Source: a virus. Taken from it: a stretch of 64,000 bases of DNA. Position 1 is the first letter of the stretch; every line of letters begins with the position of its first letter. The stretch spans positions 33,956 through 97,955 of the IMG/VR virus record IMGVR_UViG_3300027659_000017, one strand, 5' to 3'. This document shows positions 1-64,000 of the stretch, in pieces. The notes below the pieces were generated by a model. It was given only the letters and a program-made list of their open reading frames with translations. It had not been told where the DNA came from and made no database searches. The position numbers were made by a program, and so were the translations under genes.

Positions 1-1
1 T

Positions 2-3000
2 GGTCAAAGAATAACATCAGAGATTGGTTTGTACGAAGAAGACATCTGTAAGTATAGAGAGATTGTACAGGATCCTTGTTTGAATTTTGATAAAAGATAT
101 CTTATCTCTGGTGCTTCTAGAGAAAAAGAAGATTGTACTTGGCAGGTATACTGGGTAGATGCATTTAATCCAGATAGATTTTTAAATGTTGGTGACCCAC
201 AGACATGGCCAGATGCAAGTTACAACTGGGTAGGTGGTGGAGCAAATAGTATGAACTATTATTCAAATGGTAGTGATAGTACATTTCTATGGCCGGGTGT
301 TAATTGGAATAAAAACATAACAGTAATTAACGACTGTGATTTTGTTACTAATACAAATACATTAAATTGTGATCATATAAGACTTGCTAGGTTAATGGAG
401 ACACCATGTCTTAATTTGACTTTAGGACAATCTGGTGGGACCATGGCCAATGGTACTTATTTTGCAATGATTGCATATTGTATCAAAGGCCAGAAAGTAA
501 CTGACTGGTTTTCCCAAAGTAATTTTCAGTTTATATACAATGTCAATGATTTGTCAGGTTCATTAACACTTGAGGTTAATGCTGATTCAGAAAACTTTGA
601 TGAGTTTATTTTAGCAATTGTTGAAGCTACTAACCAACAGACAGTTGCTTCTCAAATGGGATTCTATTCTACTAAGACTACAAGAATTGCAATTGATCAA
701 ATTAACATTGCTACAGTTAAAATTCCATTAGAGCAGTTACCTATTACTACACCGGTATATGAAACATCAGATCAGATGACTGATGTAAATGGATATCTAT
801 TGAGAGTTGGTCCTAGATCAAAATTTGACTTTAACTATCAACCACTTGCCAATATGATCAGAGCAAAATGGGCAAGTGTAGAATACCCAGCTGATTATTA
901 TATGAAGGGTGGGAATAAAACAAACTATCTGAGAGACGAAGTATATACATTTTACATCAGATGGGTATATGATACTGGAGATAAGTCTGCATCATATCAT
1001 ATTCCAGGTAGAGCACCTAGAAGTTTTAATGTACCTGGTATAGGTTCTAGATTTGAAACAGAGGCTTTAATAGATCCAAATGCTTTAACTATAGATGATC
1101 AAGTATTTGAAGTTTACAATACGGCTTCTATTACCCCGGGAGGATTAACTGGTACAACTACTGATGATGGAGGTACTGTAATTGCAGTAGGGGATATGGG
1201 TTACTGGCAGTCTTCTGAAAGATATCCTGACAACAGACCTGACATTTGGAATCCAAGTGAATATTGTTGGACGGGTGCTGCAGCACAAAATGGTTCTTTT
1301 GATTTATGTGGTAAGAATATCAGACATCATAAGTTTCCAGAAAACTTTATTGCTAATAGTACTTCTACAGATGCAGTACACTTTAGACCAAATGCAAACA
1401 TCCCGACCAATGGTCAAGATTTTGCAATCAGGTTAATGGGTGTATACTTTGAAAACATTACTCTTCCAAAAGATCAACAAGGTAAAGACATCCCTGGTAT
1501 TGTGGGTTATGAAATTCTAAGAGGTTCTAGAGAAGGTAACAAAACTATTGTAGCAAAAGGTATGGTCAACAACTTCCGTACTTTCCAATTAAGAGGAAAG
1601 CTGGCACAAGGAAGAACTGGACTTTATGCTAACTACCCATACAACACAATTGTACCAATTGGAAGTTCTACAGATCCTGATGACCACAACTACTTGTATA
1701 ATGATCCTTACATAAAGAATGAGGACTCAGATAACAATGTGGTTAATCAATCTATACCGTCAGATATCTTTACATTCCATTCCCCGGATACAATGTTCCG
1801 TACACCTTATTTATCTACTACAGAATTTAAGTCTTATGGAATCTTGAGTGGATATGCTGACTTAGAATTCCAGGAACCAAATGGTCATCCTAATTGGAAA
1901 TTGTTAGCAAATGCTGTTGTATTTCCTATGATTGTAGGTGGAGTTGCTGAAGCTATTATTTCTATGTTAGGTAAGAGAACAGTCAATACTCCAAAAGTTT
2001 TAAGTTATACAGAACAATATAGAGGTCTTGCTGGAGTTGGTCCAATTATTTTTGCATCAGGTTCTAGTACTATTCAGAGTTCAACAGCACAAAATACAGC
2101 ACTAGGTTTAATTGGAACAGCAGCAACTGCATACAATACTTTTGTAAATAACTATTACAATGGTCCTGCAACACTTGATGTTGGTTTAATGTTGGCTTTG
2201 GGATATTCAGGTACATTATATGAAGGTGCACTATCAAACTACGTTAATGTAGTAAATACTAATGCTAATTCAGCAGGTATTCCAAAAATTGCAAAATTAG
2301 AAGGCTCATTTGAATTTCCAAAATGGGCATATTTAGATCCAGTAACAAGACTACTTGGTGCAGCAAATCAAATAGCATATTACTTTGCAGAAGGAGCAGA
2401 CATTGCACTAAAAGTGTTTTATGCAATAACACCATATAGACAATATGCTCTACAACAAGTAAGTCATGGGTTCTATGGTAATATGTTTCCAACTTCAGCT
2501 AATGCTCTAAAAAGATTTGACATAGATGATAGTTTTTATATCCGTGATAATATACAAGAGGTGAGTAAATACCAAGATGTAGTTTCCGGAGTATACCGTA
2601 CCTATTCAATCAATAATTTAAAGAGATCAGATGCTGTAGTAGTAAGAACTAAATCCGGACCATATTATAATCCAGCATATCCAACAGGTGTTAATATAGG
2701 TCCTAATCTTATTACATCTGGTATGAGAGATGTTTCTTTGATTACACTTGGTGGGGTAGTTCAATATGATTCAAGTGCGGCATTTTTAACAAATGATCTT
2801 CCAACATTTGATGATGACAAAAAAGATATACCATTCAGTTTATCAATTGCAAGTCATTACGGTGGGTTAAAGACACGAGTAAGAAATCAATATGGACAGG
2901 TAGGAAGTGAAAATGAAATTGTAATTACTACATGTGAGCAAAGATTAAAAGACTATACTTTAGCTGAGACTTCATGGACATGTCCTATTGATTCAATATT

Positions 3001-5146
3001 CTATGAATCTAAAGTAATCATCAGAACTCCATTAGTATTTGGGGGAGATACTTATATCAATAGATATACAGAAAAGAATAATATGATGTTCTTCTATGAC
3101 TGGTTGTATGGACAGCCTGATGGATTTGAATACAACTATTATTTAAGAAGCATGATTCCTCAAGCAAGATTTAAAGCAAATAGTATTGCATATGATACTG
3201 GCTACTTGTCTGAGGTATTTAATTTTGGATCACCATCTATACCTGGTACCGGTGCATTCCCTGGAGCTTTTTATAATTTGGATTACTATGTTAATAGCAA
3301 TAGGTTCTATAATTATACAAATGATGTTTCAGAAGGTAACTGGATTGGTGACAGGTACAGAGGTTTGTGGTCTGTAAAGGAAGCATATTTCTATCTTGCT
3401 AATTCTGGTATCAGAGATTTCTTTGTTGAATCTGAAGTTCTAGTTGACTTTAGAAAACAAAGTATATACGAAGGAGGAAAACATTATGATCCGTATAGAT
3501 ATACGGACTATGTTGCAATGTTTAACATGAATCCAGACGTTATGGGAAAATTGAGTGAGTACATTTATGATTACTCACTTAGTGTATCTAAACTTTACAA
3601 CCAGTATTTTTCTGCGGGAAGTACTCAAGGTAAGTACTATGATCCTAATGTAGCCAAGTTATGTTACACATACTATCCAGATAGAATTATCTATTCATTG
3701 CCTCAACAATATGAAGCAATAAAAGATAGCTGGTTCATTTACTTAATCAATAACTACAAGGAATTCAAAGGACAAATCTCTGGAGTAAAGGCAATCAACA
3801 AAAGTGGTATATTCATTACTTTCAAAAATGAAAGTCCTTTGATGTATCAGGGTGTAGATACACTTGAAACAGATTTGAATACTAAGATTACTATTGGTGA
3901 TGGAGGATTATTCTCACAACCACAACAAGCAGTAATTAATGCTGACCGTGCATATGAATATGGTTCTTCTCAAAATAGATTGTCTGTAATATCTACTCCG
4001 GTAGGTATATTCTACATGTCTCAAAATCAAGGAAGGATATTCTCGTATGGTAGTAATCTGGATGAGATTTCTCAGGCCGGATTGAAATGGTGGTTCATCT
4101 TGTACATGCCTTATAGGCTTACACAAGACTTCCCAGACTATCCTTGGAAAGATAATCCAGTAGCAGGTATTGGATGTCAAGCAACCTATGACAGCACAAG
4201 TACCATTTTATACTTTAGTAAGAAAGATTATCACTTAAGGGATGAGTATAAAGGACGTGTGACTTATCAGCCTATGACGGCAAATGGTTCAGGAGATTAC
4301 TTTATACTTGATGGTCATAAAAACTTGAGATATAACTTGGGAGATCCTCTTATATTTGAGGATGCATCATGGACTATTAGTTATGACCCTAAGAATCAGT
4401 ATTGGATTAGTTTCCATGACTGGCATCCGGATCTAGTTATTCCTACTAAAGATATATTTATCAGTTCTAAGAAGAATACTCTGTGGAAACATAACTATAT
4501 CTGTGATGGCTACTGTAACTATTATGGTGTACAGTATGGCTTTGAACTTGAATTCCCAGTTGTATCCGGTCAAACAGTAATGACTGCTAGATCTATAGAA
4601 TACATATTAGAGTGCTATCGTAGAAATGGTAATAGTTGTATTGACCAGCACCATGTGTTGGATTACAACTTTGACCAGGCTGTGATATACAACTCTGAAC
4701 AAGTATCCGGCTACCTTAACTTGAATCTATATCCTAAGAATGATATAAACCAGTCATTGCAATATCCTAAACTAAACGGGAACCTGAGCTCATATGACAT
4801 CCTTTTCTCTAAAGAAGAAAACAAGTATAGGTTTAACCAGTTCTGGGATATAACAAAGAACAGAGATGAATTCCCTATTGGTTCAAACTATCCACCAACG
4901 GGACCAGTAATTCCAGGAACGACAATACTACAAGGTTCGTACTCTTCTGAGAATACTTGGATCACATCTCAAGATGGTTTTACACGTATACTAAATCCTA
5001 ACAATATGGATTACGGGAAACCTGAATTAGAAAGAAAGAAGTTTAGACATTACTTAAATTTCATAAATTTAAGGAGAGATAAGTGTGACAATGTAAACAT
5101 GATTCTTAAAATGTCAAGTAGTAAAAATCAATTTTCTCCTAGATAA
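2..5146 (+). CDS. Large tail/muzzle-like structural protein, 5' end cut by the window
   Basis: The frame is open from the first bases of the window. The first possible initiator inside it is a TTG at 29, but codons upstream (G-Q-R-I-T-S-E-I-G) run on without a stop and fit the downstream sequence, so the true start lies outside. At least 1714 residues are visible. The protein is rich in Tyr, Asn, Asp and Gly, lacks long coiled coils and has few Lys, which suits a beta-rich structural protein. The segment near nt 3030-3110 contains a GGDTYINRYTEKN motif followed by aromatic residues, which I associate with large tail proteins of crAss-like phages. I infer a tail or muzzle-type virion component because it sits immediately before the injected-type giants, but I cannot name it exactly. 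Its TAA stop overlaps the next ATG by one base (TAATG), suggesting translational coupling. Confidence 0.6.
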   Translation, partial: GQRITSEIGLYEEDICKYREIVQDPCLNFDKRYLISGASREKEDCTWQVYWVDAFNPDRFLNVGDPQTWPDASYNWVGGGANSMNYYSNGSDSTFLWPGVNWNKNITVINDCDFVTNTNTLNCDHIRLARLMETPCLNLTLGQSGGTMANGTYFAMIAYCIKGQKVTDWFSQSNFQFIYNVNDLSGSLTLEVNADSENFDEFILAIVEATNQQTVASQMGFYSTKTTRIAIDQINIATVKIPLEQLPITTPVYETSDQMTDVNGYLLRVGPRSKFDFNYQPLANMIRAKWASVEYPADYYMKGGNKTNYLRDEVYTFYIRWVYDTGDKSASYHIPGRAPRSFNVPGIGSRFETEALIDPNALTIDDQVFEVYNTASITPGGLTGTTTDDGGTVIAVGDMGYWQSSERYPDNRPDIWNPSEYCWTGAAAQNGSFDLCGKNIRHHKFPENFIANSTSTDAVHFRPNANIPTNGQDFAIRLMGVYFENITLPKDQQGKDIPGIVGYEILRGSREGNKTIVAKGMVNNFRTFQLRGKLAQGRTGLYANYPYNTIVPIGSSTDPDDHNYLYNDPYIKNEDSDNNVVNQSIPSDIFTFHSPDTMFRTPYLSTTEFKSYGILSGYADLEFQEPNGHPNWKLLANAVVFPMIVGGVAEAIISMLGKRTVNTPKVLSYTEQYRGLAGVGPIIFASGSSTIQSSTAQNTALGLIGTAATAYNTFVNNYYNGPATLDVGLMLALGYSGTLYEGALSNYVNVVNTNANSAGIPKIAKLEGSFEFPKWAYLDPVTRLLGAANQIAYYFAEGADIALKVFYAITPYRQYALQQVSHGFYGNMFPTSANALKRFDIDDSFYIRDNIQEVSKYQDVVSGVYRTYSINNLKRSDAVVVRTKSGPYYNPAYPTGVNIGPNLITSGMRDVSLITLGGVVQYDSSAAFLTNDLPTFDDDKKDIPFSLSIASHYGGLKTRVRNQYGQVGSENEIVITTCEQRLKDYTLAETSWTCPIDSIFYESKVIIRTPLVFGGDTYINRYTEKNNMMFFYDWLYGQPDGFEYNYYLRSMIPQARFKANSIAYDTGYLSEVFNFGSPSIPGTGAFPGAFYNLDYYVNSNRFYNYTNDVSEGNWIGDRYRGLWSVKEAYFYLANSGIRDFFVESEVLVDFRKQSIYEGGKHYDPYRYTDYVAMFNMNPDVMGKLSEYIYDYSLSVSKLYNQYFSAGSTQGKYYDPNVAKLCYTYYPDRIIYSLPQQYEAIKDSWFIYLINNYKEFKGQISGVKAINKSGIFITFKNESPLMYQGVDTLETDLNTKITIGDGGLFSQPQQAVINADRAYEYGSSQNRLSVISTPVGIFYMSQNQGRIFSYGSNLDEISQAGLKWWFILYMPYRLTQDFPDYPWKDNPVAGIGCQATYDSTSTILYFSKKDYHLRDEYKGRVTYQPMTANGSGDYFILDGHKNLRYNLGDPLIFEDASWTISYDPKNQYWISFHDWHPDLVIPTKDIFISSKKNTLWKHNYICDGYCNYYGVQYGFELEFPVVSGQTVMTARSIEYILECYRRNGNSCIDQHHVLDYNFDQAVIYNSEQVSGYLNLNLYPKNDINQSLQYPKLNGNLSSYDILFSKEENKYRFNQFWDITKNRDEFPIGSNYPPTGPVIPGTTILQGSYSSENTWITSQDGFTRILNPNNMDYGKPELERKKFRHYLNFINLRRDKCDNVNMILKMSSSKNQFSPR

Positions 5147-8100
5147 TGTATAATAAAAAAGTTCTTATTGATGCTCTCAAAACTCTGGGTACACCTTCTA
5201 CACCTAAGAAGTATAACTTCAATGATGGAGGTGCAAAAAATACTGGATTAAATGAGGTACCATACAAACAAGTTAGTGTTAAGCCATCAAATGTTGCAGG
5301 TAAAGGTTTGTTTGCAGATGAGCCAATTAAGGCCGGAGAAATAATTGGTCTTTCTCATATCAAATCTTTTTATGAAAGAGGTGGTCAGAATTATATGAAG
5401 AGTCAAGAGACACCGGTTGTAGGTAAGTATTATAATCACTCTGATGATGCATTTAATGCTGGTTCTATTATTGAAGGTAACAAAAGATATTTAAGAGCTC
5501 TCAGAGATATTGAAGCTGGAGAAGAGATACTTGGTAATTACCGTGAAGATGATGATCCTTCATTGGAAAGTCCAGATGATTTTAAGAGAGGTGGTTCTTT
5601 ACCAAGAATGCCTAGAAAGAAAAACTCCAGAGGGTATTCTAGAAGTTTAGAAGCTACAAATAAGTTCTTTACTGAAAATGCATTCTTTGCCAAACCTAAG
5701 TCAAGAAAGAATAAAGTATATGATCCTAATTCAAAATACTATAGAAAAGGAGGAGCTTCTTCTCCAGAAGAATGGGAACAAGAAATTAGAGCTATAGAAA
5801 GTCAAATAGGAAATCCTAAAAACTGGACTCTAGAGGATCGTAATCTTTTACAAGATAAACTTAATGCTTATAAAAACTGGAGAGAAACAACTCCAGAAGG
5901 ACAAGCTGTTAAAGATTCTCATAATGTACCAGGTGAGTATGAGGCTTTTATACCTGAGCATTTAAACGGAGCTCCTTATAATACATCAGGTCCAAGATAC
6001 ATAGAAGAATCTATGGAACAATATCCTGTTGGTAGTGCACCAAAAGTATATGGGAATGAGCCGGAAGATTATCAAAGATTTTTAGATTACAATCAAACAG
6101 CTCCTGAAAACAGAAGAGGTTATGAAGAGTATAGATATGGAGATCCAAATTCATATGATCACTATGGTATGTGGGATGCTCTTGGTAAACCAAAAGATTT
6201 TCAAGAAGCTCTTCAAATGAATCCTGATTGGACACCAGATGAATATGATGGATCATATCATGGATTCAGTGTTAATCCTAACACAGGTGTGTTTCTTAAA
6301 TCTGGTAAACCTGGATTAAAACCTGGAGATACTACCTGGATGGAAATAGCTGGACATTATCTTAGCCCTAGAGCAGATATAGACACACCAGTATTTGATC
6401 CAGAGATAGGTAGATTTAAATATGTTCCTAATGAAGAATATATTGAAACAAAACTTTCACCAGAAGACATAGACAAGTACGTAAAAGGAGGTTATATTGT
6501 TGAAGACATTTCTGTACCTAAACTTACTAAAGCTAGAACTGGTTTAGAAGTTATTAAAACAGCTTTACCTTTTCTTAAAAAAACTGCACCAACTATGTTA
6601 GATTTAAAAAATCTTCCAGTTGGTTTTAATCCATCTGAACTTTCATTTCCATTATTAATTAATGGTTCAAGTGGTTTTATACATACTGCACCTAACAGAA
6701 AACTTAATGATAATCTTTTTCATTTTGCAGCTAGCATGAAAAACCCATTGGAAGCAGGAAGAGCATTCAATATAATCAATCAAGCTTTTCCGTTTGCCAA
6801 TCCCTCAATATTAGAACCAGCTAGTTTAAGTCTTGACTCTTTGAATCTTTTATTAAACATGGGTCAGAAACGTGATTGGGATATGAGGTATGCTGATCAT
6901 CATATTCCATTAAACTTCTTTTCTGAACATAATGATTTATTTGGTGATCTTGGTAGTACTAGAAGTGCACTACATCAAGCAATAGGTTCACAGTCTAAAA
7001 AAACTGGTAATGAAATGGTAGATAGACTGAATGCATATCTAAATGGAAGAGGGATACAACAGAAAGCATATCTACAATCACATGCTCCAGGATTAAGACA
7101 AATCATGATTCCTAACTTTCAACTAACTAGAAAATATGCTAAAGGAGGAACTAAGAATAATCCACCTGTATTAGGATCTTTACTTAAAGCTGTTACAAGA
7201 TCTAACTATAATCCATTAAGTATACCTATTAAGTTAGCTGGTGAAAAAATTGCTAGAATAGGTCCTTTACCTTATAGAACAAAAGATGAAATAATAAAAA
7301 GTTTAACAGGTAAAATGGAACCGGCTTATTTTGGGCAAACTGGTATTTATGGTTCAGATTCATCATTATTTTGGAATGACCCAGATGGTCCATTAATGAA
7401 GGATATATATGGTCTAGGTAAAAGAGATTTAATAGCTAACTATTTTAGAGGTATTGATACAGGATTCAAACCAATTGAATATGACTTTAATAATGATCCT
7501 GGTCTACAAGCTGCCATAAAACAGTATGGTCCTTTAAAAGCTTATGAACTTTTATCTCAACAAGCTCATGGTGAACCATTAGAAGATGGTCGTATTGGTT
7601 ATGCATTACGTGTGCATAATGATGCTATGAAAAAGTATGGTTTTGATCCAGCTTTGTTTATTAAATATAATGATTGGGACTTTCATAAATTTAATCCTCT
7701 TGGATCTCCAGAATTTATAAAACAAAGTTATCATGATTTGTTTGATAGATATGGACAAGAAACTATTCCAATTGAAATTCAATCTGATGCTTCAAAAGGA
7801 AATCCTGAATTTATGATGGCAGGCAATCCAGTAACTCCAGCAGATAATATTGGAGGTCATATGGGTTTCTTACAAAGAACACCTGAGGAAGAATTTAATT
7901 TTACCACAAGAGATTTGTGGGGATTCAGACCAGAAGCATACAATAGCAAATGGAATATGGATACCAAAATGAAACAAGGCCAAACACAATTGATGGATGC
8001 TTTTGGTAAACCCTTTGTTCTTACACAGACTAATCCTATTCAATTTAACACATATAAGAACTTTAAGAAGAAGTTCTTTAAGAAGGGTGGTGCTAAGACT

Positions 8101-11013
8101 AATCCACCACTTCTTGGTAATATGGCTAAGGCTATACAAAGAGGATACAGCCCTAACTTAGTAAAGTCAATATTTGAGTTAAGTCAGAATGGTCAGAACT
8201 TGCAAGCATTAAATTATCTAAAAAATAATTACCTACGAAATATGGGTTCTTTAATGGATCTACCTGGAGCTGTGCAAGGTTCTACATTAGACTTACCACA
8301 ACTTAATGCACAACAGATAGAAGCATTACTGCATCAGAAACCTATGTTAGAAAGTGATTTTCTAACTCAATACAGTGGGTATAATCCTATACAATATGAT
8401 GGAGGTTTACCAATTGTTACTGGGGGATTGACAGGTCATAAAACTTCATTCCAAAACTTTGACAGAAACTTTAGAGGAACAGGTTTTGGTAATCAAACGG
8501 GTGGTGTATATTTTACTACACAACCAACTGTTGCTGCTGAGAATGCTCAAATTAGTAGTATGGGTGGCTATGGATTTAATCCTAATACACCAACATTTAC
8601 ACCTCATATTTCAGAAGCTATATTTAAAAATCCTGATAAATTTTTACAGTATAATGCACCCATAACAGAAGAATTGGCTAAATCTATTGGAATGATTAAT
8701 GGCATAGATCCAAGAAATAGTGACACATTAGGACAGCTTGAAATTGATCTGAGAAAAAGTTTTTCAAAAACTGATGATTATAGTGATTATGATTTTGCTA
8801 TGAAATCAGCTGCTGATGCTTTAAGAGAAAAAGGAATTGCAGGTTATTTTGATCCAAGTGGTCGTATCCAAGAAATAGTGGCTTTTGATGAAGGTGATGT
8901 AAATAAAATAAAACAGTTTGAACTTTACAAAGATCTTGATGATGCTTTGATTATGGGATATCTGAAAGCAATTTCTAAAACTCCATCAACACAAACTGAT
9001 GCAGAGAAAAAATTGGTTGCTGCATTTGAAGAGTATCTGAAAACTGGTAACAAACAACAACTAATAGATAGAAAGAAAGGTGGTGCACTACCACCATCTC
9101 TATTGAAGACTCTCAAAGGAGTTAGTAAATTGACTCCAGGTAATGCTTTAAGATCTACATTGTACTCTGCTGTTAATCCAGCTAGTTATAACATTCTAAA
9201 AAAAATAAAGGCTGCACCTCTTGAGCTATACAATAACATGATGTACAATGATACTCGTCCCTTTAGAGTAGGTATGAGTTTAAAACATGGGGCTCCTGAA
9301 TTAAGAGACAACATGTTAGAACATGTTCGTATGGATTTAAACCAGTGGAATAAAACTTCATTGGCAGATCAAATGGCTGCAATAAAAAATGCATATGGTA
9401 GCAAGCATTTGAACACATTAGAAGATATTGGAAGAAGAAGATTAGATTCCTGGGCTGTAGGTTTGAAAAGACCACAGGAGCATAATACTTTAGAACAAGT
9501 GGGTGACAATACATTTAGAATGGTTGACACAGAATATACTCCTATGTACTTAAATGAACTTTACAATGATCTATTAGCTACAAAAATTGAATCTGATCCT
9601 ATGGCCAACGGCTTTGGTTCTGTTGTTGATGATGGACAATTCAGTCCACTAGAACAACTTAGTAGAGATCAGTTTAGAGTTAAGACACAATATTTTGCTT
9701 CTAATCCAGCAACAGTTCCGTACAGATTATCAGAAAAAGATAAGATAGGATATCCAAATTGGAATAGAACAAGACATGCACAAGTTGATCCTATGGGTCT
9801 TTTATCTAAGATGACTACAGGTACGGTATATGACAATGACCGTTATGGAGTAATGGGTGGTTACAATTGGAAAATTAATGAACATCCAGAAGGAATGGTT
9901 TTTCAAACCAATGACCTATGGGATTTAAATCCGTTTGAAAAAAGAATAGATCCTATGTTAAATACTGATGCTCTTAAAAATAAGTATCTAAACATGCACT
10001 ATTACAAACCATTCCAAAACTTTGAAGCACTTCGTGCAGTGGGTGGTAAACCATTTAACATACAGAACAATTTCTTGGTAGATCCTGATTCATTTAATGT
10101 ACTAAGACAATGGGCAGAAGGTGGACCATTAAAAGGGGGTCCAGAAGAACCTATAACAGATTGTCCAGAAGGCTACACATATGATCCAGATAAATTGGGT
10201 TGTGTACCAATGTCAAGTGATGTACAAGATCCTGCTCAACAACATATTTCCAACTGGTGGATGAATAGAGAAATAAAATGGCCTGAGAATAATAAAGATT
10301 ATCAAAACAATATGGAACAGATTCTTCCTACATCAAATCCAAATTCTCCTGTTATAGAGCAATTAAACAATTGGCCGGGTTATGTTTATACTGATAATTT
10401 ACCAAGACCAGATGCTGGAGGTACATATGACACTTCAAAAAAAGAACCAAGAATATTTGTAAGGAAAAGTTTTAGTCCTGAAATGAGATTGCAAACTGAA
10501 ATACATGAAGGAACTTCACATGCCAATGCTCCAGTAGCAGATCAATTATTTGATATGCATAATAGGATTATGAAACAAAATCTTATTCCAATAAATAAAG
10601 ATTGGTCACCAGCACAAAAAGATTTTTACAATTATGTGACAGCACCAGATGAAGATAACTACCACTCTTATCTTATGAATGCCAGAAAGATATTTAATGT
10701 AGATCCTAAACAAGTTGTAACTGAATCTGATATAAATAAATGGAGACAACAAGCTGAAGAAAGTGGAATGATGGATAGAGAGAGTCCTAACTTTAATGAA
10801 GAGATTTACATTTTATTTAAATTCGCAAAAGATCCAGCATCATTGACCAATATATTTAATTACATGGCAGAAAATAAAAATGAATCTGCTGAAGAAGGTC
10901 CACAGTATACTAAAGATGGTGGTAGTATTGACTACGAATTAGGTGACACAGTAGATAAAGCTACTATGGAAAAATTAAAAGAATTAGGTTATACCTTTGA
11001 ACAAATTAAGTGA
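5146..11013 (+). CDS. Modular giant virion-type protein with SET, ART-like and zincin-like domains
   Basis: A 1955-aa mosaic. Residues about 38-137 form a SET methyltransferase-like domain: GKGLF at 52-56, I-x-x-GE after it, NHS at 97-99 and GEEI..NY at 125-132, the usual SET order. A basic linker and a KPKSRKNKVYDPNSKYY segment follow, with unknown modules separated by K-x-G-G stretches near 149, 204, 666, 980, 1311 and 1660. Residues about 1090-1260 resemble the ADP-ribosyltransferase family of phage polyvalent proteins: H1098, GGVYFTT at about 1119-1125, then EIVAFD near 1243. Residues about 903-968 and 1570-1648 are two copies of a recurring unknown module (DLW..P, then GKPF). A Cys pair (C1673, C1686) precedes a zincin-like HEGTSH at 1787-1792; the extra Ser departs from HExxH, so activity is doubtful. 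The functions are domain inferences; the targets are unknown. Confidence 0.8.
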   Translation: MYNKKVLIDALKTLGTPSTPKKYNFNDGGAKNTGLNEVPYKQVSVKPSNVAGKGLFADEPIKAGEIIGLSHIKSFYERGGQNYMKSQETPVVGKYYNHSDDAFNAGSIIEGNKRYLRALRDIEAGEEILGNYREDDDPSLESPDDFKRGGSLPRMPRKKNSRGYSRSLEATNKFFTENAFFAKPKSRKNKVYDPNSKYYRKGGASSPEEWEQEIRAIESQIGNPKNWTLEDRNLLQDKLNAYKNWRETTPEGQAVKDSHNVPGEYEAFIPEHLNGAPYNTSGPRYIEESMEQYPVGSAPKVYGNEPEDYQRFLDYNQTAPENRRGYEEYRYGDPNSYDHYGMWDALGKPKDFQEALQMNPDWTPDEYDGSYHGFSVNPNTGVFLKSGKPGLKPGDTTWMEIAGHYLSPRADIDTPVFDPEIGRFKYVPNEEYIETKLSPEDIDKYVKGGYIVEDISVPKLTKARTGLEVIKTALPFLKKTAPTMLDLKNLPVGFNPSELSFPLLINGSSGFIHTAPNRKLNDNLFHFAASMKNPLEAGRAFNIINQAFPFANPSILEPASLSLDSLNLLLNMGQKRDWDMRYADHHIPLNFFSEHNDLFGDLGSTRSALHQAIGSQSKKTGNEMVDRLNAYLNGRGIQQKAYLQSHAPGLRQIMIPNFQLTRKYAKGGTKNNPPVLGSLLKAVTRSNYNPLSIPIKLAGEKIARIGPLPYRTKDEIIKSLTGKMEPAYFGQTGIYGSDSSLFWNDPDGPLMKDIYGLGKRDLIANYFRGIDTGFKPIEYDFNNDPGLQAAIKQYGPLKAYELLSQQAHGEPLEDGRIGYALRVHNDAMKKYGFDPALFIKYNDWDFHKFNPLGSPEFIKQSYHDLFDRYGQETIPIEIQSDASKGNPEFMMAGNPVTPADNIGGHMGFLQRTPEEEFNFTTRDLWGFRPEAYNSKWNMDTKMKQGQTQLMDAFGKPFVLTQTNPIQFNTYKNFKKKFFKKGGAKTNPPLLGNMAKAIQRGYSPNLVKSIFELSQNGQNLQALNYLKNNYLRNMGSLMDLPGAVQGSTLDLPQLNAQQIEALLHQKPMLESDFLTQYSGYNPIQYDGGLPIVTGGLTGHKTSFQNFDRNFRGTGFGNQTGGVYFTTQPTVAAENAQISSMGGYGFNPNTPTFTPHISEAIFKNPDKFLQYNAPITEELAKSIGMINGIDPRNSDTLGQLEIDLRKSFSKTDDYSDYDFAMKSAADALREKGIAGYFDPSGRIQEIVAFDEGDVNKIKQFELYKDLDDALIMGYLKAISKTPSTQTDAEKKLVAAFEEYLKTGNKQQLIDRKKGGALPPSLLKTLKGVSKLTPGNALRSTLYSAVNPASYNILKKIKAAPLELYNNMMYNDTRPFRVGMSLKHGAPELRDNMLEHVRMDLNQWNKTSLADQMAAIKNAYGSKHLNTLEDIGRRRLDSWAVGLKRPQEHNTLEQVGDNTFRMVDTEYTPMYLNELYNDLLATKIESDPMANGFGSVVDDGQFSPLEQLSRDQFRVKTQYFASNPATVPYRLSEKDKIGYPNWNRTRHAQVDPMGLLSKMTTGTVYDNDRYGVMGGYNWKINEHPEGMVFQTNDLWDLNPFEKRIDPMLNTDALKNKYLNMHYYKPFQNFEALRAVGGKPFNIQNNFLVDPDSFNVLRQWAEGGPLKGGPEEPITDCPEGYTYDPDKLGCVPMSSDVQDPAQQHISNWWMNREIKWPENNKDYQNNMEQILPTSNPNSPVIEQLNNWPGYVYTDNLPRPDAGGTYDTSKKEPRIFVRKSFSPEMRLQTEIHEGTSHANAPVADQLFDMHNRIMKQNLIPINKDWSPAQKDFYNYVTAPDEDNYHSYLMNARKIFNVDPKQVVTESDINKWRQQAEESGMMDRESPNFNEEIYILFKFAKDPASLTNIFNYMAENKNESAEEGPQYTKDGGSIDYELGDTVDKATMEKLKELGYTFEQIK

Positions 11014-14000
11014 TGGCAAAATATAGAATAACAAGTATTCCTCAATCATTACCACAAGCTCGTAAAGGAGGGTCATTAAAGTACAAGAAAGCAAAATCTG
11101 GTAAATTAAAAAATTTCTTCTTTGGTAATGAAGGTGATTATGATAATATTGCCATGGATATGTTCAATACGGATATGATGAATGGATCTCCTAGAACTGC
11201 TGCCGGTAATCAACCTATGGTAGAAGTAGAAGGTGCACCACAACCATCATACTGGAATATGCAGCAAGGATGTCCTCCTGGAAAATTCTCTTACAATGGT
11301 CAATGTTTTACAGAAGCCGAGTATGTAGAGTATTCTAAAAGAGAAATGGAAGAGTACGAAAGAAGTATGAACCAGAAGAAAGCTGCTAGTCAACAAAGAT
11401 TTGAAGGTATAGTTCAAGAAAACCAACAACGAGCACAAGAACAAAGTACTAGGTTAAATCAAGAAGAAACTGAAAGATACTATACTAATTTCAAAAACTC
11501 AAAGAAGTCTGATAAGATAGATCCATACATGTCCATTCCTAATTTGAATATGGATAGAATGGTGGATATGGTTGATCCAGAAGGTAATCCTGTTTTAGGG
11601 GAGGATGGTAAGCCACAGCAAGAAACTTTAGGAGATCAATTAAAGAAATCTTTTCTTATTAACGTTACAGAGAATGGATATACACAACTGTATCCAAAAG
11701 ATATTGTCCATGACAGAATCGTTAAGCATGGTTTTCAAGCCGATCAGTTTAAGAATATCTGGGGATTAGATCCTAAACAAGTTAAAGAACAACTTGGAGA
11801 TATAATGAAACTGGCTGATGAACAGTACACTAATACTGTTTTGAACAAGGTTGCTAAAACTGCTATAGAAGAAGGTAAGTCACCGGAAGAAGTAATCAAA
11901 TCTTTACCTACATCATGGGGAGGAAGTGAATTGACTAAATATATTAAGCCATCTCAAGAAGAGGTTGATAAAATCTATTCTGAATTTGTTAAACAAAGTT
12001 TAGAAGGTCTTCAAAAACAAATAGGTGTTAAGGAAGAGGATGGAATGCTGCGGTATGACAGAAGTAAAAAAGCAGATAAACCAAAACTTGATTTTGATTT
12101 TGAAAGTGATATCTATTTAAATGCATATGATGATGATGGTACTTTAACAGCACAAGAAGTAGATCCTGTAAAAGCATATGCTCAGAAGTGGATAGCTTCA
12201 GGAAAGACTGCTAAAGAAAGATATGAAAGACAAATGCAAGTTGATGCTATCAACCGTAAAGATTATTCAAAAACATATGATGAAGCAGTTAAAAATGATA
12301 AAACATTTAAAGAAACATTTAATATAGATGATATTAATTTAAATGCATCCGGAGAGGATATAAATAATATGCCTCCTTCAGATAGAATGCAAACACTTAA
12401 ACTTAATGAGACACGTAGACTTAATGAGATCAATCAAAGCAATTCTGAGAGAGCTGAAGAAAATATAGGAGATAATGCTGTACAAACTAAACGTACTGAA
12501 GATTTAATAAAACTTACAGGTTTTACAGATGACTTTAATAAATTTATGCAAGAACGGCAACGTTTAACTATGTATGGTGTATATAAAAATGCATTAACAG
12601 ATTCAGGAATATCCTATGCAGATAAAGCTAAAGTTCTACAACATCTCAATGACAACAAAGGTGACTTAGCATATAACTATTTGTTTGACAGAAGCCGTGA
12701 TGCTTCTGATCCCTTATCACAAAATAATTATAATTCTGAACTAGGTAGCTTAATGGGTGGAGAAGGTTATGGAAATCTTTTGACACAGCCAAAAATTCAA
12801 CAAGGAAAAGCTCCAGGTGCCGATATTGGTGTAGGTGCTAAAACATGGGATGTCTTAACCAATTGGGGTGATGCTGCTTATCATGGATTAAATGCTTTTA
12901 TAGGTAATAAAGATTTTAGTGATAACATGTGGAGTATTCCAGGTAAATCTTTAAATGAAGTAAAAGCTGATGAAGAAAGATTAGGTATAGATCTAAGAGG
13001 TAACGATCAATTTAATGCTTCACTTGTACCTGAACTTTTAAATAAGTTAAATCCTTTGCATGCAGTAGATGAAATCTATAGAGGTTATAAAAGAAATGGA
13101 CTTAAAGGAGCTTCATCTAAAGCAAGTAAAGCAGCATGGGATGCTACTGAAACTGCAGCAATGTTTATTCCAGGGGGTCAAGGAATTAAATTACTACGTC
13201 AAGCATCTCTATTAAACAATACTCTAAATAAAGGTAGTCTATTAAATAAAATTTCTAAAGGTTTTAATGGACTACAAAGAGGAATTAATAGTCTAGGTTT
13301 GCCTGGACAATATGTAACAAACTACTTTAACAAAAGTCTACCAGCATTTGCTTTTGATGCAGTAAGACCATATGGTGAATTTCATGAAGGTTTTGAAAAT
13401 TTAACAGAAGGAAAAACAACAGAAGGTTTAAAAAACTTGGGATGGGGAACACTTGGTATAACTCCATATATAAGTAAAATACCACGTATTGAATACCAAA
13501 CTCCATCAGGTAGAACATTTGGTATTGGTAATACAGGAACAACTTGGACTACTGCACAAAATGAAAAACAATTTGCAGACTTAATGAAATCTAGTACACT
13601 TGATGATTTAAAAAAAGTTTATTCAGAAGAAAATCAAATTGCAGAAGCTGAACAAGCACTTAATAATGGAACAGCATTTCCAAATTATACATTTACACAT
13701 CCGTTAAAAAGACAAGCTCAACTTTCTGATGATTTTCAAAATATGACTAATCAAGAATTTGCTTTCAAAAATTTAGGATTTGCTCCAAAACCAGGAGGAC
13801 CTTTTCAACTTGGAACTTTCAATAGCCCATTAAAATATTCAGGAAAACTCGGACAGTTACAATTTGGTACAGGAAAATTTTTTCCAGCTAAACTTCAGGG
13901 AATAGAATACAGACCTAATATACAGTATGATACTGCACCTATGACTATTGGTTTTAGAAATGGAGGTTCTATTCCTAAAGCTAATGTAGGTATGATTGTT

Positions 14001-17000
14001 AGTGGACTGCAAAGTTTAGGTAACCCTACAAAGATGAAAACTGGTGGAGCATTACCACCACCTAACTTAGGTAAGATAGTAAAGGTAGCAAACAGTTTAG
14101 CAATTCCTACAAAACAGATGGTAAAGTCGTTACCAAGTATGGGTAATCAACCTGGTTTAGAATGGTTACAAAGGTGGTATTCAAGTCCAGAGTTAGCAAC
14201 AAGAATTTCAAACACTATTGATCCATCTTCTGCTTTTGATCTTAAAAAACATAGTGTTTCTTTAGAAAAGTTAATGGCAGCACAGCCTAAAACATATTCT
14301 CAATTAGCAGCAAAAAACGGTTTACTACAAACTATTCCTTATTATATAGGGACAGGTGGTTTGTACTCAGGTGGTAATTTATATATCAATCGTCTTTTAT
14401 CTAAAGCAAATCAAGAGTCTTTTACAGCTCATGAAGGAACTCATTTATATGATGATCCAAGACATGCTGTAACCCAACCAACGGTAACACAAGAATGGAT
14501 AGGACCTGATGGACAGAGAAGAGTTCAATTTGATGAAAATTCACTTGTCCAAGATGATTATCATTTAGATGCAAATGGAAGACCTACCTTTTTTAATCAA
14601 AAAGAAACCGAAATGTTATTAAAACCTTTTGGTCTTTCTAAACCTCCTTTGTATCCAAACAAAATGGATCTTTTTGGTAATGATTATTTTAGAAGATACT
14701 ATACACATCCAGATGAAATTCATGCTAGAATGAACCAAGGTAGATTTATGCTTAATAAATCTCCAGAAGATCCTTTTACATTAGATGATTTTAATAAAGT
14801 ACAAACTTTAGAGGACTGGTTTGGAATGGGTAAACATATAACAGATAAAAATGCTTTTCTGGATTTGATGAATAAATTCTATGGAGTTGTCCCTGCTGCA
14901 ATAGTAGGTTCTCAACTACTAGATGAAGACACAGAACAAAGAAAAAAAGGAGGATCTACACCAAAAGCTAAAGCAAATCCACCAAGAGTATTGGGAAGAA
15001 CAGTTCAAAGTATTAGTAGTATGTTGAAACCTACTTCTCAATTTAGAACTACCATGAATGCATTAGAAAATTTTGGAAGTACTTTACCTACAAATATGTC
15101 TCTTTTGAATTCAGTTGCTAAACCATTCCAAGGTATTAATAATCCTGTCATGGATTTAAATGTACAAGGCTTACTGAAGTCTCCAACTGATTTGGGTGGT
15201 ACAGGAATAATAGGTTATGGAGATGACATACATAAAGGTGATCCATGGTATCAAATAGATCCTGCAGATTATGGAGGAAGTGAGACATGGAGACAAGAAG
15301 GAAGAACTGATGCTGAAGGATCTATAGAAAGATATCTTGGTAATCTAAAACCATATGGACCGGATGCATTTAATAATATAGGAAACTTTGATTTTGAGAT
15401 AGGATCAGATGGATGGAAAGCAAGAAATGCAATGATGGGAATGGCCAGTCCACTGTACCAACCTCAGAAAACTCTAGGCACAGGAGATTTTTATACATTT
15501 GATGAGTTCAGTAATTTAGTTCAAAAACAAACACAGTATTTAAATGATAGAGCTGCTTTTGATGAAATGTATCCTGAAGACCCAGGTATGAGAATGTGGA
15601 ATGCTTTACGTGGTGATACACAAAGAGATGAAATGTTTGCTAATTTATTTCCCAATTCTGGTATACAAAACTTTAAACAAAAGTTTTATACTCCAGAACT
15701 TTTAGATCTTATGAAAAAAACAGATCGAGATGAAAAAGGTAGAAATTTATATGATCAATTGGTAAGTAATACAAACATGGGTGATAATAAAATGTTAAAC
15801 ATGAGGTCTTTAAATAGTGTAACAAAAGGAGAAGATACTTTACCTTCTACATACAAAGACTTAGTTGAGTACTTAAAACCTGATAGTTATTTATATACGG
15901 CTCCAGCTAAAGAGGTTGTTGGTGAAATGAGAGGAAGTCTTGGACTAAAATTAGAAGACATTAATAATGCTACACCAGAGCAACTTGAAAAATGGAAACA
16001 AGAAATTATTAAAAAAATGTATGAACAAGCTAAAGAAAGATGGGACAAAGATTCAACTATTCCTTTATCTGGTTATGATGCATATGAAAAATTCTTTAGT
16101 AGGTCAGGTTCTAAGAATAAACTTGGAGGAGCTATACCAAAAGCACGACTGGGGTTAAGTGTAATTGGAAAGAATGTAAATAACATAGAAAACATTCTTA
16201 ATGGTACAGCTAAATCAACAAATCTATTAAGACTAGTTGATAGAGCTATTACTCCGGTTGGTTATGGAATAGTTGGAAAAATGTTAGCATCTCCATTTAC
16301 TTATATTAAACCTTATGTGCCGCAAACTTATGGTCTTAAGAATAGATATGATGCATGGAATCTATATAATCAAATACAACCAAAATATGGAGGCCTGAGT
16401 CTTAATGAAGATGGTACAGTTGCGGTAAAAAACTTTGATATTTCAAAACCTATATTAGATCAAATAAGAAATTCAGAAAGAAACTCTTTTGAAACTGAAG
16501 AATTCAATAAGATGAATGGACATTTGGCAATTAACTTTGGTGGTGTTCATGGAAATGGTCTTGTAGCTAAAGGAGTTGATGATACTGGAAGACAGTATAT
16601 GGATTTTACTGATACATGGGATTTACACCCTTTACAAAGATTTGGTAATTTGTTACCCAAGCCAATAAGAAATATTGAAGTTGGTCAAGTAACAGGTGGT
16701 AAACCTTTTGATCTTCGTAATAGAATTTACTTTGATGGAGAAGGAAATTATTTTAATCAAGATGGTACTCCATTAATTACATATAGTAAAGAAGTACCAG
16801 GATTTGACTATACAAATGGAGCATTACAGGTACAGCAAAATGCATCAACAAGAAATATAAAAGAAATTGAATTACCAGATAATAAAAATGTTGAGTTTGT
16901 TGCAAGTTCAGGTGTACCTGAAAATGAATTTCAACAAGTAAATGAAGAATTTAATGATGCTTATCACCAGTCTAATTTAAACAAATTAGCTACAATAGGT

Positions 17001-17264
17001 ATTGGTTTGGGAATAGGTGGTATTAATTCATTTATTGATTATCAAAATAACAAACCTATGCTAATGATTGATGTAAGAACTGGTAAGGTTGTTACTGTTA
17101 CAAAAGCTGAGATGGAAGCAAACCCAGGTAGATACATTAGTACCAAAAATCTAAAACGTGGTGGTGCTATTTCCAAAAAGAAAACAGGTGGTGTAGTAAC
17201 TGAGCTCACTAAAAAAGAAATAGAGCAATATGTTAAAGATGGCTATATCATTGAAGATTACTAA
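11013..17264 (+). CDS. Modular giant virion-type protein with zincin (HEGTH) module
   Basis: I place the start at the ATG at 11013, which overlaps the previous TGA (TGATG); a GTG at 11010 is also in frame. That gives 2083 aa. The N-terminus (MAKYRITSIPQSLPQARKGG) belongs to a tag shared with the next proteins. A Cys pair (C87, C98) sits in a CPPGKFSYNGQC stretch. The first ~900 residues are helical and charged. Hydrophobic, Gly-rich stretches follow, then K-x-G-G/NGGS junctions near 983-1016, 1310, 1703 and 2048. Between the first two lies a clear zincin module with HEGTH at about 1140-1144 and a downstream THPDEIHARM that could supply the third metal ligand. Residues about 1835-1912 hold another copy of the recurring DTWDLHP...GGKPF module. 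A possible membrane segment (LATIGIGLGIGGI) lies near nt 16990-17030. The C-terminus, EIEQYVKDGYIIEDY, matches a motif in its neighbours. Probably packaged in the virion; this is inferred from context. Confidence 0.75.
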   Translation: MAKYRITSIPQSLPQARKGGSLKYKKAKSGKLKNFFFGNEGDYDNIAMDMFNTDMMNGSPRTAAGNQPMVEVEGAPQPSYWNMQQGCPPGKFSYNGQCFTEAEYVEYSKREMEEYERSMNQKKAASQQRFEGIVQENQQRAQEQSTRLNQEETERYYTNFKNSKKSDKIDPYMSIPNLNMDRMVDMVDPEGNPVLGEDGKPQQETLGDQLKKSFLINVTENGYTQLYPKDIVHDRIVKHGFQADQFKNIWGLDPKQVKEQLGDIMKLADEQYTNTVLNKVAKTAIEEGKSPEEVIKSLPTSWGGSELTKYIKPSQEEVDKIYSEFVKQSLEGLQKQIGVKEEDGMLRYDRSKKADKPKLDFDFESDIYLNAYDDDGTLTAQEVDPVKAYAQKWIASGKTAKERYERQMQVDAINRKDYSKTYDEAVKNDKTFKETFNIDDINLNASGEDINNMPPSDRMQTLKLNETRRLNEINQSNSERAEENIGDNAVQTKRTEDLIKLTGFTDDFNKFMQERQRLTMYGVYKNALTDSGISYADKAKVLQHLNDNKGDLAYNYLFDRSRDASDPLSQNNYNSELGSLMGGEGYGNLLTQPKIQQGKAPGADIGVGAKTWDVLTNWGDAAYHGLNAFIGNKDFSDNMWSIPGKSLNEVKADEERLGIDLRGNDQFNASLVPELLNKLNPLHAVDEIYRGYKRNGLKGASSKASKAAWDATETAAMFIPGGQGIKLLRQASLLNNTLNKGSLLNKISKGFNGLQRGINSLGLPGQYVTNYFNKSLPAFAFDAVRPYGEFHEGFENLTEGKTTEGLKNLGWGTLGITPYISKIPRIEYQTPSGRTFGIGNTGTTWTTAQNEKQFADLMKSSTLDDLKKVYSEENQIAEAEQALNNGTAFPNYTFTHPLKRQAQLSDDFQNMTNQEFAFKNLGFAPKPGGPFQLGTFNSPLKYSGKLGQLQFGTGKFFPAKLQGIEYRPNIQYDTAPMTIGFRNGGSIPKANVGMIVSGLQSLGNPTKMKTGGALPPPNLGKIVKVANSLAIPTKQMVKSLPSMGNQPGLEWLQRWYSSPELATRISNTIDPSSAFDLKKHSVSLEKLMAAQPKTYSQLAAKNGLLQTIPYYIGTGGLYSGGNLYINRLLSKANQESFTAHEGTHLYDDPRHAVTQPTVTQEWIGPDGQRRVQFDENSLVQDDYHLDANGRPTFFNQKETEMLLKPFGLSKPPLYPNKMDLFGNDYFRRYYTHPDEIHARMNQGRFMLNKSPEDPFTLDDFNKVQTLEDWFGMGKHITDKNAFLDLMNKFYGVVPAAIVGSQLLDEDTEQRKKGGSTPKAKANPPRVLGRTVQSISSMLKPTSQFRTTMNALENFGSTLPTNMSLLNSVAKPFQGINNPVMDLNVQGLLKSPTDLGGTGIIGYGDDIHKGDPWYQIDPADYGGSETWRQEGRTDAEGSIERYLGNLKPYGPDAFNNIGNFDFEIGSDGWKARNAMMGMASPLYQPQKTLGTGDFYTFDEFSNLVQKQTQYLNDRAAFDEMYPEDPGMRMWNALRGDTQRDEMFANLFPNSGIQNFKQKFYTPELLDLMKKTDRDEKGRNLYDQLVSNTNMGDNKMLNMRSLNSVTKGEDTLPSTYKDLVEYLKPDSYLYTAPAKEVVGEMRGSLGLKLEDINNATPEQLEKWKQEIIKKMYEQAKERWDKDSTIPLSGYDAYEKFFSRSGSKNKLGGAIPKARLGLSVIGKNVNNIENILNGTAKSTNLLRLVDRAITPVGYGIVGKMLASPFTYIKPYVPQTYGLKNRYDAWNLYNQIQPKYGGLSLNEDGTVAVKNFDISKPILDQIRNSERNSFETEEFNKMNGHLAINFGGVHGNGLVAKGVDDTGRQYMDFTDTWDLHPLQRFGNLLPKPIRNIEVGQVTGGKPFDLRNRIYFDGEGNYFNQDGTPLITYSKEVPGFDYTNGALQVQQNASTRNIKEIELPDNKNVEFVASSGVPENEFQQVNEEFNDAYHQSNLNKLATIGIGLGIGGINSFIDYQNNKPMLMIDVRTGKVVTVTKAEMEANPGRYISTKNLKRGGAISKKKTGGVVTELTKKEIEQYVKDGYIIEDY

Positions 17265-17321
17265 ACTTTATAAGTTTATCCATTAAATTAAATTTTAGTA
17301 TATTTATATATATAAGAAAAT
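17262..17321 (+). promoter_or_regulatory. Intergenic hairpin plus AAATTTTAGTA element
   Basis: One of only two gaps over 50 bp in the left arm. A short inverted repeat, AAACTT-TAT-AAGTTT, spans 17263-17277 and overlaps the TAA stop. After 12 nt comes AAATTTTAGTA (17290-17300), 21 nt before the ATG at 17322. The same arrangement with the same spacing recurs at 24882-24939. No U-tract of terminator quality follows the hairpin. It could be a promoter, an RNA-processing site or a translation-control element; the sequence does not decide which. Confidence 0.45.
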
Positions 17322-20300
17322 ATGAAGAAGCAAGTAAGGATTAGAAAAGCCCTTCCAGGAGAGACCCCGGGTTACTATAACAAGACTGCTAAGTTTTTAA
17401 AAAAGGCAGCCATGGGTATGGAAGTTTCTACTACACGTACAGATCCGGCTAGAATAAATCAAATATATGATCATGTATATATCTCCTTAAAGAATGATGG
17501 AGATGCAGATACATTATATTACCAACTACTTAATCAGTATGCATTAGATAACAATACAGCATCAATGCTTATTGATTCTGCTATGGCTAAACTTGCTGAT
17601 GAAGGATATGTTGATCCTGATACTGTTAAAACTGAAGATACAGAAGGAGCAGAAGGACAACCACAGGATCCTCAGAAAAAAGCAAATGAAGATGCAGAAA
17701 GAGCAGCTTCAGATGCTGAACAAGAAGAGTTGGCAATGTCCAATGATATTTATGCTGAGGATGAGGAAAGAATGAATGATACCTCACACTTAGAGACTGA
17801 ACAAGCCCAACAAGAACAAGGTTTTAAAACAGGTGGTTATTATGATGAAGGTGGTGAAAGTGAGGAAGATGATTCTCAGTATGTTGATCCTGAGCAAGCA
17901 GCATTAGATCAATACTACTATCCGGGTACTCAGATGCAGAGACCTTTCTCTATGGAAGAGTTACTAGCTAACACACCAGGGGTGCAGAATAATGAGATTC
18001 CAGACATACGTTATTACATGCCTGACTATAATCCTGTGTCTAGTTATTATCAAGCAGAAGATTACTTACCTACAGGAGCAGAGGGAGGAGTCACTCCTCC
18101 AATAAAAAATCTTTTTTCTGGATTAGGTTCTAAACTTACATTACCTATTATTCCAACAGGTAACCCATTAACAAACCTTTCAGCAGCTCGTAAGATAATT
18201 TCTCCTTTTACATTACTTGGAGAAGGTATGACAAGATTGCCATATCTAGGAGCTAAGTTTACACCAAAACTAACAACTCCATTTACTCAGAATAGAACTG
18301 AGTTATGGAATGTTCTTAACGGTGCTACCCCTAAATTAGGAACATTCAGTCAGAATGGTACTATGATTGGTGGAGCTGATGGAAGTTTGCAAGCAGATAG
18401 ATTGTTATTGTATCAGGATGACGTTAAGAAAATAACCGAGAAATTAAAATATGGTGAGAATAACTTTACATTAGGTGACATATATCCTACTGCTGAACAA
18501 GATGGTTTAGTTAGTGGTATATATCCAATGGAAACAAAAATCATTGGTGGAGTAGATGACAATGGTAATCAGTTTTTTGAACTCAAGCATGGATTTGGAC
18601 CAAATCAAAAGTTACCTTTTGGAACAACTTCTACTAAAGCTAAAGAAGTTACATTTAAGAATAGGTTCTATTATAACACAGATCCTGAAACTGGTGGTCT
18701 TAAGATTTTTGATCCTCTTGGTAATGAGTTAATGGCAGGTGTACAAACTAAGTCACATGTTAATAGAGGAGTATTACCTTCTTGGCTTAGTGCAAACCGT
18801 GATGTTGTAGGAAGAGACATGAACTTAAGTGGAGAAGGTACACCATTTCCTAGTTATTTTGATTCAGTTGGAAAATTTGGACGAACAAATAATATAACAG
18901 GACTTCCTCCACTTACATGGAATGATCTCAGCACTAGAGGAAAAATTGGTAGAGGTATTGAAACATTTGCAACTACCGGTCTAAATCAATTCTTTAGAAC
19001 AGGTGCAAAGAACATACAGCAAGTAGACTATCCTGTATATGGATATGCAAATGCTGCATTGGGTCCAAACATTCAGAACCCGGCATCTATTCCTTTTTCT
19101 CAAACAGCATCTGATATTAAGAATGCTATTAACTACAAGTACAGATTAGGATTAAAAACAGCATTGTATGCTGGTATTCCATCTTATTTAGGCTATCAGA
19201 TATATGACTCATTTGCAAATCCATGTCAATGTGATGATGCTAATGAACCTAACTTCATGGCCAAGGATACATTTGGTAAATGTCCATGTGGTACAGATGT
19301 GGGACCAACAAGAGTCTTAGATCCAGAAGCTATACCGGTAGAAGAAAATACTGTAGAACCAAGTGACTTGGAAAGACCTGATAGTATTCAATTCTTAGAA
19401 GGCCAACATCCATCTGACTATAATTACTACAGATACAATGATTCAAATATTGTTAATCCAAATATTCAAAATGAAGCTATAGGAGATGACTTTAAGAAAG
19501 GTGGTGTAACTAAGAACAGATTCATTAAGAAAATGGTTGAGATGTATGCCGAAGGTGGTGATACTGATTTAGGACTATTTGGTCAAGGTAAACGTACAGA
19601 TACCTTAACTGATGATGTTACAAATAGAAAGACTTCTTTCTTAAATACATTAAAGAATAATTCAAACAAAGCAGTATCTGCAGATATCTATAAAAATGCC
19701 CAAGGAAATCCACAGGTTCTAAACATGTTGATGAAAGATGGTCCTAAAGAAAATCTTGCAGAAGATGCATTTGAAACAAATAAGTTAAGCACTGATCCTA
19801 CTGCAGCATATGGGGGATTCATTGATATGGATTCTGATGATCCTCTTACAAAATTTATTTATGGAGGAGATGAGACTGAGTACTATGAGCCATATGGATT
19901 AACTCAAGCAAGAGATGGTATTACTATTCAGAATAGAGCAGGAGATCTAAGAGGTGTGCAAGGTCAAATGGACTTTGATGAATGGTCTCAAGGAGAACAA
20001 GAAGATTGGGAAGCTGCAAATCCAGGTGAAGATTTTGAAGCATGGAGAAGCAGTCCAGAAGCACAGGATTCATATATTAATTACATTAATTTTTATAATG
20101 ATTCTTTGGATGAGTACTTTAATGAGGGTCAGAGAACAAGAACATTTGATCCTAATGCACCTGGTGTAGTGTCTGATACTTTTAATCCTTGTGGTCCGGG
20201 TACAGTTTGGAGTAAAACATACCAAACATGTGTCCCAAAAGCTACAATAAATCCCATCCCTACACCAGTAAGAATGCCTCAAGGTTTATTCAGAACACTA

Positions 20301-21431
20301 GCTCCTTGGAATCCAGCATTAACTGCAGCTGGATCATGGGTAAAACAAAAAGGTACTCCATACTATATCAATGATGGTCAATCATACAATGGTCTAATGC
20401 CTTCAACACCTGTAGCTAGTTATACTACCAAAGCAGGTAGAAATGGTGAACGTAAGAAATGGCTTGATATCTATGAAGTAGATGGTGATGGTACAGGTAC
20501 TGAAGTTCCTATGGAAGATTTAAGTCAGTTTGAACAGATGATGAGACATCGTCCTAATAAAGCTGGTAAGAAACCTAGCCGTAAAGAATATCTTAACTCA
20601 AAGTTGAGAGAAGATTCTTGGAACAATGAAAATTGGGATCAATTATCTGAAAGAGATAAGAGAGCAGCTAGAAATACCTACACATTTGAAAATGAAGATG
20701 AGAGAAACTTGTGGGATAATATAAGATATAGAGCTCAAGGAACTAGATATAGTGAATCTGGTAGAACCAAAAAAGTAAAAGAAAGAAGATTGGGTGGTGA
20801 AAGTGAATCCACTAATGGCTTTGGTAACAGTTCTAATTCATCTGTACTAGACCCATTCTCTGCATCAGGAAATCTATCTGCAAATCAGTCTCAAGCAAAT
20901 TCATTAGGTCAGCCCCCTATTAATTATAACCCTATGGGAGATAATCCTTTTTCTTTTGATAAAGAACAAGGACATACCCTAGGTAAATCTGAAAATGCTG
21001 GAGATAAAAAATATGTAGGTGTTGAACGGAAACGAAAGGATATCTACAATCTTGACCCTGAAGGTATGATCAATGTTGGTAATAATGCTGCCAGAGGTGT
21101 ATTAGGTGCCTGGGATAGAATAAAGAATGCAAAGATTGAGTTCAATAACACTCTAGACATCACAGATCCGTATAATAACTATGCATCATCTTATGATATT
21201 AGAAAAGGAAACTGGAATGACACTGGACATAAAGCAGGTTCATTGAATTATGATCAAAAAGGTTCTGATAGAAATAGTCAATCAACCTTTGGTAGTGGTA
21301 AAAGATATGGTGGTTATATGGCCTATGGTGGTTATACTGAACCAGGATATGAAGATGACGAAGAAGTTTACATGACTCCAGAAGAACTAGAACAATTCTT
21401 AGCAGCAGGAGGACAAGTTGAATATTTATAA
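17322..21431 (+). CDS. Modular virion-type protein with Cys motifs and recurring module
   Basis: A 1369-aa protein. The N-terminus MKKQVRIRKALPGETPG carries the same kind of tag as its neighbours, followed by a helical segment and then an acidic E/D/Q-rich linker (about 105-190). Residues about 406-460 look like a degenerate copy of the recurring module in the two preceding proteins (a GVDDNGNQFF strand, an HGFGP turn, then a KNRFYYNTD strand in place of the usual GKPF..RN). A hydrophobic stretch (ALYAGIPSYLGYQIYDSF) lies just before a CQCDD....PNF....GKCPC motif starting at C635, which is shared with the next protein. A second Cys pair (C957, C970) matches those of the two upstream proteins. 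The C-terminus, TPEELEQFLAAGGQVEYL, resembles the tail of the upstream gene. It is the first gene after the hairpin element, so it may start a transcript. Function unknown; virion component inferred from neighbours. Confidence 0.65.
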   Translation: MKKQVRIRKALPGETPGYYNKTAKFLKKAAMGMEVSTTRTDPARINQIYDHVYISLKNDGDADTLYYQLLNQYALDNNTASMLIDSAMAKLADEGYVDPDTVKTEDTEGAEGQPQDPQKKANEDAERAASDAEQEELAMSNDIYAEDEERMNDTSHLETEQAQQEQGFKTGGYYDEGGESEEDDSQYVDPEQAALDQYYYPGTQMQRPFSMEELLANTPGVQNNEIPDIRYYMPDYNPVSSYYQAEDYLPTGAEGGVTPPIKNLFSGLGSKLTLPIIPTGNPLTNLSAARKIISPFTLLGEGMTRLPYLGAKFTPKLTTPFTQNRTELWNVLNGATPKLGTFSQNGTMIGGADGSLQADRLLLYQDDVKKITEKLKYGENNFTLGDIYPTAEQDGLVSGIYPMETKIIGGVDDNGNQFFELKHGFGPNQKLPFGTTSTKAKEVTFKNRFYYNTDPETGGLKIFDPLGNELMAGVQTKSHVNRGVLPSWLSANRDVVGRDMNLSGEGTPFPSYFDSVGKFGRTNNITGLPPLTWNDLSTRGKIGRGIETFATTGLNQFFRTGAKNIQQVDYPVYGYANAALGPNIQNPASIPFSQTASDIKNAINYKYRLGLKTALYAGIPSYLGYQIYDSFANPCQCDDANEPNFMAKDTFGKCPCGTDVGPTRVLDPEAIPVEENTVEPSDLERPDSIQFLEGQHPSDYNYYRYNDSNIVNPNIQNEAIGDDFKKGGVTKNRFIKKMVEMYAEGGDTDLGLFGQGKRTDTLTDDVTNRKTSFLNTLKNNSNKAVSADIYKNAQGNPQVLNMLMKDGPKENLAEDAFETNKLSTDPTAAYGGFIDMDSDDPLTKFIYGGDETEYYEPYGLTQARDGITIQNRAGDLRGVQGQMDFDEWSQGEQEDWEAANPGEDFEAWRSSPEAQDSYINYINFYNDSLDEYFNEGQRTRTFDPNAPGVVSDTFNPCGPGTVWSKTYQTCVPKATINPIPTPVRMPQGLFRTLAPWNPALTAAGSWVKQKGTPYYINDGQSYNGLMPSTPVASYTTKAGRNGERKKWLDIYEVDGDGTGTEVPMEDLSQFEQMMRHRPNKAGKKPSRKEYLNSKLREDSWNNENWDQLSERDKRAARNTYTFENEDERNLWDNIRYRAQGTRYSESGRTKKVKERRLGGESESTNGFGNSSNSSVLDPFSASGNLSANQSQANSLGQPPINYNPMGDNPFSFDKEQGHTLGKSENAGDKKYVGVERKRKDIYNLDPEGMINVGNNAARGVLGAWDRIKNAKIEFNNTLDITDPYNNYASSYDIRKGNWNDTGHKAGSLNYDQKGSDRNSQSTFGSGKRYGGYMAYGGYTEPGYEDDEEVYMTPEELEQFLAAGGQVEYL

Positions 21432-21439
21432 GCAAACCA

Positions 21440-24400
21440 ATGATAAAAGTTAGAATTAAAAAATTGCCGAAGGCAAAAACAGGATACCAACTTCAAGGAG
21501 CTTTGGTTAATGATGTTCCTGCAATGGGAGGAGCAGATTACAATGCATACATTGGTAAAGAAAAACTTAGAGAGAGTAAATATATTACTGCTGTTCCAAG
21601 AGATAAAGCTAATCTAGAGGCTGAGGGAGGTGAAACTGTTTACGGTGACATCAATGGAGATGGAATGCCGGAACATAAAATCATCAAAGGACCAAGACAC
21701 CATGCTGGTGGAGTACCACTAAGTCTTCCTGAAGATACATTTATCTTTAGTGATACAAGAAGTATGAGAGTTAAGGACCCGACAATACTTGCTATGTTTG
21801 GTAAGTCTCCTGGTAAGTCTTATACCCCAGCTGAATTGGCTAAACAATATGATATCCAGAAGTACAGAAAGATTTTAGAAGATCCTGATACAGATGCAAT
21901 AGAAAGAAAGTCTGCTGAGTTGATGATCAAAAAGTATGTTATTAAGTTAGGATGTCTTGCTCTTGCACAAGAGTCAATGAAAGGATTCCCACAAGGGATT
22001 CCTGTTGTTGCTAAACCATGTATGGAAGCAAGAGGTATTACAGAAGAACAAATCTTGCCAAGTAAAGAAATCTCTGGTTTGAATGATCAGCTGAAGAAAC
22101 AAATGGAGCAGCAACAGAATTCTGAAGAGACAATGGAATCAGAGAATCAGCAGAATCCTATGGAAGAAGCTCAGGAGATGAACCAAGGTCAACCAGTAGC
22201 TCAAGCACAACAAAGTCCATCACCAGAAGCAATGATGAGATTTGGTGGTATGAGAAGATTGAGAAGAGCTGCAGAAGGAATGATGCAACCATCTCCAGAA
22301 GAGATGGCTATGATGCAACAACAACAGCAACAACCACAACAAGGTGGGGGTGATGAGATGATGCAAATCATGCAAGAGGTTCAGGCTGCACTACAAAGAG
22401 GTGCACAACCTAATGAAGTTGTTATGAGTTTATTACAGAATGGTCTTCCACCTGAAGCTATAGTACAGATATTTACACAACTTGGTGCTTCACAAGAAGA
22501 GGCTGTGGGTATTATCCAACAAGCTATGTCTCAACAACAAGGTGGTGGAGAAGATCCAATGATGGCTCAAGGTCCTCCAATGTCTGAGCAAGAAATGATG
22601 CAGCAACAAGGAGCTCCAATGGCAATGTATGGTATGTCTATGGGAGGGTATGATATGCCTTTCTATGATATTCCACAAGCTGAGTATGGTATGGCAATGG
22701 GTGCTAACCCACAAAACTATCAAGGAAGACAAGGTAGAGTACCTTCTACAGGTCCTATGTACAATTTAGCTAAAGCACAAAATGGTGTAGAAACACCTGC
22801 ACCAATTGTCATTGATGGTACTGCAATGACTGATGCACAAATTGAACAAGAAATTTGGAACATTAAACAAAAAGACCCAAATGCTGTAGTACATGTTAAA
22901 CGTAAGGATGAAAAAGGAAATGTTAAAACACAAGTATTAAAACAATCTGGTTTTACAGTTCCTACTGGAAAAGATCTTGATGCTGCTGGTTTAGAGGGGT
23001 TCCCTGATACACCAAATGGTAGAATGGCAGCTGCACAGTATTTATTGATTAAAGAAAATATGTCTAACCCAGCGGTTAGAAAAGAAATGATTGCTAATAC
23101 AAGATCAGTTGTTGAAAATCCAGAAGCTTGGAGAGGAAAAGGTTCAACAAGTGCCGATCCAAATGATAAATGGTCTGTTAAATACGGTACTGAACCAACT
23201 GATGAGGAAATCATTAATGCTTCTTTGATGTTAAATAAAAGAAACTTGATGTTCCAAGCAAATGATGTGGATCCTCAATTGTTTTCTGACGTAGGTAATA
23301 AATTAGATGACCCAGCTACTGTAGTTAGTGAAGGTTATATAAATCCTAAAACACAAAAACCTTATACTACAACAGAGGCAACAGCTGCTATTAATGATTT
23401 AAGAAGTAAAGGTTTTACAAGTGTAGCCACAATGGCACAAAATCTTGGAGTTCCATTGGATCCAAGAGGTAAAGACAGAGTACTTCAACAATCTACAATG
23501 CATGCTTATGCACTTTCACATAAAAACTTTAGTGAAGGTAAATATGATAACGACCCTAATACAAAGTATGCAATGGATAACTTCTTGGGTAATGTTAATC
23601 AAGTACAATCCGGAGCTGGTGATGAATCTACTATGGGAGGTTTATATGGTGCATTAGGTAATAAGATTTCACCTCTTGATGACGAGTATGATTATTCAAA
23701 TAACAATTGGTATCAAACAAATTCAAGAGGTAGTCTTCAAAGAGGTAAATATACAACTTGGGGTGATACTCAAGCTGGTGAATACTTTATGGTAGGTAAA
23801 AGAAGTCAAGTTTATGACGATTTACCAGCAGATCCAAACTGTCAATGTGAAGATCAAAGTAAACCTAACTATAGTACATACAAAGATGACAAAGGAAACT
23901 GTACATGTACACCACCTACTGAAGTAAAGAATTGTCCTTGTGTTAAATCAGATGGTACTGAGATAAACATGACACCTAATCCGGATAATACATGTCCTCC
24001 TTGTACTGAAGATAAGCAAGTTCCAGTTCCTAAACCTCCTGCTGAGTTTTGGTTGCAAGATACAATCAAGACTGCTGGTGCATTTGGGGATTTGATGGGT
24101 GTTAAAAAATACATGGGATGGTCACCGGGAATGGATTACAAAAATCCACGACCTACATTCTTAGATCCTACAAGAGAACTTGCTGCCAATTCAGAACAAG
24201 CAGGTATTCAATCTCAAGCATTAGGTCAATTTGCTGGGTCACAAGCATTGTCTGCAAGATCAGCAGGTATTCAAGGTCAAGCTGGCAAGAATGCTGCAGA
24301 TATACTTTCTAAGTATAACAATGCTAATGTCAACATAGCAAATCAATTTGAGTTAAAAGGTACTGATATTGCAAACCAAAACACTGCATTAAGACAAGCA

Positions 24401-24883
24401 AATGCTTCTAAACTTTATGACCAGAATACTATTGCAAATCAGCAGTTTGATAATTCTAAGTTGGCATTGAGAAACAACTTGAGAAACTACTATACTAATG
24501 CTATTACTAATAAATGGAAGACAGATGCATTAAATCAAATGTATCCTAACTATGCAGTAAGACCTGGTAATGGTGGTGAGATGGGATTCCAACCAACACC
24601 AAGATCAGTAACTGGTCAAGGAGCTGGTAGTACTACAGGTAGTTGGCAAAAAGCAATGGATGAATGTAAAGCAAACAACCCTGGAGCAAGTGAAGCAGTA
24701 TTGTTAGCTTGTGCTAAATCTTCAACAGGTTCATATGGTTCACAACCAAGTACAGGAGCTAATGCAAATGCTGTCAATACAATGTATGGTTCTCAACAAC
24801 CTCAACGTGAAAGAGATGGAGGAGAAATATATGATGATGGTGGTTATGTTCACATTAACTCATGGCTTCCATTTATCTTGTAA
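21440..24883 (+). CDS. Conserved virion-type protein with Q/M-rich centre
   Basis: A 1147-aa protein starting MIKVRIKKLPKAKTG, the tag motif again. The next ~200 residues contain GETVYGDINGDGMPEHK, GPRHHAGGVPLSLP and TFIFSDTR, a combination I recognise from large structural-region proteins of crAss-like and related Bacteroidota phages; no function is known to me. Residues about 210-430 are extremely rich in Gln, Met and Pro with Q runs, and include LLQNGLPPEAIVQIFTQLG followed by a second short helix pair, like a UBA-type three-helix unit. From about residue 801 there is a Cys-rich patch (CQCED....PNY....GNCTC, then CPC and CPPC), partly shared with the previous protein. The C-terminal quarter is Ala/Gln/Asn-rich and probably helical. 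The gene follows the preceding stop by 8 bp, so it is in the same transcript. Confidence 0.65.
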   Translation: MIKVRIKKLPKAKTGYQLQGALVNDVPAMGGADYNAYIGKEKLRESKYITAVPRDKANLEAEGGETVYGDINGDGMPEHKIIKGPRHHAGGVPLSLPEDTFIFSDTRSMRVKDPTILAMFGKSPGKSYTPAELAKQYDIQKYRKILEDPDTDAIERKSAELMIKKYVIKLGCLALAQESMKGFPQGIPVVAKPCMEARGITEEQILPSKEISGLNDQLKKQMEQQQNSEETMESENQQNPMEEAQEMNQGQPVAQAQQSPSPEAMMRFGGMRRLRRAAEGMMQPSPEEMAMMQQQQQQPQQGGGDEMMQIMQEVQAALQRGAQPNEVVMSLLQNGLPPEAIVQIFTQLGASQEEAVGIIQQAMSQQQGGGEDPMMAQGPPMSEQEMMQQQGAPMAMYGMSMGGYDMPFYDIPQAEYGMAMGANPQNYQGRQGRVPSTGPMYNLAKAQNGVETPAPIVIDGTAMTDAQIEQEIWNIKQKDPNAVVHVKRKDEKGNVKTQVLKQSGFTVPTGKDLDAAGLEGFPDTPNGRMAAAQYLLIKENMSNPAVRKEMIANTRSVVENPEAWRGKGSTSADPNDKWSVKYGTEPTDEEIINASLMLNKRNLMFQANDVDPQLFSDVGNKLDDPATVVSEGYINPKTQKPYTTTEATAAINDLRSKGFTSVATMAQNLGVPLDPRGKDRVLQQSTMHAYALSHKNFSEGKYDNDPNTKYAMDNFLGNVNQVQSGAGDESTMGGLYGALGNKISPLDDEYDYSNNNWYQTNSRGSLQRGKYTTWGDTQAGEYFMVGKRSQVYDDLPADPNCQCEDQSKPNYSTYKDDKGNCTCTPPTEVKNCPCVKSDGTEINMTPNPDNTCPPCTEDKQVPVPKPPAEFWLQDTIKTAGAFGDLMGVKKYMGWSPGMDYKNPRPTFLDPTRELAANSEQAGIQSQALGQFAGSQALSARSAGIQGQAGKNAADILSKYNNANVNIANQFELKGTDIANQNTALRQANASKLYDQNTIANQQFDNSKLALRNNLRNYYTNAITNKWKTDALNQMYPNYAVRPGNGGEMGFQPTPRSVTGQGAGSTTGSWQKAMDECKANNPGASEAVLLACAKSSTGSYGSQPSTGANANAVNTMYGSQQPQRERDGGEIYDDGGYVHINSWLPFIL

Positions 24884-24939
24884 ACTTTAGAGGTTTATTA
24901 AACTTATAAAATTTTAATAGTTTTACACAAACATAAATT
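24882..24939 (+). promoter_or_regulatory. Second copy of hairpin plus AAATTTTAATA element
   Basis: An imperfect inverted repeat AAACTT-TAG-AGGTTT (24882-24896, one T/G wobble) overlaps the TAA stop. After 12 nt comes AAATTTTAATA (24909-24919), and 20 nt later the ATG at 24940. The spacing between hairpin and motif is the same as at 17263-17300. A related TATTTTAGTA occurs 19 nt before the start of the minus-strand gene at 53209. Promoter or RNA-control function is inferred. Confidence 0.45.
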
Positions 24940-27900
24940 ATGGCAACGTATTTACAAGGAGTCACAGATTATATACCAGATTATCAGCCGTTTCAACCTG
25001 ATTTAAATTTCTATGGTAATTTACTACAAGCTAAGCAAAATCAATATGATACTAACTGGCAATCATTAAATAATTTATATGGTCAACTTTACGGTGCAGA
25101 TTTAACTCACGAGTTAAATATTAAAAAGAAAGATGAGCTTCTAAAACAAATTGATTTCAATGTTAAAAGAATAACAGGTCTGGATCTTTCCCTAGAGCAG
25201 AATGTAACTCAAGCTATGCAAGTATTCAAACCATTCTATGAGGATAGGTATCTTATGAAAGATATGGCCTGGACTAAGAACTGGAAGAATACATATAACT
25301 CAGCTAATGCATTAAAGAACTCACAAGACGAGAAGCAAAGAAAACAATGGTGGTCTACAGGTGTTCAGGGACTAGATATTAGAAGACAAATGTTTAAGGA
25401 TGCTACATTAGATGAGACCTTAAATATGGGTAATGCACAGTATACTCCATTTGTAAATGCAGTTACTGAGTATTTAGATCTTGCAAAGAAGTATGATGTT
25501 GGTGCCGTAACACAGTTACCTGATGAGTCTGGTTTGTATTTGGTACGAAAGAAAAATGGTGAATTGATTTTACCTACTCTACAGAATATGTTCTTGGCTG
25601 AATATACTAATAGACCTGACATACAGGATATGTATAGAGAGCAGGCATTTGTAGAAAGAATGAATTATTCTTATCAGAATGCTGAGAAGTTTGGTGGTAG
25701 TAAATTAGAAGCTGAGAAGGATTACATCAAAGCAAAATATGATTGGTTGCAGAAATATTCAGAAAGTAAGAATGTTAAAGCACAAGATGAATTAAATACT
25801 ACTAAGAACTTACAAGGACAGCTTGAACAAGATATCAATAAAGGTAATGTGAATCCTCAACAGTTATCTTATGCAGAAAGACTTAATCAAGGTCTCAAAG
25901 TAAATAGTGCTATTGCTGAAGATGCTCAAAAGTTAGATGATCAAATTAATGATAAGCAAAATACTGTTGCTACTCAAGGTTACAATGAAGATATCTTAAG
26001 TGATATAGAACTTGCAAGATTAAAAGTAGACTCAGGATTTGCTTCTGTGGCAGCTGAACAAGATATTATGAGAGCTGCCAATGATTATGCTATGACTAAC
26101 TACGAAGTTGAGTACAAAGCTAATCCTGTTGGTCTAGAGTTCTTAAGAGATAAACAAGCAAGAGCAAGACAAAGACAAGGTCACACGGATAGATTGGAAG
26201 AAATCCAAGCTCAAAGTGATGCTAGAATGTGGGAAAAAGCTGTTGATTACAATGTTGGAAAGAACTATTGGAGTTTTGATAAAGATGGTAAGATAAATAC
26301 CAATCCTCAAGTAAATGGATTTGGTATTACGTTTACTACTCCTGACGGAACATCATCTGGTGAAGTTATGTCTATAGATGCAGCAAATCAATTGATGAGA
26401 ACTCAAATGATTAGTGAGCATGCTACTGAACCAGTAAGTAACTTGATGAAGTTTGTGCAGAATGGTGTTAATTCTAATTCATTTACTGCTGCACAGATTG
26501 CTCAGTTTGTATTGAAACTTAACCCAAGTGATCCTCTGGCAAAGAAGATTATGAAAGAAGGTAGTAAAAATTACAGACCGGAAATCATTAAAGTATGGAA
26601 TAGTGTATGGCAAAGTTATAATGCAGATCCAACTGGCTTTACTCAAAAAACTGTAAACTCGGGACAGATTTATAACATCAATGAGTTGATGCAAAGTTGG
26701 GCTACTAAACATGCTGGAAGTGAGTTGTCTAAAACATATTTTGGAGATCAATCAATGGTTAAGTTGAACCAACTTGCACGAACTGATGATGCATTGAATA
26801 GTGTAAGAAATAAAAACTACGATAAGATCCGAAATAAGTTTACTACTGACTTGAATTATATTGTTCAGAATGTAAAAAGTAAAGATCCGGAAACTTATGC
26901 TAATGTTACAGATGCAAAGGTTCAACAAGCTGTAGAACTAATGATGACAAGATATATCTTAGATGGTAAAGGTAATACAGATGATTTTGAAAAAATTGCA
27001 CCTGAAGTAGATAAGCAAGTTGCAGCTATACTAGGTTTCAATATTGGTAAGAAAACAGACCAAAAGGCAGATATGAACTGGTATAACTATGTATTCCCAT
27101 TAACCAATGTTCCTAAAATAGTTAATTCTGGTAGAGAAGTAGTAAGAGATGAGGCTTCTTGGGTAAAAGATGTATTTGATAATTCATTTGAAGAACTTGC
27201 TATGGATATGAATCCTGAAACAGGACTTCAAACATATCCTAATAATGCCACTAAAAGATCTGGTGACAAAGTATCATTAGCTACTGAAACTGGAAACATG
27301 ATGGTAGCTCCAGGTATTAGATGGGATCCAGGAAATCAGTCTGCTTCTCAAATGTTTACAACTATCATGGGTACTAACTGGGGCCAAGATGAGTATAAAT
27401 ATAGAATTACTACTAATGGTAACATACTTCCAGGTTCTGAAGAAGAATGGGAAGATACAGGAGTTTCTCAAAGTGAAGCCGTTGCAATTGTTAGAGAACT
27501 ACAGATGAGACTTAACACAGATAAGGAGCTTTCAAACTTTATGATTGGTGCCACTACAATGTCTATGGAAAGCAATGGTTTGGGTTCTATGAAAGTAAAT
27601 GCTCCAAGAGACCTGATTGAAAAGGTTATTAAAGGAATGGCTGGTGAAGATGCAAAAGAAAATGATCTTAAAAATAAGATTGACAAAATCTACCAGAACG
27701 GTATTACTTTTATTGCACCTAAAAATGTATGGGAAAGTAACAAACTATTTGGTATGCAGTTCCCGTCTCCTACTGAAATTCTCCTAAGACAGGGTCCTAT
27801 TGAATATGAAGATCCTGCTGGAAATGGTTTTTACAAAATTGAAAAAACAACTGGTAGCGGTGATTACATTGGTAATGGAACATTTTATGAAATGTTACCT

Positions 27901-28128
27901 GATGGTTCTAAGAAAGAACATCAGAGATACTTTGATAATAATGTAATGAGTGGTAGGACTATTGAAGAGAAAGAACAATTGTTTCACAACATACTTACGA
28001 AAACATTAACTCTAAACTTTGATATGTTTAGAAAGATCCATCAATCAGGGAATCAAGAAGCAATTCAAAGAGCACAGGATAATTTTGGTGCAACAGTTAC
28101 AAATCCTTTTTGGAAATATAATAAGTAA
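24940..28128 (+). CDS. Conserved crAss-like virion protein (cargo-type)
   Basis: A 1062-aa protein. The N-terminus (MATYLQGVTDYIPDYQPFQP, then Y-G-N-LLQAKQNQYD and KRITGLDLSLEQNV...FKPFYED) is a signature I recognise from large uncharacterised proteins in the structural region of crAss-like and other Bacteroidota phages. The rest is mostly charged and helical, with a long coiled-coil-like part at about 240-420, and no catalytic motif is visible. There is no K-x-G-G linker, unlike the three modular proteins upstream. The next gene starts 5 bp after its stop. I infer a virion protein, perhaps one of the internal or tail cargo proteins delivered with the RNA polymerase, but the sequence does not prove packaging. 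Confidence 0.6.
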   Translation: MATYLQGVTDYIPDYQPFQPDLNFYGNLLQAKQNQYDTNWQSLNNLYGQLYGADLTHELNIKKKDELLKQIDFNVKRITGLDLSLEQNVTQAMQVFKPFYEDRYLMKDMAWTKNWKNTYNSANALKNSQDEKQRKQWWSTGVQGLDIRRQMFKDATLDETLNMGNAQYTPFVNAVTEYLDLAKKYDVGAVTQLPDESGLYLVRKKNGELILPTLQNMFLAEYTNRPDIQDMYREQAFVERMNYSYQNAEKFGGSKLEAEKDYIKAKYDWLQKYSESKNVKAQDELNTTKNLQGQLEQDINKGNVNPQQLSYAERLNQGLKVNSAIAEDAQKLDDQINDKQNTVATQGYNEDILSDIELARLKVDSGFASVAAEQDIMRAANDYAMTNYEVEYKANPVGLEFLRDKQARARQRQGHTDRLEEIQAQSDARMWEKAVDYNVGKNYWSFDKDGKINTNPQVNGFGITFTTPDGTSSGEVMSIDAANQLMRTQMISEHATEPVSNLMKFVQNGVNSNSFTAAQIAQFVLKLNPSDPLAKKIMKEGSKNYRPEIIKVWNSVWQSYNADPTGFTQKTVNSGQIYNINELMQSWATKHAGSELSKTYFGDQSMVKLNQLARTDDALNSVRNKNYDKIRNKFTTDLNYIVQNVKSKDPETYANVTDAKVQQAVELMMTRYILDGKGNTDDFEKIAPEVDKQVAAILGFNIGKKTDQKADMNWYNYVFPLTNVPKIVNSGREVVRDEASWVKDVFDNSFEELAMDMNPETGLQTYPNNATKRSGDKVSLATETGNMMVAPGIRWDPGNQSASQMFTTIMGTNWGQDEYKYRITTNGNILPGSEEEWEDTGVSQSEAVAIVRELQMRLNTDKELSNFMIGATTMSMESNGLGSMKVNAPRDLIEKVIKGMAGEDAKENDLKNKIDKIYQNGITFIAPKNVWESNKLFGMQFPSPTEILLRQGPIEYEDPAGNGFYKIEKTTGSGDYIGNGTFYEMLPDGSKKEHQRYFDNNVMSGRTIEEKEQLFHNILTKTLTLNFDMFRKIHQSGNQEAIQRAQDNFGATVTNPFWKYNK

Positions 28129-28133
28129 TAGAA

Positions 28134-31100
28134 ATGGCTGAGGAAACATTAAACAATGTAGAGAATTTAGAAAATCAACCTTCTGGAGTTAGTCAATTGA
28201 TGGCTCAGAGTAATTTTCTAAATCCGGCAAGTATTGAACAACCACTTGCCCCACAAATTAATTGGCCAGACAATTTTGTTAACACTACAAATTATATTAA
28301 AGATAATACATCCGGAGTATCACCAGACTATCCTCCTTCTCAAGTAAGAGCTGATAGATCAAATGGTGTTTCTCAAGGTGGATTTGGTGCAATGCTGGAC
28401 AGAGAAATGGCTCAGATAAATAATTTATCTGATGTCAGTAGATATGCTGAACCTTATGCATATGATTCATCTCCTAAAGGTACATTTAGAGCAAGATATA
28501 AAGCTTATGGTCAGGATACTTTTAACAAAGTAGGTTTCCATCCTTTGATTGATAACGAGACATTCTTCAATCAGAATACAACCTTTGGTGATGACCTACA
28601 AAGATGGGCAACACATTCTGCATGGCCTATGTTGTCTAAAGGATTTATGGATCCTATTAGATCATATAAGAGTATCATGGATGGTAATGGTTTGTTTGAT
28701 GCAGATCCTGAAAGTGCACGAGACTATGAATACTACAATGCAATTGGTGCATCAAGTAAAGGTGGTTTAGGTGGATTTACAGTAAACTTGTTGAACTCTG
28801 CTTCATACTCTATGGGTATTCTTACAGAAGGTGCTATGGAAGGTGCCTTGATTGGAAGTTTATTTAGTGGAGGAAATGCTGCTACCGGTGCTATTGAAGG
28901 TAGTACAACTTTCTTAAACAAATTGGGAGCTCTACCTAAAGCATTGATACAAACTACCAAAGCTACAGGAGAACTTTTAACTAGTGTAAAGAACTATTCT
29001 AATCTGAGTAGAGCAAAAGAATTGTATGCTGCGGCAGGTAGAAACTTTGGTAACTTTATCAATCCTCTACATAATACTACCCAAGCATTTCATGAATTAA
29101 AGAATACAGATAACCTTACAAACTTGGCAAGGAGTGCAACCACTGCTGGTGCATTGTGGCATGATGTAATGGTTATGAATATGGCTCTTTCAGAAGGTAA
29201 ACTGGAAGGAGGTTTTACAAGATATCAAACATATGATAGATTGTATAACCAACATTTACAAGACAATAATGGTAAGGCACCAACTCTTGATCAACAAGAG
29301 TCTATGATGAGACAAGCATCAAAGGGTGCTTGGTGGAATACCCTTAACAATACAGCATTGATATACTATTCTAATAAGTTAGTATTCCCTTCTATTACCA
29401 ATGCTAGCTTCCTGAAAGGGATGCCTAAGTTTGGTTTTGGTAAAGTGGTTACTAATGTAGGAAAGGAATACCAAATCTTATTTCAACCGGGAAAGAATGC
29501 AATTGAGGGTGCCTTTACTAAACAAAGAGTAAGTTTTGTTAATGCAATTAAGTCATTGGCTAAACCTGCCACATATGGAAGAGTAGGTCTTAATTATTTT
29601 AAGGCAAACCTTGTTGAAGGTACACAAGAGGTATTACAAGATGTATTACAAGAGGCAACTCAAAACTATTATGTAGATACTTTTAAAAATCCTGATGCTA
29701 GAAACTTTAGATATGCTTCTGGATTACTAAGTGAGTCAATAGGAAAACAATGGAGTTCACAAGGACTTGAAACGTTCCTGTCTGGTTTCTTAATGGGTTC
29801 TATATTACAAGCTCCCGGGGCAATTAAAAAGTATGCAACTGTTGGATACAATGATTACCTACAAAAGAATCCTGAATATCAAACATACCTAAAGGATAGA
29901 GAACAACTGGCTGATACAGTGGTAGAGCAAATGAATACCATGTATAAGAATGGGCAGTATTTCTTTGACCCAAGAATAAGCAACTATGCTAATATTGGTT
30001 TGTTAGGTAGAGTAATTGATGATCCAGATAATCATACTACCAAAGACATTAAAGACACAGAGTTTGCTGCATTTCAAGCAGCAGTATTAAGTTCTTTACA
30101 GAATGGAACCTTTGACATGTTCTTGAAACATTATGAGGGATACAAACAAGCTTCTCCTAAAGACATTGAAGAAGCATGGGGATTGCAATCTGGTCAAGGT
30201 CCAAAAGCATTAGAAAGATTTGACAAGTCATTGGAGAGTGCAAAACAAATGTCCACTAGATGGACTGTAGCCAAGGAGAAAATGAAATTCATGGCTAATC
30301 TAGATGACTATAAAAAAGATACAGAAGAATATAGAATGGCCGAGATATACAATAAAGCCTATAACCAGGCATTGTATAACTATGTCTTCTTACATGGATC
30401 TTTTGATGACAATGTACATCGTGAAAAGAAACTTTACGAGAACTTGTCTAAACTATCTGCCATTAAAGAATCTAATTTCTCTGACATAGCTGCATTAACA
30501 GATCCAAATAGATTGCAGAGAGAGATTGAAATGATGAAGACAGAGGTTGAAAATCTTGAGAATTTCAACACTGCAGAATCAATAGCTGAAGCATCTAGAA
30601 AAAGAGAGTTGCTTGAACTATATTCTAATTTCCATGAGAAGCAGGAAAACTTGGTAGATTTATTCATAAACAAGTCAATCCTTGACAACATTAAAGCAGA
30701 GATCATAAAGGAGAATCCTGATATGACTGATGCTGAAGCTAGCACAAGTGCAATTGATAAGATTATTGAAGATTATGACAATGGTAGAAGTAATGAATTC
30801 TTAGATTACAAAGAATCATTTGCTACATTATTGAAAGGACTGGCAACTACATCACAGCAGAAACTCCAATTGGAGAGAGAAATGCAAGACATGGGTGGTA
30901 TTGATGAGCTATTTGATAATCTACTTGACACACATGTATTAAGAAATGAAACAGCACGGGTTGCTGAATATGTTAACCTGTTGTCTAATCCAAGAGACTT
31001 CTATGAGCACGTTATGAGAAACTTCAAATTCATGAAGGATCTATATAACAACAGAGAAGAGATTGTCAAAGAGATTGTTAACCAAGAAATCTCAGCTATT

Positions 31101-34100
31101 GAAAATAACACTTTGTTAAATACATTAGCTGACCAAGGTATCTATGTTGACTTAGATGAATTTTCTAAGTGGATTCAGGACCCTAGAAATTTACCGGAGT
31201 CTTTTATTGATGTAAGAGATAACAAAATAATCAATAAAGGCAGTATCCTATATCAGGAGTATATTGGTACATTCATGAGAGCAGCACAACTTGCAGAAAA
31301 GAAACCTGCAGGTGACCCACTTTCACAAAAGCAAATGCTTGACAAAAGAGTTCAAGAGATGCAGGATGAGAGAGCTAAGTTGATTAGAGGGGAACGTGAT
31401 AAGTACAATGCTAAGTTCAAGGATAAGTATGGTCTAACAGAAGAAGAATACCTGGCACAAGAAGAACAACGAGTTGCTGAAAATGAACTTACTGAAGAAG
31501 ACAAGAAAAAACTAGAAGCTGAAAAGAAACTGATCATTTCTGCTATTGAGAAACTTGCATCAGAAAATTATGTAGATGTACTAGCTGCAGCAGAAATCTT
31601 TGCTGAGAAAATTCTAGCAGAACAAGGAGTTAATGTAGAAGAGTTCTGGGAGAATAAGGTTGCCGAACAACAACAAACTCCTGAGACAAAAAAAGCTATT
31701 TTTGATAAGTCTCAGACATATGATGTATCTGATATAGAAGATCAACAAGAGGCATTTAATACAAGTATAGAGACTGCACTTAAGTCAACTATATATGGTA
31801 AAGCTGCTGCAGATAGACTTCAGGATATTGAGAATGAGTTAAACAAAAAAGCTGCTGAGCCTACAATAGATGTTAAAAATACACCTGAGTACTTGGCATA
31901 CCAAGAAGCAGTTGATGAGATCAATGAGAAGTATGATAACATCATTGCTGATATAAAGGATGACTTCAAGAAAAAGGGTATTGATGAAAATACTCCGGAT
32001 AATTATACAACCAAAACTGCCTTTGATGATTTTGACGCTGAGTTCCAGCAAGAGATTACAGAGTTGTTTGATGAGTATCTAGTTGATGTCTTACAAGAAC
32101 CAATAGACTTGAAGAATACTAATCCGGATAACTATGAGAAGTTCAGAGATAACTGGTTAGAAAGACAAGGTCCACTGATTGAATCTTTCAATGAGAGAGC
32201 TAAAGAAAAGGCATATGCAAGAGCAAAGAAACTTGCTGAACCACCTGTTCTTAAATTCATTCCAGTAAAAATTAACTCTCAAACGACTACTTATACAATA
32301 TCTAGTCTTGTTAAAAGGTTTCAAAAGTTTTTGGCCGATGGTCAATACGAGAACCCTAAAAAGAAGAATGAGTTTATACAGTTAACTCCAGAAGATATTG
32401 CAAACATTAATGAAGATATAGCAGCTTTAAATGGGTATCTTAATGCAAGAGTAACTTCTGCTGAGCCTAGAAATATTGCTGAGGAAACATTTGAAATCAT
32501 TCAGGAGTATGTAATCAATAAGCAAAATGAACTTGTTGATGTGGTTGATGAAGATGGTAATGTGATTGGTAGAACCTTTAGAGATAGAGGACCTAATGAT
32601 CCTGTACCAGATCGTACTACTAAGGTAGCAGAGGAAGTTGAAAATGAGTTGAAACAAAAAGATTCATTTGAGTATAGTCCTATTAAACCTAAAGTTGATG
32701 CTGATGGGAATGTTGGACCTTCTCCTGTTGAGAGTATCTATAACCAATTCTTTAATGACACAGAGATTGTACCAGAAGATCGTATTAGACTCTTCATGGA
32801 AGCATTCAAGAGAGAAGCATTTAGAGGTTGGAAAGAATTTAGATTCCAAGAAAAACTTGATGCCGTTGAGAACTCACTAAAAACTGTGGGTACATATGAG
32901 CATCTAAGAGATACAATTAAGAAGCAAGCCTTCAAAGAATCTGCCGATGGTGGAGACTATGTGGATGGTTTGATTAGAATATTCCTGACTCCTAATGCTG
33001 CTACTGCATCTAAGTTTAGTGAGTTCAGTTATGATTCTACTGTTCAGCTTAAAGGCAAGGACATAAAGATATCAGATATCATGTCTAGAAAGGCATTTGA
33101 TAAACTGTTCGGACCAGTAAGTACTACAAGTCCTGGTGGTATTGTTACTAAGTTTAGACTTGGTGTCATAGATGGTACATATAGAATCCTTTCTGAGAAC
33201 GTAAAACTCTTTGACAAAAGACTAAGAGATGGTAGAGGTGTAACAGGGGAGGTGGATTTACTTCTTTTAAGAGAAGATGGTTCAGTTGCCATTGTAGATA
33301 TCAAGACCAAAACCATGAAGGAAAGAAAAGAGGGTCTGGTTAGTGGATGGAAAGACTTCGGTAATCCAAATGCTAAGTATGAAAGCTCTATCTACTTTAG
33401 GGGTCAACAGTCTATCTATGGATATCAGTTCTTCAATAGTACAGGAATCACACCTGAACTTAAATTGATGCCGTTTGATATGACACTCAGTAAAACTAAG
33501 GTTGGTTACATTGAGGATATTGAGTTGGCTGAGATTGTTGAGGATGGTAAAGACACAATTGACCTTGAATACTTGCCGGAGATTGAGAACTTTGGTATTG
33601 TCAAAATACAACCAGAGATTAAAGCTCCTACAAAAAAGACTTCTACAACTGAAGAAGAAGGTGGTGAAGAGGCAACTAAAGCTGGTATACCTGAATCAGA
33701 TCCTACTAAAAATACATTAGATGATAATGTAGGTAAGCCTGTTATGTATCATGGTCGTCCAGGAAGACTTGTATTGAATACAGATGGTAGTTTTGGAGTT
33801 GAGATAGTTGTTAATGATGACATGTCAACTATGCAACTTACATTAGATGCACTACAAGCAAACTTAATTCTTGAAAAAGAGTACAATAATGAGGAAAACA
33901 TAAAACAACTTGAACAAGATATTCGTAAGATGTCTGAAATGATCAAGTCAGCCGAAGGATTTAAAAGTGTTTTCCCTCTTCAAAAGGATGGTAGAAATGT
34001 GTACAATGGTACTTTGACTGTAAATGAACTGGGTCTGCAATTGATATTTGCAACACAAGGAGTGGGTCAAGTATCAACTGTCAATGGCAAAATCATAAAT

Positions 34101-35642
34101 GCATCTTTCTCAAATAAAGAAGAAACTATTGCTACTATAAATGGAGTAAGATATGATGTGCTCAGAAATGATGCGGGTAACATTACTGTTTTAAGTTACA
34201 TGACCAATGATGCTGAGATCAGTAAGATTGATAAGCAGATTGGAGACATGGCTCAGAAAATTGGGAACCTCCGCAAATCTTTATCTACAGAAACAGACTC
34301 TACTAAAAAAGATGCTATGATTAGTAGAATAGATAAACTACAAGAAAGCATCAAACTACTCAATGGTAAAAGAGGTTCTTTGGCAGAATCTAACAAGAAG
34401 ATGTTTGTTCATGGAGAGAATGCTAATGACTTAATCTTTGCATTGAATAGACTACCTAACAGTTTCCAGAGAGCTACTAAAAATGCTAACAAAGCAAATG
34501 AAACACAGGATCTAAAGTCAATAGAAAATCTATCTTTGTCAAGAACAATTGCTACTACTATTACTGAGATTCTAAGTGAGAATTATCCGGAAGTATTGGA
34601 TACTTTGATAGAACAAGGTGTTAGTGCAATTAAGAAGGCAGACCTTACCACAATTACCAAATGGGCAAATGAAACTATTGAAAAATTAGAGTCACTTGGT
34701 TATACAGTAATCAACCGTGGAGATATTGTAGATGATATTAATAATCAAATCAATGCACTGAATGCATTGTTGAATGACTTACAATCAATTAATCTTACCA
34801 AGAATGGAAGAATCAGCAAAAAACAAGAAGCAGCAGACCAACTCTTCGGGCCAGGACAGCAAGAAGTACCGAACAGGACTAGTGTACCTAAGAATGAAGG
34901 GACTACCAGAAAGCAGACAACGGGAGTTTCTAGACCAGCTACAAGAACGGAACTTGAAAACATTGTCAAACAAGCAAGAGAAGAAAATCTAGAATCACAA
35001 TTGACTGATGAAGCTAGTGTACCTACACCAGCATCTGATGCAGTAAGTGAAGCTATAGAAAAGATTTCTAATGCTACTTTAGATACTATTGAATTGATAT
35101 ATGAAGAAGAGTTTTTAAAGATACAAGCATTAGAAACTTCAAATGTTATGGATGCTATAGATCTTAATGCTACTTATACTGAAAGAATGAAAGAATTAAC
35201 TACAATTGTTTCTATTCCAAATGTAAATGTAGGTGAATATCTAATAAGCAAAAATCCTATCTTTACAAAAAATGTATCTGGTGAGATAGTTCAAGTTGTG
35301 GAAATTTGGTACGGTACTATTGTTACAGATGATACTGAAGTTGATGATCGTGCAACAGAAGAAATGCATGTCACATTGAAAAATATTAAGACTGAAGAAA
35401 CTAGAGCATTTACAGAAGCAGAACTTGTAGAAAATTTTGAAAAGACAACCATGGAAGCAACACAACCACAACCACCCGTTGACATTACTGAAGATGATGT
35501 ACAAGAATCTGAAGAATCAAAAGATGTAGTCAAAGATTTTCAAAAAGATGCTGATGCAATAGCAAATGCTAAAGCAAAAGCTGAATCAACAGAAACCAGT
35601 ACACTGTGGAATAATTTAGGAAATAACTCAATACTTTGTTAA
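28134..35642 (+). CDS. Giant protein with embedded PD-(D/E)XK nuclease core
   Basis: A 2502-aa protein directly upstream of the RNA polymerase gene (1 bp gap). The N-terminal ~600 residues include hydrophobic Gly/Ala-rich segments (near nt 28770-28900 and 29800) that could contact membrane. Residues about 800-1450 are strongly charged, E/K-rich and coiled-coil-like. Residues about 1640-1780 hold a PD-(D/E)XK core: TGEVDLLLL with E1706 and D1708, VDIKTKT with D1722 and K1724, then RGQQSIYGYQF with Q1758 and Y1762. That is the arrangement of RecB/Cas4-like nucleases, including the Q-x3-Y helix motif. The C-terminal ~700 residues are again charged and unrecognised. Known crAss-like phages carry giants flanking the RNA polymerase that are thought to enter the cell with it; a nuclease here could act on host DNA or during DNA entry. 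That role is inference. Confidence 0.7.
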   Translation: MAEETLNNVENLENQPSGVSQLMAQSNFLNPASIEQPLAPQINWPDNFVNTTNYIKDNTSGVSPDYPPSQVRADRSNGVSQGGFGAMLDREMAQINNLSDVSRYAEPYAYDSSPKGTFRARYKAYGQDTFNKVGFHPLIDNETFFNQNTTFGDDLQRWATHSAWPMLSKGFMDPIRSYKSIMDGNGLFDADPESARDYEYYNAIGASSKGGLGGFTVNLLNSASYSMGILTEGAMEGALIGSLFSGGNAATGAIEGSTTFLNKLGALPKALIQTTKATGELLTSVKNYSNLSRAKELYAAAGRNFGNFINPLHNTTQAFHELKNTDNLTNLARSATTAGALWHDVMVMNMALSEGKLEGGFTRYQTYDRLYNQHLQDNNGKAPTLDQQESMMRQASKGAWWNTLNNTALIYYSNKLVFPSITNASFLKGMPKFGFGKVVTNVGKEYQILFQPGKNAIEGAFTKQRVSFVNAIKSLAKPATYGRVGLNYFKANLVEGTQEVLQDVLQEATQNYYVDTFKNPDARNFRYASGLLSESIGKQWSSQGLETFLSGFLMGSILQAPGAIKKYATVGYNDYLQKNPEYQTYLKDREQLADTVVEQMNTMYKNGQYFFDPRISNYANIGLLGRVIDDPDNHTTKDIKDTEFAAFQAAVLSSLQNGTFDMFLKHYEGYKQASPKDIEEAWGLQSGQGPKALERFDKSLESAKQMSTRWTVAKEKMKFMANLDDYKKDTEEYRMAEIYNKAYNQALYNYVFLHGSFDDNVHREKKLYENLSKLSAIKESNFSDIAALTDPNRLQREIEMMKTEVENLENFNTAESIAEASRKRELLELYSNFHEKQENLVDLFINKSILDNIKAEIIKENPDMTDAEASTSAIDKIIEDYDNGRSNEFLDYKESFATLLKGLATTSQQKLQLEREMQDMGGIDELFDNLLDTHVLRNETARVAEYVNLLSNPRDFYEHVMRNFKFMKDLYNNREEIVKEIVNQEISAIENNTLLNTLADQGIYVDLDEFSKWIQDPRNLPESFIDVRDNKIINKGSILYQEYIGTFMRAAQLAEKKPAGDPLSQKQMLDKRVQEMQDERAKLIRGERDKYNAKFKDKYGLTEEEYLAQEEQRVAENELTEEDKKKLEAEKKLIISAIEKLASENYVDVLAAAEIFAEKILAEQGVNVEEFWENKVAEQQQTPETKKAIFDKSQTYDVSDIEDQQEAFNTSIETALKSTIYGKAAADRLQDIENELNKKAAEPTIDVKNTPEYLAYQEAVDEINEKYDNIIADIKDDFKKKGIDENTPDNYTTKTAFDDFDAEFQQEITELFDEYLVDVLQEPIDLKNTNPDNYEKFRDNWLERQGPLIESFNERAKEKAYARAKKLAEPPVLKFIPVKINSQTTTYTISSLVKRFQKFLADGQYENPKKKNEFIQLTPEDIANINEDIAALNGYLNARVTSAEPRNIAEETFEIIQEYVINKQNELVDVVDEDGNVIGRTFRDRGPNDPVPDRTTKVAEEVENELKQKDSFEYSPIKPKVDADGNVGPSPVESIYNQFFNDTEIVPEDRIRLFMEAFKREAFRGWKEFRFQEKLDAVENSLKTVGTYEHLRDTIKKQAFKESADGGDYVDGLIRIFLTPNAATASKFSEFSYDSTVQLKGKDIKISDIMSRKAFDKLFGPVSTTSPGGIVTKFRLGVIDGTYRILSENVKLFDKRLRDGRGVTGEVDLLLLREDGSVAIVDIKTKTMKERKEGLVSGWKDFGNPNAKYESSIYFRGQQSIYGYQFFNSTGITPELKLMPFDMTLSKTKVGYIEDIELAEIVEDGKDTIDLEYLPEIENFGIVKIQPEIKAPTKKTSTTEEEGGEEATKAGIPESDPTKNTLDDNVGKPVMYHGRPGRLVLNTDGSFGVEIVVNDDMSTMQLTLDALQANLILEKEYNNEENIKQLEQDIRKMSEMIKSAEGFKSVFPLQKDGRNVYNGTLTVNELGLQLIFATQGVGQVSTVNGKIINASFSNKEETIATINGVRYDVLRNDAGNITVLSYMTNDAEISKIDKQIGDMAQKIGNLRKSLSTETDSTKKDAMISRIDKLQESIKLLNGKRGSLAESNKKMFVHGENANDLIFALNRLPNSFQRATKNANKANETQDLKSIENLSLSRTIATTITEILSENYPEVLDTLIEQGVSAIKKADLTTITKWANETIEKLESLGYTVINRGDIVDDINNQINALNALLNDLQSINLTKNGRISKKQEAADQLFGPGQQEVPNRTSVPKNEGTTRKQTTGVSRPATRTELENIVKQAREENLESQLTDEASVPTPASDAVSEAIEKISNATLDTIELIYEEEFLKIQALETSNVMDAIDLNATYTERMKELTTIVSIPNVNVGEYLISKNPIFTKNVSGEIVQVVEIWYGTIVTDDTEVDDRATEEMHVTLKNIKTEETRAFTEAELVENFEKTTMEATQPQPPVDITEDDVQESEESKDVVKDFQKDADAIANAKAKAESTETSTLWNNLGNNSILC

Positions 35643-35643
35643 A

Positions 35644-38600
35644 ATGGCATGTAAATTAAATAAATTCCAGGTAGAGGATTTATATACTGTACTTTATGCA
35701 GAAATATCTGATAGAATAAAAAACCCTGAATTACCTCCTATAGATATAAATGATTTAGTAAAAGAAGCATACAATGTTGTGAATACTAATACAGGTGATC
35801 CTGTTAAAGCTATGTACTTTGCACAAGCTATTCCTGATGTATTCCAGTTAGTTGTACAAGATGAGAAAGCTAATGATTACTTGGTAGAAAATGACTTTGA
35901 TTTTAATGGTCTTGCAAAAATGAGAAAAGCTTTTGCTGATCTTATTGAAGTTGGTAAAGCTGTTGAGACTCCAAAAAAAAGTAAACAGGAAATTGATTCT
36001 GAAATCAAGAATGTAAACAGAGCAAAAAAAGATTTTGCTCCACAAATCAATGAGGAAAGTTTCTGGTCTCACAATGAAGATAATGGTGCTAAGGTAGCTT
36101 ATCCTCTTGTGACTTCATTACAGTGGGCATATGCAATGAACCCTGAAAGTCTTACGGAAGAAGAAAGAAATAAATTGGATCCGGAGAAGAAGTTGTTTTT
36201 TGAAGTCATTAAAGCCATAGTAGAGTTATCTAAAAGAAGAGTTGGTGCAGAACCACTTAAATATGGAGACGAAGTTATTGCATTGACTGCCCAGTTAACG
36301 AGAAACATCCCAAGAGAACTTCTAACAAGAGATAGTAGAGAGCACCTAGATAAATATCCAGATGACAATGGTATTGCTGTTGTGATTTCTGATACAAAAG
36401 GAAACCCTTTATACTTCAAACCAGATGGTACTCTTACTGATAATCCAGAAGAAGGTCGTATAGTATACCAATATCTAAGAAAAGTTAATTTAGTAGATGG
36501 AAAACTTTTACTTTCTAATAGAAGTAACCGTCACTATAATCTTGTAGAACCAGAAGCTATTGCCACAAGACAGAAAAATCTTATTGAGCAAGAAAGTAAT
36601 GGTAAGGTCAAGATGACCAATCAAGAATACAAAGAACTTGTTGCATCTATCAGGGAACGTCAGGAGAGAGAAATGAATCAGTTATATCAATTGAGAAAGT
36701 TGATTGAAGAAAATGATTCTAATTTACAAGTAATTCTTCCTATTCTAGGTGGGAGCTTTGGTATCCCTGTTGAAGCAGTTAAGACAATGACTATTGAGCA
36801 AGCTGGACTTACTGAAAAAGAAGTAACAGGTTATACTGCTATTACAACAGGTAAAGATAAAGGTAAGCAGTATCTAATAGTTAGCAGAACAAAAGCCGGT
36901 GGACTTGTAGTAGATCAAGAGATCTTTTTACAAAGATCTGATATGTATAAAGAACTGGCAGAACAAATTGCAACTGTCTTAACTACTAAAGCTAAATTAA
37001 AAGGTAGAGAGTTAACACCAGACGAGAGAAAGACTTACTTTGAAATCTTCATCAATAATACATTGATGAAAGATCCTGCTTCTGGGTATAAGAAAAATCT
37101 TCCGTATAACAGAGATAGAATTAGAACTGTTGTCCGTATAGTAAATAATAAGAAGACTCTATTTGTAGAATTGAATGGTAAGGAAATCCCACAGGATGTA
37201 TTATCTACTGAAGAAGGAAGAGATTTAATCATCAATCATTTGATGAGTGCTAGACCAAAGGATAAAGTAAAGAATGCTTTTTGGCCAGCAAACATTCATT
37301 ATAACAATAGTCTTAATGGAAAAGTATTTACAGAATATGAAATTGTTGGGGATAAGATTGTAGAATCAACAAGAAAGTATTTTGATTTTATCAAACCTCT
37401 AATGAAAGTAGAGTACCCTGATGAGACTAATGCTTATGAGAATGGTATAAACTCATATCTAGCATATGCAATTCCAGAAGGAACTGTTGAATCTAAGGGT
37501 ATTATTCCTATTGGAAGACCAAAACCAGCATCTTCACCTACCTATAGTAGAGTAAAACAAGATAAGGAAACAACAACACCGGCTCCAAAAAGACAATCTA
37601 GACCAGCCCCGGCAACTACTGCCACTGCTAAGACCACAGAAGATAGTCCTTATACTACTTCTATGAAACAACAGATTGAAGCAGCCGGTGGGAAAAGTGA
37701 AAACTATAAAGCTGGAATGAAAGTAAAAGATCTAGCTGAAAAGGTAGAACTTACAGAAGAACAAATAGTTGAATTTAGAAAGAATGCATTGGATTCAGTT
37801 CCTGCTCCTACTCCTGCTGCAAAAAAACCGGCAACTCCAGCTACAGAAGAAGAAGTCAAAGAAACAAATGTTCAAGTCAATCCTGCTACAAGAATAAACC
37901 TGATTGATGACATCATCAACGGTTCATCTAATTCAGCATTCTATAAGAAGAAAGGACTAGATAGATCTAAACTTAGAAGTAAGTACTTAGATAAAGTCTT
38001 TACATCAAAAGCAGATAGACAATCTGCTGAAACTTGGTGGGATAAATCTCCACTTAATATAAAAAATGGTGGTTTTATAACTCTTGAAAGAATTACTGAA
38101 ATAGTAAACTCTGATGCATTTGCAACATGGTCCGGATATGGTATCACTTTGTATGAAGCTGATGGTGGTACTATGGTTGATGTGTATCATGAAGCATGGC
38201 ACGGTTTCTCTCAATTACTTTTGACTAAGGATGAGAAAATTAAACTTTACCAAGAGATACAAGGGCTAGCTAAATATAAAGGAAAAAGTTTCTTTGATAT
38301 AGAGGAAGACCTGGCTGAAGAATTTAGAGCTTATGCTAAGTCTAAAGGTAAAAAAGAAACTAAAGGATTCCTTGGTAAAATCTTTAACAAGATTTACCAG
38401 TTCATCAAAAAGATGTTCGGTAGAACTACTAAGAAACAGGTTGCTACAAATCTTCAAGACATTGATACTGTTAAAGAATTATTTGACAAGTTGTACAGAG
38501 CCTCTGAAAATCCAGAGATTCTGTCTACTCTAAAACCTTCTATGGATAATGTTATGTTTGGGAAACTAAACAGAAGCAAGACTATCAATGATGACTTTAC

Positions 38601-41600
38601 ATTAGAAGAGTCTAAGAAGATTGCTGATGCAATGGACAGTATGATGGCTGTTATTTTCCAAGCACACAACAGAGACTTCAATACAACAGCAGCAGCATTA
38701 AAGCTTCTTAAAGATCCGGAGAATAAGAAAGACTTATATAGAGATATCTATGACAGGTTTGAAAGATTGAGAGTAGCATATGCTCAGCAGTTAGAAGACA
38801 ACATTGATTTAGTTTTGGATCCGGAGTTTTCATACAACTTTGAGTTGTTAGAAAAAATCACATCTAACTTTGGTAATCTTACAGGAACTTTAGATGGTAA
38901 TGATAAGAACAATGTCATTGCATATCACGTTGAGAAATCTAGATTCCGTGTTCTAAGAGATCAGTATGTTGAGATAGAAGATCCAAGTAACATTGAGAAG
39001 ACCAATCTTTTTAAACTAAATGACGGAGGCAACTCAATTTCTGCTAAAGAACTTGCAAGTGAAGATACTATGATGCTATTAGCAAGTATCTTTAAAGTAA
39101 CAAGAGAAGATGGACAAATTGTAAATAATAGAGAAGGTCTATTCGGTCTTCCTGAACTACAAGATATCAATGTCACATGGAATAGACTAGCTAAAATATT
39201 AGAAGGGTCTTTTGATGAGATTGATATGTATGTAAGGATTCATGAAAATTCTGAAAATTATCCAGAACTTAAACAGTTAGAAACATTACTTCCAAACCCA
39301 TTCTTCACTATTGAAAGTGCAATGGGTATGTATAACCCATTGGAGTTTGATGCAGAAACTAACTTCTGGCAAGATTTCAAAAAACCAAGAGTACCTTTTA
39401 TACAGCTCAACTTAAATAAAGAGACAACAAGAGAAGAGGGTAAAACAAACGTTAACTTTGAAGCTAGAGTAGCTAAAGCAAACTTTGATGTTTATCAGGT
39501 AATTCAGGATTGGAAGTCTAATCTAATTACAGCTGACACAAGTATCAATCCGTATATCATAAAGATAACTGATACTGGTGTAAACATACTAGATACAGAA
39601 AAGATTGTAAAAGACTTTGGTGTTAATGGTAAGTTTAATTACAGATTGGCCAATGAATTTTTACAAGCAATTGGTATTGTATTAGACCAATCTAGTAGTG
39701 CCATCAAACAGATTATCAATAACAGAGAAGGAGAACCCTTCCATAGTAAGTTTGGTGTTGATAGGATGTATGAAGTCATCAAGAAAGTAAACAGTAGTAA
39801 ATCCCCGGATGCATTTAAGTTTAAAAAGGATCCATTATTCTATCTAATCAATGGTCTACCAAAAGAACTAAGAGATAGTGAATCACAAAGTGAAGATATA
39901 CAAGGTAGAATTAGAGCTTTGGCAGGACTACAAAATGCATTCTCTGATAGCTATTCTAACTTTAGTGTTCAAACTCCAGAAGGAAACAAGGTATGGGAAC
40001 ACATGGTTGATAGTACTATTACAAGAATTGTAACAGCTATCAACTATGCAAACAACTGGCAGGAATTAACTACAGCAGCAGCAGATCCTAATGGTGTGTT
40101 TAAACATATGAGATGGTTGAATGAAAGTAATAATACTTTCAGCATGTTCTCTAAAATCTTGAACACTATATTTGATTTGGATCCTATGTCTGCCACATAT
40201 GGTGAGAAGATTTCAAAGAATAAAATCACATTACATAATGTAGGTGGTACACAGCTGGTAAGCAAGAAGAATGAAGGAGGTACTTCTACAGCATCAATGG
40301 ATGCTACTAGTAAATATCTGCAAGAAATACATACAATGTTGCTCAATGGTGTTGAGGAGTTTATGAGACATGCCTCCAAGAATACTGCAATGGGTCTTAC
40401 AATGGATGGCTCAATCAGAACTTACAATGGTAAGAAAGATGGTAAGCTCTATATAGACATGGAGTCTTTCCTTCCTTATTCTGATGGTGAAATCAAAGGT
40501 TATGATATTGTTGAAGGTTACCTAGCTGCAGAAGCAAATAGGATTGTTAGATTCCAACAGGACCTTGATAAGTTTAAGAACTTTGCTGGCTACAATAGAA
40601 AAGTCAAAAGAAAGGATGGTTCTAAAACTCAGGTAATGGCAGGTCAAGCATTCACTGCTTTTGATGACATGCTTACTCAGACCACTCAGAAACAGATCTA
40701 TGATATACTTGATAAGGTTTCAAAAGATAATCTGGCTGATTTTAATTTGATGGATGAACTGGATAATAATCCTAAGTTGAGAAATCTTATTAGAGCAGAC
40801 ATACAGAAATATTTTGAAATGGATGCTACAGAGAACTATAAAAGGTTACAGAAAGCTAAGTATGTAGATCAAGGTTTGGTTGAGAGAATGAGAGCCGGGA
40901 ATGAGGACTTGAGTCAAAAAGATATTGAAATGTCTTTGATGAAAGCCTATACATACAACTCTTTCATTCATAAAATGGAAACTGTTATTCTTGCCTATGG
41001 TGATTTGGTACAATATAACCATGCAAAAGAAGAGTTCCATAAAAGAAATGCAGGTTTGGCATCTGGTGGTAGAGGATTCCGTGCAGATAAAAGAGCACAA
41101 CTCTATATCAGTTCTCTTAAGAATTACTATGCAGAACAACAAGGTCATGAAGTAAGAAACTATGACGGTACCTTCCAAACAGCTATCATAAAAGAGATGC
41201 AGTTTAACTCTGTCATGTATGATGAGTATAGAGAAGAGCTTGAGGAAGCAGCATATATCAGGACTAAAAACAAAAAGCTTGCAAAAGAAATGGCTGACAA
41301 AGCTACTGGTGAGTACTTCTCAGCTGATAAAAAACAGATGAAGATTGCTGATGGTCAGGGTATGGTAAGTTTTGAAACTTATAGAATCTTGAAGAAACTT
41401 GAAGGTAACTGGAGTGACTACCAAGAACTTTTGTATAGAGATGTTTCTATGGGTAAGAGTATTGGTGTAAATGATATCATAGAGTTCTTCCCACCATATA
41501 AGTTGCAGCACTTTGGTAATATAGATTCTACAGGTCTCCCTGTAACTTCTTTCCATAAGTTCTCACTTGCTCCTATCATTCCTGGTGTAGCTAAAGAAGG

Positions 41601-44600
41601 TACTCCTTTGTATGATTTACATCAGAAAATGATGAAGGATCAGATAGACTATGTGGTATTTGAATCAGGTTCTAAGATTGGTCATATTGGTACCGGGGAT
41701 GTTGTAATGAATGAAGATGGTACGTTTAACAAGAACTCAACGTTTACTGTTAATAGAATCTATGCTGACTATCTGAAAAACCAAACTGAAATAAATCCAT
41801 CTTACAAAGGTAAATCAATCTTCTCAACTCAGTTGCGTAAGTTGATCCTAGAAGGATTGTATGTTAAAGGTAAAATCACATCTGTAGAGTATCAAGATAT
41901 CACAGACAAGAGAGTTAAACAATATGTTGATCGTGTAGAGGAATACACTAATCTATTGAAGCTAGAACTTCTAGAAGAAATGGGTTATGAAGAAACTTCT
42001 CCCGGGGAATATAAACCTAAAGATAAGTCTAGCATTTCCAAGCTAGTGAATATGATTAGACAGAACCTTGAAAGAGAAGATCTTTTAAGTGATGATCTTA
42101 TTGAATTCATTGATACATATGATGAAAGTGGGGACTTAGTTCACGACCTTTCTTTCCATCCTGAGGCTGCTAAGATAGAGAAGTTATTGCTTTCCATGAT
42201 TAACAAGAGAGTAATCAAACAGAAAGTTGCCGGTGAGCCACTGATTCAAGTATCAGTTGGTATGTATGCTAATCAATTTACTGAACCAGATTTAAGAAAA
42301 GCAACTAAAGCTGAACTTAAAAAGTGGGCATCTAAGACATACTTGTTACCTACCTACAACAGGAAAGTAACTGACTTGGATGAACTCTATAAAGGTGCTA
42401 CTAAAGAACAACTACAATCTACACTAGCAGACAAGAAAAGAATCCTTTCAGAACATGGGGCTTACTGGACTGATAGACATAAAAAAGCTAGCAGAGATGA
42501 GATAAGTTATCTAGAAGATGTAATTGCTGGTAAAAAACCAAAGGTGACCCAAATGTCCAATGGATTTACTGCAGCTGCAAAGGTTATGATTGCAATGCAG
42601 GGGACTTACTATAACCTATTTAATTTAGAATATGAGAATGACGAAACAGTAGGTGTGTATGATGACAATGGTGTCTTAAATATGGATGAATCTTTAGCTA
42701 GATTAAATGAGAAGCTTAAAGATGATACATGGTTAGATAAGAATAATGGAGCTAACAGAAAAGCAATTACACTTGTGGGTGTTAGGATCCCGGTTCAGGG
42801 ACTTAACTCTATGGAATTTGCAGAGGTGTTTGAATTCTTACCACCACAAGCAGGTAACATCATCATACAACCAGCAGAGATTGTAGCCAAGTCAGGGGGT
42901 GACTTTGATATTGATAAGTTGACTATTTTCATGAACACATTAGATGAAGATGGTAAAGTCATTAAGAGAAGTTACAAGGACAATGAAGAGATTAAAAACT
43001 TGAGAGGTACTGCTGATTTTGCCAGTGCCGTGAAGAATCAAAAAGCAGCATTAGAAAATGAACTTATTGATGACATCAAGAATATTCTTGAATTGCCTGA
43101 TAACTATGCATCTTTGGTAATGCCAAATGGTACGTTTATCTTAAAAGAAATTGCAGATAAACTAGCATCAAAGGTTATGGAATATAACCCTAAGAAAAAT
43201 AAGATGACTGATGACACAGGGGAAATCAGTCCTACAAGAGTATTAGAAGCATTGTATAACGTATACAAACATGAGTCTAACATTGTAGGTAAGAAAACCC
43301 TTGGTCTTGGTGCCATTGAAAATACCTTCAATGTTATCCTGAATACTCTAGGGGCATACATGCCGGCAGAGTATACCATCAGTAAGGTTAATAGAGTAAG
43401 TAACATGAGATTGAGACATAACAAGATGACCACAAAAGATGGTACTGAAGTTATTTCTATGTCAGATCTCTATGATGTTGATGGAGTAAACAGGGTGGCC
43501 GATGTTATCTCTCAGATGATGAACGGATGGGTAGACGTTGAAAAGGATGCATGGATCTTCTTTATCCAGGGTAACTATGAGGTTGCTCCAACATTATTAT
43601 ATCTTGTTAAAGCTGGTGTACCTGTAGAAGAAGCAATTCTATTTGTATCTAATCCACTCGTTAGAGAATATGTATATGAGCAACGTCTTGCTAAATCTAC
43701 ATATGCTGATGTCTTAAAGAAAAAACCTAAAACTCCGGGTCTTGCAAAGTATTCTGCAGCATCTGCTGTAATTAAGAAGTTCTTTAACAAAGAAGAGCTA
43801 GCAGCTAATTCTAAGAATGACCAGAGATACTTAAAGGGACAAGAGTTACTAGAAAAGTATTTTGCTGATAGTAAAAATAAGAACTTTACATCTGAAGAGA
43901 TGTGGAAACTTGTTAATGATTCTGCTCCAGATGCCAAGACTGTTAAAGTTCTGGCAGATGCAACGATCACAGAAATGAAAACATTTGAAGGTAGTGAGGC
44001 TGCAAAGAGTGATATAGCAAAAGCTATGTTCTTGCACTATCTTGAACTGGAACAACAGATTTCAGGATACACTGCATTAAAGATGTCGTCTAATCCAGAT
44101 ACAAGTACTAAGTCTACACTATCTGATGTAGAGCAGACAGAAGCAAACATTGGGGAATTATTCTTTGATTCAAGAGTTCCATTGGAGATTGTTGAAGCTA
44201 TGATGGATGATTCTATCTTGAAGTCATTCTTTAATGGGCCCCTTGCACTGGCAGTTAGTAGACCTTTATTTAAATTAAGATACCACAGAATCATTAGTGA
44301 TTACTTGATTTCTAAAAAGAATCGGATTAGAAATGATCTTGAATTAACTTTCCCAGGTAAGAACATTGAAATGTTTAGTAATGTATTCCGTAATGATATT
44401 GTAAGTTTCATGCTTCAGAATGCTCTAAGAAAGTTTACTACTGAAGAAGGATTTATGTCTCTAGGTGTAGAGAACAAAGTTCCTGTATCACTTGCTAAAG
44501 AACTCAAGAGAGGTGCATTTGTTAAGGACGGTGTCATGTACATTGACCAGAAGCAACTTCAAAAAGAGTTTGATCAGAGAGCATGGTCCTATGATACTGA

Positions 44601-46515
44601 TGCAGAAAATAGTTATGAGGAAAGAGGATTGTATCCATTACATCCTGCAACGTTTATGAACAATGAAGAAACAAATTTCAATGAGTATCAAAGATTTGTT
44701 GTAGAACGTGAGTACCTCAGATTCATTAATCCACTTATAACAGAGTATGCTAATTCTGTAGAGTTTCAAACTGAGCTTACTAATACTAAAGAGCTGTCAC
44801 CAGAACTTAGTAATGAGAAAGCTGTAAGATATACATATGAAAAACTATTGGCCATCAAAGCCCTAGATAAGTCATATAACTTCTTTAATCTTTTTCAAGA
44901 CAGTGAGAATTCATTTGCAATCAGGTTCTCTAAAATGATTCAGACTTATCCTGACTTAGCTAAAAACTATCCTGTGGTAAGTAAGTTGAAGTTGGACTCT
45001 AGTAAAGATGACAGTGCATTTAGCATCTTGTTATCTGAGAAGAGTTTTAACAATGATTTATCTAATCTCTACACACAGAACTTAAAAGACTTATCTAACC
45101 CTACAGTTATAAAAGTTAAGGATCCTGCAGAGAATAAAAGAATCAGTGAGATGTTTACTTACTTAAACATGTATGCTTTCTTGCAGACTGGTTTGAATAA
45201 AACTAAGTTGAGCTTTACAAATGTGGTAGATTATACTCAGTTCTTATCTATAGTAGAAGAAGAATCTGACAAGTTCATAAATGCAATAGAACAATCAGAG
45301 TTTGCATTCCTAGATAAATTCTATGATCAGTTCCTTATCTTGAATAATAAAGATCTTACTCCTAACAAAGAAAGATTTAAAGATTACATATCTGGAATGG
45401 ACTATGAGAAGCCTGGAACAATTAAAGCAAAAGACACAACAGAGTCTCAGATAACTGATAAAAATTATACTAGACAAGATGTCCAAAAAAATCCAGATAC
45501 AGCTTATGTGTTTACTGAAAATACACATAGTATAACGGCATTTCCAGACAGACCTGGAGGTGGTTCTGCTATAATCAGAGGATTGAATAATGCATATGCT
45601 ATTGTAACTAAGAAGAAATATGATTATAATACCAAAGAGAACGTAGACTATTCTGATACAGAAGAAGACTTTCAAGAGTTTGTTAATGTAAATACTAGAC
45701 TTATTGATGAACTTAAAAACTCTGGTAAATCTAAAATTGTATTCCCTCAAGGTTTTGCAACAGATAAAGCTACGATGCCAACAAGATTTGCATTGTGGTT
45801 ACAAGAAGCTTTATTAGATAACTTTGGATTAGTAACAGAACTTGATTCTAAGAAGACGGGCTTAGTAAGTAAATCAGTACAATCTACTAAAGAAACTACT
45901 GTGGATCCTGCTAACATGGACACTCCTAACGAAGCAGTAAGATTTGGTTTAAAAAATACAGACCAAGATGCTATCTTATCCTATGATGATACTGAGGCAG
46001 AGAATAATTTCTACTACACTAACATAGCTAAGAATAACCCGGATGTAATCTTTGTATACAATAATACTGTCTTTGAGATTCTACCAGAACAAGTAGCTAA
46101 AGGTGTAAACCTTGGTGGTTCTTCTACATTTATGGATGAAGCACCAAGTATGTCTATTAATATGCCTACAGATTTAGCTGTTGGTATGTCAAATGGACAA
46201 GTAGTACAATTGGATCCTAGTAAGTACAATACTCTTAAAACCATTTGGGAAAAGAGAATGGATGCTATAGAACAACTAATCAGTAAAAATGGTAAAATTG
46301 CATTTCCTGAGTATGGTTTTGGAGATCCTAACACTCTGCCTCAAGAATTATTCGTATATTTAAGTAAAAGATTATTTGAAAGATTCCAATACATTAATCC
46401 TGGTTCTACTATGTATAATGAAGTCAGAGACATGGTAGCGGCAAGTCAAGGTATTTCAGATGATGAGATATTACTACAATTAGAATTAGAAGAAGATCCA
46501 TTTAAATGTTCATAA
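35644..46515 (+). CDS. Giant crAss-like single-chain RNA polymerase fusion
   Basis: A 3623-aa protein. The catalytic signature is RIPVQGLNS from R2381, then SGGDFDID with D2420, D2422 and D2424. This is the same order as R-x-P...DFDGD in the beta' double-psi barrel of cellular RNA polymerases, and the DFDID-type loop is known from the crAss-like phage phi14:2 virion RNA polymerase. Upstream, KFSLAPIIPG (K1972) and ESGSKIG (K2011) are candidates for the beta-like barrel lysines, giving the beta-then-beta' order of single-chain enzymes. Near residue 849 lies HEAWHGF with a following E-x-x-AEEFRAY, a zincin-like module, preceded by a Pro/Ala/Thr-rich linker (about 620-740). The C-terminus (about 3270-3600) holds two related copies of another domain. 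At 3623 aa it is far longer than the roughly 2200-aa phi14:2 enzyme, because of these extra modules. Probably packaged and injected to transcribe early genes (family knowledge plus inference). Confidence 0.85.
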   Translation: MACKLNKFQVEDLYTVLYAEISDRIKNPELPPIDINDLVKEAYNVVNTNTGDPVKAMYFAQAIPDVFQLVVQDEKANDYLVENDFDFNGLAKMRKAFADLIEVGKAVETPKKSKQEIDSEIKNVNRAKKDFAPQINEESFWSHNEDNGAKVAYPLVTSLQWAYAMNPESLTEEERNKLDPEKKLFFEVIKAIVELSKRRVGAEPLKYGDEVIALTAQLTRNIPRELLTRDSREHLDKYPDDNGIAVVISDTKGNPLYFKPDGTLTDNPEEGRIVYQYLRKVNLVDGKLLLSNRSNRHYNLVEPEAIATRQKNLIEQESNGKVKMTNQEYKELVASIRERQEREMNQLYQLRKLIEENDSNLQVILPILGGSFGIPVEAVKTMTIEQAGLTEKEVTGYTAITTGKDKGKQYLIVSRTKAGGLVVDQEIFLQRSDMYKELAEQIATVLTTKAKLKGRELTPDERKTYFEIFINNTLMKDPASGYKKNLPYNRDRIRTVVRIVNNKKTLFVELNGKEIPQDVLSTEEGRDLIINHLMSARPKDKVKNAFWPANIHYNNSLNGKVFTEYEIVGDKIVESTRKYFDFIKPLMKVEYPDETNAYENGINSYLAYAIPEGTVESKGIIPIGRPKPASSPTYSRVKQDKETTTPAPKRQSRPAPATTATAKTTEDSPYTTSMKQQIEAAGGKSENYKAGMKVKDLAEKVELTEEQIVEFRKNALDSVPAPTPAAKKPATPATEEEVKETNVQVNPATRINLIDDIINGSSNSAFYKKKGLDRSKLRSKYLDKVFTSKADRQSAETWWDKSPLNIKNGGFITLERITEIVNSDAFATWSGYGITLYEADGGTMVDVYHEAWHGFSQLLLTKDEKIKLYQEIQGLAKYKGKSFFDIEEDLAEEFRAYAKSKGKKETKGFLGKIFNKIYQFIKKMFGRTTKKQVATNLQDIDTVKELFDKLYRASENPEILSTLKPSMDNVMFGKLNRSKTINDDFTLEESKKIADAMDSMMAVIFQAHNRDFNTTAAALKLLKDPENKKDLYRDIYDRFERLRVAYAQQLEDNIDLVLDPEFSYNFELLEKITSNFGNLTGTLDGNDKNNVIAYHVEKSRFRVLRDQYVEIEDPSNIEKTNLFKLNDGGNSISAKELASEDTMMLLASIFKVTREDGQIVNNREGLFGLPELQDINVTWNRLAKILEGSFDEIDMYVRIHENSENYPELKQLETLLPNPFFTIESAMGMYNPLEFDAETNFWQDFKKPRVPFIQLNLNKETTREEGKTNVNFEARVAKANFDVYQVIQDWKSNLITADTSINPYIIKITDTGVNILDTEKIVKDFGVNGKFNYRLANEFLQAIGIVLDQSSSAIKQIINNREGEPFHSKFGVDRMYEVIKKVNSSKSPDAFKFKKDPLFYLINGLPKELRDSESQSEDIQGRIRALAGLQNAFSDSYSNFSVQTPEGNKVWEHMVDSTITRIVTAINYANNWQELTTAAADPNGVFKHMRWLNESNNTFSMFSKILNTIFDLDPMSATYGEKISKNKITLHNVGGTQLVSKKNEGGTSTASMDATSKYLQEIHTMLLNGVEEFMRHASKNTAMGLTMDGSIRTYNGKKDGKLYIDMESFLPYSDGEIKGYDIVEGYLAAEANRIVRFQQDLDKFKNFAGYNRKVKRKDGSKTQVMAGQAFTAFDDMLTQTTQKQIYDILDKVSKDNLADFNLMDELDNNPKLRNLIRADIQKYFEMDATENYKRLQKAKYVDQGLVERMRAGNEDLSQKDIEMSLMKAYTYNSFIHKMETVILAYGDLVQYNHAKEEFHKRNAGLASGGRGFRADKRAQLYISSLKNYYAEQQGHEVRNYDGTFQTAIIKEMQFNSVMYDEYREELEEAAYIRTKNKKLAKEMADKATGEYFSADKKQMKIADGQGMVSFETYRILKKLEGNWSDYQELLYRDVSMGKSIGVNDIIEFFPPYKLQHFGNIDSTGLPVTSFHKFSLAPIIPGVAKEGTPLYDLHQKMMKDQIDYVVFESGSKIGHIGTGDVVMNEDGTFNKNSTFTVNRIYADYLKNQTEINPSYKGKSIFSTQLRKLILEGLYVKGKITSVEYQDITDKRVKQYVDRVEEYTNLLKLELLEEMGYEETSPGEYKPKDKSSISKLVNMIRQNLEREDLLSDDLIEFIDTYDESGDLVHDLSFHPEAAKIEKLLLSMINKRVIKQKVAGEPLIQVSVGMYANQFTEPDLRKATKAELKKWASKTYLLPTYNRKVTDLDELYKGATKEQLQSTLADKKRILSEHGAYWTDRHKKASRDEISYLEDVIAGKKPKVTQMSNGFTAAAKVMIAMQGTYYNLFNLEYENDETVGVYDDNGVLNMDESLARLNEKLKDDTWLDKNNGANRKAITLVGVRIPVQGLNSMEFAEVFEFLPPQAGNIIIQPAEIVAKSGGDFDIDKLTIFMNTLDEDGKVIKRSYKDNEEIKNLRGTADFASAVKNQKAALENELIDDIKNILELPDNYASLVMPNGTFILKEIADKLASKVMEYNPKKNKMTDDTGEISPTRVLEALYNVYKHESNIVGKKTLGLGAIENTFNVILNTLGAYMPAEYTISKVNRVSNMRLRHNKMTTKDGTEVISMSDLYDVDGVNRVADVISQMMNGWVDVEKDAWIFFIQGNYEVAPTLLYLVKAGVPVEEAILFVSNPLVREYVYEQRLAKSTYADVLKKKPKTPGLAKYSAASAVIKKFFNKEELAANSKNDQRYLKGQELLEKYFADSKNKNFTSEEMWKLVNDSAPDAKTVKVLADATITEMKTFEGSEAAKSDIAKAMFLHYLELEQQISGYTALKMSSNPDTSTKSTLSDVEQTEANIGELFFDSRVPLEIVEAMMDDSILKSFFNGPLALAVSRPLFKLRYHRIISDYLISKKNRIRNDLELTFPGKNIEMFSNVFRNDIVSFMLQNALRKFTTEEGFMSLGVENKVPVSLAKELKRGAFVKDGVMYIDQKQLQKEFDQRAWSYDTDAENSYEERGLYPLHPATFMNNEETNFNEYQRFVVEREYLRFINPLITEYANSVEFQTELTNTKELSPELSNEKAVRYTYEKLLAIKALDKSYNFFNLFQDSENSFAIRFSKMIQTYPDLAKNYPVVSKLKLDSSKDDSAFSILLSEKSFNNDLSNLYTQNLKDLSNPTVIKVKDPAENKRISEMFTYLNMYAFLQTGLNKTKLSFTNVVDYTQFLSIVEEESDKFINAIEQSEFAFLDKFYDQFLILNNKDLTPNKERFKDYISGMDYEKPGTIKAKDTTESQITDKNYTRQDVQKNPDTAYVFTENTHSITAFPDRPGGGSAIIRGLNNAYAIVTKKKYDYNTKENVDYSDTEEDFQEFVNVNTRLIDELKNSGKSKIVFPQGFATDKATMPTRFALWLQEALLDNFGLVTELDSKKTGLVSKSVQSTKETTVDPANMDTPNEAVRFGLKNTDQDAILSYDDTEAENNFYYTNIAKNNPDVIFVYNNTVFEILPEQVAKGVNLGGSSTFMDEAPSMSINMPTDLAVGMSNGQVVQLDPSKYNTLKTIWEKRMDAIEQLISKNGKIAFPEYGFGDPNTLPQELFVYLSKRLFERFQYINPGSTMYNEVRDMVAASQGISDDEILLQLELEEDPFKCS

Positions 46516-46516
46516 T

Positions 46517-49500
46517 ATGGTTTGTCAGGTACAATTAAACTCAATAAAATACTTACAAGAACAAGGTGCAACAGATGATGTAAGAAAGATTATTGATGAG
46601 CAACTGTTTAATGAAATAAATGATAAGCTAACAGAACTTGCTGAGAAAAAGTATGGTCTAAGAACTGATGGTTCAAAACTGTTCAGTGTTAATATGTCTG
46701 AACATATTGATGCTGGACGTTCTACTTATTGGAGAGATGCAAAGTACAGAATACTGAGAGCTGAACCTAATACAAAACTCTTTGAGAAACTACAAGAGTT
46801 GTTTAATTCTCGACCTGATCAACCTATGATGATGAGAGATATTGCATCTAAATTAAATGTGATAACTCAAGATGATAAAAGTTATTATAGAGGTCAGATT
46901 GAAGAACCTACTATAGACAAAGATGGTAATCTTGTTTTATATGCAAGAGAAGATGAACTTTATAAAAGGGCAGGTTTAAAAAGTAAAGGTGTTTCAATGA
47001 CAGATAATTTACAATCTGCAATTGAATACGGAAATGGACAGTTAGATGTAGCATTAAATCTAGCTTCACAAAGTTATGACTCAGATACTGAGTCAGATAG
47101 ACTATTAGAAAATGGATATTATCTTATTCAGATACCTAAAAATGTATCTAATGAGATTGTTCAAGAGGCAGGAGAAGTTAAGGTTATTGGTGACAGAGTA
47201 GTTATACCAAAAGGTCAATACAAGATTGAACAGATAAATGATGAAAATGAATCTGCAAAATCTAAAATAGATCCTTCTCTTCAGGAAATCAATGGAGTTC
47301 TATTCATGGATGTCAAGTTAGATGAACTGCAGAATGAGAGATCCAGAGAGGTTGCTGATGTACTTGCTCAAAAACTTTCTCGTAGTATAGGTGTCAAGTT
47401 TGAGAATATCACACCAGAAGAAGCATCTAATATCTTAAAGAATAGAGCTGTTAAATATAATGGAGAACCTGCATTTTACTATGCCGGTACCATATATGTG
47501 GTTGGAGATAACGTCAATGTAAGAACTGTACTACATGAGTTTGCTCACCCACTTCTTCAAGGACTAAGAAAGAATAACAATATCCTATTCCAGAGTCTAT
47601 ACAATCAAGCTCTAGCTACTGAAGAGGGACAGGGTATCTTCTATTATGTAAAGACAATGTACCCTGAACTAGATGAGAATACAGATCTATTCAAGGAAGA
47701 GGTATTAGCATATACTTTACAGTTAAAAGCTCTTAACAAAGTCAACAAAGAAATTGAGACAGAGGGATACCAGAACTTTATAAATAAACTTCTTGCTGCA
47801 CTGAAACAATTGCTCAGAGGAATATTTGGTACTAAGGTAGACGTAGCCAAGTTAGATGTAGATACTACATTAGAGGAGATGGCTGATATGCTCTTGGATG
47901 CAGATTTTGAATTCAGTACTTTGAATGTTACAGAGGAAGACCTTGTGATGTTCTCCCGGAACGTTGTTGAAAGAGCTAAAGAGTTAGCAAGTTTCTCTAA
48001 TGCTGAGTCACAAATCAATGTTGTGAAGGAAATGTTTGAAACCAATAAAAGGATTCTAACAGAGGCTGAAAACTTTAAAGGGGACAAAGCATCTAAAAAA
48101 TTATTGAGAGAGACCTTATTTGAGAAAGGTACTAATAGATATCTCCGAGAAGTTGTAAGTACATTAAGAGACAACCTTAATACAAACACTGAAGGTTTTA
48201 CTGAAGATGAAATGATTCAGAATGCCATAGATGCAGCAAAAGATAACCTGGAGGTGGATCTACAAAGAGCTATTTCATTAGTAAATACATTAGATAATGT
48301 AAACAGCATGACAAAGAACATGCTTCTTGATGTATCTAGACTTAGTCAAACCAATATAAATAATAGAAGTACCATTGCTTTATTGATGTTATACAAACAG
48401 AATTCAAAAGCATGGTTAAAAATGGTGGAGTCTATTGATAAGTCTCTTTCAAGTAACGGTCAGATAGTAGAAAGTAATAATCCATTCTACCAAACCCTAA
48501 ATGAGATTGTACTGAACATCACTCGTATCAATACCAACATTGCAAACATTCTAAAGAATAATAATGTACAGTTCTATGTGGAGATAACAGGATACATGTC
48601 CAAATATGTTCAAGATAGACTGAAGGGTAATCTAGGTATTGCATTGAAGAAGACTTTCCCGGCTGACCAGTTGGAAAAAGAAGTGGATGACTTATATAAC
48701 AAAGTTGTACAACAATCACTTACTGATGCTGATATAGATGCATTGGTACAGAAAGGTGTTCCAGCTGACATCCTGAAAGGATTCTTAAAAGAATACAAAG
48801 ACTTAGTTGTTGATGAAGATAAAATTAGAGCTGCTCTAACAGGAGGGGCTCAAGATATTACCTGGTTTAATAGATGGTTAGAAAGCTATAGTTCAAGTAA
48901 TGATGTTATAGTAGGACCATTAGCAATGTTTATTCAGAATGAACGTACTCAGGTACAGAATCTTGTTTGGGATCAGTCTATGAAGTTCAGAAAAAAGTTA
49001 GAAGAACTTTTACCTAGAGTAGGATTTAGTAAACTGAATTCTATTCAACTGAGACAAAAGGTTGCTTTCAAGGATAAGATTATGTACTTTGATAAGGAGA
49101 CTGGTAAACCAATTGAGAGAGAGGTTTGGTCTTACTTGGATAAATACAAGGACTACAGATATCATTATGATTTATTAGAGTGGAACGTTGAAGAAGCAAA
49201 GAAGTCAGAAGATAAAGAAAAGATTGCTACTGCCATTATGGAGTTTGATGAGTTCAAACGGGACTATATGTGGCAGGAATATGTTCCTGAGTTCTATGAG
49301 AAGGATGACATCTTTAAGAAATCAGAGGTGGGTAGATTAGCATACTACGTCAGAAAACAAAAACTCAAAGCTTATAACAACCTACTTAACAGTATGGAGA
49401 ATGAGATGGAGAGATTTGAAAAGTATTCTACTACACAAGCTGCATTTAGAGAGTTCCAACAGTTGTATTCTTTGACTTATGAAGATGGTACTGCTAAGGT

Positions 49501-52500
49501 AGATGACCCAGAGAATGGTGTTTATGATTTGAGTATTGCACAAGTACTACAAGAACACAGAGCTGCCACACGAGGATTCTATGAGTGGAGACCAATTGAA
49601 GGATTGCTACAAAGTGCCTACAATGAATTTGTAGACTTATTAGAGACTAAGAAAATCTATCCGGGGTCTAAAGACTTTGAGGTTGAATTAGAAAAATGGA
49701 GAAGACAGAACCTAAGAATGGAGTATGATCCAGCCTTTTGGGAAAGTAGAAATGCATTGGTAAGTGAACTTAGAGAACTTCAAGCAAAAATGAATGAGGT
49801 TGCTAAGTCACAATATGATGTTGCCCAGGCATTCCAGACTATCAATGATCTCATTTATAGTTACCGGGATGAACAAGGTGAACCTGATAGTACTGCTATG
49901 GGTAAAACAAGACTTGAAAGAATCAGAGATATAGAACAGTCTATTGCTGATTTCAAGTTTAGGTTTGATATGTCCACTGGTTTATCTAAAGAAGACTCTG
50001 AAGAGTTGAAAGCACTATCAGAGAAAGCAAGAAAGGGACTATTGCAAGCAGGTACACCGGAGTCTAAAAGATACATGTACCTGTTAAAGATGCAGGATGT
50101 AGAAGGTATAAATCCAGAAGATGCTTCAAGAATCCAGGATATATTCTCTGAACTCTCTGACTTATCTATGAATATACCTACTGTATATTATTTAGAGACA
50201 TTGAATTACAATCTATCTAAGCAGAACATTCATGAACTAGAAGAAGATGAGATTGATGATTTTATAAATTCAGAAGAGTTTCAGGAAATCTTAGATGCTG
50301 ATGAAAGCTTTAGAGACTGGTTTGAAATGAACCACATTGTTATACAGTCTTATGATAAAACTCTAAAAACTTACGTTTCTAAGTACAAAAGAACTAAGGC
50401 CAATACAGTTGCAATTCCAAGAGATGAGAAGCATATCAAGTTTACTAAAATTCTTGATAGAAATGGTGACGAGGTAATCCTAATGGGTGCACCTAATGCC
50501 AGACACTCTAGATATGAAGTGAAGGATCAGTATAGAACTATTCCATTTGGTGCTAGCAAAGAAGACTATGTAGGTAAATTCATTGACAATAAGAATCAAT
50601 GGTTGCCTAGAATGTATGATCCTAATGACAGATATAGTGCCCGGGATAAAAGATTCATGAATGAGAGGTACTTTGAAATGCAAGCTGCCAATAGTCCAGA
50701 GTTTAAATTACTAGAGGCTATTAAAGAATATCACCTAGAGAATCAAAAGGGTCAAAGTAACTATAGTAAGTTGTATAATGACATGCCTAGATATGCTCTC
50801 AAAAAAGGAGACATATATCAGGCTATGCAGAAAGGTGCCTATGGTCAGAGGTTCTCTGAATTAGGGAAGAATGTTAAGGAGTGGTATAACCAAGCTCTTG
50901 GTAAATCTGTGATGGATGCTGAGAATGACTTGAACTACAACCCAGAAAACAACCTTGTAAATACAGATTTGGATGGTAATCAAATATCATACATCCCTGT
51001 ATCAGGTATCTATAACCTTGATATTGATGTACAAGATGCTGATGTATTCCAAGGTCTATTCAGATATGCTCTTTCTATTCAGACACAAGGGAAACTTCTA
51101 GAGAGTTTACCTCTTGTTCAAAGTATCTTGGATACATTAGAGGATCCCAACAATGCTCCTAAAGAATTAGAAAAGTTTGATAAGAACATCTATAACCTTA
51201 AAGGAACGTTGTCATTAGCTAAGAAGAAGTTTGCTACTAACAACAGACTTGGTCAGGTAAAAGCTTTGATTGAAAGAGAGTACTACGGTAAGATGGTTGA
51301 GGGGATTGAGGAAACTCACCCTGGATTTGGTAAGTGGATTAACCAACTTCAAGGTTTATCTGCTATGGGTTCATTAGCTATCAACATTTCTTCTGACTGG
51401 AAGAATAAGTATGGAGCATATGTACAGTTGATAATTGAAGGTTCAGGTGCTGAGTTCATCAATCTTAAAGATATTGCATTAGCAAGACCATGGGCAGAGA
51501 AAGCCATGTTAGAGTGGAGTACAAAAGGTATCTATCAAACGGGACCTGGAGCAGTATCTACACAATTGATTCAGATGTTTGACCCTACATTCAAATTCAA
51601 AGATCAATTTGGTAGAGAGGTTGAGAGATCCATGGTAAAGGACTTGGTCAATATGGAGTGGATGTACATGCACCGTAAGTTTGGTGAGATGCAGGTTGCT
51701 GTTTCATTGTTTGGTGCCTTTATGTATGGTCAGAAAGTAGACCAGATTCTTAGTGATGGTACTAAGAAGTCAATGAGATATCTTGAAGCATGGGAAAAAG
51801 ATGCTGATGGTATAGTCAGATTGAAAAAAGGGGTACACCCTGGTTGGAGTAATCTTCCAGTTTACCATGAGTATGTTAAAGGAGAAACTTTAGAACAAAT
51901 TGCTAAACAGTACTCTATTCCTGTAGAAGAACTAAAAGCTAAGAACAGAATCAAATCTGAAGTGCAGCTTGAAGATGGTCAAGAGATTGTTATAGCCAAG
52001 TCAGAGTTATTCATGGGTCTCAAGAACAGAATTCAAGGGACATCAAGAAAATTATTTGGTGCCTATGATGACATGGGTCAAGCTGAAGGTAATAAATTAC
52101 TACTCTATAGAATGTTCTTCTTTATGAGAAAGTGGTTTACACCAATGTTGATGAATAGATTTGGTTTTGATTCTAAGACTTTGACCTGGACCAGAGGTGG
52201 AGAAAGATATGATTGGGCAACAGGTTCTTACGGTAAAGGTTTCTACATCACAGCCTTCCAAGCAATGTTGAAGACAATGAAATCAGGTTTCAAAAACTAT
52301 AGCTACCTGACTGACCAAGAAAAGTCTGCTGTTAGAAAACTATCTTCTGAAGCTTTCTTTGCAATTGGACTTGCATTACTAGGTCTGATGGTATTTGGAT
52401 TTGACCCAGATGATGATGAGAAATGGAAAAAACTAAGAGCAAAATCTGGAGCCCTCAGTGAAGATACTTTCAATACATATGGATTCATGTCTAATCACAT

Positions 52501-52858
52501 GTTACTTTTGTTGATGGGAGTACAAGCTGAGACAAGTGCCTTTATTCCATTACCGGGTATTAAAGGTATAAACTTCGGTGCAGATGATTATGTAAAGATG
52601 ATTACACAAACAACAACATCCTGGTATAATACAGTTGTACTTTATATTGATATCTTTGGAGACATATTAGACTTTGTAACGTTCTCTGAGATGGATAGAT
52701 ACAAAAGAGATACTGGGCCTTATTCTTGGAAAGAAGAGGGACAATTAAAAATTTGGAGTAAATTAGGAAAGATAGTTGGACTCAGTGGAGCCACAGGAGA
52801 TCCAGTTACTCAGTACGAAAACATGTTTAAAAATAGTTCTAAATTAGGAGGTAATTAA
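46517..52858 (+). CDS. Giant protein: ART-like, zincin, LysM-like and membrane segments
   Basis: A 2113-aa protein whose start lies 1 bp after the polymerase stop. Residues about 115-245 resemble an ADP-ribosyltransferase fold of the phage type: YYRGQIE, then SKGVSMTDNLQSAIEYG, then GEVKVIGDRVVIPKGQYKI (the R / S-T / E-strand order); this is a weak match. Residues about 325-350 contain TVLHEFAHPLL with H340, E341 and H344, and a downstream EEVLAY, as in gluzincin-type peptidases. The middle (about 470-1300) is a very long charged helical region. Residues about 1785-1830 read like a LysM repeat (V-K-GETLEQIAKQY-IPVEELKAKNR...L-DGQEI-I). Near 1945 there is a hydrophobic stretch, FFAIGLALLGLMVFGF, that could span a membrane. 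LysM binding to peptidoglycan plus a membrane segment suggests a role in envelope passage during DNA ejection. This is inference from domain content. Confidence 0.65.
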   Translation: MVCQVQLNSIKYLQEQGATDDVRKIIDEQLFNEINDKLTELAEKKYGLRTDGSKLFSVNMSEHIDAGRSTYWRDAKYRILRAEPNTKLFEKLQELFNSRPDQPMMMRDIASKLNVITQDDKSYYRGQIEEPTIDKDGNLVLYAREDELYKRAGLKSKGVSMTDNLQSAIEYGNGQLDVALNLASQSYDSDTESDRLLENGYYLIQIPKNVSNEIVQEAGEVKVIGDRVVIPKGQYKIEQINDENESAKSKIDPSLQEINGVLFMDVKLDELQNERSREVADVLAQKLSRSIGVKFENITPEEASNILKNRAVKYNGEPAFYYAGTIYVVGDNVNVRTVLHEFAHPLLQGLRKNNNILFQSLYNQALATEEGQGIFYYVKTMYPELDENTDLFKEEVLAYTLQLKALNKVNKEIETEGYQNFINKLLAALKQLLRGIFGTKVDVAKLDVDTTLEEMADMLLDADFEFSTLNVTEEDLVMFSRNVVERAKELASFSNAESQINVVKEMFETNKRILTEAENFKGDKASKKLLRETLFEKGTNRYLREVVSTLRDNLNTNTEGFTEDEMIQNAIDAAKDNLEVDLQRAISLVNTLDNVNSMTKNMLLDVSRLSQTNINNRSTIALLMLYKQNSKAWLKMVESIDKSLSSNGQIVESNNPFYQTLNEIVLNITRINTNIANILKNNNVQFYVEITGYMSKYVQDRLKGNLGIALKKTFPADQLEKEVDDLYNKVVQQSLTDADIDALVQKGVPADILKGFLKEYKDLVVDEDKIRAALTGGAQDITWFNRWLESYSSSNDVIVGPLAMFIQNERTQVQNLVWDQSMKFRKKLEELLPRVGFSKLNSIQLRQKVAFKDKIMYFDKETGKPIEREVWSYLDKYKDYRYHYDLLEWNVEEAKKSEDKEKIATAIMEFDEFKRDYMWQEYVPEFYEKDDIFKKSEVGRLAYYVRKQKLKAYNNLLNSMENEMERFEKYSTTQAAFREFQQLYSLTYEDGTAKVDDPENGVYDLSIAQVLQEHRAATRGFYEWRPIEGLLQSAYNEFVDLLETKKIYPGSKDFEVELEKWRRQNLRMEYDPAFWESRNALVSELRELQAKMNEVAKSQYDVAQAFQTINDLIYSYRDEQGEPDSTAMGKTRLERIRDIEQSIADFKFRFDMSTGLSKEDSEELKALSEKARKGLLQAGTPESKRYMYLLKMQDVEGINPEDASRIQDIFSELSDLSMNIPTVYYLETLNYNLSKQNIHELEEDEIDDFINSEEFQEILDADESFRDWFEMNHIVIQSYDKTLKTYVSKYKRTKANTVAIPRDEKHIKFTKILDRNGDEVILMGAPNARHSRYEVKDQYRTIPFGASKEDYVGKFIDNKNQWLPRMYDPNDRYSARDKRFMNERYFEMQAANSPEFKLLEAIKEYHLENQKGQSNYSKLYNDMPRYALKKGDIYQAMQKGAYGQRFSELGKNVKEWYNQALGKSVMDAENDLNYNPENNLVNTDLDGNQISYIPVSGIYNLDIDVQDADVFQGLFRYALSIQTQGKLLESLPLVQSILDTLEDPNNAPKELEKFDKNIYNLKGTLSLAKKKFATNNRLGQVKALIEREYYGKMVEGIEETHPGFGKWINQLQGLSAMGSLAINISSDWKNKYGAYVQLIIEGSGAEFINLKDIALARPWAEKAMLEWSTKGIYQTGPGAVSTQLIQMFDPTFKFKDQFGREVERSMVKDLVNMEWMYMHRKFGEMQVAVSLFGAFMYGQKVDQILSDGTKKSMRYLEAWEKDADGIVRLKKGVHPGWSNLPVYHEYVKGETLEQIAKQYSIPVEELKAKNRIKSEVQLEDGQEIVIAKSELFMGLKNRIQGTSRKLFGAYDDMGQAEGNKLLLYRMFFFMRKWFTPMLMNRFGFDSKTLTWTRGGERYDWATGSYGKGFYITAFQAMLKTMKSGFKNYSYLTDQEKSAVRKLSSEAFFAIGLALLGLMVFGFDPDDDEKWKKLRAKSGALSEDTFNTYGFMSNHMLLLLMGVQAETSAFIPLPGIKGINFGADDYVKMITQTTTSWYNTVVLYIDIFGDILDFVTFSEMDRYKRDTGPYSWKEEGQLKIWSKLGKIVGLSGATGDPVTQYENMFKNSSKLGGN

Positions 52859-52859
52859 A

Positions 52860-52997
52860 ATGGCAAAGGCAACAACATCAATCAAGTCTTACCAAAAGAA
52901 GTTGGTAATACGTCCTGGCATTCATGCTAAAACTAAGACTTCAAAGTTAAAGAAGTCTAAGAATTACAAAAAAGCATACAGAGCTCAAGGTAGGTAA
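52860..52997 (+). CDS. Tiny highly basic phage protein (RPGxHAK type)
   Basis: A 45-aa protein with 12 Lys, 3 Arg and no Asp or Glu. The core RPGIHAKTKTSKLKKSKNY and the ending GQGR-like AQGR match a short protein I have seen repeatedly in the late regions of Bacteroidota phages, usually unannotated. The start ATG at 52860 lies one base after the preceding TAA, so it is translated from the end of the giant-gene transcript. It is the last + strand gene before transcription converges. The charge suggests nucleic-acid binding, for example DNA condensation in the capsid or RNA binding; there is no direct evidence. It is below the length cutoff of many gene finders. Confidence 0.75.
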   Translation: MAKATTSIKSYQKKLVIRPGIHAKTKTSKLKKSKNYKKAYRAQGR

Positions 52998-53028
52998 GAA
53001 AAAAAAAGGGGAACCCGAAGGCTCCCCT
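52998..53028 (-). terminator. Rho-independent terminator, - strand (GGGGA hairpin, TTCG loop)
   Basis: Read on the - strand, a stem AGGGGAGCC / GGTTCCCCT with a TTCG loop (53007-53028, one internal mismatch) is followed by a run of T (53007 down to 53000). It ends the transcript of the 53033-53209 gene. On the + strand the stem is also present but is followed only by AAATTT, so its strength for the left-arm transcript is uncertain. Confidence 0.8.
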
Positions 53029-53032
53029 AAAT

Positions 53033-53209
53033 TTATTCATCATCATCATCACAACAATCACACTCTTGTGACTCTTGTGCTCCGTATTCATTATCAAACC
53101 ATTCAGCAGCATCTTGTTTTGTTCTTCTTTCATAACAACCACAGTACATACTTTCTGAACCTGCAATGTATGCTTCTATCAGTGCTTTTCTAAATGCTAT
53201 TGGATGCAT
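53033..53209 (-). CDS. Small Cys-rich protein with acidic tail
   Basis: A 58-aa protein starting MHPIAFRKALIEAYIAGS. It contains a CGC pair near residue 24, an AAEWF...Y helix typical of small phage proteins, and a CDCC motif followed by DDDDE at the C-terminus. The four to five Cys could bind a metal. It sits alone between two terminators, so it is probably its own transcript; TATTTTAGTA lies 19 nt upstream of the ATG. Function unknown. An overlapping longer frame on the same strand (52957-53166) has poor composition and runs through the terminator, so I prefer this frame. Confidence 0.7.
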   Translation of the reverse strand: MHPIAFRKALIEAYIAGSESMYCGCYERRTKQDAAEWFDNEYGAQESQECDCCDDDDE

Positions 53210-53228
53210 AGTACTTAATTTAAATCTT

Positions 53229-53238
53229 TACTAAAATA
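53229..53238 (-). promoter_or_regulatory. TATTTTAGTA motif upstream of small gene
   Basis: On the - strand, TATTTTAGTA lies between the terminator of the upstream operon (53240-53268) and the ATG at 53209, 19 nt from it. It differs by one base from the last ten bases of the + strand motif AAATTTTAGTA at 17290-17300, with a similar distance to the start codon. Candidate phage promoter or ribosome-loading element; in AT-rich DNA chance similarity is possible. Confidence 0.35.
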
Positions 53239-53239
53239 G

Positions 53240-53268
53240 AAAAAAAAGGGACAGCCGAAGCTATCCCT
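53240..53268 (-). terminator. Rho-independent terminator, - strand (UUCG loop, U8)
   Basis: On the - strand, AGGGATAGC-TTCG-GCTGTCCCT (53268 to 53247, one U.G wobble) is followed by an uninterrupted T8. A UUCG tetraloop on a GC-closed stem is a classic strong intrinsic terminator. It ends the operon whose last gene is 53290-54489. Confidence 0.9.
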
Positions 53269-53289
53269 AATTGATATATTATTCATTAA

Positions 53290-54489
53290 CTAAAAGAAGT
53301 CTGGAAGTTCATCCGGATCTTCATTAGCATCTTCTGTGAAGTCTAAACTGAAGTTGTCTTCTAATGCAAAGTCATCTTCCTTTTCTTCAACAATTTCTAT
53401 TACAGGTACTACCTCTTCTTCTATAACTTCTTCTGCTGTTACAGCATTGTGGAAGTCAATAGCTTCAAAAGTATTACCGGCAGGATCAGTGTACTGAATT
53501 ATATCATCTATAATAGAATGACTAATTTCAGCATTATGGTTATTTACACCATATAACTCTTCAGCTAAGTCTTCTTCACTGATTATAGGAACATAGATAC
53601 CTGTTGAAACTTCTTCTACTTCAGGCCATACATCATCATCAGCCATAAGTGTAGATTCAATCTCAGCAATCTGGTCCAGGATGTTAGTCTGATTAGGAAT
53701 AACTGTCAAAGGATCCTCCGGGACATCTTCTACTGGTGTATTAAGTACAGGAACTGGTGTGGCAGGTGCATTAGCTGCAAAGTTTGCTACTGTATCAATA
53801 AAGTAATGAAGAACACGTTGGTCTTCCATCCATGTCTTTGGATGTGAAAACTGTAGTGCATAAGTAACATAATTGTAGAAAGCCCATAAACTATCTGTAT
53901 TACTAAAGATATGAAGAGGTTTCTTCATAAGGTCTCTTATCATACTAGATTGTTCAGTAGTCAAGATCTCATACTCAGCAAACAATACACCTAACAATTG
54001 AGCTTGTTTCCTCTTGTTAAGAGTAACTGTTTCCATGACAGCTTTATCAGAACACAATTGGTTATAATACATATGTGCATTGGTAATATAATCATCAATT
54101 GTTGCTTTGGTCTCTGTATCTGCAGACCCCGTGTGCTTTCTAACCCAGGAACCAATATCACCAGAAATCATAACTGAACCAGTGTTGTTGATATAGGCAC
54201 CAATAACACATTTAAACTTTACTTGTTTATTATAACTGTTTGTCCAAGCAAACATCATTGACAACTCAGGATCATTATTAAAGTTTAGTTTGTAAACTCC
54301 TTGAGCAATCTGTCCATCGGCAGTACATCTGTACTCCTCATCTATAATTCCAAACCCTGCAGTAGCAAGGGCTTGGTAAGCATAATCAATAACAAACTGG
54401 TGACTAATTACAGTGTAACTAGCAGCATGGTTTGGTAATGCAACACTGATTAAATCAGCTTTTGTTGTGTTTTGAATTTTTCTAGGCAT
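53290..54489 (-). CDS. DUF932-like phage protein with acidic Phe-ending tail
   Basis: A 399-aa protein. Residues about 1-260 read like the phage/plasmid DUF932 (TIGR03299) family: an N-terminal alpha/beta part, then NKRKQAQLLGVLF, and near 200-235 a WAFYNYVTYALQFSHPKTW segment followed by a final helix. The function of that family is unknown to me. A Pro/Ala linker (about 245-265) leads to a strongly acidic, disordered C-terminal third ending DPDELPDFF. Such acidic tails with a terminal aromatic are typical of phage and bacterial single-strand DNA-binding proteins, where the tip recruits partners. It follows the DNA polymerase gene by 2 bp, so a role in replication is plausible. The DUF932 call is moderate. 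Confidence 0.5.
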   Translation of the reverse strand: MPRKIQNTTKADLISVALPNHAASYTVISHQFVIDYAYQALATAGFGIIDEEYRCTADGQIAQGVYKLNFNNDPELSMMFAWTNSYNKQVKFKCVIGAYINNTGSVMISGDIGSWVRKHTGSADTETKATIDDYITNAHMYYNQLCSDKAVMETVTLNKRKQAQLLGVLFAEYEILTTEQSSMIRDLMKKPLHIFSNTDSLWAFYNYVTYALQFSHPKTWMEDQRVLHYFIDTVANFAANAPATPVPVLNTPVEDVPEDPLTVIPNQTNILDQIAEIESTLMADDDVWPEVEEVSTGIYVPIISEEDLAEELYGVNNHNAEISHSIIDDIIQYTDPAGNTFEAIDFHNAVTAEEVIEEEVVPVIEIVEEKEDDFALEDNFSLDFTEDANEDPDELPDFF

Positions 54490-54491
54490 AA

Positions 54492-56390
54492 TTAAAATAA
54501 ACTTAATTGATTAGTATTAGGTTCAAGAGACTCAATCTCTTTCCTAATCTTACTTAGATAATAATCATAATTGATATCATATTCAGAAAAAGGACGTTCT
54601 ATGTGGTTGGTGTATACAGTTTGCATCCATTTACCGGCTTCAATTTGTATGTCCCGTCCATCATTAAGATGCTTTTTCATGATTTTGCTACCTGAATTAG
54701 AGATGAAATACCTAATGGTATTCTGCAACTCTTTCTCCTTATAGATTCCATTGACTATACTTTGTTCTTCAAATTTCCAATCACCTTTAATCTTGACACC
54801 ACCACAAAAATCAAAAATGTTTAGATTATCCATGATAAACTTTTCAGGTTTAATACCTTCAACAAAATATGCATGCAGTGCTTTTGGAATGATTAAGAAA
54901 CTTTTGTTCTTATGTAAGGCCAGATTGTTATACTCAAATCTACCTTTACATTTAGACTTACCATCTTCAGTAACGGCAATATAATTATTTACATCACCTA
55001 GTACTATCTTAGAATACTTGTCGTGTTCTAATTGTAGATTAGTAATCTGTTCCCAACGAGCACAAATCTCCATGTATTTGTCAATGTGTTCCCGTGGAAT
55101 CATAGTTTCAAGACCATCTGTATTCTGCATCAGAGGTACGGCATTTGGAATCTCTTCACAAATCATCTCATACAACATAGTAAGACTTAACTGACCATTG
55201 ATAGTAATCCTCATAGTAAACTCAGGATCATACAGGAAACTATTCTCATCATTACTCAACCCATAGGTTGAATTTAGAATAATCTTATATACATAATTTT
55301 TGATGTCCTTCTTGCTGATTTTCTTTCTTTCATCAAAGAACCATTCATACAATTCACAGAACTCATCTTTCGGTAAATGGGCAGGAGACCATTTATTTCT
55401 AATAGCCAGGTTAGGATAATAACTCACAACATCTGAAGTAATGATAACCATATCTTCAGTAGAGTTATAGACTTTGCTAGCTCTTGCACCATGAATACCA
55501 CCAAGACCGTAGTCTGTTTTGACACCTTTGTACTGCACAGAATACTTAAATCCACCTTTTGTGTCACTAGAATGTAGTACTACATCCTGAAACTTTTTCA
55601 ATAGATTTTGAAATGTAGCTGTCTTGAATTCAATATAGGGAAGAATGATGTCTTTAAAGACAATCTGATCCCTATGAGTTCTCATCTTTCTCAACTCCCA
55701 TTTCTTAATCCCAGTACTGTTGCTTAGGAAATGCAAAAACAATTCTTTAGATATTCTAGGCTCAGAGGCAGAGAATAAATCTATATCATATTCTTGTGTC
55801 AATGCTTTTCTCAGATTGATTTGCTCCTTACTCAGTTGCATAATCTGTTTAGTAGACTTGACATCATTAATACAATACCTGATAATTTCTGGTATCTCAT
55901 CTTCATGAATGTGACTAGTATGATGAATTGGCATGTCAACAATGTTGTGCCAATCCATAGTATACTGAATCCACTTTAATGAACTTCTCTTGGCCGGATT
56001 ATCCCAATGGTTAAGTTTGAATACATCTACCTGGTGGATCTGAAGATCTTTTGGACTGAATTCTAAGAACTCACCGGCATTTTGTTTACTGATAACTAAT
56101 TGTGCTGCTAAATATAGATACTCAGCTATCTCACGTCCCGTCATATCTTCAAACCGATAATGGTTACGCAGGATATACTCTGTAATCTGACTGTCAAATC
56201 CAAGACCATTGAAACTAACATGCCACTCATTGAGATTATTATTTCTCCTTAAGAAGTTTACTAAATCTTCAATATCATTTCTAGATTCATGAATAACAAA
56301 TACTTCTTGATGTTCAGACTTAATGTCTTCAAATACTGCTATGAAACAATTACTAAGAGTTTCATAGTCCATTACCCAATGTGTCTTCAT
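54492..56390 (-). CDS. Family B DNA polymerase with 3'-5' exonuclease
   Basis: A 632-aa protein. Exonuclease motifs: DYE at 8-10, NGLGFD at 61-66 and YCIND at 172-176 with D176, so all the acidic ligands are present. Polymerase motifs: YGLGGIHGA at 294-302 (the YxGG-like region), motif A DVVSYYPN from D320, motif B KIILNSTYG at 369-377, and motif C as QNTDG with D425, where the canonical first Asp of DTD is Asn. That variant occurs in several phage polymerases. At 632 aa it is shorter than most family B enzymes, with little thumb sequence beyond residue 560. The extreme C-terminus is QLSLF (628-632), identical to the consensus bacterial beta-clamp-binding peptide. The start overlaps the upstream gene's stop (ATGA). 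Expected role: replication of the phage genome. Confidence 0.93.
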   Translation of the reverse strand: MKTHWVMDYETLSNCFIAVFEDIKSEHQEVFVIHESRNDIEDLVNFLRRNNNLNEWHVSFNGLGFDSQITEYILRNHYRFEDMTGREIAEYLYLAAQLVISKQNAGEFLEFSPKDLQIHQVDVFKLNHWDNPAKRSSLKWIQYTMDWHNIVDMPIHHTSHIHEDEIPEIIRYCINDVKSTKQIMQLSKEQINLRKALTQEYDIDLFSASEPRISKELFLHFLSNSTGIKKWELRKMRTHRDQIVFKDIILPYIEFKTATFQNLLKKFQDVVLHSSDTKGGFKYSVQYKGVKTDYGLGGIHGARASKVYNSTEDMVIITSDVVSYYPNLAIRNKWSPAHLPKDEFCELYEWFFDERKKISKKDIKNYVYKIILNSTYGLSNDENSFLYDPEFTMRITINGQLSLTMLYEMICEEIPNAVPLMQNTDGLETMIPREHIDKYMEICARWEQITNLQLEHDKYSKIVLGDVNNYIAVTEDGKSKCKGRFEYNNLALHKNKSFLIIPKALHAYFVEGIKPEKFIMDNLNIFDFCGGVKIKGDWKFEEQSIVNGIYKEKELQNTIRYFISNSGSKIMKKHLNDGRDIQIEAGKWMQTVYTNHIERPFSEYDINYDYYLSKIRKEIESLEPNTNQLSLF

Positions 56391-56629
56391 AGTACTTTTT
56401 TAAATAAATTTTCATGAATAGGATCAAGTAGCTTTTCTACACTGATACTTAACCAAATCTTTTTAAGATGTATTTTTGATACACAGTTGTCACAAAAATC
56501 TACTTTTTGATGGTGTGTTTCATCATGACAGCATTCACACACAATTGGAAAGTTGATAAAGGTTCTTTTTACTTCCATTCCAAAAGCACCACAAATATCA
56601 CAATGTCCACTAGTTAAATTAGTTACCAT
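56387..56629 (-). CDS. Small zinc-ribbon protein
   Basis: An 80-aa protein with CDIC at 14-17, CECC at about 34-37, and CDNC near 48, along with interspersed His (HDETHH). These pairs could bind one or two zinc ions. There is no longer domain to identify it. The stop overlaps the DNA polymerase start by 4 nt (ATGA), so the two are translationally coupled, and it is the first gene of the operon 56629-53290. Role unknown; a replication-associated or RNA/DNA-binding accessory is possible. Confidence 0.65.
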   Translation of the reverse strand: MVTNLTSGHCDICGAFGMEVKRTFINFPIVCECCHDETHHQKVDFCDNCVSKIHLKKIWLSISVEKLLDPIHENLFKKVL

Positions 56630-56671
56630 AGACTTGATGTTCAGTTAAGCTGTCCCCCCTTTTAGGTTAAT

Positions 56672-56703
56672 AAAAAAGGGAGTGCCTGTAGTTCACTCCC
56701 TTT
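56672..56703 (-). terminator. Rho-independent terminator, - strand (10-bp stem)
   Basis: On the - strand, AAAGGGAGTG and CACTCCCTTT (56703-56694 and 56684-56675) form a 10-bp stem with a 9-nt loop, followed by TTT then ATTAA. It separates the operon 59954-56726 from the operon starting at 56629. Just downstream, AAAAGGGGGG (about 56664-56654) could pair alternatively with the 3' arm and U-tract of this stem. Confidence 0.75.
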
Positions 56704-56725
56704 CTCTTGGTAGAATTTAAACTAT

Positions 56726-57082
56726 TTATGCTGGTTCTGATTCCGACATAAATTTTTTATAATCAAAAGTATCTGCATTAATTGCAAAGAGTTTGATTAG
56801 TTCTTGCATTGCTTCAAAATCTTCAACATAGAATTCTTGAAATACTTCTAATTTGTGTCTTTCCTGTTTCATACCTTTATTTCCGGTAAGTGGTTGACCA
56901 TACTCATCTAACTTCGGCAACATATGTAATGTTGTCTTCTTGATTTTAGATATTACTACAAATACTTTTGTACTTGGGTCAAAGATACACTCAACATAAG
57001 GGCAATCATTGCCAGTTGGGATCATTCTAAAAGTTTGGCTTTCTTGCCAAGTTGCTTGTACAAGCATCATTGATTTACTCAT
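56726..57082 (-). CDS. Hypothetical phage protein, 118 aa
   Basis: A compact alpha/beta-looking protein: beta-rich start (FRMIPTGNDCPYVECIFDP, FVVISKIKKTT), then a charged loop and a C-terminal helix, ending in an acidic ESEPA tail. Not recognised. Its ATG overlaps the stop of the upstream gene by 4 nt (ATGA), and it is the last gene before the 56672-56703 terminator, in an operon with a PD-(D/E)XK nuclease, so a role in DNA metabolism is possible but unproven. Confidence 0.65.
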   Translation of the reverse strand: MSKSMMLVQATWQESQTFRMIPTGNDCPYVECIFDPSTKVFVVISKIKKTTLHMLPKLDEYGQPLTGNKGMKQERHKLEVFQEFYVEDFEAMQELIKLFAINADTFDYKKFMSESEPA

Positions 57083-57666
57083 TTTGAAGGTTTTGACAAA
57101 TTTAACAATTTTTCATCTATGTTCCCTAAATCTGCTACATCTAAGATTAATGTTTCTTTTTCTGTATCAGGCTTACTACATAGTTCTCCAACTTTAATTA
57201 ACATTTGAACATCTGCTCCTAATAATTCGGCATAGTTTTCAAAATACTTTTCAGGTATCAGATAACTGTGCATATACGCATAGTTACCACTGTATTTATC
57301 AAAGAAGTTAAGGATTTTTTGCTTTAAATTCAGACTAATTTTGCTATACTTCCCATTCATAAAATGGGACCAATCATCTTCTAAATCAGAAAAGTCGAAT
57401 GTAAAAACAGCTTGAGAGTTTACTTTAACATAATCACTGAGTCTGTTATGATTCAGTAATACATTCTTTTCAAAGTTCATATACTCAGCATCTGTCCTTA
57501 CGTCATATAGACAAATCAACTTCATATCCTCAGCGGTACAGTGACCTTCCCAACTGACATATGTCTCTACGGGAATAACACTTGTACCTCTTTTAATCCC
57601 AAGGAGCGGATATAAAAACACCTTGGACTTTTGAAAATACTTCTTATAAACAGAATTTAAAGCCAT
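57079..57666 (-). CDS. Conserved hypothetical phage protein, 195 aa
   Basis: The N-terminus contains KSKVFLYPLLGIKRG, followed by TYVSWEGHCTAEDMKLICLY and a region around FEKNVLLNHNRL. I recognise this pattern from uncharacterised proteins in Bacteroidota phage replication regions, commonly near a RecE/Cas4-like nuclease. No catalytic motif is evident. It starts 4 nt after the nuclease stop and overlaps the next gene by 4 nt, so all three are probably co-translated. Confidence 0.65.
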   Translation of the reverse strand: MALNSVYKKYFQKSKVFLYPLLGIKRGTSVIPVETYVSWEGHCTAEDMKLICLYDVRTDAEYMNFEKNVLLNHNRLSDYVKVNSQAVFTFDFSDLEDDWSHFMNGKYSKISLNLKQKILNFFDKYSGNYAYMHSYLIPEKYFENYAELLGADVQMLIKVGELCSKPDTEKETLILDVADLGNIDEKLLNLSKPSK

Positions 57667-57670
57667 AATT

Positions 57671-58687
57671 TTACAATTTTACATTACCAACTGCTAGGTC
57701 GTATGGTAAGTCAAATCTTTTGTTGTTGTAATGCCATAGGGCACACTGTACAACACTTTTGAAATCACTATTCCATTTAACCAATGTTTCAGGAGAAACC
57801 TGAAAAGGGTAAACTAAATTGTATTTGTCAATTACAATAAAAGTTACTTGAACTTTCCAGTCATTCCTGTCTGGTAAATCTTTCAAAAACTTTTCTGAAG
57901 CTAAAATAACATAAATACTGGCTTGTATCCAATACTTATAGTATTCTACTGCATCAGGGAAATCTTGAACAGATTTGCCAGTTGTTTTGAGGTCATTGAT
58001 GAATAACACCTTTGCCTCATTATCAACTACGACATTGTCAAGAACTCCGTGGAAACCAAAAGGTAATTTGTCATGGTCAACCTTAATGTGCAACTCATTG
58101 TAGGCTTCAATGTGTGTGTCTTCCTCAGTTTTATCTAGCTGTAATAAAGCTCTAACATCTTTATTACTTTTTAGTATTTCAACTTGTACTTTGCAGCCAT
58201 TCAAAGTAGGTTCATCTACTACTGTTTTGTCTAGACTTTTCTTAAGGAATTCAAAATACTCTTTGTTCTCTTCGGTGAGAATCTTTTCAAGTCTTTGTTG
58301 ATCTGTTTTAAGAGATTGGTAAAGATTTGCTGTAAGTAGCTGTGTGAGTATATCTTGTGAGTAATCATCCAAAACTAATGAATTATTTCCAATACCACAA
58401 TGGATTCGGAAAATATTATCAATAATTTTTCTTTGACTATCTGTAGGAAGTTTACCTGGCATAGACATAAATTGGTCATCATAGTTGTCAGGTTCAAACA
58501 AAAGACAGTGCAGAACCCGTCCCCCAATGAGGTGCGGGTCTGTACCATCCTCCCTTTGTTGCAGCACATAATGATTGTAAAATAATCCAGGTGAGTATAG
58601 TAGTTTATTTAAACCACTGTAACTAAAATAAAACTTTTTTTGATAAAACTTCTCTAGCTCATCAGAACCATTCAAAACCATCTCCAT
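57671..58687 (-). CDS. RecE/Cas4-like PD-(D/E)XK nuclease
   Basis: A 338-aa protein. The motifs fall in the order of the RecE/lambda-exonuclease/Cas4 group: FSYSGLNKLLYSPGLFY (a SxSxL-type start), GRVLHCLLFEP with H60, GVLDNVV with D217, VLFINDLKTTG with D232 and K234, and QASIY with Q255 and Y259. The spacing and length fit a full-length exonuclease, which resects double-stranded DNA ends for recombination or replication. Two possible starts exist (residues 1 and 3). The start overlaps the end of the upstream gene by 26 nt. It lacks the four-Cys cluster of Cas4, so no iron-sulfur cluster is expected. Confidence 0.85.
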   Translation of the reverse strand: MEMVLNGSDELEKFYQKKFYFSYSGLNKLLYSPGLFYNHYVLQQREDGTDPHLIGGRVLHCLLFEPDNYDDQFMSMPGKLPTDSQRKIIDNIFRIHCGIGNNSLVLDDYSQDILTQLLTANLYQSLKTDQQRLEKILTEENKEYFEFLKKSLDKTVVDEPTLNGCKVQVEILKSNKDVRALLQLDKTEEDTHIEAYNELHIKVDHDKLPFGFHGVLDNVVVDNEAKVLFINDLKTTGKSVQDFPDAVEYYKYWIQASIYVILASEKFLKDLPDRNDWKVQVTFIVIDKYNLVYPFQVSPETLVKWNSDFKSVVQCALWHYNNKRFDLPYDLAVGNVKL

Positions 58688-59954
58688 TGTTTTCTTCTAT
58701 TTGATTGTTATTTGATTCTTCTTCTGGTTCCATTAACTCTTCTTCTGTTATAGGATTGGCTATATCTAATGCTATTAACTCTTCCTTGAGTTCATTTCTT
58801 TCAATTCTAGATATTGCAGTTTCTATATCTTCATCAGTGATTTCAATATCATCTACTACTTCCGCAACTATATCTTGGCCTACAACTACAACAACATAAT
58901 CTTCTCTAGATGTATGTATAAAGTTTTCATTGATAACTCTGTTAGCTTCTTCAGATAAAGTGATAGTTTTAACTTTAAAGTATTTAGTATCTCCACGGTC
59001 CTCTATTTCACTAGCATATCTTTTCATTAGAATTTCTGCCATCTCAATTGTAAAAACACCTTTGGTAATTAAAGATTCTACAACTTCATCTAGACTAGTA
59101 TACATATAGTTTTTATCCTTACCTAAAAAACTGAGTAAAGATTTGAAATTTACATGGTTTTTAGTGTGACAGTTACCTATTTGATAAGCATACTCTTTGA
59201 ATAAGAGTTCCATATATAATAGGCTATCAATATAATTACTATTAGCCATGATTTCCATTGCGAGAATATGATTGTCTGTATCTGAACTCTTAAACATAAC
59301 AGATAACTGTTCATACATATCCGCATCTATAGTCACTGCATCAGCACCATTGATATATTTTAGCAACTTTGATTCATCATAGATGTCTAAAGAAAGAATA
59401 GCCGGAAAAAATGATTTGTACTCATCAATAACTGTTTGCATAGGAGCAGAAGAGTATAGAAAATCTCTTGCAGTTTTTGAAGCTTTTATTAGATGTACAT
59501 TTTCAGTATTTCTAATATCAGAGGCCGAAGAATAATCTAAAATAATTACATCTTCAGTATACTGATCAAGAACTTCTCTTACATTTTCTGAATAAAATTC
59601 ATCCATGTGATCTTTTACATCTTCAAATATCTTACGTATTTCTTCTGTAGGTAATCTATATGACCATGAGTTGTTTACCATTTTAGGTCTACTATTTTTA
59701 CCCGCAAAAATATGTGTAGCATCATCTATATTTCTAACAGATTTAATATCATATTGCATGGTTAAATCTTTCAACTTTACTCGTGGGATGTTAACTCCCG
59801 GCAAGAAATAAAGTTTGTCCCCTTTTGTAGGGGTATAATCATCTTTTTTTATTCCTAATACATCATCGTCAGTTAAACTACAGTATAGTGGTTCAACTCG
59901 CATGATTATTTCTTTTTCATCAGATTTAATCTCAAATTTTAAATAGTGCTTCAT
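58662..59954 (-). CDS. Hypothetical protein with acidic tail ending GFEWF
   Basis: A 430-aa protein, first in its operon. Residues about 215-260 (FKSSDTDNHILAMEIMAN, then LLFKEY and HTKNHVNF) are similar to part of the 62387-62809 product, so the two share a domain. The last ~90 residues are Glu/Asp/Asn-rich and presumably disordered, ending NGDGFEWF. An acidic tail with a terminal aromatic is a hallmark of single-strand DNA-binding proteins such as T7 gp2.5, but I see no clear OB-fold signature. Located just upstream of the nuclease, so DNA replication or recombination is plausible. Confidence 0.55.
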   Translation of the reverse strand: MKHYLKFEIKSDEKEIIMRVEPLYCSLTDDDVLGIKKDDYTPTKGDKLYFLPGVNIPRVKLKDLTMQYDIKSVRNIDDATHIFAGKNSRPKMVNNSWSYRLPTEEIRKIFEDVKDHMDEFYSENVREVLDQYTEDVIILDYSSASDIRNTENVHLIKASKTARDFLYSSAPMQTVIDEYKSFFPAILSLDIYDESKLLKYINGADAVTIDADMYEQLSVMFKSSDTDNHILAMEIMANSNYIDSLLYMELLFKEYAYQIGNCHTKNHVNFKSLLSFLGKDKNYMYTSLDEVVESLITKGVFTIEMAEILMKRYASEIEDRGDTKYFKVKTITLSEEANRVINENFIHTSREDYVVVVVGQDIVAEVVDDIEITDEDIETAISRIERNELKEELIALDIANPITEEELMEPEEESNNNQIEENNGDGFEWF

Positions 59955-59961
59955 AGGATTA

Positions 59962-59990
59962 ATATAAAAGGGAGAGTTTTACCTCTCCCT
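59962..59990 (-). terminator. Rho-independent terminator, - strand
   Basis: On the - strand, AGGGAGAG and CTCTCCCT (59990-59969) form an 8-bp stem with a GTAAAA loop, followed by TTTTATATT. It lies in the 92-bp gap after the AAA+ ATPase gene and just before the ATG at 59954, so it separates two transcripts. The remainder of the gap (59991-60046) is AT-rich, and I see no convincing promoter in it. Confidence 0.75.
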
Positions 59991-60046
59991 ATGTTTGTTT
60001 TTAATTAAACTAATGGGTTTTTAAAGTGGAAACCGTCTATGTTGAT

Positions 60047-61216
60047 TTACTTTACAGCCATCTTCACCACGTCCTGGTTCATCATCAATTGCCCAAACTT
60101 AACTTTATTACCATTGACAATCTCCTTGACCATATAATATCTCAAGTCATTTGTAAATGCATCACAGTCTGTCGTCAGTTTTGCAATTCTGTCAATGATT
60201 GGTTTACCTACTGAACCTTTATCAGCTACAGCCAATGAGAAGTTGATGATTCTGGTTGCAATAACACTAGAGATATCAGCACGGAATTCATCACCTTTTC
60301 CTACTGCATTAGTAAGAGAGTTCATTACATACTGCTCATCTTTGGTCAGGATGTCTTGTGGACTAATGATTCTATCCAACTTGTTATTAATGAACATAGT
60401 GAACATAGAACTAAAATCAGGACCAACAGAACCTTCACCAATCATTTGGATCAACGGTAGATCATCTTCAAACTTTGGAACAGAACTAATAGCATTAAAG
60501 AAAGTGGTAATTGCTCTTGGATTTACTCTTTGAGTTACCAATTCTGGATGCATCAACATGAAGTTAATACATCTACCATCAATCTTTGCCTTCTCAGCCC
60601 ACTTAGCCCATACATCTGCATCATATTTCAACTCAACAGAAATAAATCTTGTCTTCTGAGCAACATCTAGACTGGTTACATTATAGTCACCATTGTCTGG
60701 ATTAGTAGTCAAGATGACATGCCAGTTCTTTGGTAGCTTCCAAGAAACATATTCTTGTCTATCCAAAATCTCCATCGTGGCTTGCATAAATCTTTGATCA
60801 GCACGAGTATAATCATCAAGAATCAAGAAACCACCTTCACCTTTACCCTGAATCCAATCAGGAGCAGCATGACTCATTCTTTTATCTACAACTTTATAAC
60901 CTTTTGCACTTGCTGCAGCTATCTGAGACTCATTAATCCAAGTAGTCTTACCTTCTGCATTCTGAATCTGAAATTCTTTAACCGGGAAACCTACCAAATC
61001 ACCTAATTCCTCTAACTGAGACAAATTAAGTTTTACAACGTCCATTTGCATTTCTTTACCCAACTGTATGATTGCAGAAGTCTTTCCTAATCCTGCATCA
61101 CCTTCAATATTGATAGCCACAGGAACTTTTCCTTCAGACTGAATATGCTGGTTATTCTTAACCATGTGTTTGATAAAAGATTTTAACTCTTCAACGTTTA
61201 ACTGTACTTGATTCAT
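60047..61216 (-). CDS. MoxR-type AAA+ ATPase
   Basis: A 389-aa protein. Walker A GDAGLGKT at 39-46; Walker B FLILDD at 130-135; a downstream TTNPDNGDYNV segment fits sensor 1, with its Asn after the strand. The overall pattern (short N-terminus, INIEGDAGLGKTSA, NLSQLEELGDLVGFP) is of the MoxR/CbbQ group, which remodels protein complexes with a VWA-domain partner. Such a partner is encoded immediately upstream (61228-62412), so the two probably form a chaperone-like unit. It is the last gene of the operon, ahead of the 59962-59990 terminator. Substrate unknown. Confidence 0.85.
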   Translation of the reverse strand: MNQVQLNVEELKSFIKHMVKNNQHIQSEGKVPVAINIEGDAGLGKTSAIIQLGKEMQMDVVKLNLSQLEELGDLVGFPVKEFQIQNAEGKTTWINESQIAAASAKGYKVVDKRMSHAAPDWIQGKGEGGFLILDDYTRADQRFMQATMEILDRQEYVSWKLPKNWHVILTTNPDNGDYNVTSLDVAQKTRFISVELKYDADVWAKWAEKAKIDGRCINFMLMHPELVTQRVNPRAITTFFNAISSVPKFEDDLPLIQMIGEGSVGPDFSSMFTMFINNKLDRIISPQDILTKDEQYVMNSLTNAVGKGDEFRADISSVIATRIINFSLAVADKGSVGKPIIDRIAKLTTDCDAFTNDLRYYMVKEIVNGNKVKFGQLMMNQDVVKMAVK

Positions 61217-61227
61217 AACTGTTTTTT

Positions 61228-62412
61228 TTATAATTCTAATTTAATCACTTTGCCCGGTAGGTCATTATTCATAGCAGATCTCTCTGATATTACCCAAAGA
61301 ACATTACCCTTTGGTTTTACTGTTGCATAACATTCACCATCAGTAAAATATATCAGGCTTGTATATTTTCTTAGGTTTTCATTATAATATTCTAGGACGG
61401 GATCAAATTCAGTCCCACCTCTTCCATGAACATTAAGATCTTTCTGACCTTTGTAAGGTTCAACAGATTTGATATTTGTATCACATTGAATCACAGTAAT
61501 GTCTACTCCACATTTATAGATATGGTGCATTTCTGACATAAATTCTATCAACTCATCATCATTTACAGAGGCTGAAGTATCAATAGCCAACAACATGTGT
61601 TGTCTCATCTTAATCTTCAGACCTGGATTATCACTGAATCTACGGTTCTCTTTTCGTCTGATTTTCTTAGTAAATACTCTTGTACTTACACCTGTAAATC
61701 TTCTGATGTAACCTCTCCAATCAAATTTAGGTGGAGTAATTTCATCTATGACAATAACTCCTTCTATCTCACCAGGAACTGTACCTCTTTTCTTGATAGT
61801 CTGTTCTTTAGCATCAGATAAAACTTTCTGAAGTTGCTTATCAATCAGCTTCTTTTCTGCTTCAGTAAGATTTTCAAACTCTTCCCAAGTATCATGATTA
61901 GGAGTATTTCCGTTTTCAATATCTTCTAGAAGACCGTCCATTTTAGCACATCCACAAGAACCAGATTTATCTTTCTCATCTTGAAGTTGCTTCAATTTGT
62001 CATAATAATATCTGGCACCGGCTTTTCTATCAAGATTTAGGCTATCATCATAGTTATCTATATCAATACCACCTTCAGGAAGATAATCCTTATCTATGTA
62101 TTGATTAATTTCCATATCCATTGCAACATTAGCAAGTCTCTTATCAGTAAACTTAAAGAATGTAGTCAAGTGACCAAAAGCGATATGAAGTAGCTCATGT
62201 TTCAGTAATCCTAATCTATGGTCTTCAGATAGACTTTCCCAAAATTCAGGATTAATAGCAAGTTGATAGTTAATACCATTCTTACTTACACCTGCAGTAG
62301 GGACACGTTTACTGTCCCATAATTTATTTAGCATAATCAAAAAGAACCCATAATATGGCTCTTTCAACATTAGCTCTTTACTTGTTTTACTTAGACTTTG
62401 TTGCTTGTCCAT
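61228..62412 (-). CDS. Metallopeptidase-like plus VWA domain protein, MoxR partner
   Basis: I choose the ATG at 62412 (394 aa) rather than the in-frame TTG at 62439. Residues about 65-100 contain KHELLHIAFGHL with H72, E73 and H76, the DUF2201-type putative metallopeptidase motif, followed by VAMDMEINQYI. The C-terminal VWA-like domain has a MIDAS site: DTSAS from D278, a GGTEFDP Thr, and YFTDGE with its Asp. These fusions are known as partners of MoxR ATPases, and the ATPase follows after 11 bp. A Cys pair (SCGCAK) lies in the linker. Role in phage biology unknown; protein-complex remodelling or virion assembly is possible. Confidence 0.8.
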   Translation of the reverse strand: MDKQQSLSKTSKELMLKEPYYGFFLIMLNKLWDSKRVPTAGVSKNGINYQLAINPEFWESLSEDHRLGLLKHELLHIAFGHLTTFFKFTDKRLANVAMDMEINQYIDKDYLPEGGIDIDNYDDSLNLDRKAGARYYYDKLKQLQDEKDKSGSCGCAKMDGLLEDIENGNTPNHDTWEEFENLTEAEKKLIDKQLQKVLSDAKEQTIKKRGTVPGEIEGVIVIDEITPPKFDWRGYIRRFTGVSTRVFTKKIRRKENRRFSDNPGLKIKMRQHMLLAIDTSASVNDDELIEFMSEMHHIYKCGVDITVIQCDTNIKSVEPYKGQKDLNVHGRGGTEFDPVLEYYNENLRKYTSLIYFTDGECYATVKPKGNVLWVISERSAMNNDLPGKVIKLEL

Positions 62413-62809
62413 TTTCTTTAAGTTTAATGTTAATTTCAAAATTATCTACGGGATACCCAATCTGTTCTAACATAGAAGTCATATCTCTGACAAAGTATTC
62501 CATGAAAAGCTCAATTGAGTTTTCAGAACCTTTATTCTCTATGATAAGACTTAATGTTCTGGGTCCCGTAAGGTTACTTGCAGAGACAAAACTATTTACA
62601 TGTCCTTCAAGTATTGAACCAAGAGGGGAACAGTTAGTTTTCCAACTTTCCAAGTTGTGACCTCCGTATTTAAATAATACAAGTAATTCTCCAATACTCT
62701 TTTTAGTATTGATATTTCTCAAAGTCTCAAATGCTATAATGTGATTATCTGCATCTTCAGATTTCAACATCATCATAAGATTTCTTGTTTCTTCTTTGTC
62801 AAAAATCAT
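62387..62809 (-). CDS. Hypothetical protein sharing a domain with the 58662-59954 product
   Basis: A 140-aa protein. Residues 9-45 (MMMLKSEDADNHIIAFETLRN, followed by LLVLFKYGGHN) match residues about 215-270 of the 430-aa protein encoded at 58662-59954, suggesting a common helical domain. The remainder (LEGHVNSFVSASNLTGPRTL and a Lys-rich tail) is not recognised. The ATG overlaps the stop of the 31-aa gene upstream (ATGA), and its end overlaps the VWA gene start. Confidence 0.6.
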   Translation of the reverse strand: MIFDKEETRNLMMMLKSEDADNHIIAFETLRNINTKKSIGELLVLFKYGGHNLESWKTNCSPLGSILEGHVNSFVSASNLTGPRTLSLIIENKGSENSIELFMEYFVRDMTSMLEQIGYPVDNFEINIKLKENGQATKSK

Positions 62810-62901
62810 AATCTTGATATTACTAAATAATTTGCATATGCATCTTCATATGTCTTAGCCCAGATTCTGTAGCCATCAATTATAAACAGTTGTTTTTCCA
62901 T
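62806..62901 (-). CDS. 31-aa peptide in operon
   Basis: A 31-aa reading frame (MEKQLFIIDGYRIWAKTYED at the N-terminus) that exactly fills the gap between two coupled genes. Its ATG overlaps the upstream TGA by one base and its TGA overlaps the downstream ATG (ATGA). This tight fit and the ordered beta-alpha composition (hydrophobic strand, then amphipathic helix with Tyr) argue for a real small protein. Function unknown. Confidence 0.65.
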   Translation of the reverse strand: MEKQLFIIDGYRIWAKTYEDAYANYLVISRL

Positions 62902-63206
62902 CAGTCTTCAATTTTATAACCTAATACTTTTGTTACATATTCTTTATACTCTGCTCTAGTCAGTATATGAAGACCTTCATAAGCTTCTTCATTATCAAAT
63001 AACTTTTTTATAGTCATTAATACATTAACAGTATCCATATACATACTACCCATAAATGAAGCTTCTGTACTAAATACAAGTGGATCTAAACCAACATTAG
63101 TAGCTTTTGTATCCCCATCTTTTTTACATTCAAATTCTATAAATAATTCTTTTTCATCAGAATTTGTTTCATTTCTAAAAACTATTTTAATCTTTACATC
63201 TTCCAT
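62901..63206 (-). CDS. Hypothetical phage protein, 101 aa, ending KIED
   Basis: The N-terminus is a beta-rich EDVKIKIVFRNET segment with many charged residues; the middle is FMGSMYMDTVNVLMTIKKLF, and the end is YVTKVLGYKIED. Not recognised. It is the third of three consecutive proteins ending KIED at the same kind of stop-start junction (see findings). Overlaps both neighbours by one base. Confidence 0.6.
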   Translation of the reverse strand: MEDVKIKIVFRNETNSDEKELFIEFECKKDGDTKATNVGLDPLVFSTEASFMGSMYMDTVNVLMTIKKLFDNEEAYEGLHILTRAEYKEYVTKVLGYKIED

Positions 63207-63505
63207 TAGTCTTCTATTTTAAATAAGTGTATACCAAGTTTAAGATCTTTTATTAATTTTTCACTAAACGGTTTTTTAATAGTAGGATGCCTGCTTTTAT
63301 CATCTAATACTAAACCATCTTTCCCATTTTCATCTTTAGTAGCAAACGCTACATATATTTGATGACCATTATATTTATCTTCAGTTAGTATATCACCTCT
63401 TTCAAATGGTGAACCTTCAGGTATCTGATATACTCCCGTTACTTTTATGTAACTACCATCTTCTATTACAGTATCCACTGTAAATATGTTGATTCTTTTT
63501 TCCAT
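63206..63505 (-). CDS. Hypothetical phage protein, 99 aa, ending KIED
   Basis: A probable small beta-barrel-like protein (MEKRINIFTVDTVIEDGSYIKVTGVYQIPEG in overlapping short strands, then ILTEDKYNGHQIYVAF), ending LGIHLFKIED. Not recognised. Start and stop each overlap the neighbours by one base (TAATG), showing tight co-translation. Confidence 0.6.
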   Translation of the reverse strand: MEKRINIFTVDTVIEDGSYIKVTGVYQIPEGSPFERGDILTEDKYNGHQIYVAFATKDENGKDGLVLDDKSRHPTIKKPFSEKLIKDLKLGIHLFKIED

Positions 63506-63846
63506 TAGTCTTCAATTTTAAGTGTTCTTACCATCCATTCTGTAGGTGTATTAATGTTATCCACCCATTCTTTTGCAGTAGGAATGTAATTATTACAATC
63601 CTCCTTGACATGCTGTTCTCCTACATATCTTGTGTATACAGTTTTACCAGCAGAGTTGACAAAAGATACACCAAATACCTTCTCACATTCAAAGATACCT
63701 TCAGCATGATGTCTAAACATCCTATGCTTACTGTGAGCTATCCATGCTTTAGTAGCGTCAAACCACTCATGAATGTGATGGTAATCTTCAGGTATACCCC
63801 CAAACTTTCTAGTTGATGATTTTGAATGTTCCCAAGGATGTGCCAT
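63505..63846 (-). CDS. Hypothetical phage protein, 113 aa, ending KIED
   Basis: Begins MAHPWEHSKSSTRKFGG and has several His and Trp residues (HHIHEWF, HSKHRMFRHHAEG). The core HRMFRHHAEGIFECEKVFG and the downstream R-x-VGEQHVKEDC resemble a small DUF found in many phages (the His-rich DUF6915-like type, as I remember it), but I am not certain of the family. It could bind a metal through the His/Cys cluster. Ends WMVRTLKIED, with its TAA overlapping the next ATG. Confidence 0.6.
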   Translation of the reverse strand: MAHPWEHSKSSTRKFGGIPEDYHHIHEWFDATKAWIAHSKHRMFRHHAEGIFECEKVFGVSFVNSAGKTVYTRYVGEQHVKEDCNNYIPTAKEWVDNINTPTEWMVRTLKIED

Positions 63847-64000
63847 TACTTTTCAGCTTTACTTAACAAATCACCTTCATGCTGATAATCTTCAGTTTCA
63901 GTAATTCTGATGTGACTGTTTACAATGTATTTTCCTGAAGGAACACAAATACATAATTGACCCCAACCACCTTCATTATTCCACCAATCTTCAATGTCAT
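63846..64000 (-). CDS. Partial hypothetical protein cut by the right edge
   Basis: A minus-strand frame open to the end of the window, giving at least 50 C-terminal residues: DIEDWWNNEGGWGQLCICVP near the visible start, then GKYIVNSHIRIT and an ending LLSKAEK. No in-frame start is visible inside the window, so the gene begins to the right. Its TAA overlaps the ATG at 63846 by one base. The composition (alternating hydrophobics and Trp) looks like real protein. Not recognised. Confidence 0.6.
   Translation of the reverse strand, partial: DIEDWWNNEGGWGQLCICVPSGKYIVNSHIRITETEDYQHEGDLLSKAEK

Follow-up and report, generated by a model that had tools for sequence, protein, structure and literature searches.

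Three consecutive proteins of a crAss-like phage (W1, W2 and W3), encoded directly behind the muzzle gene, are mosaics of dissimilar modules that carry a short motif, [KRQA]xGG, which is selectively conserved, lies at module joints and near C termini, and marks sites at which modules are exchanged among relatives. We favour, at about an even chance, a reading in which W1–W3 are capsid-loaded, ejected polyvalent effectors and the motif belongs to a repeated loading or docking tag that doubles as a shuffling joint. The proteins were studied in a 64,000-nucleotide stretch (the window; positions 33,956 to 97,955 of IMG/VR record IMGVR_UViG_3300027659_000017) that forms part of a 97,955-base record; this record, like many of its relatives, is metagenomic and possibly incomplete. 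A first-pass annotation of the window had described three consecutive mosaic proteins with K-x-G-G linkers, and this description held: the open reading frames (ORFs) and all four quoted linkers are present (KKGGAKTNPP, W1 979; KTGGALPPPN, W2 1010; KKGGSTPKAK, W2 1312; and KLGGAIPKARLG, W2 1704), with the motif enriched over shuffled sequences.

Gene order places these proteins in the cargo location of crassviruses (Table 1). Upstream of the window lie the major capsid gene (matching a PHROG head protein) and genes of terminase, portal and scaffold size, the latter assigned from position alone. The muzzle gene, whose 5′ end lies beyond the window edge, is the first of a block that continues through W1, W2, W3, W4 and W5 to the very large ORFs of the RNA polymerase (RNAP) block, with W1–W3 occupying the slot between the muzzle and the RNAP subunit genes. 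The order is the same in crAss001: behind its muzzle (gp44) come cargo gp45 and gp46 and then RNAP-associated proteins, and the virion cargo of this phage includes gp45, gp46, gp47, gp49 and gp50 (PMC10172136). Tandem mass spectrometry (MS/MS) underlies the annotation of the muzzle-to-polymerase genes as structural in phi14:2 and phi4:1, except for one small ORF in phi4:1. Because these syntenic genes are MS/MS-verified, W1–W3 are likely to be virion cargo, and from the same synteny we infer their delivery into the host. The earlier proposal of packaged effector strings is thus well supported, by synteny with virion proteins verified by mass spectrometry and by the enzyme modules described below. 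For W2, an in-frame ATG at 11013, right after the listed GTG (11010–11015), shares one base with the W1 stop and appears the likelier start, as it gives the MAKYRITSIP N terminus of relatives.

Table 1. Muzzle, string proteins, modules, joints and tags in the window (positions are those of the window; L numbers denote loci)
Feature	Position	Strand	Basis and remarks
Muzzle (tail-tip) protein	2..5146	+	PHROG virion structural protein, E 7e-34; slot of crAss001 gp44; 56 relatives
W1, first string protein, 1955 aa	5146..11013	+	ORF; module homologues in varying order in ~40 loci
SET-domain module (protein methyltransferase fold), W1 52–132	5299..5541	+	Pfam SET, E 7e-7, over cut-off
55-residue conserved unit of W1-type proteins (SRSLEATN..VYDPNAKYY..GG)	5590..5754	+	Seen in 40 loci
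Internal C-tag to N-tag-like sequence (LSPEDIDKYVKGGYIVED-ISVPKLTKARTG), W1	6436..6546	+	Read as putative fused gene boundary
Module W1e, fold unassigned, begins at KGG	7144..8085	+	Copies 42–54% identical in L057, L091, L084 and L071, in other contexts
KKGG linker of KKGGAKTNPP, W1	8080..8091	+	Homology edge <=5 aa away
Module W1f, putative ADP-ribosyltransferase-like	8086..9078	+	Sequence pattern; 58–60% identical in L055 and L056
KKGG linker opening next module, W1	9073..9084	+	Homology edges at residues 1315/1316
Module W1g (DLWDLNP...GGKPFNIQNNF family)	9079..10119	+	43–47% identical in L058 and L057; C-terminal part aligns with W2e
Module W1h, zincin-like peptidase relative, C-tag variant at end	10120..11010	+	Homologues in L055, L056, L061, L086 and L087
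W2, second string protein, 2084 aa counted from GTG	11010..17264	+	ORF
N-tag AKYRITSIPQSLPQARKG(G), W2	11016..11069	+	N-terminal pattern shared by W2-type relatives
KTGG linker of KTGGALPPPN, W2	14037..14048	+	Sequence
Module W2c, zincin-like (HEGTHLYDD)	14043..14948	+	Sequence motif only
KKGG linker of KKGGSTPKAK, W2	14943..14954	+	Homology edge at residue 1311
Module W2d, fold unassigned, spans KKGG to KLGG	14949..16124	+	In W2-type protein of L057; in W1-type proteins of L058 and L091
KLGG linker of KLGGAIPKARLG, W2	16119..16130	+	Homology edges at residues 1708/1714
Module W2e (TWDLHP...GGKPFDLRNR)	16125..17039	+	45% identical to part of the L068 W1-type protein; aligned with W1g
Terminal C-tag region of W2, ends GGVVTELTKKEIEQYVKDGYIIEDY	17175..17261	+	C-tag pattern
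W3, third string protein, 1369 aa	17322..21431	+	Relatives in 38 loci; ends better conserved, middle variable
C-terminal tag variant of W3 (...MTPEELEQFLAAGGQVEYL)	21321..21428	+	Aligned C termini of >12 relatives
W4, cargo protein in crAss001 C1 (gp45) position	21440..24883	+	N-tag VRIKKLPKAKTG; 8 [KRQA]xGG sites

W4 ties the block to virion proteins of related phages, as its domain at residues 48–165 is homologous to the virion protein phi4:1 gp40 (E 3e-30). Homology of W4 to crAss001 gp45 was tested and was not significant, the profile matching only phi4:1 gp40, Fpv1 and csAssE-Sib; position and motif are therefore what connects W4 to the solved, portal-bound gp45. Nor did W1–W3 give any profile match to crAss001 proteins, gp45 and gp46 included. 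The W4 domain (21581–21934; ExExgE...ikGprHekGGvplnlpe...Sd), for which no Pfam match was seen, is common to phi4:1 gp40 and the cargo-block proteins of csAssE-Sib and Flavobacterium phage Fpv1, and may serve to mark cargo proteins of the C1 position.

To quantify the motif, counts were compared with within-protein shuffles across the 59 ORFs scanned (P values are per ORF and uncorrected). The strict form, K.GG, was enriched in W1 (4 versus 0.9 shuffled, P = 0.014) and W2 (7 versus 1.3, P = 0.001) but not significantly in W3 (2 versus 0.7, P = 0.16). The broader form, [KRQA].GG, was enriched in W1 (9 versus 2.6, P = 0.0003), W2 (9 versus 3.8, P = 0.017), W3 (9 versus 2.6, P = 0.0013) and W4 (8 versus 2.5). 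The K-x-G-G grammar originally proposed for 16 kb thus stands for W1 and W2, but it is not strictly limited to lysine, is weak in W3 in its strict form and extends beyond that interval. Besides the strings and W4, the only enriched ORFs in the record were a small basic protein directly 3′ of the major capsid gene (record positions 21109–21960, P = 0.0007) and a 3623-aa ORF of the polymerase block (35644–46515; 7 versus 2.1, P = 0.006); the other ORFs of that block, the muzzle and the remaining large ORFs of the record showed no [KRQA].GG enrichment. In phi4:1 and crAss001, the C1-position cargo was the only enriched ORF (gp40, P = 0.002; gp45, P = 0.011), and phi14:2 had no enrichment; the motif is therefore not universal in the order. 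Immediately behind the major capsid gene, outside the window (record positions 19933–22734; L112 2934–5735), comes a series of small, very basic proteins. The same KxGG and PKAKxG motifs are present in several of them, and two, of 112 and 93 aa, fall into PHROG families of unassigned function.

A profile built from 106 string proteins reads aromatic, Met or His at −3, K/R/Q/A at −2, any residue, then GG, often followed by [SA][IL]PKA[QK]xG. In alignments of 25–75% identity, the motif glycines were identical in ~80–84% of comparisons and the flanking residues in 32–36%, below the ~42% average, with glycine identity outside the motif at 60% for other GG pairs and 54% for single glycines. This conservation pattern is characteristic of a short motif that is recognised, not of a loose hinge. 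Its placement is equally selective: among 75 complete string proteins (those truncated at locus ends were left out), 62 carry the motif within 40 residues of the C terminus and 26 carry it in the first 40 residues, where 16 were expected in each case. A 20-residue C-tag, ELTxKEIDxYVKxGYIVEDx, terminates 30 of the 75 and has 34 internal copies, most of which continue into ISVPxLTKAQxG, resembling the N termini of W2-type proteins and W4 (MAKYRITSIPQSLPKAQRGG, MIKVRIKKLPKAKTG). Because the same tag is the true C terminus of those 30 proteins, including a 324-aa protein (L103) that stops at the C-tag where W1 continues, the internal copies are read as probable fused gene boundaries. The C-tag pattern is specific: the other ORFs of the loci, 579,000 residues in all, gave four matches, all in string-like proteins of other loci. 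Both N- and C-tags can still be made out in Leptolyngbya phage Lbo-JY46 (L115 19614–29555). Among cultivated phages, this one gave the muzzle match of highest coverage (90%, at 25% identity), and it is recorded from a cyanobacterium, which would place crAss-like cargo organisation outside the Bacteroidota if the host is correct.

Relatives were gathered with the conserved muzzle as anchor, giving 56 loci; searching with W2 and W3 directly returned no relatives, and module W1e, when scanned against viral contigs, matched already known phages only. Across ~50 related loci, the block from muzzle to W4 is made up of differing modules; it comprises between one and three proteins, each of 324 to 2789 aa. 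By BLAST, modules of W1, W2 and W3 recur in different proteins and in altered order (W2d, for example, in two protein types and W1e in four contexts), the recombining domain architecture expected of polyvalent proteins. Internal homology edges fell near [KR]xGG 243 times versus 124 expected (maximum of 157 over 300 circular shifts; null controls included). A motif-masked version of this edge test was dropped because masking itself disrupts alignments, and a crossing test, which asks whether homologous matches run over a site and is less prone to end attraction, was used instead. Homology broke at 61% of [KRQA]xGG sites versus 40% of random positions, 41% of other GG pairs and 36% of control-motif sites, and at 92% of tag junctions. 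Comparing linker positions across relatives therefore bore out the suggestion that modules are shuffled at the linkers.

Under the tag reading, effector strings would be loaded into the particle and ejected, entering the host ahead of the DNA or together with it. Their units are linked by the short linear motif aromatic/Met-[K/R/Q/A]-x-G-G, with PKAxxG often coming next, and the helix-strand tag ELTxKEIDxYVKxGYIVED closes many of the proteins; if some part of the virion (the portal, the channel or an internal head protein) recognised these motifs, any module bearing them would be brought aboard. Since every unit would carry its own tags, fusing, splitting or shuffling genes there would not cost them packaging, which would be why the joints look like linkers. 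The tag reading is favoured by the position of the motif at ends and joints, its presence in C1-position cargo and in the small post-capsid protein, its selective conservation and the distance over which the tag persists. From these observations, together with the virion location of syntenic genes in relatives and the shuffling, we infer a function for the tag, a receptor, the packaging of W1–W3 themselves and activities of their modules in the host; no receptor for the tag was found, and none is known. Tentatively, crAss relatives might possess a portable, multi-copy cargo-loading code, made up of the aromatic-[K/R/Q/A]-x-G-G motif and the helix-strand C-tag, by which any enzyme could be clipped into a string and injected, the shuffling joint being the address label. 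To our knowledge, no signal has been described by which crAss-like phages choose and load large protein cargo. A tag of this kind, being short, conserved and present in several copies, and having a consensus that can be tested, would provide a handle on this selection and loading; with it, cargo could be predicted from nothing but the sequence of uncultured genomes, and the fast rebuilding of effector strings between conserved muzzle and polymerase genes would be accounted for.

The strongest alternative, to which we give perhaps half the credence of the tag reading, is that the GG pairs are cut sites, after which a viral or host peptidase cleaves, either at head maturation, to trim off targeting tails as in T4, or after entry, to set the modules free. 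A near-invariant GG with free neighbours resembles P2–P1 specificity, cleavage near the C termini would take off a tag of 20–30 residues, and the prohead protease of T4 and SPN3US removes targeting propeptides from ejected proteins (PMC7411985); zincin modules have also been proposed as processors in polyvalent proteins (PMC5512222). However, S78, S49, ClpP-like and C39 peptidases were absent from 16 records, including this one, in searches whose positive controls worked, and HExxH peptidase modules, some of them truncated, occur in just 11 of the 46 relatives whose strings bear the GG motif. In crAss001 gp45, moreover, GG pairs lie within the ordered, portal-bound segment (425–552; PMC10172136), and virions retain peptides located between GG sites. 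A search for PF02902 (C48), the kind of protease expected for a GG-cleaved viral polyprotein of Ulp1/adenain type (C48/C5), matched 0 of 19 records, with control genomes likewise unmatched. Of the protease cut sites first suggested, then, a GG with variable neighbours survives as a possible motif, but the known prohead-protease and C39 families were not found in the 16 records. Loading and later cleavage of the tag could also occur in sequence, as with the targeting peptides of T4 and SPN3US (PMC7411985). If the motif is a cleavage site instead, it points to a GG-specific peptidase yet to be found in phages or their hosts.

We regard it as improbable that the GG pairs are flexible hinges only, that is, glycine-rich domain spacers or aids to unfolding or portal threading whose likeness is compositional. 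The joints do fall between homology modules, and partial unfolding on ejection has been proposed for crAss001 cargo (PMC10172136), but the conservation of GG is position-specific, with preferences at −2 and −3, and the C-tag is specific. The motif also occurs at C termini with no further module behind it, where a linker has no cause to be, and a plain linker is therefore unlikely; hinges alone, as first offered, are not supported, given this point and the conservation of GG far above its neighbours. A DNA-level recombination site that promotes module swaps, with the protein motif as a by-product, is very improbable: modules are indeed exchanged at the joint, but its fourfold-degenerate third codon positions are barely more alike than those elsewhere (0.59 versus 0.54), and the constraint therefore acts on the protein. 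Chance, or the ordinary composition of Gly- and Lys-rich phage proteins, accommodates the non-significant strict K-x-G-G count in W3 alone but is contradicted by the shuffle tests, circular-shift tests and control motifs, and can be practically dismissed.

Compared with known systems, W1–W3 fit the architectural definition of polyvalent proteins (PMC5512222): like those proteins they are very long, combine unrelated enzyme-like modules (candidate zincin peptidases, a putative ADP-ribosyltransferase (ART) and others) in variable order and are likely packaged, with several unrelated enzymatic domains per polypeptide when the strings of relatives are included. What differs is that the W strings occupy a fixed crAss-like cargo block; in the passages covered, the account of polyvalent proteins makes no mention of a repeated [KRQA]xGG joint or a helix-strand C-tag, and its text does not contain the word 'linker' (PMC5512222). 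The giant virion RNA polymerases of phage N4 type, fused to zincin domains, are likewise large, ejected, multidomain cargo, but no RNAP was seen in W1–W3, which consist of many swappable units with a common joint (PMC5512222). With crAss001 C1 (gp45) and C2 (gp46) and phi4:1 gp40, W1–W3 share the slot between muzzle and RNAP and, by synteny, the virion location (PMC10172136), and crAss001 C1 and the W strings are alike in their enriched GG motif; in contrast to the W1–W3 locus, the crAss001 slot holds no effector strings and no detectable W1–W3 homologue. Analogous short peptides, the capsid targeting sequence of T4 (Alt and IPI–III) and the propeptides of SPN3US, take ejected proteins into the head (PMC7411985), but the T4 signal is single, N-terminal and removed by gp21, whereas the W motif is repeated, internal and C-terminal, and unrelated in sequence (PMC7411985). 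A T4-type capsid targeting sequence was rejected as a candidate, given this mainly internal or C-terminal position and the lack of an S78 or S49 peptidase match. We found no description of the GG motif or of the joint-and-tag grammar for crAss-like cargo in the open-licence papers searched.

With regard to the enzymes that the strings may carry, the SET domain is secure in W1, occurs in the strings of 14 of 42 relatives and is the sole domain passing a cut-off in the window's own string proteins. Strings of relatives also hold phage lysozyme, amidase, ART-PolyVal (E 7e-13), GNAT acetyltransferase and metallopeptidase domains. W1f is a putative ADP-ribosyltransferase, judged by its pattern (GHKTSFQNFDRNFRGTGFGNQTGGVYFT) and by the L056 copy, which aligns with nearly all of ART-PolyVal, at E 0.21 only. 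Zincin-like motifs were found by eye in W1h (HEGTSH in place of HExxH, which is kept in the homologues of L061 and L086) and in W2c (HEGTH), for which there was no Pfam, profile or PDB match. PDB sequence searches with the modules gave no credible match, and a PADLOC search gave none. AlphaFold models of W1 667–1658 and W2 1012–2084 were of low confidence (mean pLDDT 41 and 43, from alignments of 8–9 sequences) because homologues were too few. The linkers of the string proteins (L055–L110; for example, L094, L098, L090 and L107) often hold mini-modules with a CPEGYxYNPxTxxCV cysteine pair, and a zinc-ribbon-like unit, CKKCGWxWDAADGGxDITTCHKCGG, was seen in these linkers straight after a GG.

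Follow-up and report, generated by a model that had tools for sequence, protein, structure and literature searches.

A SET methyltransferase-like module in a mosaic giant protein at a cargo-type gene position of a crassvirus-like phage

The SET fold methylates lysines on proteins, and its apparent presence at the N terminus of a giant phage protein raises the questions of whether the domain is genuine and what it might do there. We examined a window of 64,000 nucleotides, the last 64 kb of the 97,955-base virus record IMGVR_UViG_3300027659_000017. All features described for the window lie on its plus strand. The domain is part of a 1,955-aa mosaic protein (positions 5146-11013) encoded directly downstream of a 1705-aa crassvirus muzzle protein (29-5146; Pfam crAss_MUZ PF25731, E = 1.1e-10), and a second giant protein of 2084 aa follows (11010-17264). 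The same record encodes a crassvirus major capsid protein (PF23898, E = 1.5e-30), and the phage is crassvirus-like as judged from its capsid and muzzle families. Its nearest annotated muzzle relatives are distant (Leptolyngbya phage Lbo-JY46, 25%; Cellulophaga phages phi4:1 and phi17:2, 28%, over part of the protein). The affiliation extends to other phages with the module: among 24 SET-bearing records tested, the muzzle family was found in 22 and the capsid family in 21, at least one of the two in 23, and neither in a single 22-kb fragment. Further downstream, three giant ORFs of 2502, 3623 and 2113 aa (28134-52858) occupy what would be the crassvirus RNA-polymerase/cargo gene position, as judged from position and motif only. 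The 3,623-aa ORF (35644-46515) contains GGDFDIDKL, the kind of DFDID motif found in phage virion RNA polymerases; a PDB sequence search with this ORF gave no match.

A preliminary description of the sequence had placed a SET-like domain at 5254-5556, which corresponds to residues 37-137 of the ORF. The domain is real: sequence profiles and the predicted fold agree on a SET core in residues 42-132 (5269-5541), which is matched by Pfam, PHROGs, profile and fold searches. The N-terminal 165 aa matched Pfam SET (PF00856) with E = 2.9e-9 and 37.7 bits (curated cut-off 22.4), the domain alone with E = 1e-9, and the whole 1,955-aa protein with E = 7.1e-7, still above the curated cut-off. The domain also matched phrog_28741 (E = 3.4e-6). 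Single-sequence phmmer searches against the PDB were weak (vSET, E = 0.27; EZH2, E = 0.07), and a 13-member family profile reached the SET domain of MLL1 at 1.8e-9, EZH2 at 1.5e-7 and vSET at 2.6e-7. All 13 alignment members matched Pfam SET, and 10 of them additionally gave a weak match to SAF (beta-clip).

An AlphaFold2 model of the domain built from the same 13-member alignment had a mean pLDDT of 85.8. Foldseek returned 175 PDB matches at E<=1e-3, and the best 50 of these were all SET/PR-domain proteins or complexes with one. The top match had E = 8e-6, and TM scores by query ranged from 0.51 to 0.60 among the matches listed, which include Legionella LegAS4 (5czy); vSET (3kma) matched with E = 1e-5 and TM 0.60/0.68. 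Viral SET proteins were also matched in BFVD. The rmsd was mostly 4-6 A over 105-140 columns, indicating that the core is common and the loops differ. A chance match of motifs is ruled out by the Pfam SET, family-profile and Foldseek matches.

The sequence landmarks had been placed correctly: GKGLF at residues 52-56, IKAGE at 61-65, NHS at 97-99, RDIEAGEEI at 120-128 and NY at 131-132. The expectation that Asn97, His98 and Tyr132 occupy the cofactor and catalytic positions also held, with Asn97-His98 (5434-5439), the AdoMet-binding NH motif, aligned to the NH of vSET, and Tyr132 (5539-5541) aligned to its Tyr at position 105, the catalytic Tyr of vSET. We assessed conservation in 37 sequences, namely the window and 36 distinct relatives. 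S48, G54, G68, H71, N97, H98, E127, Y132 and L140 were invariant in all 37. Within the GxG motif (GKG, residues 52-54; 5299-5307), the first Gly was kept in 30 of 37 sequences and the second, G54, in every one. His71 (IGxxH, 5356-5358) was invariant within this phage clade. Most relatives were found with patterns that include G68, H71 and L140, so that the invariance of these three residues is biased by selection through the search. In contrast, N97, H98, Y132 and G54 lie outside the search patterns, and their invariance was not selected for. Further, dN/dS (omega) of the SET domain was 0.04-0.27 in the 25 closest pairs tabulated; between the window and its relative L014 it was 0.12, at a dS of 1.37. 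We conclude that this SET domain is under purifying selection and retains its cofactor and catalytic residues.

In classical SET enzymes, SET-I helps to form the substrate groove. SET-I is already short in the window, without a full-length insert: the window and eight other sequences have 12-13 residues between IGLAH and NHS, and most relatives are without them. These compact relatives keep the second Gly of GxG, the NH and the Tyr, and have almost no SET-I. Since SET-I varies across the SET superfamily, we regard the short form as variation and not as exclusion from the superfamily; the lack of these 12-13 residues of the substrate-binding SET-I in most relatives could nevertheless alter activity. 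Bacteroidota chromosomal SETs retrieved with a compact-SET query were ordinary full-length forms with RYANDA in place of HNHS, so that, in this set of sequences, the compact phage form appears to stand apart. The SET module is closed by a post-SET segment, LExPDDFKRGG (5563-5595).

The protein around the SET domain varies strongly between relatives. Retrieval through the muzzle gene gave 21 contigs, 17 of them distinct and with a readable gene downstream. A scan of viral contigs with the middle of the giant ORF as query found no relatives, probably because the modules are shuffled. Among complete copies, the post-muzzle gene product ranges from 445 aa (L032) to 1,955 aa (the window). The SET module is present in 12 of the 17 distinct muzzle relatives and is N-terminal in most; it is internal in L016 (residues 475-590) and lies at an internal position of the next ORF in L020. 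Two contigs added by profile search carry it internally (L037) or C-terminally (L057). L022, L024, L030 and L032 have another small module in its place, and in L029/L031 the leader joins directly onto the following cassette, with SET deleted. The five muzzle relatives without SET had none elsewhere in their records, which are fragments; its absence from five of 17 indicates that the module is dispensable in some. The module that replaces SET after the leader in the four relatives reads ITMQGVNYPVMA...PGADYVDEFPQMKKGG, and L060/L062 have a similar stretch ahead of their SET.

Both ends of the protein stay constant while the interior changes. The N-terminal leader (MYNKKVLIDAL...; residues 1-28, 5146-5229, MYNKKVLIDALKTLG...) has similar counterparts in L013, L015, L022, L024, L029, L030 and L032 and stays in relatives even where SET is deleted or replaced. 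At the other end lies a conserved tail of about 30 aa (residues 1925-1955, 10918-11010, GGSIDYELGD...LGYTFEQIK). Directly after the SET module, a small GG-bounded cassette (residues 151-203, 5596-5754, LPRMPRKKNSRGYSRSLEATN...YYRKGG) is common to many relatives with or without SET. Further swappable modules fill residues 204-1924 (5755-10917), with boundaries near GG 448, 667, 981, 1312 and ~1664, giving modules of residues 204-448, 449-667, 668-981, 982-1312, 1313-1660 and 1661-1924. The second giant GG-module protein is likewise mosaic among relatives.

Exchange of these modules left two further traces. For 48% of the ends of local alignments (HSPs), a GG lay no more than 12 aa away, vs 19% (sd 3%) with rotated GG positions; none of 500 rotations reached the observed 0.48, and breakpoints collapsed per protein in 15-aa bins were near GG in 38% vs 22%. 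Because the sequences are related, we read this contrast as strongly indicative rather than as an exact probability. Additionally, similarity of SET and of muzzle was loosely coupled (Mantel r = 0.34, P = 0.015, n = 12), which is the pattern expected if modules are exchanged. L017 and L018, for example, have muzzles that are 75% identical and SETs that are 34% identical, vs 64% and 62% for L017 and L020. Where the preliminary description had seen a single domain, the evidence thus shows a family of mosaic proteins, with SET as one of the modules that can be exchanged.

Gly-Gly motifs occur at the module boundaries of both giant ORFs (5146-17264), with Lys or Arg before most of them. They are found at residues 28, 149, 202, 448, 667, 981, 1312, 1664 and 1925 of the first ORF and at residues 20, 1012, 1314, 2051 and 2060 of the second. 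The motifs could serve as linkers, mark points of recombination or be cut by proteases. The protease option is suggested by the boundaries only, and few such motifs occur in the post-muzzle proteins of crAss001 and phi4:1.

Pfam and PHROGs searches with the remaining modules of the window ORF gave no significant family match, and matches to ParG, cEGF and Nuf2 were weak, below cut-off and discarded. The ORF has one named domain, SET, plus several conserved nameless modules. Enzymatic domains were found next to SET in relatives, for which Pfam domains were counted over 32 proteins. L021 contains ART-PolyVal (residues 1226-1376, E = 6.6e-13), L069 Amidase_2 (E = 1.6e-16), L063 SLT with LysM and L074 SLT; a lysozyme-like stretch in L046 fell slightly under the cut-off, and a GNAT match in L061 was borderline.

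Two modules of the window ORF carry motifs of their own. Module 982-1312 (8089-9081) has GHKTSFxNFDR...GGVYFTTQPTVA and a C-terminal EIVAFDE and appears ART-PolyVal-like by eye. An hhalign comparison with the ART of L021 reached E = 0.014 and a probability of 3, so that an ADP-ribosyltransferase is a lead only, and a Pfam ART search in the genome of the window phage gave no match. Module 1661-1924 (10126-10917) contains HEGTSH (HExxxH), where L019 has HEFGHH (HExxH) and L013/L014 have HEERTR. This series suggests a metallopeptidase-like module, decayed in some phages; an AlphaFold model of a relative's modules had a mean pLDDT of 49 and no fold match, and we do not claim a metallopeptidase.

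The closest functional precedent for the window SET is vSET, the PBCV-1 protein A612L (PDB 1n3j/3kma), a chlorovirus histone H3K27 methyltransferase. Both are short viral SETs, and their GxG, NHS and catalytic Tyr align. They differ in context: vSET stands alone as a protein of 119 aa, belongs to a eukaryotic virus and acts on histones, whereas the window SET is a module of a giant phage protein, and its bacterial host is not known to have nucleosomal H3. PBCV-1 packages vSET in its virions, and the protein has been implicated in the shut-off of host transcription (PMC7019647); its packaging in the chlorovirus particle is known, whereas that of the window SET is inferred only.

Among prokaryotic SETs, the archaeal enzyme acts on MC1. 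It shares a prokaryotic setting with the window module, as do chlamydial cpnSET/NUE and Legionella LegAS4, but architecture and delivery route differ in the window protein. cpnSET methylates a bacterial nucleoid protein, so that a SET enzyme can target such a protein (PMC10117894).

Databases already contain annotated SET proteins from phages. phrog_28741 is a phage-encoded SET of ~100 positions with no assigned function, and the 971-aa BFVD entry A0A218ML49 ("SET domain-containing protein, uncultured virus") is a structural match (E = 4e-8) that may share the present giant-protein architecture. Other phage SET relatives found with the window sequence as query are stand-alone ORFs of ~100-220 codons, unlike the giant module. 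Searches of an open-access literature collection yielded no relevant paper on phage SET in crAss, cyanophage or virions. As far as we searched, the compact SET versions without most of SET-I and the placement of SET in Crassvirales cargo-type proteins are new.

Large multi-domain polyvalent proteins of phages and conjugative elements are predicted to be delivered together with DNA and carry mixed enzymatic domains, including ART and GNAT (Iyer et al. 2017, PMC5512222). The SET-bearing relative L021 resembles them in carrying ART-PolyVal, whereas cassettes linked by GG and the pairing of leader and tail characterise the window clade. The main text of PMC5512222 does not contain the phrase "SET domain" and does not mention crAss.

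Like gp45/gp46 of phiCrAss001, the giant SET protein is encoded directly after the muzzle gene; it lies in the virion/cargo gene block, in line with the earlier description of a virion-type protein next to injected-type giants. In phiCrAss001, the muzzle is gp44, with gp45 onward following. According to the part of Bayfield et al. 2023 that concerns these proteins, gp45, gp46, gp47, gp49 and gp50 were detected in virions, and their ejection ahead of the DNA has been proposed; gp45 and gp46 are large, and that part describes no enzymatic modules in them (PMC10172136). The window ORF is far larger than gp45/gp46, and mosaic. Downstream of the muzzle homologue of phi4:1, the genes gp041, gp040, gp039, gp038, gp037 and gp035 are annotated from virion MS/MS. 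In a phmmer search of crAss001 ORFs, the window giants did not match gp45/gp46, and the phi4:1 cargo proteins likewise showed no similarity; packaging of the window protein is therefore an inference from position.

We consider it an even prospect that the product of ORF 5146-11013 is a polyvalent cargo protein that is injected and whose SET module is a lysine methyltransferase. Gene position points to packaging in the virion, the crassvirus model to ejection and the motifs to methyltransferase activity; a target can be proposed by analogy only. The giant protein would be packed in the virion alongside other post-muzzle proteins, be ejected ahead of the phage DNA and refold in the host cytoplasm, where the SET module would methylate lysines of host proteins with host AdoMet. 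A nucleoid-associated or a transcription/translation protein is a plausible target, and its methylation could ease takeover as infection begins. The earlier suggestion of an effector acting on a host protein is thus upheld in part: the cargo/effector role gains indirect support from the post-muzzle position and from the ART, GNAT and peptidoglycan-hydrolase modules in SET-bearing relatives, and the host target stays with the analogy. That dozens of related phages swap SET in and out of such proteins suggests that it is one of several enzymes delivered at infection.

This exchange also bears on a rather unlikely alternative, in which SET is an active lysine methyltransferase that modifies a phage protein in the producing cell prior to packaging; its substrate could be one of the virion or cargo proteins, a DNA-binding protein that the phage encodes, or the giant protein of which SET is part. 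SET sits among virion genes, and L073 has a stand-alone 110-aa SET gene directly upstream of its muzzle gene. In chlamydiae, NUE methylates itself, and cpnSET acts on Hc1, a protein of the same bacterium (PMC10117894). However, presence, absence and shuffling of SET among phages with muzzles 60-80% identical fit a dispensable effector better than a maturation enzyme. That the ORF product is not virion cargo at all but is made in the infected cell and works there as an ordinary effector or regulator would accord with its lack of sequence matches to crAss001 or phi4:1 cargo proteins; we consider this very improbable, as the ORF adjoins the muzzle gene, the same position in cultured relatives encodes MS-detected virion proteins, and the peptidoglycan-hydrolase modules in the same proteins of relatives fit a role in entry.

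It is also improbable, if somewhat less so, that the SET (beta-clip) fold was kept and the enzyme function lost, leaving a binding, folding or packaging module with at most AdoMet or a peptide as ligand. The compact relatives without most of SET-I and the weak SAF match in 10 of 13 members are in line with such a loss, as is the conservation of the non-catalytic S48, G68, H71 and L140 on a par with the catalytic residues, of which G68, H71 and L140 were pattern-selected. Degenerate SET/PR domains, however, usually lose some of the Asn-His and catalytic Tyr residues, and these are present in 37 of 37 sequences, down to ~34% pairwise identity.

Crassviruses rank among the most abundant viruses of the gut, and to our knowledge no function is known for much of the cargo that they inject. 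A SET domain with intact motifs, under selection yet shuffled among cargo-type proteins, would point to phage lysine methylation directed against bacteria. It is a concrete, testable enzyme, and the GG-bounded cassettes let the payload of this clade be read module by module. More speculatively, and in our view unlikely, this crassvirus clade could carry a payload protein built of cassettes that are joined or cut at Gly-Gly sites, and its SET module, which in most members lacks most of SET-I, could represent the smallest class of lysine methyltransferases, modifying bacterial chromatin or transcription proteins on injection; if so, chlorovirus vSET would have a counterpart in phages, adapted to bacterial hosts.

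SET genes also occur outside giant proteins and in more than one copy. The stand-alone compact SET gene of L073 (5971-6300, 110 aa), on a crassvirus fragment, is a minimal natural version of the domain. The record of L078 (G031) has a second, stand-alone SET ORF of 130 aa (10193-10474) in a genome that also encodes a giant SET protein. Finally, two SET copies that are 93% identical (L066 and L068) lie at opposite ends of the 118-kb record IMGVR_UViG_3300044675_001548, and the pair is either tandem, if the genome is circular, or the product of a strain-mix assembly.

Follow-up and report, generated by a model that had tools for sequence, protein, structure and literature searches.

Locus and gene arrangement

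The window analysed here is a stretch of 64,000 nucleotides (positions 33,956 to 97,955) from a 97,955-bp virus record, IMGVR_UViG_3300027659_000017, which is assigned to the Crassvirales by a muzzle protein scoring over the cut-off of PF25731 and by matches to the portal, TerL and major head proteins. Three giant genes follow one another on the plus strand: P0001 (28134-35642), P0002 (35644-46515) and P0003 (46517-52858). An earlier note, made from the letters alone, had described a 2502-aa giant next to an RNA polymerase, and both genes are indeed there. P0001 encodes 2502 residues, and the 3623-aa P0002 carries an RNA polymerase signature of the DxDxD type (DFDID, 42901-42915, plus strand) together with a zincin-like HEAWH motif (38188-38202, plus strand). 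Towards its C-terminal end (residues 3272-3381), P0002 also matches DUF7831 (PF25176, E=2e-11). The 2113-aa P0003 has a zincin-like HEFAH motif of its own (47534-47548) and a LysM match at residues 1788-1826 (PF01476, E=3e-7). Elsewhere in the window, the N-terminal part of a structural-block protein of 1955 aa (5146-11013) matches the SET domain (PF00856, E=7e-7).

The genome has three PD-(D/E)XK genes: P0001, a stand-alone gene in the replication block (57671-58687, minus strand) and one beside the terminase, outside the window. The second of these is the separate dedicated nuclease that the earlier note had placed in the right arm; it is RecE/exonuclease VIII-like (phrog_412, E=5e-20; PF12705, E=3.8e-7). 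Both stand-alone genes retain the motif I His. An origin of the P0001 domain from the RecE-like gene was considered and set aside, as profile comparison does not favour it (2.8%). A closer match is the terminase-side gene (82%, E=1e-5), with the similarity confined to motifs II-IV.

A divergent RecB-type nuclease domain in P0001

P0001 contains a RecB/AddA-type PD-(D/E)XK nuclease domain at about residues 1590-1830 (32901-33623, plus strand), a longer extent than the 33040-33480 first proposed, which falls within the domain and misses motif I. The residues first singled out (E1706, D1708, D1722, K1724, Q1758 and Y1762) are all exactly where they were said to be, and five of them are invariant; the exception, E1706, is replaced by Thr in several relatives and is not part of the core. 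As first framed, the motif is weak by itself, since the loose pattern D..[DE]xK..QxxxY arises in 84% of shuffled versions of P0001 (1672/2000), while the complete four-motif pattern arises in none of 2000.

Relatives, both close and distant, were gathered by scanning a virus contig collection, and 19 crAss-like copies, with identity down to 16%, were aligned. Ten columns are invariant, nine of them falling in the four RecB motifs and the tenth being a turn glycine, G1716. All four motifs lie on the plus strand: the motif I helix G1607-xxx-D1611-xxx-R1615 (32952-32978), motif II G1705-E-V-D1708 (33246-33257, with the G and D invariant), motif III D1722-I-K1724 (33297-33305) and motif IV Q1758-xxx-Y1762 (33405-33419). 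The domain is under purifying selection, with dN about 0.11-0.26 and dS >1.

The predicted structure, on which the earlier note had made its reading depend, has the PD-(D/E)XK fold. In the AlphaFold model (pLDDT 82, pTM 0.78) the motif I helix is followed by a strand (model residues 176-183), a second strand (189-198) that bears motif III, and a helix (222-241) that bears Q1758 and Y1762, so that D1708, D1722 and K1724 lie on adjacent strands. The best structural match is AddA (Z 9.4), followed by RecB, RecE, AdnA, Dna2, MGME1, Cas4/ACE1 and lambda exonuclease, with few unrelated entries; a Z near 9 is moderate support. The copy in crAss001, modelled with lower confidence (pLDDT 65), finds comparable matches (AddA, Z 10.1). 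In a viral structure library the P0001 model matches crAss-like proteins, several of them labelled PD-(D/E)XK (best E 1e-9); Foldseek against the PDB gave no match below E 0.001. Among sequence profiles, PF12705 (PDDEXK_1) is matched by all 19 copies (best 5.4e-6) and phrog_298 (exonuclease) by 14 of them (best 1.8e-14). The isolated P0001 segment matches PF12705 below threshold (E=0.011, covering motifs II-III); the window copy scores 16.2 bits against a gathering cut-off of 22 that its relative L021 passes with 26.9. Because ten columns are invariant, the fold is predicted and the structural matches are nearly all of RecB type, we conclude that the nuclease domain in P0001 is real.

It is a member of the PD-(D/E)XK superfamily with a RecB-like fold, divergent at motif I, where the His of RecB and Cas4 is absent and D1611 is found in all 19 copies. 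The Asp characterises the clade of the window and the Steigviridae, and the same position is His in the Suoliviridae relatives cr55_1 and ProJPt-Bp1, deeper relatives whose His supports D1611 being a replacement of the motif I His. The earlier label "RecB/Cas4-like" stands for its first half: membership of Cas4 was rejected, since residues 1590-1830 contain no cysteines and hence no Fe-S ligands. P0001 gave no Walker A match and no Pfam helicase family in a search for an SF1 helicase motor. The earlier note also knew of no characterised example in crAss-like giants. The domain is of a kind already predicted there, here with an Asp in motif I: a PDDEXK domain has been predicted, and only predicted, for large proteins that some crAss-like phages encode in their transcription block (Yutin et al. 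2021, PMC7886860).

Distribution among crAss-like phages

A whole-protein tblastn of P0001 found no match in phage records, and the domain alone found only weak ones (E no better than 0.01), through which gp47 of crAss001 was identified. By profile search, the nuclease was found in crAss001, cr128_1, bajarodcaudo virus 1, DAC17, cr108_1, cr55_1, cr1_1 and the TAG-recoded cr124_1, with weak matches in cr130_1 and ProJPt-Bp1. The same search gave no match in phi14:2 or in six Suoliviridae genomes (cr115_1, cr125_1, cr10_1, cr53_1, cr118_1 and cr50_1), which retain the polymerase block where examined. The match in FpV4 is a separate small gene, and no relative in a cellular genome was confirmed. 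Taking absence to mean no profile match, the nuclease is apparently common yet dispensable.

The gene context varies. Nuclease, zincin and DxDxD signature share one ORF in L024 (4069 aa) and in the open ORFs of L023 and L025, and crAss001 has nuclease and zincin together in gp47 with the polymerase elsewhere. The order nuclease-zincin-DxDxD is kept over several different gene splits, with L027 placing the polymerase giant first. Among L002-L012, the nearest relatives of the domain (L002-L004) are not those of the whole of P0001 (L005/L007/L009), a discrepancy that suggests mosaic exchange.

Probable carriage in the virion

The earlier note's suggestion that the protein is carried in the virion has gained ground from two sides. 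Profile comparison (E=6e-14) shows the P0001 domain to be a homologue of the one in crAss001 gp47, a virion cargo protein detected by mass spectrometry (PMC10172136) and expressed late (PMC8375218). Outside the nuclease no homology between the two proteins is detectable, hhalign aligning that domain only, and we therefore rejected homology of the whole proteins. In addition, P0001 has a single cysteine in 2502 residues (mean in other ORFs of these genomes, 0.88%), as in the N4-like virion polymerases, whose lack of cysteine has been interpreted as necessary for transit of the tail (PMC3715699, PMC3915230). Since its domain is homologous to that of a late-expressed virion cargo protein, injection of P0001 is well supported, and by this analogy P0001 very probably enters the host with the RNA polymerase.

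The published accounts consulted describe gp47 as an RNA polymerase-associated protein and leave the nuclease unmentioned. As a separate observation, the DFDVD signature of crAss001 lies in gp50 (L014, 22078-29325); gp49 has been named as the predicted catalytic subunit (PMC8375218).

Cysteines at the facing ends of the giants

The most surprising result is the placement of cysteines. Across the 8238 residues of P0001-P0003 there are just four cysteines, each at an end that faces another giant: C2502, the last residue of P0001 (codon 35637-35639, plus strand), faces C3 of P0002 (35650-35652), and C3622 of P0002 (46507-46509) faces C3 of P0003 (46523-46525). Relatives of these giants have the same pattern. 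In crAss001, gp47 has C2339 of 2341 residues, gp50 has C5 and C2404 of 2412 plus one internal cysteine, and gp49 has C5; phi14:2, whose middle giant is the polymerase of PDB 6VR4, has C1797 facing C3 and C2179 facing C3. End cysteines are also present in DAC17, cr108_1, cr55_1, ProJPt-Bp1 and the TAG-recoded cr115_1 and cr125_1. The rule holds at all 15 junctions tabulated (two Crassvirales families and the clade of the window), which share ancestry and so do not count as independent cases: a cysteine lies within 11 residues of the C-terminus in 15/15 upstream giants and at position 3-5 in 14/14 downstream giants, while the outer ends have none (0/7 and 0/7). Among control proteins, 13/160 have a cysteine in the last 12 residues and 4/160 in residues 2-6. 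Other, internal cysteines are frequent in the giants of Suoliviridae.

What the cysteines follow is position. In L027, where the polymerase giant precedes the nuclease giant, they match the place in the series and not the domain. They are kept where gp47 is on the opposite strand from gp49 and gp50. The fused giants L023 and L025 are free of cysteine over open frames of 4165 and 5044 residues, and in L024 two internal cysteines lie away from the nuclease-zincin joint and the C-terminal one faces a protein starting MIC. The split polymerase of L013/L090, which has no end cysteines, was examined as a counterexample and dismissed: the split lies within sequence that is continuous in P0002 and is most likely a frameshift.

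Because the end cysteines track position, persist across strands and are lost as a pair on fusion, we argue for a link between the chains, and a head-to-tail disulfide would be the simplest reading of them. Disulfides do occur between tail and portal-vertex proteins in crAss001 virions (PMC10172136); against the proposal, disulfide formation in anaerobes is not obvious. More generally, the Crassvirales may have divided a nuclease-protease-polymerase cargo among giants almost devoid of cysteine, which are rejoined in the virion by C-terminal/N-terminal disulfides, threaded into the host in fixed order as a single chain and freed by reduction in the cytoplasm, a generalisation that we think could fall either way. 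A somewhat less probable, tentative alternative is that the terminal cysteines form no disulfide link and serve in metal binding, as a packaging signal or in docking of the ends, the bodies of the giants being free of cysteine solely for passage through the tail. The N4-like virion polymerases, cysteine-free and without end cysteines (PMC3715699, PMC3915230), speak for such a function; the pairing at facing ends, the bare outer ends and the loss of the pair on fusion speak against it. In the literature searched (an open-access library only) we found no earlier mention of the end-cysteine pattern.

Proposed role of the nuclease

What might a nuclease be doing in such a protein? We propose, with a probability of roughly 0.6 for the whole, that P0001 is packaged alongside the genome, leaves through the tail together with the virion RNA polymerase as infection begins, refolds in the cytoplasm and then cuts DNA in the newly infected cell. 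Residues 1590-1830 would be an active, metal-dependent DNA nuclease of RecB/AddA type that lacks a helicase and in which D1611 stands in for the motif I His and acts with D1708, D1722 and K1724, supported by Q1758 and Y1762. Disulfides would join C2502 of P0001 to C3 of P0002 and C3622 of P0002 to C3 of P0003, making a single threadable chain, which the reducing conditions of the cytoplasm would take apart. The likelier target would be DNA resident in the cell, the host's own or other, or else defences based on DNA, given that phages lacking a detectable copy are viable. Against the proposal, a packaged nuclease must be kept inactive beside the phage's own DNA.

That the domain is an active nuclease is in itself highly likely. 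Loss of catalysis for want of the motif I His, with the fold surviving solely as a DNA-binding module or scaffold, would fit the Asp of the window clade and Steigviridae and the score of the window copy below the Pfam cut-off; we think it very improbable, given that all other catalytic residues are invariant over a very large divergence, that an Asp can ligand metal and that relatives keep His at the same position. A greater, if still low, probability attaches to processing of the incoming phage genome, by trimming or resecting its linear ends for circularisation or by providing single strands for the virion polymerase. RecE, lambda exonuclease and the AddA relatives, which are among the structural matches, are end-acting enzymes, and some phages carry nuclease and polymerase as one fusion. 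However, the patchy detection of the domain, with the polymerase block kept in negative phages where examined, argues against an indispensable genome-processing step, and the two stand-alone PD-(D/E)XK genes could do this work. As targets, resident DNA or defences seem to us likelier than genome ends. It is also improbable that the domain acts in the producing cell, in assembly or packaging (for example, end trimming during headful packaging), its presence in the virion being incidental: gp47 is expressed late and the closest stand-alone relative adjoins the terminase, but that stand-alone gene is itself the better packaging candidate and the domain is found fused to the polymerase, not to the terminase.

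The conserved nuclease domain in gp47 provides a concrete, testable predicted activity for a cargo protein of human gut viruses that rank among the most abundant. If the end cysteines bond, they would account for the ordered joint ejection of giants wider than the tail bore and for their later separation. Both readings are open to test in the cultured crAss001 system.

Comparison with known systems

One close counterpart is crAss001 gp47, which has the homologous domain with the same set of motifs and differs in that a HEAxH motif follows its nuclease, a motif that in the window belongs to the front part of the polymerase giant P0002. The nuclease domains of AddA, RecB and RecE are alike in fold and motif order; P0001 differs in having no helicase signature and in the motif I Asp for His. 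With Cas4 and ACE1 only the fold is in common, as the P0001 domain, having no cysteines, has no Cas4-type Fe-S cluster. The domains predicted by Yutin et al. (PMC7886860) are of the same superfamily and lie in the same kind of giant gene beside a DxDxD polymerase, with a PDDEXK_a in the structural block and a PDDEXK_b in the replication block, as in this genome; the portions of that report used here make no mention of a replaced motif I residue, of homology between the domain and a protein proven in virions or of cysteines at the ends. The N4-like virion RNA polymerases and polyvalent proteins (PMC3715699, PMC5512222) are likewise cysteine-free injected giants joined to zincin-like peptidases, but each is a single polypeptide without paired end cysteines, and their polymerase is of a different family.
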